From a virus: DNA of 30,661 nt. Shown here in pieces: positions 1 through 30,661 of this stretch. Position 1 is the first letter of the stretch; each line of letters starts with the position of its first letter. Where the stretch lies: the IMG/VR virus record IMGVR_UViG_3300013285_000051, positions 1-30,661 of that record; one strand, 5' to 3'. The position numbers and the translations under genes were made by a program. The notes under the pieces were generated by a model. It did not search any database, was not told the DNA's origin, and was given only the letters and a program-made list of their open reading frames with translations.

Positions 1-2
1 AT

Positions 3-62
3 ATCACAGGAGACATTCCTGTGGACTATGGACACCCAAGTACGCCTTATGAATACAGTTAA
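3..62 (+). CDS. 3' end of a possible plus-strand gene (partial, window edge)
   Basis: From the window edge, one plus-strand frame reads open and ends in D-Y-G-H-P-S-T-P-Y-E-Y-S followed by TAA. This looks like a genuine hydrophilic protein tail. The stop overlaps the stop of the convergent metallopeptidase-like gene by a few bases. Only 19 codons are visible, so family and function cannot be judged. A competing reading is a minus-strand gene starting with ATG at 16, but its AGGA would abut the ATG. Confidence 0.3.
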   Translation: MTGDIPVDYGHPSTPYEYS

Positions 63-469
63 CTGATTGATTCTTTTTCAAAGTACTCAGGATGACGCTT
101 GCCCCAGTTGCGCATGACCACAGCGGCCTGGGCGTTGGCGTCATTCTCTTGTGGTGAACCTGTGGCACCAGCGCCGTCGTCTTCAAGTTCATCATTCAAG
201 TCCTGCTTGAAATGCACCATTTCGTGTGCCAGTGTTCTGCACACATCATTAATGTGACGATTCTTCACTGTGATGGTGATGTGTTCTTCACCTGGCATGT
301 AACCGCCAAAGCTCTTGTGTTCCACACTGGACTTGCTGTCAAACACAAAATCAAACTGAGGCAACTTGCTCAGTTCCAAATGCCTTGCCGCAAACCGTAC
401 AAACTCGTGTAGGATAGCAAACGTATCCTTCTTGTTCAAGCCTTCGGCGAGTATTTCAGTAACTTTCAT
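59..469 (-). CDS. SprT/zincin-like metallopeptidase domain protein with capsid-targeting-like leader
   Basis: This 136-residue protein carries a zincin motif, A-H-E-M-V-H-F-K (HExxH near residues 82-86), with acidic residues downstream in E-N-D-A-N-A-Q-A that could supply the third zinc ligand. That pattern is typical of small SprT-like or phage metallopeptidase domains. The N-terminus M-K-V-T-E-I-L-A-E-G matches the T4 internal-protein leader, whose gp21 protease site is (L/I)-x-E. I infer that it may be packaged in the head and processed after E9. Its ATG directly follows the stop of the upstream 526-residue structural gene (TAATATG) without a clear Shine-Dalgarno, suggesting translational coupling. 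The substrate is unknown. Confidence 0.7.
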   Translation of the reverse strand: MKVTEILAEGLNKKDTFAILHEFVRFAARHLELSKLPQFDFVFDSKSSVEHKSFGGYMPGEEHITITVKNRHINDVCRTLAHEMVHFKQDLNDELEDDGAGATGSPQENDANAQAAVVMRNWGKRHPEYFEKESIS

Positions 470-470
470 A

Positions 471-2051
471 TTAGCTCATGGCTTCTTGACAAATCAAGTG
501 TGCGCCCACGGTGCATGTTGCACTGCTAGACACACATACTGACAAAATATCCATTTGATTACCACGAAGCGTATTCAACAATGGAAAGAAATATGTCAAG
601 TCGATATCCTGTACACCAGCACCCGTACTCAGCACAAATGCAAAAACCACTTCACCGCCCGATAATGCGGTAGCACTCACATCACGCTCTGCAAAGCTGT
701 TGGGAGATCCCAAGCTGGCCAATGCATTAAATGTGGCGCCAGTCAATACCACTGGGCTGGTTGGTGTGCTGGCAACAATTTCAATCACAACAGTTTGCGC
801 TGTACTGGTGTTCACTGCCATTAATCTACGTGGCAGTAACTGGCCACGATTCAGCACACCAATGGTGTACGTGGTAGCACTGGCAGCACTGGCACTTAAT
901 ACGCCACCTGTGATGTTGTCCACAAATGTCAGTGTAGTTGCTGTGTTGCTGACGATACGACCAATGGCTCCTGTACCGCCTTGAGTGGTACTTAGACCTT
1001 GCAAATAAACATAACGACCTTTCCAGTAGTCCACTACCCAGTTGGCTCCAGCCGCTACCAGTGTGCTGGTTGATCCGCCTGTTACTGTTCCTGTTGTGCT
1101 ACCTGTTGTACCTGCTACACTGGAACCAGTACTGGCCTGTGTGTATTCAACAGTGCCCATGGCACGACCACGGATACTTAGTACTGGAAAGCGTGTGCTG
1201 GCACCTGAAATACTGCGCACGGGGTTAGCTGGAGACATACCATATGAATACGTGAATCCACGCTGTTGATCCTGTTGTCCTTCCACAATAACTGACACAC
1301 CGTAGTGAAACAGATCATTGGCACCTGAAATAGCACCAGAGTTGCGTTGTTCGTAACGCACTGGCAAGTTACCAGTACGACTCCAGGGCTGTGTGCTGGG
1401 TACTCCGGCTGGGCTAGCATAGTTGGCCCAACCCGTTTGATGAGCAATCACTGGTTCACCGTCGATCCAGAAACCGAAACGTGTAGCACCAGCACCGTAC
1501 CATGCATACTCAATCCAAAACATTTGTATACGTGTAAAGTCCAATTGGCGTATGTTCATCATATCGCCGTTCCACTGATCCAGTGGGAAACGTGCGTCCA
1601 CTACTGCACCGCTTGAATCGCTACGAACCACAACTGCCATGCCAAATGGGTTGGTTGCTGTGGCAGTGCCTTGTTCAAAGAATGCACCGTTGGCATCATC
1701 AAAGAACCCCACACGGGTCACATTGTTGGTCTGTGCTGTGCCCATCAGGCAAGCTGTAGCCATGAACATGGTTTTGCCTGGCTGATAACGATGATATGGA
1801 CGACTTTGACGAATAGCAATATCGCCACTTGCGGTGGTGACTGACATCTTGACTCCGCCCTTGCCGGGTTGGTGTGTGATTGTGGCACCGCCTGTGGTGA
1901 ATGCTTCCCAACGTAAGGGCTGAACGCCATATTCAAAGTCAGCTTCGTAAATATTCTGGTGTATGCTTACTTTCAAGCGTCCCAGCACATCACGTACTCG
2001 TTGTGGCATCGCACTTGATTCATGATAGCCAGTTAGTTTGTTTAATGACAT
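471..2051 (-). CDS. virion structural protein, probably tail- or fibre-associated
   Basis: This 526-residue protein has low Cys and Lys and is rich in Gly, Thr, Ser and Ala. Its N-terminal third (G-V-Q-P-L-R-W-E, then [13 protein letters not shown], then [11 protein letters not shown]) reads like a structural protein type I recognise from marine T4-like phages. Its position in the fibre adds little further. A middle segment (about 285-400) is a low-complexity Gly/Thr/Ser linker followed by beta-rich sequence. There is no signal peptide or catalytic motif. The start is supported by AAAGGA eight bases upstream, and a GATAAATA late promoter lies 62 bases further up. It could be a fibre, a baseplate wedge accessory or a decoration protein; I cannot tell which. 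Confidence 0.7.
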
Positions 2052-2113
2052 AATGGTTTCCTTTCTAGTATTATTTTGGTACGCTAGTACGCACTCAGTT
2101 ATTGTTTCAAAGT

Positions 2114-2121
2114 TATTTATC
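2114..2121 (-). promoter_or_regulatory. T4-type late promoter box (GATAAATA)
   Basis: GATAAATA on the minus strand matches the T4-like late consensus TATAAATA. It precedes the 526-residue structural gene by 62 bases and leaves room for a leader with the AAAGGA ribosome site. It lies back to back with the plus-strand box of hemA. Confidence 0.5.
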
Positions 2122-2124
2122 GTT

Positions 2125-2132
2125 GTTAAATA
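2125..2132 (+). promoter_or_regulatory. late-type promoter box of hemA (GTTAAATA)
   Basis: GTTAAATA ends seven bases before the hemA ATG, and no Shine-Dalgarno sequence is present. If it works like a T4 late promoter (box at about -13 to -6), transcription would begin within two or three bases of the start codon. Only three bases separate it from the minus-strand box. Confidence 0.45.
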
Positions 2133-2139
2133 CGATACT

Positions 2140-3342
2140 ATGATTAATCACGAACCCTTTAAAAAATTAATTGCAGATCTAAAAGACTCAGGCAAATATC
2201 GTGTTTTTAACGATATTGTGCGTGAAACTGGCAAGTTTCCCAGTGCTATTTGGTACGGGCCATACAACATCAAAAGCATTGTGAACTGGTGCAGCAATGA
2301 CTACCTGGGCATGGGACAGAACAAGATAGTGTTGGAAGCCATGCACACTGCGCTGGATCACACTGGTTCAGGTAGTGGTGGCACACGCAACATCGGAGGC
2401 ACAAGCCATTATCATGTGGCTTTGGAACACGAAATTGCCACACTGCACAAGAAAGACAAAGCAGTGTTGTTTAGCAGTGCTTATGTGGCCAACGAATGGA
2501 CGCTGATTGCGCTGGCCAAGATCATTCCCAACATTGAGTACATCAGTGATGCCAACAACCACAACAGTATCATTGTGGGTATACAGCACAGCCGTGCTAA
2601 GAAAGTTGTGTTCCGACACAATGACCTGGAAGATCTAGAGCAGAAACTAAAGATCAGTTTGAGTCAAGGCAATACGCCTTGTGTGGTATTTGAAAGCGTG
2701 TACAGCATGGACGGAGATGTTGGACATATCCAAGAAATATGCCGACTGGCAGAAAAATACCAAGCCATCACTTACATTGATGAAGTCCATGCTGTGGGCC
2801 TGTATGGACCCACAGGTGGCGGCAAAGTAGAAGAACTGGGTCTTGAAAACAAAATTGACATAGTCAATGGCACCTTGGGAAAGGCCTTTGGAGTGCAAGG
2901 TGGTTATATTGCTTGCGACCGGGTTGTGGCTGATGCTGTTCGCAGTGTGGCTGCTGGGTTCATCTTTACAACGTCAATGAGTCCAGTAACTTGCAGTGGT
3001 GCATTGGCTGCTATCAAATGGCTTAAAGATCACAGTGAAGTGCGCGACAAGCATCAAGAACGTGCTAGAAAACTCAAACACAGATTAAAATCAGCGGGTA
3101 TTCCTGTTATGGAATGCAGCGCTAGCCACATTGTGCCAGTGTTGGTGGGCGATGCCAAACGTTCCAAAGCCATGAGCGATGCATTGCTAACTGATTACAG
3201 CATATATGTACAGAGTATAAACTATCCCACGGTGCCTGAAGGAACTGAACGACTGAGATTTGCACCTACTCCGTTTCATGATGATGGTATGATTGAGGAC
3301 CTGGTGGCAGCACTGGTAGACGTGTTCAAACGTACATACTGA
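2140..3342 (+). CDS. hemA: 5-aminolevulinate synthase (ALAS, C4 pathway)
   Basis: This 400-residue PLP enzyme condenses glycine and succinyl-CoA to 5-aminolevulinate, the first step of tetrapyrrole synthesis in alphaproteobacteria. It is colinear with Rhodobacter HemA as I recall it. Visible matches are N-D-Y-L-G-M-G (53-59), the ALAS-specific G-G-T-R-N-I-x-G-T (80-88), [26 protein letters not shown] with PLP-binding Asp214/His217, N-G-T-L-G-K-A-F-G with catalytic Lys248, and P-T-V-P-x-G-T-E-R-L-R. T-R-N-I rather than V-R-F-I argues against the paralogue 2-amino-3-ketobutyrate ligase. Length and motifs are intact, so it should be active. It is a lone plus-strand gene in a minus-strand late region and overlaps the following gene tail to tail. 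A longer in-frame start at 2038 lacks homologous sequence. Confidence 0.95.
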
Positions 3343-3562
3343 TCAATTCCATGATGCCGTAGAACAATGCAGCCTTGATATGGTCTGCGTTGGCTTGCTC
3401 TTGAAGTTGTTGAGTACTTATCATGTCTTGTAACACTTCCTTGGCTTCGCTTGTGCTCATTCGTCCAGCTTGAACAGCTTGATTGATTTGCAGTGCGTAG
3501 CTTGCACGATCTGCACACCATCCATCGCCGCTGGCTGCTACTTGCATCAGTTGATCACTCAT
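3326..3562 (-). CDS. small hypothetical protein downstream of lipoprotein gene
   Basis: This 78-residue soluble, mostly helical protein starts M-S-D-Q-L-M-Q and is preceded by a good GGGAGA ribosome site. I do not recognise a family. The middle ([16 protein letters not shown]) looks like a helix-turn-helix hairpin but without DNA-binding character. It begins one base after the stop of the lipoprotein gene and so is probably cotranslated with it. Its last 17 bases are antisense to the 3' end of hemA. Confidence 0.7.
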
Positions 3563-3563
3563 T

Positions 3564-3944
3564 TTAAAATCTCCCTTGAACAGTGGTTGCGATAATGTCA
3601 GCTTGTTGTACCAAAATCTTTTTCTTGATGTCACAGTAGGCAGGACTTACTGGCCCTTGTGCTGTTCTATCTTGGAATTCTTTCACAGTGATCAGCATGG
3701 TCTGCCCCAGCTTGACCATGTCTTGAGTGCGTTTGGTAGCAGCATAGATATCGTACCATTCCAGTCGCATGAACAGCACATGTAGTTGCGGTTTCAAATC
3801 TGCGTTGCAATTGATGTGGCGAGTCATTTGCTGAATGTCGGTGATCACTGCACTTTGATTGGCATCCCAAAAGCTGGGAATTTGATCAGTAATGGCACTG
3901 CATCCAGCCAACGCCAACACCATTATGGATAGTAATTTTTTCAT
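3564..3944 (-). CDS. phage-encoded lipoprotein
   Basis: This 126-residue protein has a classic type II signal peptide: M-K-K, a hydrophobic core and the lipobox L-A-G-C (Cys15). It would be lipidated and anchored in the inner or outer membrane. The mature part is helical, with two further cysteines (N-C near 48 and Y-C near 104) that could form a periplasmic disulfide. Its start overlaps the stop of the upstream nucleotidase gene by ATGA. Phage lipoproteins are known as superinfection-exclusion factors or outer spanins. This one lacks the short proline-rich form of Rz1, so exclusion or an unknown envelope role is more likely. That is inference. Confidence 0.8.
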   Translation of the reverse strand: MKKLLSIMVLALAGCSAITDQIPSFWDANQSAVITDIQQMTRHINCNADLKPQLHVLFMRLEWYDIYAATKRTQDMVKLGQTMLITVKEFQDRTAQGPVSPAYCDIKKKILVQQADIIATTVQGRF

Positions 3945-4606
3945 AATTCACTTTTCTTATTAAGGTCGACAGCAACAGTGTCAGTTGGTTGTGCAATAAT
4001 GTTTGATGCTGTATTGCTGTCTGGTTTCACTTCATGTTTTTCATGCTTGGCGGCGCCACCGATCACATCAAGAGCATGTGATAATCCCTTGGCTACCACA
4101 GACAAACTGTCTTCGTCTGCTTGATATTTGATACCAATACCGCCTGCGGCTTCCCAAGCATTGATATTTTTTCGCAAATCATCAATCAGTACATTTGGTG
4201 TGCCATCAGACTGCACAGCATATTTGGCCTTGTTGGATGTGATTATGATTTCTCTAGGAGCTGGACGCAGATGTTTGCTGATCCACTGGCGCTTTTGATG
4301 TTCACTGTTTTCATGATCACCACGCAATGGACTGGAGCAGATTCTGTATGCATCAAATCCTTTGGCTCTGGTAACCAAATTGATCAATGCATCAGCTGTG
4401 CGAAATTTGGGTAAACGAGCAAAAAAATCAGTGCCCACCATTTTTTGCAAAGTGGGATCAGTTTTTGCAGGAGGAATATCTCTCCAATTGCCACTTGTGA
4501 TACCCGCTAGTTTTGCATACTCTGAAAAAAAGTCAGCAAGTACACCATCCATGTCCACATAGATTTTCGGCATGCCACGCTGGGGTAAAAAATCATTTGC
4601 TCTCAT
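3941..4606 (-). CDS. HAD-superfamily 5'(3')-nucleotidase-like phosphatase with degenerate packaging leader
   Basis: The 221-residue product has HAD motif I, V-D-M-D-G-V-L-A-D-F (residues 17-26), and a motif IV-like L-I-D-D-L-R-K-N-I, matching the phage/bacterial NT5C-type deoxyribonucleotidase family. A likely role is dephosphorylating nucleotides during host DNA salvage. The chosen ATG at 4606 follows a GGA-containing site. A TTG at 4663 would add 19 residues with no domain match. From 4606 the protein begins M-R-A-N-D-F-L-P-Q-R-G. This resembles M-R-A-H-E-F-T-N-E of the gene at 15301 but lacks the cleavage Glu. A C-terminal tail of about 60 polar residues extends beyond the catalytic domain. 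Confidence 0.75.
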   Translation of the reverse strand: MRANDFLPQRGMPKIYVDMDGVLADFFSEYAKLAGITSGNWRDIPPAKTDPTLQKMVGTDFFARLPKFRTADALINLVTRAKGFDAYRICSSPLRGDHENSEHQKRQWISKHLRPAPREIIITSNKAKYAVQSDGTPNVLIDDLRKNINAWEAAGGIGIKYQADEDSLSVVAKGLSHALDVIGGAAKHEKHEVKPDSNTASNIIAQPTDTVAVDLNKKSEL

Positions 4607-4659
4607 AATAAATTCCAGCAAGCCCGCACCCAAATTGGGCCAGTGATTGGTAAATGTGT

Positions 4660-4758
4660 TCAAACAGGGCTATAAGGATTTCTTTTATAGTCACTGTCAT
4701 CACCTTGTTGTTGTTCAGGCCAAACTGGGTAATCGTTTGGGTTAGTCGATGTTGGCAT
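4660..4758 (-). CDS. possible 32-residue protein overlapping the endonuclease 3' end
   Basis: An ATG inside the last codons of the secreted endonuclease gene opens a 32-codon frame that fills most of the otherwise empty 135 bases before the nucleotidase. The peptide is acidic and aromatic (N-D-Y-P-V-W-P-E-Q-Q-Q-G-D-D, then Y-K-R-N-P-Y-S-P-V). It looks more like real protein than the competing frames. There is no obvious ribosome site, so translation would have to be coupled to the upstream gene. I do not recognise it. Confidence 0.35.
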   Translation of the reverse strand: MPTSTNPNDYPVWPEQQQGDDSDYKRNPYSPV

Positions 4759-5563
4759 TTGCACCACACTTGTTTCTCTTGGCTTGGGTCAGTGCTCCAA
4801 AGTCCACTGGCCATTCTGCACCAGGATTCAATTCTTTAGCGTTAGCTGGGAATGCAAACTTGACACCCGCAGTTTGTTGTATTTGCGCAATGGGCAATCG
4901 GAACTTGGTCAAGTCGTTGCCTAGATTTGGATATGGAGCAACATGCGGAAATGCCCAACCAGCAACTTCATTGGTTTGATTGTTGATTACAATTTTATAA
5001 AATCCGTGTGGCACCACTACACCTTGTCCAATCTTCTTGTCTTGTGCATTGTAAACTCCACCCACATACACAGTATAACTTTGATTCCGTTGTACTGTCC
5101 ACCCACGAATACTGGTCTCCAGTAATTTCCAAATGCCGCGATTTAAACTTCCAGCTTGTGGACTCATGTTGGTCATTAGGAATGATTCAAACTCCACTTG
5201 AACGTCCCAGCTTAAATCGCCGTCTGGACTCATATGTCCTTTGTCGTATCCTGCAGCTGCATAGTCATCTGGACGAGCACCGCCTTGTATGCTTTGGTCC
5301 ACAGCAAATGCGTTTGTACGTGCAACACAACCCAGTGCGTTTTGTGGTAATAATTCGTATGTCACATACTTGGGCAACTTGGCGGCTGCGTCGTATCCAA
5401 CTAGATAAGCCTGCCGGCAAATGGGTTGAACACCTGCGGTCTGTGGAAATCCGTAAGGTGCATGCACTGCACACGTCTGCGGATCTTGCGGGGCACGTTG
5501 CGTCCAAGCTGAACTTGAAACACTTGTAATGGCTAAGAGCAAGCCTAATAAAATTTTTTGCAT
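4742..5563 (-). CDS. secreted DNA/RNA non-specific endonuclease (NUC/EndoG family)
   Basis: This 273-residue protein has a Sec signal peptide (residues 1-19, ending S-S-S-A), so it should act in the periplasm or outside the cell. The beta-beta-alpha-metal nuclease signature is present: D-K-G-H-M-S-P (family D-R-G-H, general-base His), followed by T-N-M-S-P-Q-A-G-x-L-N-R-G-I-W-K-L-L-E with the Mg-binding Asn. Length and motifs match intact members of the family that cleave DNA and RNA without sequence preference. It has its own late-type box about 25 bases upstream and an AGGG-containing leader. A periplasmic nuclease could degrade incoming competitor DNA or extracellular nucleic acid. Both roles are inference. 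Confidence 0.9.
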   Translation of the reverse strand: MQKILLGLLLAITSVSSSAWTQRAPQDPQTCAVHAPYGFPQTAGVQPICRQAYLVGYDAAAKLPKYVTYELLPQNALGCVARTNAFAVDQSIQGGARPDDYAAAGYDKGHMSPDGDLSWDVQVEFESFLMTNMSPQAGSLNRGIWKLLETSIRGWTVQRNQSYTVYVGGVYNAQDKKIGQGVVVPHGFYKIVINNQTNEVAGWAFPHVAPYPNLGNDLTKFRLPIAQIQQTAGVKFAFPANAKELNPGAEWPVDFGALTQAKRNKCGANANID

Positions 5564-5588
5564 TTGAGGACCCTGTAATTAAGTGCTT

Positions 5589-5596
5589 TATTTATC
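5589..5596 (-). promoter_or_regulatory. T4-type late promoter box (GATAAATA)
   Basis: GATAAATA lies 25 bases upstream of the endonuclease ATG. It is the same octamer as the one before the 526-residue structural gene. Unlike the boxes that abut start codons elsewhere in the window, it leaves space for a leader containing AGGG. Confidence 0.5.
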
Positions 5597-5602
5597 TGCT
5601 GT

Positions 5603-6055
5603 TTACCAACTGCCAGTTGTTTGCCATGCTTGCTTGACCCATATGTCAGTAACGCCGTCATGATTGGCAGTACAATAATACAGGGTTTTTGTATCAAATG
5701 CAAGCATGCCTGGTTGATCGCCCACGCTGCCTTTGCTGGACGCAGGCACTGATCGCCTGCCGGTCAAAGTCAAACTGTCCTGGGACATCTTAACAACATG
5801 TGCTTCATCAACACGCATTTGTTTCCAAACTGCCTGATCAAAAACTCCCAATACACCTTCAATTTGTGTTACAGAGTCCAGCGGACAAGTGCCGAACAGC
5901 TCCGGCATTGGTGTAGGATAAGCACTTTCACGTGCCCATACAAATTCAATACCCGCTACGTCTGGAAACTTAGTGCCATTCATGGCAGGTTCTGTTGCCA
6001 CGGATACGCCGGTAACTGCATCCACATAGGTAAATTTCAAATACTGTAAGCTCAT
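5603..6055 (-). CDS. tail/fibre-associated structural protein
   Basis: This 150-residue protein follows the large fibre gene, with overlap of the flanking sequence and a good AAGGAA ribosome site. Its C-terminal 40 residues (P-G-M-L-A-F-D, then L-Y-Y-C-T-A-N-H-D-G-x-T-D-I-W) form a small beta module. I recognise this module from fibre and structural proteins of T4-like phages, where it recurs as A-F-D-x-x-Y-x-Y-Y-C-T-A-N. The N-terminal part is unfamiliar. A role as a fibre chaperone or fibre-tip subunit fits the position but is inference. Confidence 0.7.
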   Translation of the reverse strand: MSLQYLKFTYVDAVTGVSVATEPAMNGTKFPDVAGIEFVWARESAYPTPMPELFGTCPLDSVTQIEGVLGVFDQAVWKQMRVDEAHVVKMSQDSLTLTGRRSVPASSKGSVGDQPGMLAFDTKTLYYCTANHDGVTDIWVKQAWQTTGSW

Positions 6056-6067
6056 TGTGTTCCTTGT

Positions 6068-8713
6068 TTAAATGATGCTGCGTCGCACAGCTCTCACCTG
6101 TAGAGTGCCTTGAATAGCACTTGAGACTTGTCGGCCATCGGACTGCATGCTAAAGGCATTTTGTGATGTGTGCCCAGTGCTGGTCCAATAGTTGTTGACA
6201 ACCAGTGCCTCAGTACCACCAGTTTGAAAAACAGTCACTGCGGTCTGAGCAGGCGACCCTGTTGTGTAGGCCGCACCCACCGGCGATGAGTTTGCATTAC
6301 TGCCTTGAGCAGTCGACGTGTCACCGTAGGATCCCAACAGTGTATAAGAAACTCCCGTTGGTCTGTCAGTGGCCACATAATTGCTGTTTGTCACAGGCTT
6401 GAGATTGCGCCATACCAGCTCAAACTCATCTCGAGCCGGCAAATACCAGTCGGTATAGCCTGCTATATTTAGATTATAGCAAAAATTAGCGGCCGCGTAG
6501 GATGTGGCCACAGCCACCATGGCCACGGTAGCCTTGCGACCTTCAGTTACCGTAATGGTGGCTGGAATCTGCGTATCGGCCGGAAATCTATAATATGCAG
6601 TGGTGTCACCACTGGCTTTTGGGGCCAAAATTATGCGGTACAGAGACATGATGCTCCAATCAGTAAATGTGCCTGAACCAAAGGCTGCGCTCACATTCAA
6701 AACCAAATTGGTACTGCCTGCCTGTGCCACAGTGGCTGTCATGTAGTTAGTACTGGGATTGGCACGACTGCGAATTTGCAAAGATTGCCCTTGGTACACA
6801 ATAGGAACACTGGTCATATCAGGAACTGTAAAAGTTTTTTGACCAGTGCCTATTGCAAAACTGGTAGAACTTTGAACCACCTCGTTCCAAATCAAACCTG
6901 TATAATATCCGCCTTCAAAACTAGCACCAATGGCAGGAGTTGCAGTTGGCGTGGTTATGTAGCTGGAGAATTGACTTATGGTGGTAATGTTCCATGTTGC
7001 ACTGTATGCACTTGTGCCATTGGTGGATCCAGTATACCGAACTCGTGCATAATAGGTGGTTGCTGCGCTGAGACCTGTAACAGTCCAACTGGTCTTGTTG
7101 GTTGTACTGGCAGTGACACTGGCAAAGTTAGCCGCAACAAACGAGCTGTCTGTTGATATCTGCCAGTCACTGCTGGCATGAGCATCAAATGTGCCTAGGT
7201 ACACAAATGCACTTGATGCAAAAGTAATGCTTGGACTGTTGTAGTTTATGGTTCCACTAGTTGGGCTTGTGATAGTAGGAGCCTGGACAGAAGCTGCCAA
7301 AACAGTAATTATCACCACACTGCTGTAGGCGCTGGCTCCGTTGGCCGTGCCTCTATGGCGCACACGCAGATAGTATGTGCCAACAGTTCCTAACGTTTGA
7401 GTCCATGCAATCTTGTTACTTGAGTTGGCCAAGGACTGTGAGGCAAATGTGGTGAACCCAGCGTCAGTGGCCAGTTGCCAATCGCTGTTCAAATGAGTAT
7501 CTGCGGCTCCCAACGCAACAAAAGCTGATGTTGTAAACGTAAAACTGTTTGCTGACAAGCTACCAATATAATATGTGTAGGGACTGGATGATGGATTGGT
7601 AACAGTGGGTGTCTGCACGCCTGAAGTCAACACAGTAATAGACACAGTTCTCGAAACAGTGCCGTTGGATATGGTCATTGTCACAGTGCCCGAAACACTG
7701 GGTGTTGTGAAAGTAATGGTGTCACCCAATATGGTTGCACTACCTGCAGTAACACTGACTGAATACGTGCTAAAGGCATCGTAATCATTGACAGTATAAG
7801 TGACCACTTGATTGATGTACACAGTAGTTGCACCTGACAATACAAAATAAGGAATATTGACTGAAGAGTTGATCCACTTGCTGGTGCTGGTGTTGTACAC
7901 CAGAACTTGTTGATTGGCTGGCGTAGTGATAACAACATCTGTCAATGCGCTAAGAGCACTGGTCAAAGTTGGTTTGTTTGACAAATCTGCATATGAGCCA
8001 CTTGTGGCCACTGTGGCTAATCCAGTGATCTTGTTTGTGGTAATTGAACCTGCCAGCATGGCGTTGGTTACTGAGCCAGTGTCGGTTGTGTAAACGCCGT
8101 TTGTTACTGTGCTTGCATTGCCAGTTAATGCACCAACAAATGCCGTTGATGTCACGCTGGTCAATCCAGCAAATGCGGTTACGGTCGCTCCCAATGCCAC
8201 TGCGGTCGAGCCAATAGTTACACTTGAATTAAACAGTTTGACATTGGCGATTGAACCTGCCAGCATGGCGTTGGTTACTGAGCCAGTGTCGGTTGTGTAA
8301 ACGCCGTTTGTTACTGTGCTTGCATTGCCGGTTAATGCACCAACAAATGCCGTTGATGTAACACTTGTTAAACCAGCCAATGCTGTGGCTGATGCGCCTA
8401 AATTAATATCCGTTGCGCCAACTGTTACTTTGCTGTTTGCCAATGCAGAATTTGGAACGCTTGTTAATCGAGCATTTGGTAATGTACCACTTGTGATATT
8501 GGCGGCGTTGGTGGTATCAGTTGTTGCTGATGTGGCCAGTGTAACAAAACTTCTAACACCTGCTGTGGTACTGGCTATTACCTGTCCATTGGTTGATGGC
8601 AGTCCCAAATCTGGTTCAGCATTGTCAAGACTCAGATAGACACCGCGATTGGCATCCAAGGCAGCGCCAGTCAGTTTCTTTACTCTACCGCTGAGTAGAC
8701 GATTTTTAGACAT
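6068..8713 (-). CDS. large tail fibre with internal repeats and C-terminal lectin-like (Lcl/DUF1566) domain
   Basis: The 881-residue protein has three regions. Residues 1-240 are Ala/Thr/Ser/Val-rich fibre shaft and include a 69-residue tandem repeat. Residues of about 280-610 are Ig/fibronectin-like beta domains, including two similar copies built around S-x-D-W-Q-[LI]-[AS]-T-D and Y-[YL]-[AR]-[RV]-R. The C-terminal 130 residues match the Legionella collagen-like C-terminal/DUF1566 fold: Y-T-D-W-Y-L-P-A-R-D-E-F-E-L-V-W, then N-Y-W-T-S-T, then S-D-G-R-Q, ending V-R-A-V-R-R. That fold is a C-type-lectin-like ligand-binding tip, so this is probably the receptor-binding fibre. It overlaps the upstream gene by eight bases. 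Confidence 0.85.
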   Translation of the reverse strand: MSKNRLLSGRVKKLTGAALDANRGVYLSLDNAEPDLGLPSTNGQVIASTTAGVRSFVTLATSATTDTTNAANITSGTLPNARLTSVPNSALANSKVTVGATDINLGASATALAGLTSVTSTAFVGALTGNASTVTNGVYTTDTGSVTNAMLAGSIANVKLFNSSVTIGSTAVALGATVTAFAGLTSVTSTAFVGALTGNASTVTNGVYTTDTGSVTNAMLAGSITTNKITGLATVATSGSYADLSNKPTLTSALSALTDVVITTPANQQVLVYNTSTSKWINSSVNIPYFVLSGATTVYINQVVTYTVNDYDAFSTYSVSVTAGSATILGDTITFTTPSVSGTVTMTISNGTVSRTVSITVLTSGVQTPTVTNPSSSPYTYYIGSLSANSFTFTTSAFVALGAADTHLNSDWQLATDAGFTTFASQSLANSSNKIAWTQTLGTVGTYYLRVRHRGTANGASAYSSVVIITVLAASVQAPTITSPTSGTINYNSPSITFASSAFVYLGTFDAHASSDWQISTDSSFVAANFASVTASTTNKTSWTVTGLSAATTYYARVRYTGSTNGTSAYSATWNITTISQFSSYITTPTATPAIGASFEGGYYTGLIWNEVVQSSTSFAIGTGQKTFTVPDMTSVPIVYQGQSLQIRSRANPSTNYMTATVAQAGSTNLVLNVSAAFGSGTFTDWSIMSLYRIILAPKASGDTTAYYRFPADTQIPATITVTEGRKATVAMVAVATSYAAANFCYNLNIAGYTDWYLPARDEFELVWRNLKPVTNSNYVATDRPTGVSYTLLGSYGDTSTAQGSNANSSPVGAAYTTGSPAQTAVTVFQTGGTEALVVNNYWTSTGHTSQNAFSMQSDGRQVSSAIQGTLQVRAVRRSII
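8043..8370 (-). repeat. tandem 207-bp repeat in the fibre shaft
   Basis: A segment at 8043-8163 recurs at 8250-8370, a period of 207 bases or 69 codons. The first roughly 105 bases differ at only one position before the copies drift. The encoded unit contains A-G-L-T-S-V-T-S-T-A-F-V-G-A-L, then V-Y-T-T-D-T-G-S-V. Near identity at third codon positions points to a recent duplication or ongoing recombination rather than old divergence. Confidence 0.9.
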
Positions 8714-9041
8714 TACTGGTTTCCAATATGCTGAGCACTAAATTGATAGTGCTGTTAACGCTGACCACTGCTTTGACAGATGCGCCGTCTTCAATCACCA
8801 GTTTGCCTGTGGTTATTTCTGCTGAGTCATTGGTTGGCAGAACAAAATTGTTCAGCATGATATAATCCACACCATTTTTGGTGAGCGTGAATGTTATGGT
8901 GGCAGACACTGCGCCATAGTTGCTGGCCTGTGCGCCCAACACAATGGTAGTGAATCCACTGGGTGTAGTATAGATAACCTGTGGGGAGGTGGTCAGTTGG
9001 AATGGTTTGGTTCTGAATGTGTTTAAGGCCACTGTTGCCAT
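8706..9041 (-). CDS. small beta-rich virion protein between two tail genes
   Basis: This 111-residue protein is beta-rich and lacks Cys and Trp. It starts M-A-T-V-A-L-N-T-F-R-T-K-P-F and has the pattern S-G-F-T-T-I-V-L-G-A-Q-A-S-N. It sits between the 757-residue beta-helix protein and the 881-residue fibre, sharing eight bases with the latter and one base from the former. GGAGC six bases upstream supports the start. Similar small proteins accompany fibre genes in marine T4-like phages. An adaptor or attachment role is inference. Confidence 0.75.
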   Translation of the reverse strand: MATVALNTFRTKPFQLTTSPQVIYTTPSGFTTIVLGAQASNYGAVSATITFTLTKNGVDYIMLNNFVLPTNDSAEITTGKLVIEDGASVKAVVSVNSTINLVLSILETSNV

Positions 9042-9042
9042 A

Positions 9043-11316
9043 TTAAGCTCCGATCGCTAGGATGTAAGGTGTCATTACTGCAAACAAACTCTTGGTAAAT
9101 GTTCTACCAGAGATTGTGCCTGTATTTTGATTGATCACAAAGTCACTGCCAATTCTAAAGTCTCCACGCTGGTCAGTGCCAGTGTAAAAGATCTTGCCTT
9201 GGTTCAGTGACACTGCTTGATTAGCTGTGATTGGAATTCCGCCCAGATAAGGCAGTGCTGTGTCCACGTTTGTGCCAGCGCCGATCCATTCAAACGTGTG
9301 TCCTGCTGCGGTGATTCTACTGAACTGTTGAAAACTCACCGCAGCTCCGTCCGCAATGGCCACCAGTACATTTTCTTCCAACACAATGGTGCTGGTATAG
9401 GCGTTGACTATCAAATTGGTCACAATGTCAAACAGCGCATTGGTTTGAGTAGCTTCTGCGGCACTTGCTGTAGAGCTGCCGGTGTTTTGTGTTGCTACAC
9501 TGTTTAGTCTTGATATGGGTGTGTTTACCACACAGGCAGCAACCACTGATCGAATGTATGTGAAAGTAGCGGCTGTGGCAGCCTGCTGGCCACCTGGCAC
9601 TTGCAGTGCGCCTGCACTGTAATATGCGTCCGCAGCATCTGCTGTTTGGCTGTTGCCACCGTACAACACATCGTATGTCACAGCATCCACTATCAGTCCA
9701 ATGTCTCTGCGGCATTTGGTTTGATTGTAAGTCAATGCGGGATAATTTATAGTGATGTAGGCAATGCCTTCTTCAATAATAAAACTTCTATTGGCCTGTA
9801 TAATGGCCAATGCTTTGGGCTTGTTGGCATCCACACCCACAGGGCTGGGGTACACATAAGCAGGAGCTGTTCCACCTGCCATGATGGCCAGTATGATGTC
9901 AAAGTTGTTGCTGACCAGGGTGCGTTGTGCGCCCGCTGTCATCAGTGCCAGCACAGCAGTTTTGGCAAAGTTCACGCCGGCCAAGGTCTGTGGTAGTTGG
10001 CCGCTGATCACCACACTGGCAGTGGCCAAAGTGTAGCTGATGCCGGCCTGTATGCTTTTGTAATTGGTGCCAAACATCATGTCGTCAATTACTGCGTCAA
10101 TGATTAGGCCCACATCACGTGAACATTTGAACTCATTGAACTGAAAGGTTGGATAAGTTTTATAAAGATAATTGATAGTGTCTATCTGTACTTTGCTCTT
10201 GCCATCCAACACTGTTTGTCTCAAATTGATAGCAGTGGCTGATTGGTTTGAATAGCTGGGTGTAACAATTGCAGTGGCAGCCACTGTGAATGCTGTGCTA
10301 CTGGCCACTGTGTAATAAGTGCTGTCACCTGCAAACAGCACAGCATCGCCCACATTGGGACGAGTGGAAAGATTGTATATGACAAACGAAGTACCAGCTG
10401 TTGCACCATTGAGTTTGCCTGTGTATAGCACAGTGCTGACTCCGTCTGACTTTAGTGCATAGTTGCCAAAACTGCTGTTGCTATTGGTAATGGAACAAAA
10501 CCCGCCGCTCTCACACAAAAAGCCCACAGAGCAACAGATTGTGAACACTGACACCAGCTGTGCGTTGCCTCTGTTCAGCATGTGAATACCAAGGCCGCCT
10601 TGGTTGTATTGTGTAAACGCATCCACCACCATGGATCTAAGTCCACTTGCATAAGCACCGTCCACTCTCATGCCAGCACCAGTGGTGGTCATTGATGTGC
10701 AGTTTTGCACATATGGGCTGGTGTGTATGATGCCTGCACTGCCGTCTGGATTGAATGCCACCGCTGCTCCGGGACTTTCGTGATCTTTGAAAGTCATGTG
10801 TGCAAGATAGGATCTGTTGTTTACCCAGAACAAGTCCAGTGTTTTGTTCAAGGGGCGCACTGTGACAGTGCGTAGGTCGTCGCCCACAACAGCCACACCT
10901 GCTGGCACAGTCATGGGGTTGGTTTCTGTATAGTCTCCGCTTTTGACAAAAATGGTAGTGCCGTAGGCAGCTACGGCTAATGCAGCCCCGATTGTGAGTT
11001 TTGAATATTGCAGCGATGACCCTGTATTGGCATCGCTGCCGCTTTTGCTCACATACAGCACGTTGGTGGCTGTGCCCACAGCAGGGTCAGCACCCAAAGT
11101 GATATCTTGAGATCCGTCAAATGCAATACCGTTGATGTTGCGGGCAGCTATCAGTTTGGTTGCAGTAGCGGAATTGCCTGCCAACACATAACCTTTTAGT
11201 GCTGCCAACGTGGTTTGTTCAGTGGTCAGTGTAGCACCTACAAGTGCGTTCAATGCAACTGTGTTGGCATCAGCAAGAGTACTGGCCGATGGTAGTTCTG
11301 AAAATTTTATGCTCAT
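9043..11316 (-). CDS. 757-residue tail protein with beta-helix domain and duplicated Cys-Arg-Asp motif
   Basis: Residues 1-85 form a linker typical of fibre attachment regions. About 85-300 look like a right-handed beta-helix of the pectate-lyase/DUF1565 type (L-Y-V-S-K-S-G-S-D-A-N-T-G-S, then T-I-F-V-K-S-G-D-Y-T-E). A helical module then occurs twice, near 398-420 and 535-560, as K-C-[SR]-R-D-[VI]-G-L-I-[IV]-D-A-V. This duplicated module is familiar from structural proteins of marine T4-like phages. The C-terminus (G-R-T-F-T-K-S-L-F-A-V) may be a trimerisation end. There is no Shine-Dalgarno, and an AATAAATA box ends five bases before ATG. It may be a tailspike, but I see no catalytic residues. 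Confidence 0.8.
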   Translation of the reverse strand: MSIKFSELPSASTLADANTVALNALVGATLTTEQTTLAALKGYVLAGNSATATKLIAARNINGIAFDGSQDITLGADPAVGTATNVLYVSKSGSDANTGSSLQYSKLTIGAALAVAAYGTTIFVKSGDYTETNPMTVPAGVAVVGDDLRTVTVRPLNKTLDLFWVNNRSYLAHMTFKDHESPGAAVAFNPDGSAGIIHTSPYVQNCTSMTTTGAGMRVDGAYASGLRSMVVDAFTQYNQGGLGIHMLNRGNAQLVSVFTICCSVGFLCESGGFCSITNSNSSFGNYALKSDGVSTVLYTGKLNGATAGTSFVIYNLSTRPNVGDAVLFAGDSTYYTVASSTAFTVAATAIVTPSYSNQSATAINLRQTVLDGKSKVQIDTINYLYKTYPTFQFNEFKCSRDVGLIIDAVIDDMMFGTNYKSIQAGISYTLATASVVISGQLPQTLAGVNFAKTAVLALMTAGAQRTLVSNNFDIILAIMAGGTAPAYVYPSPVGVDANKPKALAIIQANRSFIIEEGIAYITINYPALTYNQTKCRRDIGLIVDAVTYDVLYGGNSQTADAADAYYSAGALQVPGGQQAATAATFTYIRSVVAACVVNTPISRLNSVATQNTGSSTASAAEATQTNALFDIVTNLIVNAYTSTIVLEENVLVAIADGAAVSFQQFSRITAAGHTFEWIGAGTNVDTALPYLGGIPITANQAVSLNQGKIFYTGTDQRGDFRIGSDFVINQNTGTISGRTFTKSLFAVMTPYILAIGA

Positions 11317-11321
11317 ACATG

Positions 11322-11329
11322 TATTTATT
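11322..11329 (-). promoter_or_regulatory. T4-type late promoter box (AATAAATA) abutting the start codon
   Basis: AATAAATA ends five bases before the ATG of the 757-residue tail gene, with no ribosome-binding site between. By analogy to T4 late promoters, the transcript would start essentially at the start codon. It would serve the four-gene tail block 11316-5603. Confidence 0.55.
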
Positions 11330-11361
11330 ACTAAAGACTAGACTACATGCAGTTCGCAACA

Positions 11362-11796
11362 TCAAAAGCTGTTGTTGAACCAGCCTATCTTTTTGCCCCG
11401 AATAACACGATTATCATGTTCTGCAACACTGCCAGGGAACCGCCATGCCCATACTGCCACAAAACACATGAATATGCCTGTGTAGCACACAACTTTAGTG
11501 GGCACAGTAAAGCTCATGATGATCAAACTGGTGCTCATCATGGCCAGCATAAAGAATTTCATCCTAGTGGGGAACACACGTTTTTCGTTCCAGTTGGTTA
11601 GGAACGGTCCAAAAATCTTGTGATTGTACAACCAGGCATGCATCCGGGGTGAACCTTTGGCAAAGCAATAGGCCGCGGCCACCACAAAGCAACTGTAGGG
11701 TATGCCGGGCGTGACCAGCCCAACATACGCCATACCTAAACTAAGGAATCCTAATACTGTCCACAGCACCCGTTTCACAGTATGAATTGTGACCAT
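11362..11796 (-). CDS. DUF454 (YbaN-like) inner-membrane protein
   Basis: The 144-residue protein matches the DUF454/YbaN family: an N-terminal R-x-L-W-x-x-L-G-F-L-S-L-G, then V-T-P-G-I-P in place of the usual L-P-G-L-P-T, then C-F-A-K-G-S-P-R, then F-G-P-F-L-x-N-W, then two more hydrophobic segments. I count four likely membrane segments. Function is unknown in bacteria. The start overlaps the HNH gene by 22 bases, so both should be translated from the 12345-12373 promoter transcript. It is an uncommon cargo for a phage and may alter the host envelope, which is inference. Confidence 0.8.
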   Translation of the reverse strand: MVTIHTVKRVLWTVLGFLSLGMAYVGLVTPGIPYSCFVVAAAYCFAKGSPRMHAWLYNHKIFGPFLTNWNEKRVFPTRMKFFMLAMMSTSLIIMSFTVPTKVVCYTGIFMCFVAVWAWRFPGSVAEHDNRVIRGKKIGWFNNSF

Positions 11797-12293
11797 TCTT
11801 TGTACCTTATGTTGTCAAATCCCAACTTCTTGCGCTTGTTTACCAGTTCGTAGAAATCTGGCTTGTAAGGTTTGATTCGTGGTTTCCAACCCTTGGTGCT
11901 GTCACTCTTGTTGCTGTTGCAAGGAGCGCAGGCAGTGGTGCAATTGTCCCACACACTTTTGCCACCTTGGCTAACAGGATGCACGTGATCCAGTGTTGAA
12001 TCCTTGCGTTCGATCTTGTTGCCACAGTACTGGCATTCACCGTTGTCACGCAGGTACACATTGCTACGACTGAATCGCACTGTGACCTTTGGCTTCATGT
12101 ACTCATGCAGCATCATGACACTGGGCACTGCTGTTTCCCAAGTGGCTGAGCGTACGGTCCAACCATCGTGCCATAGCAACACATCGGCCTTGTCCAGAAC
12201 CATGTATTTGATAGAATCTTCCCAAATTATAGTGCTTAACGGCATGTATGAAATTGGATTGCCGTCGGCGTTCAACAATAGTGTGTCGGCCAT
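11775..12293 (-). CDS. HNH endonuclease
   Basis: This 172-residue protein has a zinc-stabilised HNH core: C-Q-Y-C-G (87-91), L-D-H-V-H-P (101-106), the W-D-N-C Asn, then C-A-P-C-N-S-N-K. The N-terminal half (L-L-L-N-A-D-G-N-P-I-S-Y-M-P-L-S, then I-W-E-D-S-I-K) resembles a stand-alone HNH family that is nearly universal in alphaproteobacteria, where its job is undefined. A ribosome site AAAGGT and a strong sigma70 promoter upstream mark it as an early gene. It may nick host DNA or help packaging. A homing role is less likely because it is part of an operon and interrupts nothing. Confidence 0.88.
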   Translation of the reverse strand: MADTLLLNADGNPISYMPLSTIIWEDSIKYMVLDKADVLLWHDGWTVRSATWETAVPSVMMLHEYMKPKVTVRFSRSNVYLRDNGECQYCGNKIERKDSTLDHVHPVSQGGKSVWDNCTTACAPCNSNKSDSTKGWKPRIKPYKPDFYELVNKRKKLGFDNIRYKEWSQFIL

Positions 12294-12344
12294 TTTGTTT
12301 ACCTTTTTAAGTTGTGTTACAGACCCAACCTATGAAGAATATAT

Positions 12345-12373
12345 ATTATACGCTCACTGTGTATTTAAGTCAA
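12345..12373 (-). promoter_or_regulatory. sigma70-type early promoter TTGACT-N17-TATAAT
   Basis: The -35 is TTGACT at 12368-12373, the spacer is 17 bases and the -10 is TATAAT at 12345-12350, on the minus strand. It reads into the HNH and DUF454 genes through a leader of about 45 bases. Confidence 0.85.
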
Positions 12374-12379
12374 TATCGA

Positions 12380-12928
12380 TTACAGCAAGATGTTTTGGGC
12401 AAACTCTAACCCACTGCGATCCAAGCACTTGCACCACTGGTCTTTTTGATCTGATTCAAAAACCAAATCCCAATCTGCTTGGCTGGTGCACCAACTGTTT
12501 TCGTGTTTCCAAGGAGCAGTGCCTTTCATTTCAGCTTCCAACTGTCCAGGACCCCAGCCACACAGACCCAAAAACATTCTCCAATATTTGGGATGGTCGC
12601 CCATGCTTAGTCTGGGCACAATGTCATCAGCACTGCTTAAACTAAAGTGTTGGTTGATCCTCAGTGTGTTTTTACTGCGCCATTCAGGACTGTGTAAAAA
12701 ACTAAGGCTGTGTTGACTTATGGGCCCGCCTTGGTACACATGCCCTGGCACAGCCAACGGGGTACCAATTTGAGAGCCGAAGTTTTCAATTGACATTGAG
12801 CTGCGTTTGTTTAACACAACCCCAACACTGCCATTTGAGTGATGTTCTGTTATCATTATCACAGTCTTGTACCAAAAACTGCCTTTGATCACCGGAGGTG
12901 CTATTAATAAATTTCCTACTAGATTCAT
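12380..12928 (-). CDS. yqgE: YqgE/AlgH (UPF0301) family protein
   Basis: The 182-residue protein matches YqgE/AlgH along its length: start M-N-L-V-G-N-L-L-I-A-P-P, then F-x-x-T-V-I-M-I-T-E-H-x-x-x-G-S-V-G-V-V-L-N-K, Y-Q-G-G-P, and G-L-C-G-W-G-P-G-Q-L-E-A-E. In bacteria the family is conserved but poorly understood; AlgH was named for alginate regulation. The longer start at 12958 lies inside the upstream gene and is not homologous, so ATG 12928 is chosen. It has no Shine-Dalgarno, and GGTAAATA ends five bases upstream. A likely host-derived accessory gene. Confidence 0.93.
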   Translation of the reverse strand: MNLVGNLLIAPPVIKGSFWYKTVIMITEHHSNGSVGVVLNKRSSMSIENFGSQIGTPLAVPGHVYQGGPISQHSLSFLHSPEWRSKNTLRINQHFSLSSADDIVPRLSMGDHPKYWRMFLGLCGWGPGQLEAEMKGTAPWKHENSWCTSQADWDLVFESDQKDQWCKCLDRSGLEFAQNILL

Positions 12929-12933
12929 GTAGG

Positions 12934-12941
12934 TATTTACC
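12934..12941 (-). promoter_or_regulatory. late-type box (GGTAAATA) filling the gap before yqgE
   Basis: The 13 bases between the stop of the hydrolase gene and the yqgE ATG consist of GGTAAATA plus five bases. There is no space for a ribosome-binding site downstream of the expected transcription start. Confidence 0.45.
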
Positions 12942-14396
12942 TTATGCTGCAAACACACTTTGACCTTTTACTTCTCCTCCTTTGGCTAATAGTTTTTGTT
13001 TATAGCTGATCGAGGCTCTGCCTTTGTATGCAGCATCTATGTTGGATGTAAAGTTTATAATATTGTGCGGCACGCCGGGCAGTACTTTAATAGCAGCATT
13101 TGATATTAATTTAAGATTACGAATTGGTAAACTTTCTAGTCTACTTGCTTCTCGTCCGCTGGCACCAGTAACTGGTTCAAATTGGCTTGGTGCTGTAACA
13201 ACACTCATAACAGTTCCGCCCCATGTGCCTTTTCTAACACGATTCAATATGGCTCCTAGCACATATCCGCAACCGTCTAAAGATGCTTCTTCTGCACCGG
13301 TAACTTTAACCAGTGCAGTCCATTCTTCATCACTCATTTTCCTGCCGAGATACTTGTCAGAACTTTCTCTAGCTTCTTGAACAGTAGCATCATTAGTTGT
13401 TAATAGATCACCAACTGAAGCAGTTTCAGATCCACCTAGCTGACTGGCTTTGACATCTGAAGAAGTGCTCTTGGTCAAGCCTTTGGCCAGTGACGGCTTG
13501 GCCATAAGCATTTTGTTCATGGCCCCCACAGTGTCTGGTCCAGGATCGCCGTCCACAGTTAATCCAGCAAATGCTTGAAACTTTTCAACTGCTTTGGTTG
13601 TGTAAGGTCCACGAATGCCGTCAACACCAGCAGAACCCAAATCATATCCCAATGCTTGCAATAGTTTTTGCACATCTGCTACTTCAGTACCACGACGTCC
13701 TTGAGGCACAGCTAGACTGAATACTTCGTTGGCTTTGCCGGCTTGGTTCTTTTGTCCTTTTTTGTCAGTGGGTTTCTTGACATCTGCACCAGGTGTGACG
13801 GGTTTTGCTGCACCAGCTGTGGCTGGTTCATTGCTGTTGCCCAACAAGGCCACGATCTTGGCTGCTGCTTCTTTGTATGCGTTGGGAGTAGCGTGTACTC
13901 CATCTGACAAGCCTTGCCCTTCCAAATCCACAATGGGCACACCCACTGCAGATTTGATAGCTTGTCGCACCTTTTCCTGATACTCGCCGCCATAGTAAGG
14001 TTTGATCTTTGGGTCACCGTTGGGAAACAGCACAAACACAACTTTGCATCCTTTTGCACGGGCTGCATTCACTATGCTGGCCACATTGCTGGCTATCTTG
14101 CCTGGATCCACCAAAGGAGTTTTACCCTTGCTGTCTTGGAAAGCTCTTGAGCTGTTGGCTGCATCATTACACCCTTGTGCAATCACCACATTGGAGCCAT
14201 TTGGAGCGTTCTCAATTCCAGTGACATGACCGTGATAGTTGCCACTGTAATTTGTTCGGCTGGTACTGGGTTGGCCACCATGTGCAAGATTAATTATGCC
14301 TTTGCCGTAGGCAAGTCCTTCTGCATGGCTGTCTCCGATGGCATACACAGGTGAGTTGTTTTGCTGGGCTTCAGTTATGATGTCTAAAATTTTCAT
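12942..14396 (-). CDS. SGNH hydrolase + peptidoglycan-binding + SleB-like hydrolase, with capsid-targeting-like leader
   Basis: This 484-residue protein has three domains. Residues 15-190 are an SGNH esterase (G-D-S-H-A-E-G with Ser23, G-C-N-D with Asn77, and D-G-V-H with Asp165/His168). About 233-297 is a PG_binding_1 domain (D-V-Q-K-L-L-Q-A-L-G-Y, then V-D-G-I-R-G-P-Y-T-T-K-A-V). About 356-470 is a Hydrolase_2/SleB-like cell-wall hydrolase (G-A-E-E-A with a candidate catalytic Glu, then G-A-I-L-N-R-V-R-K-G-T-W, then A-P-S-Q-F-E). It begins M-K-I-L-D-I-I-T-E-A, matching the T4 internal-protein leader. I infer a virion enzyme that deacetylates and cuts peptidoglycan during genome delivery. 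A longer start at 14441 would add 15 unrelated residues. Confidence 0.88.
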   Translation of the reverse strand: MKILDIITEAQQNNSPVYAIGDSHAEGLAYGKGIINLAHGGQPSTSRTNYSGNYHGHVTGIENAPNGSNVVIAQGCNDAANSSRAFQDSKGKTPLVDPGKIASNVASIVNAARAKGCKVVFVLFPNGDPKIKPYYGGEYQEKVRQAIKSAVGVPIVDLEGQGLSDGVHATPNAYKEAAAKIVALLGNSNEPATAGAAKPVTPGADVKKPTDKKGQKNQAGKANEVFSLAVPQGRRGTEVADVQKLLQALGYDLGSAGVDGIRGPYTTKAVEKFQAFAGLTVDGDPGPDTVGAMNKMLMAKPSLAKGLTKSTSSDVKASQLGGSETASVGDLLTTNDATVQEARESSDKYLGRKMSDEEWTALVKVTGAEEASLDGCGYVLGAILNRVRKGTWGGTVMSVVTAPSQFEPVTGASGREASRLESLPIRNLKLISNAAIKVLPGVPHNIINFTSNIDAAYKGRASISYKQKLLAKGGEVKGQSVFAA

Positions 14397-14400
14397 CAGT

Positions 14401-14688
14401 TTATTGGCCTTTACGGGTACCGTAATCAGGCAGCGGGCCACCGTAGGTCTTGCCCTTAATCTTTTTGCCGCCCACTGTGATTCTCACCTTGGCATTGCCG
14501 TGCCCAATCAAATGACTCTTTTCGCCGTCTCTAGCACGAAGCCCTTGGCTTTTACAGCTGGCTAGATTGCTGGCACCCAGTTTGTCGTCGGGCTTTCTGC
14601 TGACACACAGCGCATGTGAGGCCTTGCCGTGTTCCAATAAATCGCCACAATTTGGGCAAAGGTTTTCGCTTAGTTCGAATATTTTCAT
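14401..14688 (-). CDS. small Cys-containing basic protein with capsid-targeting-like leader
   Basis: The 95-residue protein starts M-K-I-F-E-L-S-E-N, then C-P-N-C-G (a zinc-knuckle-like pair), a third and fourth Cys (A-L-C-V-S, A-S-C-K-S), and a strongly basic Gly-rich tail (G-G-K-K-I-K-G-K-T-Y-G-G-P-L-P-D-Y). The tail resembles one seen on small proteins of T4-like marine phages. The charge suggests DNA binding, perhaps packaged with the genome. A start at 14739 is open but lies inside the next gene. The chosen ATG has AATAAATA seven bases upstream and no Shine-Dalgarno. Confidence 0.75.
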   Translation of the reverse strand: MKIFELSENLCPNCGDLLEHGKASHALCVSRKPDDKLGASNLASCKSQGLRARDGEKSHLIGHGNAKVRITVGGKKIKGKTYGGPLPDYGTRKGQ

Positions 14689-14695
14689 GATGTTG

Positions 14696-14703
14696 TATTT
14701 ATT
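14696..14703 (-). promoter_or_regulatory. late-type box (AATAAATA) containing the upstream stop codon
   Basis: AATAAATA ends seven bases before ATG 14688. The TAA stop of the Ala-rich gene (14699-14701) lies inside the box, so one trinucleotide serves both as terminator codon and promoter core. Confidence 0.5.
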
Positions 14704-15301
14704 GATTTTGTTGGGGCACTGCATTGCCAGCTGTGGCAAAGTTCTGCACCGTTGCTTTGCGATTTTGTTTGCCTGCGGCTCCTATGGTGTCGGCTTGCCC
14801 ACGCACAGTCATTGCATAAGGATTGTCAGCATATTCGGGAGCATTGGGATTGGCATCAATCTTTTCTTTTTCAGCACCCGCAGCAAAGGCAGGAGCAGCC
14901 AATAAAGTAGCTGGAGTCATAGCTGTGGACATGGAGCCAAGAGCTCCTCCAGTGGCTGAAGCAATTTTGGGAATTTTGTTAACAATACTGGCCACTGTGG
15001 CCGCAGAGCTGGAATTACTCAGCGCATCTGTCACAGCTCTGAATGCCTCAGGTGAGCCCTTGAGCCAAGGCAGCAAGGCCTGTACAGCACCTATAGTTGC
15101 CAATGTTCTATTTTTGGCAAGATTCTGAACAGCTTGTATCAAGCCAGGAACTGATGCCATGCTGGACGCTAGTTCTTTGTCTATCACATGCTCAGCAGCT
15201 TTTCCCACACCATAGCCTGCGCCAGTTGATGCAGCAGCGGTGGCTTGCGCACTGGTTACTTTGGGTAATTTAACTTCGTTAGTGAATTCATGTGCTCTCA
15301 T
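14699..15301 (-). CDS. Ala-rich amphipathic protein with capsid-targeting-like leader
   Basis: The 200-residue protein begins M-R-A-H-E-F-T-N-E-V, close to the T4 leader in form. The rest is about a quarter Ala, with weakly hydrophobic helical stretches (A-S-T-G-A-G-Y-G-V-G; G-A-L-G-S-M-S-T-A-M-T-P-A-T-L-L-A-A-P) and a polar tail. There are no Cys and no known domain. Such composition is common in ejected internal virion proteins that interact with membranes, but this is only a compositional argument. It is one of three leader-bearing genes in a row (15301, 14688, 14396). Confidence 0.7.
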   Translation of the reverse strand: MRAHEFTNEVKLPKVTSAQATAAASTGAGYGVGKAAEHVIDKELASSMASVPGLIQAVQNLAKNRTLATIGAVQALLPWLKGSPEAFRAVTDALSNSSSAATVASIVNKIPKIASATGGALGSMSTAMTPATLLAAPAFAAGAEKEKIDANPNAPEYADNPYAMTVRGQADTIGAAGKQNRKATVQNFATAGNAVPQQNQ

Positions 15302-15308
15302 AGTTACT

Positions 15309-15316
15309 TATTTATT
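15309..15316 (-). promoter_or_regulatory. late-type box (AATAAATA) containing the upstream stop codon
   Basis: AATAAATA ends seven bases before ATG 15301. The TAA of the epimerase gene (15312-15314) lies within it, the same geometry as at 14696-14703. No Shine-Dalgarno follows. Confidence 0.5.
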
Positions 15317-16130
15317 GATTTAAATATTCAAACACGTTGAGCCATTTGCGGCGTCCTATGGTGTTTTTTAAATGTGTTAAATCTGCTTTAGTAACAGTTC
15401 TCATACGGGCTTTTTCTTCTTCGGGCACAGCTATCAGTTCAATTTGCACACCCTCTTGTTCAGCTATTTCTTCTGCAATGTCCAGAAAACTGTGTGCCAG
15501 TCCAGCACCACAATTCCAAATGCCACTGCCCTTGACAGTTTTGATAAAATCAATGTGCAAGCGACAAACGTCACCCACCCAAGTCCAATCACGCTTGATG
15601 TGTTCAGCAGTTTCCCACACTGTGATCTTGCCTTCTTTACGAGCTTGGGTACGCCATTTTTCTATTGCATTGACCCGTGTTCCACGCAGATGGTTATAGC
15701 GTCCGTACACATTGAAGTAACGGAATCCCTGTACATAGATGCAGGGGCTTTGCTGAAATACCCAACGATCAAACAGATACTTGCTCCAAGCATAGGGTGT
15801 TTGTGGATTGCATGGAGCAAATTCGCTGAAGTCTTTGGTATCACCGTACACGCTGCTGCTGCTGGCATACTGCAAGTTCACGCTGTGACGATTGCATTCT
15901 GCGAACAACCATTGACTGAACTCTAGATTCTGCTTCAATACCACATCCACATCTGTACAAGTCATATCAGCAATGGCACCCAAATGTATTACCCAATCAT
16001 AGTCAGTGACATCGGGTCGTGCAGTTGGATGCCAGTCGTATCCGTCAACATGCCAGCCTTCTTCTTTTTGAAGCCAAGCCAGCATGTTTGATCCTATAAA
16101 ACCTCTGTGCCCAGTAACCAGTATCTTCAT
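15312..16130 (-). CDS. NAD(P)-dependent sugar epimerase, HldD/RfaD-like
   Basis: This 272-residue extended short-chain dehydrogenase has a Rossmann motif G-H-R-G-F-I-G-S (7-14), Ser91-93, and the Y-A-W-S-K active-site pair Tyr113/Lys117. Downstream, G-F-R-Y-F-N-V-Y-G, R-D-W-T-W-V-G-D-V, G-I-W-N-C-G and T-K-A-D-L-T-H-L parallel ADP-L-glycero-D-manno-heptose 6-epimerase closely. That enzyme completes the heptose precursor for LPS inner core. Other NDP-sugar epimerases remain possible. The protein is somewhat short (HldD is about 310), with the gap before residue 60. It could modify host LPS to limit superinfection. It is preceded by AGTAAATA five bases before ATG. Confidence 0.85.
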   Translation of the reverse strand: MKILVTGHRGFIGSNMLAWLQKEEGWHVDGYDWHPTARPDVTDYDWVIHLGAIADMTCTDVDVVLKQNLEFSQWLFAECNRHSVNLQYASSSSVYGDTKDFSEFAPCNPQTPYAWSKYLFDRWVFQQSPCIYVQGFRYFNVYGRYNHLRGTRVNAIEKWRTQARKEGKITVWETAEHIKRDWTWVGDVCRLHIDFIKTVKGSGIWNCGAGLAHSFLDIAEEIAEQEGVQIELIAVPEEEKARMRTVTKADLTHLKNTIGRRKWLNVFEYLNQ

Positions 16131-16135
16131 ACTGA

Positions 16136-16143
16136 TATTTACT
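16136..16143 (-). promoter_or_regulatory. late-type box (AGTAAATA) containing the upstream stop codon
   Basis: AGTAAATA ends five bases before the epimerase ATG. The HNH gene's TAA stop (16139-16141) lies inside it. The promoter would switch transcription from the early ParB-like/HNH pair to late genes. Confidence 0.45.
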
Positions 16144-16606
16144 GTTTATGTCTTACGTCATGGTTAATCACGGTCTTTACCCAATGGCAAAATGAACAGT
16201 ATGCATTGATATTTTCTTTGGCATCCGATCCGCCATCTGCTTTGCGAAAATCGTGGTCTCCGTGATTGTAGCGACGTTTGATTTCGTGCTTTTGATCTTC
16301 TGTCAATACTATACCAAAAAATGCTTGTGCCTTTTTCCATCTTGGATCAGTATTGATATCTTGTTCACAGCATTCACAAATATCTGCTCTATGAAAAGTA
16401 TGCGGGCGATGAATTTTGCCATATCCGCCATACTCCACACATTCAAGTTGATGCAAGCGACACAAGCTGTCGCTGCCAGGACCTTCGAACAGGGTCAGTC
16501 CTGTATTGCATCCTTCAATACTGCACACAGATTTTAGTCTAGCTTGTTCCACAAGGACACTGAATCCTTTTTGTTTATCTTTGTTCGGGTCGCGAAATGT
16601 TTTCAT
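16139..16606 (-). CDS. HNH-type endonuclease paired with ParB-like protein
   Basis: The 155-residue protein has two Cys clusters (C-S-I-E-G-C near 28-33; C-E-C-C near 77-80) and a terminal HNH core: H-G-D-H-D-F (115-120), E-N-I-N-A-Y-C-S-F-C-H (131-141). This fits a phage HNH recombination-endonuclease-VII-like or HNH family enzyme with extra zinc ligands. ATG 16606 follows the stop of the ParB-like gene by one base (TAATATG), so the two should be cotranslated. A start at 16642 would lie within that gene. Its target is unknown. Confidence 0.75.
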   Translation of the reverse strand: MKTFRDPNKDKQKGFSVLVEQARLKSVCSIEGCNTGLTLFEGPGSDSLCRLHQLECVEYGGYGKIHRPHTFHRADICECCEQDINTDPRWKKAQAFFGIVLTEDQKHEIKRRYNHGDHDFRKADGGSDAKENINAYCSFCHWVKTVINHDVRHKQ

Positions 16607-16607
16607 A

Positions 16608-17753
16608 TTACCACAAGTCCTTTGCAGAAACAGTAAATCCATTGTTGGCAGAATAGTTAGGAGTTTTTAGCTTGGTGCTTTTTCTAATCTGTGCGATCAG
16701 GAATGGAATGCCCGTGCGCATCTCTGATGTGAATCCACGCAATCCTGAATCAGCATAGGACTGTGGATTGGCATTTGCATACCAAGACTCGTAGGACATT
16801 TTGACTTTGTCCCAGAACGGACCATTGGGCCCAAAGTCAGCATCAAAATTTTGTTTTGTAAAATTCACAAACTCCAGTAGATAGGCATCATCTACAGTAA
16901 CACCCTGCTCATGACACAGGTTAAAGTATTCGTACAACTGTCTAGCTTCCTTGGGTTCCACAGGACGTTGCTGATTCAAAAAACTCCAATACTGTGCAAA
17001 CATGCGAGTCACTGCTGGATGCTTGCGTGTCTTCAAACTCTTGCTCATCAGTGTATCTGCCAGCAATGTGAACGCACCCGGTTGGTCTTCATCGCCAAAC
17101 TTTGCATGCGTGGCAAACAAGCCAGCAGCCGCAAGATAATCATTCTTAAGTGCGGTATCAACCCACTCTTGATCGTCTGCTTTATCAATTTTGACACCAA
17201 ATACCATCTGAATATACTTGTCGATAAAGTCCAACTCTCGTTTGGCATCACCGTTAAGCAAAATAAAGTTACGACGAATTTCTAATTTGTGTTTTACACT
17301 GTACACCACTACCGGAACAAGGGTGTTGGCAGTTTGTTCACCAAACACTTTGGTAAGAATAATGTAAAGTGTGATGGCAGTGTGCTGCCCATCCCATGCT
17401 ATGTAGTAGCCAGGTTTGTTTTCATCTTCATACACTTGAATAGCCATGGTCATTGTGCTACGAAAGTGTTGAAGAATACTCAATATGTGTCGCAGATCAA
17501 GACTGCGTTGCATGGTGGCGTCAATTAGGATCTTGTCCATCGGAACCATAATTGCTTTGCACAAGTTAAGGTCGGAGAACGTTAACCAATTTGCATGTCT
17601 ACGTTTGTATTCGTCCACCATTGCGGTCAACATGTTCACAAACACTGGAGCAAATTTAAGTGCATCTGCTAGACGTTGTTGCAACGTGACAAAATGACTA
17701 GTTGATTTGAGATAACGCCCGTTGATTGTTTGAGCGTGGGTACTTTGTGTCAT
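16608..17753 (-). CDS. ParB/sulfiredoxin-like D-G-Q-H protein
   Basis: The 381-residue protein has a ParB-type N-terminal domain (about 65-175): V-P-M-D-K-I-L, then R-S-L-D-L-R-H-I, then Y-Y-I-A-W-D-G-Q-H-T-A-I (117-127), the D-G-Q-H/Q signature shared by ParB-like, DUF262 and DGQHR families, which bind or hydrolyse nucleotides. The remaining 200 residues are helical, with N-F-x-x-L-N-G-D and W-S-F-L-N-Q. The start is fixed by AAAGGAAA. It is transcribed from a consensus early promoter through an 85-base leader with two hairpins and is followed one base later by an HNH gene. Together they resemble a split nuclease of the DUF262/HNH (GmrSD-like) arrangement, which is inference. Confidence 0.75.
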   Translation of the reverse strand: MTQSTHAQTINGRYLKSTSHFVTLQQRLADALKFAPVFVNMLTAMVDEYKRRHANWLTFSDLNLCKAIMVPMDKILIDATMQRSLDLRHILSILQHFRSTMTMAIQVYEDENKPGYYIAWDGQHTAITLYIILTKVFGEQTANTLVPVVVYSVKHKLEIRRNFILLNGDAKRELDFIDKYIQMVFGVKIDKADDQEWVDTALKNDYLAAAGLFATHAKFGDEDQPGAFTLLADTLMSKSLKTRKHPAVTRMFAQYWSFLNQQRPVEPKEARQLYEYFNLCHEQGVTVDDAYLLEFVNFTKQNFDADFGPNGPFWDKVKMSYESWYANANPQSYADSGLRGFTSEMRTGIPFLIAQIRKSTKLKTPNYSANNGFTVSAKDLW

Positions 17754-17771
17754 AATATAATTTCCTTTTGT

Positions 17772-17809
17772 GGGCTTCTCTTGCCCTATTGTTTGGTCTT
17801 CTCTTGACC
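17772..17809 (-). promoter_or_regulatory. two tandem 5'-leader hairpins with identical loop and different stems
   Basis: On the transcribed (minus) strand, GGTC-AAGAGAA-GACC (17795-17809) is followed by GGGC-AAGAGAA-GCCC (17772-17786). Both stems have four base pairs and the same seven-base loop. The stems differ by a paired (compensatory) change. They lie between the predicted transcription start near 17838 and the ribosome site, just ahead of ATG 17753. This looks like a duplicated binding site for a translational repressor. Confidence 0.6.
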
Positions 17810-17844
17810 GTTATCACACAGCAGAATTACTATGCAACATAGTT

Positions 17845-17873
17845 ATTATACTATCCAGTAATCAGGCAGTCAA
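17845..17873 (-). promoter_or_regulatory. sigma70-type early promoter TTGACT-N17-TATAAT
   Basis: The -35 is TTGACT at 17868-17873, the spacer is 17 bases and the -10 is TATAAT at 17845-17850. The TGA stop of the upstream 85-residue gene is embedded in the -35 hexamer. It drives the ParB-like/HNH pair. Confidence 0.88.
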
Positions 17874-18127
17874 CTGTACTTGAATTCTTTTGGAATCAAA
17901 ATGCCCAAATTGCTAGCTTGCTTGCGCAGTGCAGCCAACTTAGCCACTGTAGGACCTTCCCATGCAATACTGTACGCATAATCAAATGTGTTACCAAACA
18001 CAGATGCTTCCAGCCATCTTAATTCGTTTTTGCTTTTGATTAGAAATTCAACCCATGCTCCAGCTGTGTTTGTTATTTGAACACGCTCATTAAAGTATTT
18101 GTGCAAGTACAAATCTATGGTCCGCAT
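17870..18127 (-). CDS. small early protein of unknown function
   Basis: The 85-residue protein starts M-R-T-I-D-L-Y-L-H-K-Y-F-N-E-R-V and has mixed alpha/beta character with two Trp and no Cys. I do not recognise a family. It starts one base after the preceding gene's stop and ends inside the -35 box of the next promoter. It is the last member of a four-gene cluster (18845-17870). Confidence 0.65.
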   Translation of the reverse strand: MRTIDLYLHKYFNERVQITNTAGAWVEFLIKSKNELRWLEASVFGNTFDYAYSIAWEGPTVAKLAALRKQASNLGILIPKEFKYS

Positions 18128-18128
18128 G

Positions 18129-18341
18129 TTAATTTATAAGTGGACGGAATCGGCGGGCAAACACCTCCCAGCGGCAATTGAACTCCTGCAGGGTAGCTTG
18201 ATTAACGTAAGTTACCCATGTGTCATTGTTTTCAGCTGGGCAGTACAGTGCAGTCACTACAAATTTAATGCCATCAACACTGATCCACTCTTTGATGGAT
18301 TTTTGTGCGTTGATCAAATCTTCTGTGGTGTATGTGGTCAT
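18129..18341 (-). CDS. small early protein of unknown function
   Basis: The 70-residue protein starts M-T-T-Y-T-T-E-D-L-I-N-A-Q-K at an ATG that overlaps the preceding stop as ATGA. The upstream in-frame extension to 18389 is inside the previous gene and unlikely. It contains D-G-I-K-F-V-V-T-A-L-Y and W-V-T-Y-V-N and ends in a basic R-W-x-V-F-A-R-R-F-R. No family is recognised. Confidence 0.62.
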   Translation of the reverse strand: MTTYTTEDLINAQKSIKEWISVDGIKFVVTALYCPAENNDTWVTYVNQATLQEFNCRWEVFARRFRPLIN

Positions 18342-18556
18342 AGCATGTTTCCTGGATCTGCTTGTTCGATGATGTCCAACTGCTCCCAAACATATTTCAA
18401 TAGGTCTTTACCCACAGCTGGCTCCATGGTCATCAGCAGTGTGACACGACTCAACAGCATAGCAGTGACGCTGTGTGCTTCAAACACATCTTCATATTTG
18501 AATATCAGCGTGTCCAATTCATCAATAAAACTGTTCAAAGCTTCTGGGTTATCCAT
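18338..18556 (-). CDS. small acidic helical protein
   Basis: The 72-residue protein is acidic and almost fully helical (M-D-N-P-E-A-L-N-S-F-I-D-E-L-D-T-L-I-F-K-Y-E-D-V-F). It overlaps both neighbours by a few bases, a typical translationally coupled early phage gene. No motif indicates a function. Confidence 0.62.
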   Translation of the reverse strand: MDNPEALNSFIDELDTLIFKYEDVFEAHSVTAMLLSRVTLLMTMEPAVGKDLLKYVWEQLDIIEQADPGNML

Positions 18557-18845
18557 TCACTATCATCCTTATCAATCCAGTTGTGTCTATACTCACCAGC
18601 AAGATGTAGTTAGCCAGCATGCCAAATGATTTCCTAGTATAACTAGCCCAAGCATACATAGCACAGCCAGCAATCCAAACAGGATACAAAGCAAGTAAGG
18701 GAGGGCTTGGCACAGTGAGTGCCATAGTGATCGAACATCCAACGCTGATCGCCCAAGCCAAAAGCTCAATAGCGAAACGATAAGGATTAGTGCGATAGTC
18801 ATCTCGGATCCAATCAAATGTGGGTTTTAATATATTATCAATCAT
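18549..18845 (-). CDS. small membrane protein
   Basis: The 98-residue protein starts M-I-D-N-I-L-K-P-T-F-D-W-I-R-D-D-Y-R-T-N-P-Y-R and has two to three hydrophobic segments (about 28-45, 47-66, 75-92), so it is an inner-membrane protein. The start at 18845 gives a soluble N-terminal arm; the longer reading to 18911 would enter the divergent promoter region. It is the first gene of a four-gene early cluster. Function is unknown; small membrane proteins in this position in T4-like phages often affect superinfection or lysis timing. Confidence 0.65.
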   Translation of the reverse strand: MIDNILKPTFDWIRDDYRTNPYRFAIELLAWAISVGCSITMALTVPSPPLLALYPVWIAGCAMYAWASYTRKSFGMLANYILLVSIDTTGLIRMIVNG

Positions 18846-18850
18846 ATAGT

Positions 18851-18879
18851 ATTTTAGCACAAAATACCAATCAATACAA
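18851..18879 (-). promoter_or_regulatory. putative sigma70-type early promoter TTGTAT-N17-TAAAAT
   Basis: TTGTAT (18874-18879), 17-base spacer, TAAAAT (18851-18856) precede the small membrane protein gene. The match is weaker than for the TTGACT/TATAAT promoters, and the predicted start leaves no room for a ribosome site. Confidence 0.45.
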
Positions 18880-18888
18880 CAATCTTGA

Positions 18889-18896
18889 AATAAATA
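18889..18896 (+). promoter_or_regulatory. T4-type late promoter box (AATAAATA) abutting the start codon
   Basis: AATAAATA ends four bases before ATG 18901 on the plus strand, and no Shine-Dalgarno is present. It is the sole visible promoter of the isolated nucleotidyltransferase gene, so that gene should be expressed late. Confidence 0.55.
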
Positions 18897-18900
18897 CTTG

Positions 18901-19965
18901 ATGAAAATCATAGAAATTATTCAAGAAGGCGGCTGGACCACTGGAGATAATCCAGGTATCCAAGCCAAAGTGGTAAAGCATGGCATGGCCGCAGTTGAAC
19001 ATTTTCTCAAAGATTTCAACCCTTGGTTAGCACAGCAAAATTTAGGCCCAGTTCAAATAGGGCACCCTACTGGATCAGCTGCATATCACCAATTGGATGA
19101 CCCGGAAAACACCATCTACGGCGACATGGATCTGCAGATCATTATCCCAGACATGCCTGAATACGACAACCTAACCAGCGGACAAGTACAAGGACGTTGG
19201 GCCACACTGATTGACAAGTTTATACACAGTCACACCTTGAGCTACATAGACCCAGCAGAAAGCAAAGGCAGTCAGCCCATGTTCATTTTGAGTAGTGGTG
19301 ACAAGGTGCAAGTGGACTTGATGCCGCATCCAGTCAAAACAGCTGAATGGGGACGATTCCGTGCCACAGGCGAGCACGGACTGAAGGGCCTATTGAACGG
19401 CAATATCTTTGCCACCATGAGCGAATTGATTCCAGTCAACTTGCAACACAAAGGTGTACAGTACAAAACTATAAACGGCAAAAAAGTCAGTTACGGCAAA
19501 ACGCTCAAAGGCTATGACCTACACACCTTGGGCACAGATATCAAAACATGGATACTGGACATATTCCAGCATGAAGCACAGCAGTTGGGTATTCGCAATC
19601 CGCAGATTGATCCGCTGTTGCAAGCCAATCCAGGTGTTGATGTGAACGATGTCAACGTGGAACGACAAGTGAACGGCATCAAAGGATTTGCTCGTAGCTG
19701 TGAACTGAACAAAATGTTTGGACAGGGTGACTTGGAACAGTTCAGTTCAGCCGATGACTTCTTGCAAAAGTTCACTCATCACTATGTGGAGAAATCACAG
19801 CATGCCATCACAGCACCCAAACGTGACAAGGCCAGCACAGCTGCCAGTCAAGCCCGTGCTGTGAAAGATCGTGCAGCACTGGCCAGTGGTTTGGAATATG
19901 TTAAAAAATTGTTCGCAGGCCAGGTTGCAGGACAGCGATACCAAGACTATAAATCCAGTCAATAA
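18901..19965 (+). CDS. nucleotidyltransferase-fold protein with capsid-targeting-like leader
   Basis: This 354-residue protein shows the polymerase-beta/MNT-type active site: G-S (58-59), Y-G-D-M-D-L (Asp75, Asp77) and a third acidic residue in V-Q-V-D-L-M (Asp139). Such enzymes transfer NMP groups to RNA, protein or small molecules. The C-terminal half is helical and ends in a basic tail. The leader M-K-I-I-E-I-I-Q-E-G-G closely matches T4 internal-protein leaders, with predicted cleavage after Glu9. The gene stands alone on the plus strand with its own late box and terminator. I infer a packaged enzyme that modifies a host molecule on entry, as T4 Alt does by different chemistry. The substrate is unknown. 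Confidence 0.8.
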   Translation: MKIIEIIQEGGWTTGDNPGIQAKVVKHGMAAVEHFLKDFNPWLAQQNLGPVQIGHPTGSAAYHQLDDPENTIYGDMDLQIIIPDMPEYDNLTSGQVQGRWATLIDKFIHSHTLSYIDPAESKGSQPMFILSSGDKVQVDLMPHPVKTAEWGRFRATGEHGLKGLLNGNIFATMSELIPVNLQHKGVQYKTINGKKVSYGKTLKGYDLHTLGTDIKTWILDIFQHEAQQLGIRNPQIDPLLQANPGVDVNDVNVERQVNGIKGFARSCELNKMFGQGDLEQFSSADDFLQKFTHHYVEKSQHAITAPKRDKASTAASQARAVKDRAALASGLEYVKKLFAGQVAGQRYQDYKSSQ

Positions 19966-19988
19966 AAAACCCACCGAAGTGGGTTTTT
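19965..19988. terminator. bidirectional terminator with UUCG tetraloop on the minus strand
   Basis: A10-bp stem (AAAAACCCAC / GTGGGTTTTT) closes a four-base loop. On the minus strand the loop is C-TTCG-G, an especially stable tetraloop common in T4 terminators, followed by a T run. On the plus strand it directly follows the nucleotidyltransferase stop codon and also has a T run. It ends both convergent transcripts. Confidence 0.93.
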
Positions 19989-20006
19989 CTTCAGCTAACA
20001 AACAGC

Positions 20007-20273
20007 TTACAGACCCAATGCCAATGCGCGATAACCTGCGGCCACCAACTTGCGTGTAGGGCGATCCAAATGATACTCAGTCACTGTGACACCGTTGCCA
20101 GCTACTTGACTACGTGCATAGATAGCATGACCAGCTTGACGCAGGCGCGATGCTTCAGCTGACAAATTCTTGATGCCAAAACTCTTCTCAGCTTGTGCTG
20201 GTGTGAATTTGCGGCCTTCTTTGAATGCTGTCAACAGTTTGTATGCTTTGGTTTCTTTTGAAATTGTTTTCAT
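20007..20273 (-). CDS. winged-helix/HTH DNA-binding protein
   Basis: The 88-residue basic protein has a helix-turn-helix-like core (residues 23-50: F-T-P-A-Q-A-E-K-S-F-G-I-K-N-L-S-A-E-A, then R-L-R-Q-A-G-H-A-I-Y-A), then a beta wing (V-T-V-T-E-Y-H-L). This fold type is frequent in phage transcription factors. It has a single-gene transcript: promoter at 20317-20345, AAGGAA ribosome site, and terminator 18 bases after the stop. An inverted repeat at the expected transcription start suggests autoregulation. Confidence 0.75.
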   Translation of the reverse strand: MKTISKETKAYKLLTAFKEGRKFTPAQAEKSFGIKNLSAEASRLRQAGHAIYARSQVAGNGVTVTEYHLDRPTRKLVAAGYRALALGL

Positions 20274-20294
20274 CTTTAGTTCCTTTTAGATTAG

Positions 20295-20310
20295 ACTGAA
20301 ATTAATCAGT
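20295..20310. promoter_or_regulatory. inverted repeat ACTGA-N6-TCAGT at the transcription start (possible operator)
   Basis: A perfect 5-bp inverted repeat with a six-base centre lies immediately downstream of the -10 box of the winged-helix gene and should overlap its transcription start. It may be the operator of the encoded protein, though five-base arms can arise by chance. Confidence 0.35.
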
Positions 20311-20316
20311 TAACGT

Positions 20317-20345
20317 ATTGTACATGTGATTACAATCTATTGCAA
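20317..20345 (-). promoter_or_regulatory. sigma70-type promoter TTGCAA-N17-TACAAT
   Basis: TTGCAA (20340-20345), 17-base spacer and TACAAT (20317-20322) precede the winged-helix gene by about 45 bases. Spacing matches the stronger early promoters here. Confidence 0.6.
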
Positions 20346-20381
20346 CAAGTTTGGTGGATCTCAACAACGGATCTTACCGTT

Positions 20382-21047
20382 TTAATAATCAAGTGTGTTG
20401 AATGACATATTGAAGGATATGCTGTTTCTTTCAAATACCGTGGAGTTTCTGCGCACGCCATGCACCAAATATCCAGGAAAGATAATGATCTTTCCAACTT
20501 CTGGAATTGTGGACCAGGATGTGTTTTGTTTGAATATCAGTGAAGACTCAGCTTCGCCCACTGGAGTTTGAAAGAAAATATTGCCGGAATCTGGAGTTGC
20601 CCGATAGTAATACACTCCAGATATGTGTGCAGATCCATGAGTATGGCACTGTGAATAGTCGCCCTGTTTGAACGATGTTATCCACGACTCCATTAAATAA
20701 TTTGTATCAAAACCAAAATTCAAAGACTGGCAATACTGTTTCACATGTGCAAGTATGGCTGTTTTGACATGTATCAATTTCAGTTGATCTATTATGTTGC
20801 CAGCAAAGTCTTTGTTTGTTACACCATGGGTGCCATCAAACCATGTGGAAGTTATAAACTCCAATGTGGGATACACGTTTTCAAATTCTGCCTGAACGAG
20901 AGTTTGCAACTCATCTCTGACAAAATCCACATATATCGGAGTAGGGAACAGTTCAGCTATTGGCACGATGTTCTGTGTTGGGAGCGGGATACCAAAATGT
21001 TTTTTCTGGATAGCGTGCTGCGGCTGCTTGGCTGGCCAAATGTTCAT
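20382..21047 (-). CDS. 2OG-Fe(II) oxygenase-like protein (TIGR02466/PF13759 type)
   Basis: The 221-residue product has the double-stranded beta-helix oxygenase pattern: S-Q-C-H-T-H-G with S-G-V-Y-Y-Y, then G-K-I-I-I-F-P-G-Y-L-V-H-G-V with the distal Fe-binding His, then E-R-N-S-I-S-F-N with the 2OG-binding Arg. Such proteins are frequent in aquatic T4-like phages; substrates are unknown. ATG 21047 has AAGGA upstream but makes a 95-base overlap with the preceding gene. Homologues normally begin just before the I-x-E-L-F-P-T-P-I-Y motif (residue 30), so a GTG at 20966 could be the true start. Confidence 0.78.
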   Translation of the reverse strand: MNIWPAKQPQHAIQKKHFGIPLPTQNIVPIAELFPTPIYVDFVRDELQTLVQAEFENVYPTLEFITSTWFDGTHGVTNKDFAGNIIDQLKLIHVKTAILAHVKQYCQSLNFGFDTNYLMESWITSFKQGDYSQCHTHGSAHISGVYYYRATPDSGNIFFQTPVGEAESSLIFKQNTSWSTIPEVGKIIIFPGYLVHGVRRNSTVFERNSISFNMSFNTLDY

Positions 21048-21315
21048 TTGGTCCTTGTGCTAGAAATTCGCCAGTCACATGATCGTAAGCATATATTTGC
21101 TCGTTCACTTGCTCCAAGTGTAGTTGTGTTGCACCTTCTGGCATGCCGTCATCTTCACTGTTGTTGATGGCTTTGATCTGATTCAGCAGTCTGATCATTC
21201 TATCAGGATCTTTGCTTAGGTTGTTGCTGAACTGAAACAAGGCCCAGTACTTGCCAATATAAAATGCAACAGCAGCTATGCAAAAATAAGGCGCAAATTC
21301 AAAAAATATATCCAT
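20953..21315 (-). CDS. small membrane-anchored protein
   Basis: The 120-residue protein has one N-terminal membrane segment (about 5-25, F-A-P-Y-F-C-I-A-A-V-A-F-Y-I-G), then a helical acidic region. Its C-terminal module (Q-I-Y-A-Y-D, then G-E-F-L-A-Q-G, then A-A-A-R-Y-P-E-K-T-F) is a small beta-alpha domain seen in several phage proteins. GGAG supports the start. Orientation is probably N-out/C-in. Function is unknown. Confidence 0.68.
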   Translation of the reverse strand: MDIFFEFAPYFCIAAVAFYIGKYWALFQFSNNLSKDPDRMIRLLNQIKAINNSEDDGMPEGATQLHLEQVNEQIYAYDHVTGEFLAQGPNEHLASQAAAARYPEKTFWYPAPNTEHRANS

Positions 21316-21336
21316 GGGGTTCTCCGTGTGATAGAG

Positions 21337-21684
21337 TTATTTAATCAATTCTAAGTTGATGATTTTGGCCACCCTGGCACCCACGTCTTCACCACTGGGA
21401 ATCACATAGGTTTGATGGTCATGTCGTTCTCTTGTATCATCATAACGGCGCACGTTCAGGATGCGTCCGCCCACTGCACAAGTGAGTTCAAAACTAATAC
21501 GATTGTGTCCTTCTGGATAGCTGCTGTCTACCATTTGTTCTGATCCTATGGTGTTCATTTTCATTCCTTTCATGTAGCTATGATTTTTTTCGTTACGCAC
21601 ATACATGTCTGTTTCGTCGTGTTGCTCTTTGCTATCCCATGGGTTTTTTACTTGCGTGTAAAACCACTTGTCAAACCATTTCAT
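21337..21684 (-). CDS. conserved small phage protein
   Basis: The 115-residue protein starts M-K-W-F-D-K-W-F behind a good AAGGAAA site. The second half is beta-rich (R-I-S-F-E-L-T-C-A-V-G-G-R-I-L-N-V-R-R-Y-D) with a polar H-D-H-Q-T-Y-V-I-P. The M-K-W-F-x-x-W-F start recurs in T4-like phage proteins of unknown function. It shares ATGA with the gene upstream. Confidence 0.7.
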   Translation of the reverse strand: MKWFDKWFYTQVKNPWDSKEQHDETDMYVRNEKNHSYMKGMKMNTIGSEQMVDSSYPEGHNRISFELTCAVGGRILNVRRYDDTRERHDHQTYVIPSGEDVGARVAKIINLELIK

Positions 21685-21956
21685 TGCAGTTTCCTTGGTG
21701 TGCTATCGTCTTGCAGGGCTTGAAAGATTTTGTCCGCAACTTCAGGATCTGTTTCAATAAGATCCTCGATATCGATAGTGTTCATTGCGCCAATATCACC
21801 GCTTTCAAACATGTGTTGAATTTGAGCCACCATTGCATCCAGTTCCTCCTGGGTGCCATTGAACTCATCGAAGCATCCAGGTGCAAATTCGATCTTCATT
21901 TTGCCATCTTGATCTTCTTCAATTTCTACCATGCCTTCTATTTTGCGCTTAGTCAT
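21681..21956 (-). CDS. small acidic protein
   Basis: The 91-residue, strongly acidic protein starts M-T-K-R-K-I-E-G-M-V-E-I-E-E-D. The in-frame extension to 22097 would run through the neighbouring 56-residue gene, so ATG 21956 is preferred. AGGAA lies about 15 bases upstream, somewhat far. It ends with an ATGA overlap. No family is recognised. Confidence 0.62.
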   Translation of the reverse strand: MTKRKIEGMVEIEEDQDGKMKIEFAPGCFDEFNGTQEELDAMVAQIQHMFESGDIGAMNTIDIEDLIETDPEVADKIFQALQDDSTPRKLQ

Positions 21957-22119
21957 TTTTGGAATGTTCTTCCTGTGTTGACTGTGTTTCAAATGCTGCT
22001 CTAGCCAGTTGCAGTTGATCTTCGTTGAGTCCGTGCCATCCAATACAATATCCAGTGGGGCTGCGCCCACAACCACACTTGCCAAATTCTTTGGCATCTT
22101 CTTTAACTCTTATTTGCAT
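21949..22119 (-). CDS. 56-residue protein with C-x-C/CxGxH metal-binding motif (CDGSH-like)
   Basis: A short gene lies between, and overlaps, the acidic protein gene and the 60-residue gene. Residues 15-29 read C-G-C-G-R-S-P-T-G-Y-C-I-G-W-H. This resembles the CDGSH iron-sulfur signature C-x-C-x2-S-x3-P-x-C-D-G-x-H, but it is one residue shorter, has Y for P and lacks the Asp. The three Cys and one His could bind Fe-S or zinc. The reading uses ATG 22119 and stops at 21949, overlapping neighbours by 8 and 17 bases, in keeping with the operon. Confidence 0.7.
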   Translation of the reverse strand: MQIRVKEDAKEFGKCGCGRSPTGYCIGWHGLNEDQLQLARAAFETQSTQEEHSKND

Positions 22120-22285
22120 TTTGTATCCTTGATATGATTTCCTGCGCTTGTGTGAATTCTTTGCGATCCAATTGAGCTTCGATCACCTGTTCGTAATCTT
22201 CTCTAAGTTGGCGCATGTATGGCCGCATTTTCTGTGTGGCATAGGGTTGTGTCCAACGAAAAGTATAAAGATGTTTGGGTTCCAT
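22103..22285 (-). CDS. small helical basic protein
   Basis: This 60-residue protein (M-E-P-K-H-L-Y-T-F-R-W-T-Q-P-Y) is helical and Gln/Arg-rich. It is the first gene after the 22312-22340 promoter and heads the operon running to 20382. No family is recognised. Confidence 0.65.
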   Translation of the reverse strand: MEPKHLYTFRWTQPYATQKMRPYMRQLREDYEQVIEAQLDRKEFTQAQEIISRIQNANKS

Positions 22286-22311
22286 AGTCAGCTCTGTGAT
22301 TGCAATAATTT

Positions 22312-22340
22312 ATTATACTATTTTACATTGTTGCAGTCAA
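22312..22340 (-). promoter_or_regulatory. sigma70-type early promoter TTGACT-N17-TATAAT
   Basis: TTGACT (22335-22340), 17-base spacer, TATAAT (22312-22317). The promoter lies inside the 3' end of the last gene of the L-R-W array; that gene's TAG stop abuts the -10 box. Confidence 0.85.
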
Positions 22341-22578
22341 ATGTATGTCCCCACTTAATCCACCAATATGTGTAGTTTTTGGGTGCGAGCTCTGCTTCAA
22401 TGGTGTACATCCAACCATAGCTATCAGGGCATCGGTGCCATATGGGTTTTTGAATGGCATTGTTCATTATCCAAATTCCCATGTCAGTTTGTTGCCATTC
22501 CCATATGCGTTGTGCCACAAACAAGTCGGGATCCTCTATTTCTCCCAAGCGTATTGTATGCACTATAACTGTGTGCAT
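22318..22578 (-). CDS. L-R-W array member 1 (divergent)
   Basis: The 86-residue protein starts at an ATG overlapping the previous stop (TAATG). Longer starts at 22593 or 22617 would overlap more. It contains a helix with W-E-W-Q-Q and later Y-T-Y-W-W-I-K-W, which aligns with the family's W-F-x-L-R-W, but it lacks the upstream F-x-F and continues for ten residues. It is the most divergent member and the last gene of the operon. Function is unknown. Confidence 0.6.
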   Translation of the reverse strand: MHTVIVHTIRLGEIEDPDLFVAQRIWEWQQTDMGIWIMNNAIQKPIWHRCPDSYGWMYTIEAELAPKNYTYWWIKWGHTFDCNNVK

Positions 22579-22802
22579 TACCCTTTGCTCCATTTGATGG
22601 AGTACCAAGTGGCCCACTTGTCTTTGTAAAATGTAAAAACTGTGTGTCTTGGATTCACTAGATTGAACCCGGTGTCATCGTACTGTGCATTGTAAAATGC
22701 AAAGTCAAAATCTTCGCCCTGCACCAGTCCGGCTTTGCGCATTTCCCTAACAGTGGTCATGATCAAATCTGGCTTGTCGTGACTTACAGTGACTTTTTTC
22801 AT
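22578..22802 (-). CDS. L-R-W array member 2
   Basis: The 74-residue protein starts M-K-K-V-T-V-S-H-D-K at an ATGA overlap. It has a helix (V-R-E-M-R-K-A-G-L), two beta segments and the terminal signature F-T-F-Y-K-D-K-W-A-T-W-Y-S-I-K-W-S-K-G, a conservative variant (Y for F, I-K for L-R). An extended start at 22823 would lie in the previous gene. Confidence 0.7.
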   Translation of the reverse strand: MKKVTVSHDKPDLIMTTVREMRKAGLVQGEDFDFAFYNAQYDDTGFNLVNPRHTVFTFYKDKWATWYSIKWSKG

Positions 22803-23059
22803 AGCCACCGCAACGCAAACCAATTGGCATGCTTTTCATTATCAAATGAGAATTTGTATGCAGGAGTGCTATCCCTTAGAAATCCATCGTACACACATTG
22901 CCAAACTCCGCTGTATCCAAAGTCTGAGCGATCAACAATACTGAATCTTATGCCAAACTGTTCGTGGCACCATGAGCACATACGTTCAATCTCAATGTTG
23001 GATCTATCACGTATCAAAACTTTATGTGGCAATCTAGATTTTTTATCAATGTTATTCAT
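22799..23059 (-). CDS. L-R-W array member 3
   Basis: The 86-residue protein begins M-N-N-I-D-K-K-S-R and contains a helix with M-C-S-W-C-H-E-Q-F-G, two beta strands and the end F-S-F-D-N-E-K-H-A-N-W-F-A-L-R-W-L. The M/W-C pattern before Gly recurs in members 8 and 11. It starts in an ATGA overlap with the upstream member. Confidence 0.72.
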   Translation of the reverse strand: MNNIDKKSRLPHKVLIRDRSNIEIERMCSWCHEQFGIRFSIVDRSDFGYSGVWQCVYDGFLRDSTPAYKFSFDNEKHANWFALRWL

Positions 23060-23331
23060 GTCCATCTCAACACAAACCAATTGGCATGATTCTGAGTTTC
23101 AAAAATATATTCAGTTTGTTCAATTTCATATGCTGCATGATATTCTTTTCTTAACCATGCTTCCATGCCCATGTAAAAGTCATAATCTAACCATGGCCTT
23201 GTGCGTTGGGGATCGTTTGGATAAGGGCCTGCACCAGTTGTATCGTACAGTGCTTGATTCTCTTTCCACACTTTGCGATAATAAAAATCACGTACTTTGT
23301 TTTCATAATCTTTTGTTGGTAACTTGATCAT
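23056..23331 (-). CDS. L-R-W array member 4
   Basis: The 91-residue protein starts M-I-K-L-P-T-K-D-Y-E-N-K. The start is coupled to the previous stop (TAATG) with GGAG nine bases upstream. The sequence includes a helix M-E-A-W-L-R-K-E-Y and ends Y-I-F-E-T-Q-N-H-A-N-W-F-V-L-R-W-T. Its N-terminal part is unlike any other member. Confidence 0.72.
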   Translation of the reverse strand: MIKLPTKDYENKVRDFYYRKVWKENQALYDTTGAGPYPNDPQRTRPWLDYDFYMGMEAWLRKEYHAAYEIEQTEYIFETQNHANWFVLRWT

Positions 23332-23359
23332 TACGAACTCCATCTCAACACAAACCAAT
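23061..23359. repeat. 21-bp direct repeat spanning two array module ends
   Basis: The 21 bases at 23061-23081 recur exactly at 23339-23359, 278 bases apart. On the coding strand each copy encodes W-F-V-L-R-W and the start of the overlap with the next gene. A shorter match around the A-N-W-F codons recurs near 22816 and 23745. Such repeats could let array members recombine. Confidence 0.85.
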
Positions 23360-23714
23360 CTAGGTCTTTTTTGTTCTTGAACCAAAACTCGCCGCGGTTA
23401 AGAAACCAACAAGATCCTTCTCGCCATAATCCGGGAGTAATTTTTTCAGCTGCAGGACCAAAGTTATCGTTCATCCAAGGCATGATCTCGTCCCACAGGG
23501 TTCCCGCGTTTATGACCTCAGCTGTGTAATAATCAGTTACGCCTGCCATTGCTGTTGCTGTACGTATTTCTAATCTATGCTCAACAGTATGAATTAGTAT
23601 ACGCCAGCGGGCACCATCATATACTTCCATCTGATCAAGATCTTCGTTGTGCCTCATTGCTCCCTGTACCAACTTGGCTGCGCCTACTGATACGCTATTT
23701 GGTTTCTGTTTCAT
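23331..23714 (-). CDS. L-R-W array member 5
   Basis: The 127-residue member starts M-K-Q-K-P-N-S-V-S-V and overlaps the previous gene by 20 bases. GAGAG lies about ten bases upstream of ATG. A beta-rich N-terminal half (Y-D-G-A-R-W-R-I-L-I-H-T-V-E-H-R) precedes the shared half: W-D-E-I-M-P-W-M-N-D-N-F-G, then F-W-F-K-N-K-K-D-L-D-W-F-V-L-R-W-S-S. It may be a fusion of an unrelated domain to the family domain. Confidence 0.72.
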   Translation of the reverse strand: MKQKPNSVSVGAAKLVQGAMRHNEDLDQMEVYDGARWRILIHTVEHRLEIRTATAMAGVTDYYTAEVINAGTLWDEIMPWMNDNFGPAAEKITPGLWREGSCWFLNRGEFWFKNKKDLDWFVLRWSS

Positions 23715-24042
23715 TTGTGTCTCTCAAGCCCCATCGTAAGATAAACCAATTGGCATCCTTTCTTTGTTCAAATATAAAGTGTTTACCATTTCTGCGGTAT
23801 TCTCCCTTAATATTTTTTGTGATCCATTGTTCAATGTCCGAATCAGTTTCTTTGTTTTGTAGATTATCAATATTGGCCATGTGCCAGCCTCGATCCCTGA
23901 ATGTTGTCACACTGAGGAACCATGCCATTTCCGTATCGATCTCTCTAGATATTTCTTTAGATCGCAGTGCAGTTATGGTGTCTTCAAGTTGGGGAGTTGG
24001 CGTGTTCCGTGAAAATGAATAATTTGTTGTGTGCTTCTTCAT
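23695..24042 (-). CDS. L-R-W array member 6
   Basis: The 115-residue member starts M-K-K-H-T-T-N-Y-S-F in an ATGA overlap. The N-terminal half is charged and helical. The shared half is D-I-E-Q-W-I-T-K-N-I-K-G, then F-I-F-E-Q-R-K-D-A-N-W-F-I-L-R-W. It continues 13 residues past the signature, so here the signature is near-terminal rather than terminal. Confidence 0.72.
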   Translation of the reverse strand: MKKHTTNYSFSRNTPTPQLEDTITALRSKEISREIDTEMAWFLSVTTFRDRGWHMANIDNLQNKETDSDIEQWITKNIKGEYRRNGKHFIFEQRKDANWFILRWGLRDTNETETK

Positions 24043-24353
24043 GCACTCCACCTCAATACCATCCAAATGTACAATTTGCTGGATATCACATATTCATAAC
24101 CAGTCCATCCGGCCTCAAGACATTCAGCTGGTTTCCACATATGGATTGGCTGTTGCTCTATCCAATCAGCAATGTCACTAACAACCGAAACAACGCAATG
24201 GTCATGCGGCGGAACAAATGCCGTATTAGTAACAATCTGATGACTGGGTCTCGATAAGTATGGCCTGTTCTGAGTTGGAACAGTCAACTTAAAAATCTTT
24301 CCAAATGGACCAGTCATGACCTTTTTAATTAATTTTGCTTTATTTCTAGTCAT
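24039..24353 (-). CDS. L-R-W array member 7
   Basis: The 104-residue member starts M-T-R-N-K-A-K-L-I-K-K in an ATGA overlap, with AGGTGG five bases before ATG in the preceding coding sequence. It has a basic N-terminus and central His-rich P-P-H-D-H, then I-A-D-W-I-E-Q-Q and the end Y-V-I-S-S-K-L-Y-I-W-M-V-L-R-W-S-A. Confidence 0.7.
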   Translation of the reverse strand: MTRNKAKLIKKVMTGPFGKIFKLTVPTQNRPYLSRPSHQIVTNTAFVPPHDHCVVSVVSDIADWIEQQPIHMWKPAECLEAGWTGYEYVISSKLYIWMVLRWSA

Positions 24354-24547
24354 ATGCTCCACCTCAATTTGAACCAAGTTGCTGTGGGACTGTCTGGAAT
24401 ATTAATCATAATGTCCAAAGGTTCAGATATTTCATTGGGCACAACACCGCTGGTCAACAGTCTAGCTATTACCACATACTCAATGCCGTGTTGGTCGCAC
24501 CATGCCAGCATGCCCGGATATTGCCAAACATTCTTCACTAAGGTCAT
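24350..24547 (-). CDS. L-R-W array member 8 (minimal)
   Basis: This 65-residue protein is the smallest member and may define the core domain: helix M-L-A-W-C-D-Q-H-G-I-E-Y-V-V-I-A, a loop, a strand I-M-I-N-I and P-T-A-T-W-F-K-L-R-W-S-I. Its ATG overlaps the previous stop (TAATG), with AGGTGG five bases upstream. Confidence 0.72.
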   Translation of the reverse strand: MTLVKNVWQYPGMLAWCDQHGIEYVVIARLLTSGVVPNEISEPLDIMINIPDSPTATWFKLRWSI

Positions 24548-24900
24548 TATGACCACCTAATCAGAAACATGGTTATTTGCTTTTCGCTAGCGAACTGCCA
24601 TACATTAAAACTCATGCGAGTTCCGCAATGACATTCTTCCGTCCACGCTTGTACTGAATCCATATCCGACTCATTAAGTCCACGTCCGAAGCCGCGAGAG
24701 CTTATATCATCAGCGTAGGCCTGTAGTTTAAGTCCCGGCAGTCTTTGCCATTTGATTTTAGGATCCAATACCATGCCATTGTACTGTTTGATATGATCAA
24801 TCATCGACTTACCCAATTGTTTACCTCTATGATAAACCAGTGGCTCGCTGCTACTGATTTTGTCTACTAGGGTTTGTTGATAAGGATAGAGTCCAGCCAT
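24547..24900 (-). CDS. L-R-W array member 9
   Basis: The 117-residue member starts M-A-G-L-Y-P-Y-Q-Q-T-L-V-D; GGGAGG ten bases upstream favours ATG 24900 over 24909. It overlaps the nucleotidase by 34 bases. A distinct N-terminal region (Y-H-R-G-K-Q-L-G-K-S-M) precedes V-Q-A-W-T-E-E-C-H-C-G and the end W-Q-F-A-S-E-K-Q-I-T-M-F-L-I-R-W-S, where W-F is replaced by M-F. Confidence 0.7.
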   Translation of the reverse strand: MAGLYPYQQTLVDKISSSEPLVYHRGKQLGKSMIDHIKQYNGMVLDPKIKWQRLPGLKLQAYADDISSRGFGRGLNESDMDSVQAWTEECHCGTRMSFNVWQFASEKQITMFLIRWS

Positions 24901-25364
24901 GGCTTGCATGCCTCCCAAGTGCGATAGATATGTGAGTGTCCGCCAGCACGAGTCCATTCTTCACAGTTGCTGACACGGTCGTCGATCAAGATATCACCTG
25001 GTTTGCAGTGTTGCCATTTGTCATGACTGTATGGGCCAATAAACATAGGTATACCAGGAAAGTGGTTGTCGCACCAGTGCACCTTGTCATACACCGCAAA
25101 TGGCACATCATTGCCGTGCGGCAGTGCTGTGAGAAATGCCAAGCCGTCTGCTTGTTTGTTGCTAACGGCCTCCAGACAATATTGCACCAAGTCCAGTGCA
25201 TTGTCTTTCAATGGCAAGTCTTTGTAAAAACGAGTCTTGGCTTTGACCTTGTTCCACTCTGCATCTGGAATACGTTCACCATAGTTCCAGTTGCGGTTAA
25301 CAATGGCACGGGCTGTGGCCATCCAATCTGCCACTACATCATCTACATCCAAATAAATTATCAT
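24867..25364 (-). CDS. HAD-superfamily 5'-nucleotidase-like protein inside the L-R-W array
   Basis: The 165-residue protein has HAD motif I Y-L-D-V-D-D-V-V-A-D-W (4-14), motif II L-T-A-L-P, and a motif III/IV C-K-P-G-D-I-L-I-D-D-R, matching NT5C-type nucleotidases in phages. It lacks the L-R-W end. It starts at ATGA shared with member 10. It is distinct from the HAD protein at 3941-4606, which has a packaging-type leader, so one may act early and the other be virion-borne. That is inference. Confidence 0.85.
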   Translation of the reverse strand: MIIYLDVDDVVADWMATARAIVNRNWNYGERIPDAEWNKVKAKTRFYKDLPLKDNALDLVQYCLEAVSNKQADGLAFLTALPHGNDVPFAVYDKVHWCDNHFPGIPMFIGPYSHDKWQHCKPGDILIDDRVSNCEEWTRAGGHSHIYRTWEACKPWLDSILINKP

Positions 25365-25588
25365 TGTGTTTCTTCTTTGGGATCTTCTTTGGGAATGTTA
25401 TCAATCCAACGTAGGATAAACCAATCACGTTGTGCTTCTGTTTTGAAACTCCATAAACTTGGACCACCACAAAAACCACAATGATTTTCCTTGGCCCAGG
25501 CCATCATCTCTTCCACAATCTCAGGTTCAGGATCTTTGGGAAATGACAAGCCCGGAAGATTAAACATTCCAACTTTGATGTGTTTCAA
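25361..25588 (-). CDS. L-R-W array member 10
   Basis: The 75-residue protein contains V-E-E-M-M-A-W-A-K-E-N-H-C-G-F-C-G and W-S-F-K-T-E-A-Q-R-D-W-F-I-L-R-W, then a 13-residue acidic tail. AAGG eight bases before a TTG at 25588 supports that unusual start; the first ATG (25567) would remove seven residues and has a poor site. A C-x-x-C pair could bind metal. Confidence 0.7.
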   Translation of the reverse strand: MKHIKVGMFNLPGLSFPKDPEPEIVEEMMAWAKENHCGFCGGPSLWSFKTEAQRDWFILRWIDNIPKEDPKEETQ

Positions 25589-25599
25589 TTCAACTGCCT

Positions 25600-25839
25600 T
25601 TAGAGTAACACGTGAACTTCAGGAATAATAAAAATAGGTGTACGGTCTCTATAACCTTCAAACACATACTTGTGATCTGTCAGTTGCTTCAACAATGGTG
25701 CAAGATCCGAGGCATTCTGTGTACTGGGCCAGTGAACGTGCGCATTTATCAACAAGTAGTCAACTGTGGGTTTGGGTTTGAAATTGTCATCCTCGATCAA
25801 TTGAAATCTAAAGATGTGTGTCAGTTCTTCCAGTGTCAT
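25600..25839 (-). CDS. small early protein, no L-R-W signature
   Basis: The 79-residue protein starts M-T-L-E-E-L-T-H-I-F with an excellent AGGAGA site. It is alpha/beta (Y-L-L-I-N-A-H-V-H-W-P-S; P-I-F-I-I-P-E-V-H-V-L-L) and lacks the array signature, although F-E-G-Y-R-D-R-T-P-I-F-I occupies the usual place. Longer starts to 25920 overlap the preceding gene. Function is unknown. Confidence 0.65.
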   Translation of the reverse strand: MTLEELTHIFRFQLIEDDNFKPKPTVDYLLINAHVHWPSTQNASDLAPLLKQLTDHKYVFEGYRDRTPIFIIPEVHVLL

Positions 25840-25847
25840 GCATTCTC

Positions 25848-26063
25848 CTAATAATTTGGTGTGGTGTAATTCTTGTGTTTCTTGTACATGGCAAAACCAT
25901 CTGCGCCATAACTGGGACAAACCAATACAAATTCAGGCATATGATCATGCCCCTTGCCCCCAACTTCGCCGCAGATAAACGGACGATCAACGCCATACAA
26001 ACGCTTGAGCTCTTCCACAAGCCTAGCGTTCTCTTTGCGCAGTTGTTCAAGTTCCTCTGTCAT
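25848..26063 (-). CDS. small coiled-coil protein heading the array operon
   Basis: The 71-residue protein has an N-terminal coiled coil (M-T-E-E-L-E-Q-L-R-K-E-N-A-R-L-V-E-E-L-K) and a C-terminal part with two Cys and four His (F-I-C-G-E-V-G-G-K-G-H-D-H). It is the first gene after the 26095-26123 promoter. The end M-Y-K-K-H-K-N-Y-T-T-P-N-Y is unlike L-R-W. Function is unknown. Confidence 0.68.
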   Translation of the reverse strand: MTEELEQLRKENARLVEELKRLYGVDRPFICGEVGGKGHDHMPEFVLVCPSYGADGFAMYKKHKNYTTPNY

Positions 26064-26094
26064 GTGACTGTTCCGAATACTTTAATAAAAACAT

Positions 26095-26123
26095 AGTATA
26101 CTTTCTTTCATTGTTAAAATCAA
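26095..26123 (-). promoter_or_regulatory. sigma70-type early promoter TTGATT-N17-TATACT of the L-R-W operon
   Basis: TTGATT (26118-26123), 17-base spacer and TATACT (26095-26100). It is the only good promoter I see for the 13 overlapping genes 26063-22318. Confidence 0.7.
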
Positions 26124-26134
26124 GCTGATGTAGA

Positions 26135-26503
26135 TCATGTAACTAGCCAAACTATAAACAGATAAGTGATGCTGTGGGCCAATTGATCCGCACCCAACCA
26201 TGCCCAAAACTTGGGATTCTCCACTGTGTATTTCCAATGTTTGTTGATATTGTTTTTGGTCCAATCGATATGATAATGCAATACAAAATCAATCATGCCC
26301 AGCAACACAGATATTTGAAATGATCTAGTAAACAGTCCAAAGATAATAGCTGTGGCCACTCCATGCTTGATGCTGTGCATCAGCCCGTGTGCATTGCCGT
26401 ATATGCCTTTGCCTTCAACTTCTGCCATGCTCTGATTCACAAAATCAATGTACCAGTGCTTGACAAACAACAATCCCAACAGTGTATAAATCGAATCAAA
26501 CAT
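26135..26503 (-). CDS. DUF3307-like membrane protein
   Basis: The 122-residue protein starts with AAGGAGA, the strongest ribosome site here. It matches DUF3307: an N-terminal L-L-F-V-K-H-W-Y-I-D-F-V-N-Q, then G-N-A-H-G-L-M-H-S-I-K-H, then I-D-F-V-L-H-Y-H-I-D-W-T-K, then G-A-D-Q-L-A-H-S-I-T-Y. Conserved His and Asp in membrane segments are typical. Three to four membrane spans are likely. It is known in bacteria and phages without an assigned job. Confidence 0.82.
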   Translation of the reverse strand: MFDSIYTLLGLLFVKHWYIDFVNQSMAEVEGKGIYGNAHGLMHSIKHGVATAIIFGLFTRSFQISVLLGMIDFVLHYHIDWTKNNINKHWKYTVENPKFWAWLGADQLAHSITYLFIVWLVT

Positions 26504-26521
26504 AACAATCTCCTTGCTGTA

Positions 26522-26550
26522 AGTGTACTATATTTTAAATGACTGTACAA
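26522..26550 (-). promoter_or_regulatory. putative sigma70-type promoter TTGTAC-N17-TACACT
   Basis: TTGTAC (26545-26550), 17-base spacer and TACACT (26522-26527) lie before the DUF3307 gene. The upstream gene's TAG stop abuts the -10 box, as at 22312. Confidence 0.5.
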
Positions 26551-26830
26551 TCAATTCGGGAAAAGTCAGATGCAGCATGGTTATCCATCTGCTGTCTTTC
26601 ACATGCAGCACTTGCTCGTTATGCGAAAATGCCACCAGGCACCAATCCTTATGCTTTGTGCCCAAATGCAGTTCACACCATGCATTTAGATCTTTGAAAG
26701 GCTGGCTGTATGATTGCCCGCACTTAAATATGATGTGGTGATCAAAATTTTTTAAGTATCTGGCAATGTCAGGATTGAGTCCCACATGATGATCAGCTAC
26801 CGTCAAGTAATTCTTTTTTGTCGATGTCAT
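26528..26830 (-). CDS. small protein possibly distantly related to the L-R-W family
   Basis: The 100-residue protein starts M-T-S-T-K-K-N-Y-L and overlaps the gene upstream by 38 bases; a later TTG start is possible. The segment L-N-A-W-C-E-L-H-L-G, then L-H-V-K-D-S-R-W-I-T-M-L-H-L-T-F follows the same order as the array proteins (helix with W-C, strand, then W-x-x-M-x-x-L). No R-W is present, so relation is tentative. Confidence 0.6.
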   Translation of the reverse strand: MTSTKKNYLTVADHHVGLNPDIARYLKNFDHHIIFKCGQSYSQPFKDLNAWCELHLGTKHKDWCLVAFSHNEQVLHVKDSRWITMLHLTFPELIVQSFKI

Positions 26831-27176
26831 TCTCTACAAATTTAGCCAGTAATTCAAAGTTGTCCTCTGCCTTCTTCAATTTCTCCAGTGCTTGCATCAG
26901 GGCTGGATTATGTTGAGCCAATGTCAGTCTATTCATGGCCATGGTGCGCTGTGTTTTTGCCCAGCTTATCACATCCAGTGTTTCTTGATCCAGCTGAACC
27001 ATGGCATAGCTAACTGGTAAATTGATCCAAGATCCGTTGGTGTAATATTGTATATCATTGCTGTTGATACGCAATACGCCATTAAAACTGTCGTTGGGAT
27101 TGTGCAGAGAGGGCACTCCTGTGGAGTATACTCCACTGACCTGTACTCCGTTGGACCCTTGTAATCCTTTAATCAT
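26793..27176 (-). CDS. conserved phage protein of unknown function
   Basis: The 127-residue protein starts M-I-K-G-L-Q-G-S-N-G-V-Q-V-S-G, has a small beta module (I-Q-Y-Y-T-N-G-S-W-I-N-L) and a helical end (E-K-L-K-K-A-E-D-N-F-E-L-L). I have seen this layout in many T4-like phage genomes, where it is unassigned. Its ATG overlaps the previous gene's stop region (TAAATG). Confidence 0.75.
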   Translation of the reverse strand: MIKGLQGSNGVQVSGVYSTGVPSLHNPNDSFNGVLRINSNDIQYYTNGSWINLPVSYAMVQLDQETLDVISWAKTQRTMAMNRLTLAQHNPALMQALEKLKKAEDNFELLAKFVENDIDKKELLDGS

Positions 27177-27401
27177 TTATTGATCCCGTTGCACCAGTGG
27201 CTTATCCAACTGGTTGTGCTGACTGAGATAAAACATAGACAGCTTCAGCATGGCACGAGCATGCTCCACATCGCATGGACAAATTACCAATTCTCCATTG
27301 CGCAATCTACGCAGTTCCTCAGTGTCTTGAATGGCTCGGGCTTCCATCTGTTCAAAGTCTCGAGCCATTCCCGATAGCTCAATTTGGTTGCAATTGAGCA
27401 T
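27177..27401 (-). CDS. small helical protein
   Basis: The 74-residue protein starts M-L-N-C-N-Q-I-E-L-S-G-M-A-R-D-F-E-Q-M-E-A and is helical with L-V-I-C-P-C-D-V in the middle. It lies six bases after rIIB and is probably in the same transcript. No family is recognised. Confidence 0.65.
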   Translation of the reverse strand: MLNCNQIELSGMARDFEQMEARAIQDTEELRRLRNGELVICPCDVEHARAMLKLSMFYLSQHNQLDKPLVQRDQ

Positions 27402-27407
27402 TATGGT

Positions 27408-28178
27408 TTAGCCTTGCCAAGAGTTGGGCCATGCCTGGTTGGCATTTTCCTGTACTGGCGCAGTGAATGCTTCGTCAGCATCCACACCCAGTTCACCCAC
27501 CACAACATACTTGCAAGCACGACCTTTGCTGTTGTTGTAGTCAGTTGGGATACTTACCACATCCGCAGGATTGACCTTAAGGATCATTGTGCGGCTAGTG
27601 CTGTCGCCAAAATTTGGCAAGTATTCCTTTGAACAGAAATGCAGGCCCGCTGAGCAGGTGCGGTCCTTGTCGTCGTCCACTTGGTTACGTTCCATTTCAC
27701 AGGTTGCACCAATTGAATTGTTGAACGTGCCGCTGTGAATGTCCATGTAGTCGTCACGAACTTTCTTGTAAGAAAGGAAACAACCATCTGGAGTAATTGG
27801 CAAGCTGTTCTTTTCCAAGAAGCCGTACAGTTCATCCACTGCACGTTTGCTGGAATTTTTCATCAAGTTTTCCATGAACAGCACCAGCGGTTCCACTGGA
27901 AAACCATCCTGCAACATCTGCACCATGCGAGTTGACAACGAATTGTGCATCTCTGCACCTTTCCAGAACAATGTGTCGCCCTGAACACTGACATTGCCCG
28001 CACCGTAATTGATCACAACCTTTTTGGGTTCAATCACATCTTTCACAGTGTTCCAGTCGTCAGCCTTGATAGCCTCTAGAACCTTGTGATAGGTCATGTG
28101 GGTTGAACTGATAGTGTGACTGTTGTTGCCGATCACAACAACAATATTTTTACCTTGAATAATATATGGATAAGCCAT
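27408..28178 (-). CDS. rIIB: rIIB-like protein
   Basis: The 256-residue protein matches marine T4-like rIIB homologues: F-L-E-K-N-S-L-P-I-T-P-D-G-C-F-L-S-Y-K-K-V-R, then R-T-C-S-A-G-L-H-F-C-S, then V-N-P-A-D-V-V-S-I-P-T-D-Y-N-N. In T4, rIIA and rIIB are membrane-associated and affect exclusion by lambda Rex. The gene starts one base after rIIA, with AAGGTG in between. T4 rIIB is longer (312). Confidence 0.85.
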   Translation of the reverse strand: MAYPYIIQGKNIVVVIGNNSHTISSTHMTYHKVLEAIKADDWNTVKDVIEPKKVVINYGAGNVSVQGDTLFWKGAEMHNSLSTRMVQMLQDGFPVEPLVLFMENLMKNSSKRAVDELYGFLEKNSLPITPDGCFLSYKKVRDDYMDIHSGTFNNSIGATCEMERNQVDDDKDRTCSAGLHFCSKEYLPNFGDSTSRTMILKVNPADVVSIPTDYNNSKGRACKYVVVGELGVDADEAFTAPVQENANQAWPNSWQG

Positions 28179-28179
28179 T

Positions 28180-30357
28180 TTAGTTTACACCTTTTTGTGT
28201 GTCGATTAAGTTGATATATGCACTAACTTCTTGATTTGGAGCACTACGCAAGTACTGCAACAACGGATAACGTTCATGAACAACTGCGCATTGTTTGGTA
28301 AACGTGTCTACTGTGTCTTGTGGATTAAAAGTAACACCCTTGGCATACACACGGCACAGATTCTTCAAACTCTGTTCACTGTAGCAAATCTTTGTAAATC
28401 CTTTAAACTGGCTGACCAGTTTGATATATGGACTGTTTGTATTTGCCACACTGTTCACAATATAAGTATTGTAACTGAGTAAATTGTAATTGTCAACAGC
28501 CTGTAACACCAAACTCATAACAAGTTTGTTGTCAATGGCGCTCAATTGCATGGCAATATGATCCTCAATATTGATCCAATTGGATTGAGTTTGAATGAAT
28601 TCCAAATCGGCTTTGCGTACACCATAAATTTTGACTTGTTTCAGTGTGCTGATGCCACACTCCTTTAGGTTTTCAAACAACGTTTTGACATTGAATCCGC
28701 CTTCCACTTTGCTGATTGGATTGAATCCGCTCAACGGCAAATAATAGAATGTCACTGCCTTGTCAAAGGTGTCAGCTTTGCCAGCATCACGCCACACCAT
28801 TTCACGTGAACGATAATAACCACCATCACCACGTTCCTGTAGGTGAAGCACAGTGACGTTCTTCAAACTGCCGTTGGCACGTGGCTTTACTTCCAACACG
28901 CTGGCAAACTGCACCCATGTTGTGGGCGGATTGTGAAGGTGAGTAAAGAATCCTTTGGTGTCCATGGGCTTGGTCTTGTCAGCCTTGCTCAAAATATAAA
29001 CCACATGGTTCTGTGCTTCGTCTTTGTTCTTCTTGGTGTGCTTCCAGTGATACTTGGCACGTTCTGTAGCACCAATGTTGGTATCATTGATTACAAATCG
29101 TGTGCCCAAGTCCACAGTAAACTTCCAGAAGTTCTCGTAGCCAAACGTACCGTCGGCTTGTTTGATATCTGGGTAGTGCTGACAGTTGAAAGTAGTGGTA
29201 CTGGCGCCTTGGTGTCCAAATGCAGTCACACTGATGTTGTATTTTTTAGCCAGTGCATCTAATGAACAGATTGGATTAACAAAAAATTCATAGTAGCCAG
29301 CTGGGTCTGGATTGACCAGCACAAATTTGGTGTCAACCACATACTTTACCACGGCTGCCTTCCACAAATTGTTTTTACTGCGCTCCTTTAGAAACAACGC
29401 ACGTTCCCAATTATTGGCCACAGCATCTGCTTCACTGGCCAGCACCCCTGTTAATGCTGCATCAAGTGCCACCAGTTTGGATTTGATAGCATCAATGGTA
29501 CTGGGAATGTATGATAACCCTTCGCGTGAAGCTTGAAAGTCCAACTCACCGATGGCAAAGTGCATTTCCAAACCTTGGCCAATCAAATAACGCAAGTCGC
29601 CCAATACTTTGTCGGAATTGGGCACATCGATGTTGTAGGCAATATTGCCCATGACTGCTTTGCTGCCACGGCTGTTCTTACAACTATGCACACCAGGCGC
29701 AATATTCAGGGTGTCATACTCCACATCAATGAACTTGAAGTCTTTGTAGCCAGTTACAACTGGACGCAATTTGAAATGTGTGTACACAGTGCGAGCTTCG
29801 TCACGGAACTTGCTGAAATCATAGCGATCATTCACACTGAACTTGACTTCAACACCTGCTGGCTCATCGGAGTCTTCCGTCATCATCTGTGCAATACTGG
29901 GCACACCTTGTGCATTGATAAATGCACTGTAGATGCCTTTCTTGCCATCCTTCACAGCAGTCACAGTGAAGTTGTCAGTGTAGCTGAAGGGTGACTTGGA
30001 ACCCAAGCCCAACGCACCAATGTAGTCGTTGGAGTCTGTTTTGGTACTTTCAAAGTAAGTGGTGTAGATGCTGGTCACTTGTGCATGTGACAGGCCAGTA
30101 CCGTAGTCGCGAATAGCAAACCATGGCTCAAAGTCATTGGGCAAGTGTACATCAAATGGTGTTTCTTGTTTGCCAGCAGCCATATGACTGTCCACAGCAT
30201 TACAGCTGAGTTCACGCACAATGGCACGAATTTTGTTGGCATACAATCCTGAGCTCAAAATGCTGAACGCTTTGGCGCTGGCTTTGATCTTGAAGTCGCC
30301 AACTTCGCCAACATTACTCAAAATAGCTTGATCTTTGGGAGCAGTGTGAAGTAACAT
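28180..30357 (-). CDS. rIIA: rIIA-like GHKL ATPase-domain protein
   Basis: This 725-residue protein has an N-terminal GHKL ATP-binding fold: E-L-S-C-N-A-V-D (Glu49, Asn53), D-Y-G-T-G-L (Asp84) and G-A-L-G-L-G-S-K-S-P-F-S (113-124). It is the same length as T4 rIIA as I recall it. The rest is beta/alpha with no other known domain. It is followed directly by rIIB, as in T4. AAAGGTT before ATG and a consensus promoter support early expression. Confidence 0.9.
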   Translation of the reverse strand: MLLHTAPKDQAILSNVGEVGDFKIKASAKAFSILSSGLYANKIRAIVRELSCNAVDSHMAAGKQETPFDVHLPNDFEPWFAIRDYGTGLSHAQVTSIYTTYFESTKTDSNDYIGALGLGSKSPFSYTDNFTVTAVKDGKKGIYSAFINAQGVPSIAQMMTEDSDEPAGVEVKFSVNDRYDFSKFRDEARTVYTHFKLRPVVTGYKDFKFIDVEYDTLNIAPGVHSCKNSRGSKAVMGNIAYNIDVPNSDKVLGDLRYLIGQGLEMHFAIGELDFQASREGLSYIPSTIDAIKSKLVALDAALTGVLASEADAVANNWERALFLKERSKNNLWKAAVVKYVVDTKFVLVNPDPAGYYEFFVNPICSLDALAKKYNISVTAFGHQGASTTTFNCQHYPDIKQADGTFGYENFWKFTVDLGTRFVINDTNIGATERAKYHWKHTKKNKDEAQNHVVYILSKADKTKPMDTKGFFTHLHNPPTTWVQFASVLEVKPRANGSLKNVTVLHLQERGDGGYYRSREMVWRDAGKADTFDKAVTFYYLPLSGFNPISKVEGGFNVKTLFENLKECGISTLKQVKIYGVRKADLEFIQTQSNWINIEDHIAMQLSAIDNKLVMSLVLQAVDNYNLLSYNTYIVNSVANTNSPYIKLVSQFKGFTKICYSEQSLKNLCRVYAKGVTFNPQDTVDTFTKQCAVVHERYPLLQYLRSAPNQEVSAYINLIDTQKGVN

Positions 30358-30392
30358 GTGGAACCTTTCTCTGTGTGTTAATGTATGTAAGT

Positions 30393-30421
30393 ATTATAGC
30401 AAGCGTTCAGCGATCAGTCAA
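30393..30421 (-). promoter_or_regulatory. sigma70-type early promoter TTGACT-N17-TATAAT
   Basis: TTGACT (30416-30421), 17-base spacer, TATAAT (30393-30398), about 35 bases before rIIA. Hexamers and spacing are the same as at 12345, 17845 and 22312. Confidence 0.88.
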
Positions 30422-30474
30422 CCTATCAGTGTTGCCAAATTGTGAACACACTGACTGGTCATGCACCAAAATAA

Positions 30475-30502
30475 AAGAGTGTTGTAGTAATACAACACTC
30501 TT
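30475..30502 (-). terminator. intrinsic terminator of the gene at the right edge
   Basis: A 12-bp perfect stem with a four-base loop (30487-30490) is followed on the minus strand by a T-rich run (TTTTATTTT). It lies seven bases after the stop of the right-edge gene and insulates it from the rII promoter. Confidence 0.9.
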
Positions 30503-30508
30503 GATCAA

Positions 30509-30661
30509 TCAAAAAGCATCGTAGTAGTAACTTTGCTTTTCAACAATTTTGGTAAGTGTCAATGCATTGCCATCACTGTCCACAAAGATAAACCTGCCGC
30601 CATCACTGTCAATCTTCTTCAAATCAGCAGGAGTGAAACGCAGGTCTCCCCATTCAAACTC
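30509..30661 (-). CDS. 3' end of a minus-strand gene (partial, window edge)
   Basis: Fifty codons are visible, ending at TGA 30509-30511. The peptide is hydrophilic with R-F-T-P-A-D-L-K-K-I-D, I-F-V-D-S-D-G-N-A-L-T-L and Y-Y-Y-D-A-F at the end. It is followed at once by a terminator, supporting a real gene. Family unknown. Confidence 0.7.
   Translation of the reverse strand, partial: EFEWGDLRFTPADLKKIDSDGGRFIFVDSDGNALTLTKIVEKQSYYYDAF

Follow-up and report, generated by a model that had tools for sequence, protein, structure and literature searches.

The window analysed here, i.e. the whole 30.7-kb stretch of viral DNA, raises the question why proteins with unrelated bodies begin with nearly the same short sequence. 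The T4 CTS uses residues 4 and 7 for targeting and residues 8 and 10 for processing; gp21 cleaves after L/I-x-E, and Alt, like many IPs, enters the host by ejection (PMC9026906). The earlier note had read the N-termini of the window as leaders of this kind on an injected protein cargo. In our study, the window leaders are interpreted, with a probability of about 0.85, as gp21-type capsid-targeting propeptides of the T4 CTS kind on diverse cargo. The metallopeptidase-like protein, the cell-wall SGNH/PG-binding hydrolase, the nucleotidyltransferase and the basic Cys protein would very probably be part of this cargo, and the Ala-rich protein and the deoxyribonucleotidase less certainly (Table 1).

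Table 1. Leaders, proteins and neighbouring genes of the window; in the text, proteins are named by the position of their start codon, and a slash marks the predicted cut
Feature	Position	Strand	Support
Leader MKVTEILAE/G, predicted cut L-A-E9/G	443..469	-	intact in close homologues (at least 70% identity)
HExxH metallopeptidase-like protein, 136 aa (AHEMVHF)	59..469	-	phrog_16532 E=1e-6
Virion structural protein, neighbour (context)	471..2051	-	phrog_1645 E=3e-69; tblastn to cyanophage virion structural proteins
Degenerate leader MRANDFLPQ, P1 Glu missing	4580..4606	-	
NT5C-type 5'(3')-deoxyribonucleotidase, leader-bearing paralogue	3941..4606	-	PF06941 E=8e-7; phrog_2643 E=4e-24
Tail fibre protein with ATAAATA box upstream (context)	9043..11316	-	phrog_17885 E=3e-83
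Leader MKILDIITE/A, predicted cut I-T-E9/A	14370..14396	-	homologues
SGNH/GDSL + PG_binding_1 + Hydrolase_2 cell-wall enzyme, 484 aa	12942..14396	-	PF01471 E=7.5e-17
Leader MKIFELSE and short Cys segment to second site L-L-E19/HGKAS	14632..14688	-	homologues
Basic Cys protein, 95 aa (KASxxLC..GAS.LASCKSQG)	14401..14688	-	72 homologous loci in IMG/VR
Leader MRAHEFTNE, non-canonical P3 Thr	15275..15301	-	motif match; ATAAATA box 5' of ATG
Ala-rich protein, 200 aa	14699..15301	-	Pfam/PHROG: no family match
Leader MKIIEIIQE/G, predicted cut I-Q-E9/GGW	18901..18927	+	homologues MKISDIITE/GGW
Putative Pol-beta-superfamily nucleotidyltransferase, 354 aa	18901..19965	+	conserved motifs; AF2 model
NT5C paralogue without leader, start MIIYLDVDDVVADW (internal comparison)	24867..25364	-	PF06941 E=2e-11

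The N-termini described in the earlier note were confirmed at all six starts: MKVTEILAEG (469, minus strand), MKILDIITEA (14396, minus), MKIFELSEN (14688, minus), MRAHEFTNEV (15301, minus), MKIIEIIQEGG (18901, plus) and MRANDFLPQ (4606, minus). The pattern M-(K/R)-x-x-(E/D)-φ-φ/T-x-E is present at the start codon in 469, 14396, 15301 and 18901, and the leaders of 14688 and 4606 are degenerate, with intact forms in their homologues. The (L/I)-x-E site assigned to the set holds for 469, 14396, 18901 and 14688 only; it fails for 15301, with Thr at P3 (T-N-E), and for 4606, with Gln at P1 (L-P-Q). Hydrophobic residues at T4 positions 4, 7 and 8 are matched with a one-residue shift in 469, 14396 and 18901, the fit of 14688 to this spacing is loose, and that of 15301 (A3, T7) and 4606 (A3) is only partial. 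The ATGs of 14396, 14688 and 18901 fall within slightly longer ORFs, and these starts are supported because the homologues bear leaders at the same point.

The leaders are also seen in homologues of the individual proteins. Close homologues of 469 begin with MKVKEILTEG, MRAKEFLAEG or MLVKEILTEG, and those of 14396 with MKILEIILE/S (L130) or MRFNEFKVVLKE/D (L003). Homologues of 4606 carry MRAREFIIE (L282/L283), MRIREIIKE (L297) or no leader, and the second site of 14688, L-L-E19/HGKAS, is also present in its homologues. Among the bodies, 469 showed a weak match to PF14891 Peptidase_M91 (E=0.004, under the cut-off), 14396 gave sub-cut-off Pfam matches to PF13472 (E=7e-6) and PF07486 (E=4e-5), and 14688 gave nothing above threshold in Pfam or PHROG. 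In cultured phages, tblastn matched only the PG-binding domain of 14396, and no near relative of the window was found by megablast against 50,697 phage records.

When back-translated MKIxEIIxE was scanned in IMG/VR, at least 120 stretches matched; a permuted pattern with the same composition matched 91 in the entire collection. Among the matches listed, 120 of 123 stood at an ORF start and the tagged bodies formed about 49 non-homologous clusters, including NUDIX, transglycosylase SLT, PG-binding hydrolases, NT5C, amidoligase and kinase-like proteins; the lysozyme in L079 is probably one of a few accidental matches. The relaxed motif added 47 leaders in the MKIxEIIxE loci. NT5C bodies 59-71% identical to that of the window were found with the leader, without it, or fused. 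The tag is thus non-random, N-terminal and portable on unrelated bodies, as had been proposed. For NT5C, the tree suggests three leader changes, of which well-supported branches force just one, so the leader may have been gained independently more than once. Some complete T4-like contigs carry just one or two leaders, because of which the clustering in the window is unusual; the idea that all T4-like genomes are rich in leaders was rejected, as complete contigs have about 1-5.

The bias at P1', the (L/I)xE junctions kept where the stretch ahead of a body was exchanged, and the gp23 cut context together indicate cleavage after the Glu, and the junction is under a constraint like that of a cleavage site. 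P1' is A/S/G/T in 68 of 113 leaders; at residue 10 of other proteins, this holds for 196 of 782 (p=4e-13). Large or basic side chains are under-represented at P1' (p=2e-18). An (L/I)xE lies at most 7 residues from the KAS body in 16 of 20 fused CYS junctions (not all of them independent, since many have a common zinc-ribbon context) versus 8.7% of control windows, and in the homologues of 14688 the KAS body directly follows (L/I)xE. Identification of the gp21-type protease and its capsid cut sites, the check proposed earlier, succeeded in relatives only, because the window is a fragment in which no gp21 or gp23 gene was found. PF03420 (gp21) was detected in all 7 leader contigs of at least 130 kb, and also in 356-kb and 141-kb records encoding relatives of the window proteins; the match was missing in 3 of 8 records of at least 130 kb with window-homologous proteins. 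Relatives G086, G096 and G099 have both gp21 and the gp23 cut motif, which at the T4 cut position reads KYL(L/M)E/S, or KYLGE/A in G096; in phages with leaders, LxE/(A/S/N) stands at this position of the capsid protein.

As a positive control, the T4 genome was scanned with the strict and relaxed motifs, which recovered IPII, IPIII, gp61.1, Alt and gp24 with a few weak matches; IPII, IPIII, Alt and gp24 are known gp21 substrates. Similar to the T4 CTS of IPI, IPII, IPIII and Alt, a ten-residue N-terminal tag with the same hydrophobic spacing and a terminal (L/I)-x-E is carried by unrelated bodies, and a gp21 homologue is present in relatives of the window phage. Unlike the T4 CTS, the leaders here are in most cases shorter by one residue (M(K/R)IxEIIxE, M(K/R)AxEFIxE), many enzyme families are tagged and some bodies occur as fusions downstream of internal LxE junctions too. 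The T4 gp24 start (MAKINELLRE/S) and gp23 cut (FLTE/A) resemble KYLxE/(A/S/N) of the relatives' gp23, whereas those are shell proteins and the junction here is on non-shell proteins. The polyvalent proteins and NAD-ADPr systems of Iyer, Aravind and colleagues (PMC5512222, PMC9503650) comprise overlapping cargo classes thought to be head-packaged (metallopeptidases, kinases, NUDIX, ART-like); in those studies packaging is deduced from domain fusions and gene neighbourhood, unlike the tag-based approach here, and the term "capsid targeting" is absent from PMC5512222. One cultured precedent for a tagged enzyme is the T4-GC190 cytidylyltransferase of cyanophage S-SM1, because it has a leader (MKKFSAFLNE/A) and was detected by MS in purified virions (PMC3037559). 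Like the window protein 18901 it is a nucleotidyl-transferring enzyme with a T4-type leader, of another enzyme family; the reported virion detection is of the protein and not of processing at the Glu.

Could the N-termini be similar for other reasons? Chance resemblance picked out of many ORFs is scarcely credible: proteins often begin with MK and a few matches are probably accidental, but the relaxed motif occurs at four ORF-opening ATGs of the window, two permuted motifs at none, and at the permuted-motif rate in pooled sequence (about 0.13 per 100 kb) about 0.04 would be expected. The Poisson probability of at least four leaders is about 1e-7, or 4e-6 with a rate 2.5 times higher. The motif was absent from all 175 internal Met positions of the window proteins, leaders were recovered independently in homologues and in more than 100 contigs, and the control scans refute chance; the window leader set is not a chance product. 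In control phage contigs totalling 824 kb the relaxed motif gave no match, which also speaks, indirectly, against leaders being equally common in unrelated genes. A preference in translation initiation (A-rich early codons, a late promoter near the ATG) in place of a protein signal is very improbable. An ATAAATA box does precede the ATG of many leader genes by about 12 nt, and few of these genes have recognisable ribosome sites, but an excess of this box at leader genes was rejected since its frequency is about equal in leaderless genes; moreover, the leader codons vary synonymously (AAA/AAG, ATT/ATC/ATA, GAA/GAG) and motifs in which the same residues are permuted show no enrichment.

Routing of the proteins to the tail or baseplate, with an incidental Glu motif, is improbable as well. 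The window genes lie amid tail and structural genes, and the cargo includes a cell-wall hydrolase, which would suit a tail lysin; against this stand the identity of the motif with that of T4 head substrates, its match to the gp23 cut context of the same genomes, and the P1' bias. It is also rather unlikely that the peptide targets the core and is processed while most tagged proteins are head-assembly or resident internal proteins and not injected effectors. T4 gp24 and core proteins are gp21 substrates without an injected-effector role, small basic proteins without a known function make up several of the tagged families, and T4 gp61.1 and similar small proteins look like the gp23 cut junction, as would suit a part in assembly. 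However, many tagged enzymes (NUDIX, transglycosylase SLT, NT5C, amidoligase etc.) have no obvious assembly role, and in T4 the host receives Alt and many IPs by ejection (PMC9026906).

The T4-like targeting and processing reading agrees with the portability of the tag, the T4 control, the gp23 cut site, the P1' bias, the retained junctions, gp21 in relatives and the S-SM1 enzyme with its published virion MS (PMC3037559). Packaging of the tagged proteins is well supported in silico, and we infer targeting, cleavage, packaging and ejection in the window phage. Late in infection, hydrophobic positions 3, 6 and 7 (T4 4, 7 and 8) would dock the protein into the core of the prohead, and the gp21-type prohead protease would cut after the Glu of (L/I)-x-E, so that the cargo is set free within the head. 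It would remain with the DNA and most likely be ejected into the next host; such injection is suggested by analogy with T4 Alt and IPs (PMC9026906).

The concept of the tag is already known from T4, while its breadth, the enzyme cargo and the fusion junctions look new; a limited literature search on capsid targeting, T4-like phages and metagenomes found nothing, by which absence elsewhere is unproven. Recurrence on dozens of other families of uncultured T4-like phages suggests that varied protein cargo is loaded, and probably injected, with the DNA. The chances are about even that in uncultured T4-like phages an interchangeable head-address and cleavage tag forms a general delivery platform, by which dozens of unrelated enzyme families are capsid-loaded, some of them downstream of internal LxE junctions within longer precursors that gp21 would divide into several packaged products; cargo would be changed by exchange of the body behind the tag. 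The tag can be used as a sequence-only predictor of head-packaged, probably injected phage proteins, a question which normally needs proteomics of cultured phages. Several hundred functionally unassigned proteins from environmental phages can thereby be tested as specific candidates for counter-defence or early host takeover, and the T4 capsid-targeting idea is widened to a large uncultured group.

Two enzyme assignments were considered further. Leader proteins L036 and L047 were considered as ADP-ribosyltransferases on the basis of conserved YRG and FRS; Pfam gave no match and the structure model was poor (pLDDT 39). By its motifs and predicted fold, 18901 appears to be a Pol-beta-type nucleotidyltransferase: it has PTGS..YGDMDLQ and DKVQVDLM, i.e. 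G-S...D-x-D with a third Asp, and its homologues conserve PTGS...YGD(M/I)DLQ and D-x-V-Q-(V/I)-D. The AF2 model is of medium confidence (pLDDT 69), with OAS1 and CD-NTases as the best PDB matches (E=2e-3, prob 0.95), and tblastn found no cultured homologue. In the homologue from L010, an unrelated 87-aa extension stands upstream, yet L-Y-E/GGW is retained.

The N-terminal leaders are best explained as capsid-targeting propeptides of the T4 type, carried by a wide range of cargo. Targeting and processing by the leaders is considered highly probable (about 0.85), and actual injection of the cargo is held to be likely with clearly less confidence. The N-termini quoted in the earlier note for six window proteins were all correct. 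The proposed (L/I)-x-E at the leader end held in its strict form for the proteins starting at 469, 14396, 18901 and 14688 and was absent from those at 15301 and 4606. Two of the leaders are degenerate, MKIFELSE being short by one residue and MRANDFLPQ having Gln in place of the expected Glu. The proposed motif search was run on the window, IMG/VR and T4, and leaders were found beyond chance, with 0 in 824 kb of control loci. The relaxed motif (M-K/R, 2-3 residues, E/D, hydrophobic, hydrophobic or T/S/N/A, any residue, E; ORF-opening ATG required) gave 4 matches in the window versus 0 for two permuted motifs, for which pooled phage sequence gave a rate of ~0.13 per 100 kb (P ~1e-7; 4e-6 if the rate were 2.5-fold higher), and it was absent from all 175 internal Met positions in the window.

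Coordinates of the features in the window and of two T4 genes
Locus	Position	Strand	Feature	Basis or remark
Window	469 (start)		HExxH metallopeptidase-like, leader	weak PF14891
Window	14396 (start)		SGNH + PG-binding + Hydrolase_2 enzyme, leader	
Window	18901 (start)	+	Pol-beta-type nucleotidyltransferase, leader	motifs; fold model closest to OAS1 and CD-NTases
Window	14688 (start)	-	basic Cys protein, degenerate leader	
Window	15301 (start)	-	Ala-rich protein, leader	
Window	4606 (start)		NT5C deoxyribonucleotidase, degenerate leader	
Window	24867-25364		second NT5C, leaderless	encoded in the window itself
Window	471-2051		virion structural protein, cyanophage-type	
Window	9043-11316		tail fibre	
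Window	28180-30357		rIIA-like	
Window	2038-3342	+	PLP-dependent alpha-oxoamine-synthase-like enzyme, candidate auxiliary metabolic gene	Aminotran_1_2, E=4e-62; neighbours on opposite strand
Window	4742-5563	-	non-specific DNA/RNA endonuclease, apparent signal peptide	PF01223; adjoins leader-bearing NT5C
Window	12380-12958	-	AlgH-like DUF179 protein, phage-encoded	
Window	11362-11796	-	DUF454 protein	
Window	22318-25588	-	~ten consecutive overlapping small ORFs	common C-terminal motif
L274 (T4 genes)	26061-26885		gp2, DNA-end protector (gene 2)	
L273 (T4 genes)	18966-19130		gp61.1, 54 aa	

Back-translated MKIxEIIxE was found in at least 120 IMG/VR stretches, against 91 in the whole collection for a permuted pattern of the same codons. 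Among the matches listed, 120 of 123 stood at an ORF start (ORF of at least 50 aa, or running off the contig), 47 further leaders of other spellings (MRAxEFIxE, MKSxEFLxE, others) lay in the same loci, and the bodies fell into 49 BLAST clusters, whereas 32 of 71 control proteins belonged to one family; the idea of unrelated bodies behind one portable tag is thereby borne out. Pooled with the homologue loci, the leader ORFs number at least 319 in at least 85 body families. Since leader codons differ synonymously, the constraint acts on the protein. Cargo outside the window includes NUDIX, lytic transglycosylase, amidoligase, LysM, kinase-like and DUF6267 proteins, among others. Fusions and gene neighbourhood had earlier led to the prediction that domains of the NUDIX, ART, peptidase and kinase classes are packaged (PMC5512222, PMC9503650), and the leader supports packaging of such domains independently. 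In loci L034, L059 and L036, leaders of the MRAxEF and MKSxEF types occur on clusters of three to six adjacent genes. The bodies in these clusters are unrelated; YRG and FHYTS/LYHVT proteins, which look ADP-ribosyltransferase-like, are among them. The YRG proteins could be Alt-like ADP-ribosyltransferases; they gave no family match and their structure model was of no use.

In T4, gp21 cleaves after L/I-x-E, the first ten residues of IPIII are enough for packaging, CTS residues 4 and 7 serve targeting and 8 and 10 processing, and Asp at position 10 blocks processing with targeting intact (PMC9026906). In the environmental leaders hydrophobic residues occupy positions 3, 6 and 7 and Glu position 9, which is the T4 spacing shortened by one residue. 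The T4 genome served as positive control: there the strict motif matched only IPIII, IPII and gp61.1, and freeing position 2 added gp24 and Alt, plus a few weak extras. The Alt propeptide is published as seven residues, so the actual Alt cut falls inside the motif match. T4 gp2 also has a leader-like start (MAIFQIINE↓S; arrows mark predicted cuts). The search pattern leaves the residue directly after the predicted cut free. This residue is A/S/G/T in 68 of 113 leaders, as compared with 196 of 782 at residue 10 of other proteins (p=4e-13), and it is seldom bulky or basic (p=2e-18).

Among the matches listed, gp21 (PF03420) is encoded by all 7 leader contigs of at least 130 kb, and overall by 10 of 39 leader contigs versus 3 of 41 control contigs; it is also present in 5 of 8 records of at least 130 kb encoding window-homologous proteins. 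In the major capsid proteins of leader-bearing phages and relatives, LxE stands where T4 gp23 is cut (KYLSE↓N, KYLVE↓S, KQLTE↓S, KMLAE↓N, KYLGE↓A, KYLME↓S, KYLLE↓S). The protease and predicted capsid cut sites for which the earlier note proposed a search were found in leader contigs and relatives; no gp20-gp24 head module was seen within the 30,661-bp window.

Close homologues of the 469 metallopeptidase-like protein keep the leader, and in one 81% identical protein MRAKEFLAEG replaces MKVxEILxEG. Among NT5C bodies that share 59-71% identity with the window protein, some have an intact leader (MRAREFIIEN, MRIREIIKEE), some have none (MSKPEVYLDMDG) and some are fused. In the 14688 Cys family the KASRALC body directly follows leaders (MRANEFINE↓KAS, MKIHEIISE↓EGKAS) or stands behind an unrelated upstream region. 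Of 20 non-redundant fused junctions, 16 have (L/I)xE within 7 residues of the Cys body and the remaining 4 have V-x-E; the (L/I)xE rate in control windows is 8.7%. These contexts are partly related, with the zinc-ribbon type dominant, and hence perhaps five are, in our judgement, independent. In the 18901 nucleotidyltransferase family, the L010 homologue is extended by 87 unrelated residues, which have a leader of their own, but L-Y-E↓GGW is kept exactly where other homologues have I-x-E↓GGW. Under proteolytic processing, one expects a cut site to be kept while the surrounding sequence changes.

The closest to direct evidence for a tagged enzyme in the particle comes from cyanophage S-SM1, where proteomics of purified virions identified 41 proteins including the cytidylyltransferase T4-GC190 (PMC3037559). 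Its N-terminus is MKKFSAFLNE↓A, with the cut at Glu predicted; in S-SM1 the motif alone is not significant, permuted motifs being about equally frequent. In S-CRM01 the N-terminus of the cytidyltransferase is MKLFNQFFKE↓A; neighbouring proteins also carry leaders, one of them being annotated as a kinase (MISFDQFLSE). The P-HM1 version is without leader as annotated. The principle is already known, and a review suggested its extension to T4-like phages (PMC9026906). As far as the literature searched shows, what is new is how widespread the leader is among uncultured phages, its enzyme cargo, the cut sites kept at fusion junctions and the match with the phages' own capsid cut site.

Unexpectedly, T4 gp61.1 gives an ungapped alignment with gp23 that spans the gp21 cut site (residues 57-93 of gp23; score 82, 0/2000 shuffles). 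Small environmental leader proteins have the same arrangement, e.g. MKIHEIIKE↓TATAGATSAANV against KYLVE↓SPTAGATSAGNV of the capsid protein of the same genome (0/1000 shuffles for the full sequence, 10/1000 for the part after the leader). In these alignments the leader-end Glu meets the capsid Glu where cleavage is expected. In loci L015, L118 and L025, small leader proteins resemble the post-cut part of the capsid protein from their own phage; these and gp61.1 may imitate the gp23 N-arm.

The window record is a 30,661-bp IMG/VR fragment of a T4-like, cyanomyovirus-type phage, and no near relative was found in the phage collection searched. An (A)TAAATA box stands ~10-14 nt before the ATG, without a clear ribosome-binding site, at 14688, 15301, 11316 and 16130 (minus strand) and 18901 (plus strand), and also in L011-L130; in related loci it is ~14-fold enriched before genes. 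With T4 late-promoter spacing, transcripts would begin on the ATG or beside it, and late mRNAs of the boxed genes may therefore be leaderless. The overlapping small ORFs share a C-terminal motif like (N/D)WFxLRW (...NHANWFVLRWT, ...KDLDWFVLRWSS, ...RDWFILRWID) and look like diverged paralogues arranged in tandem.
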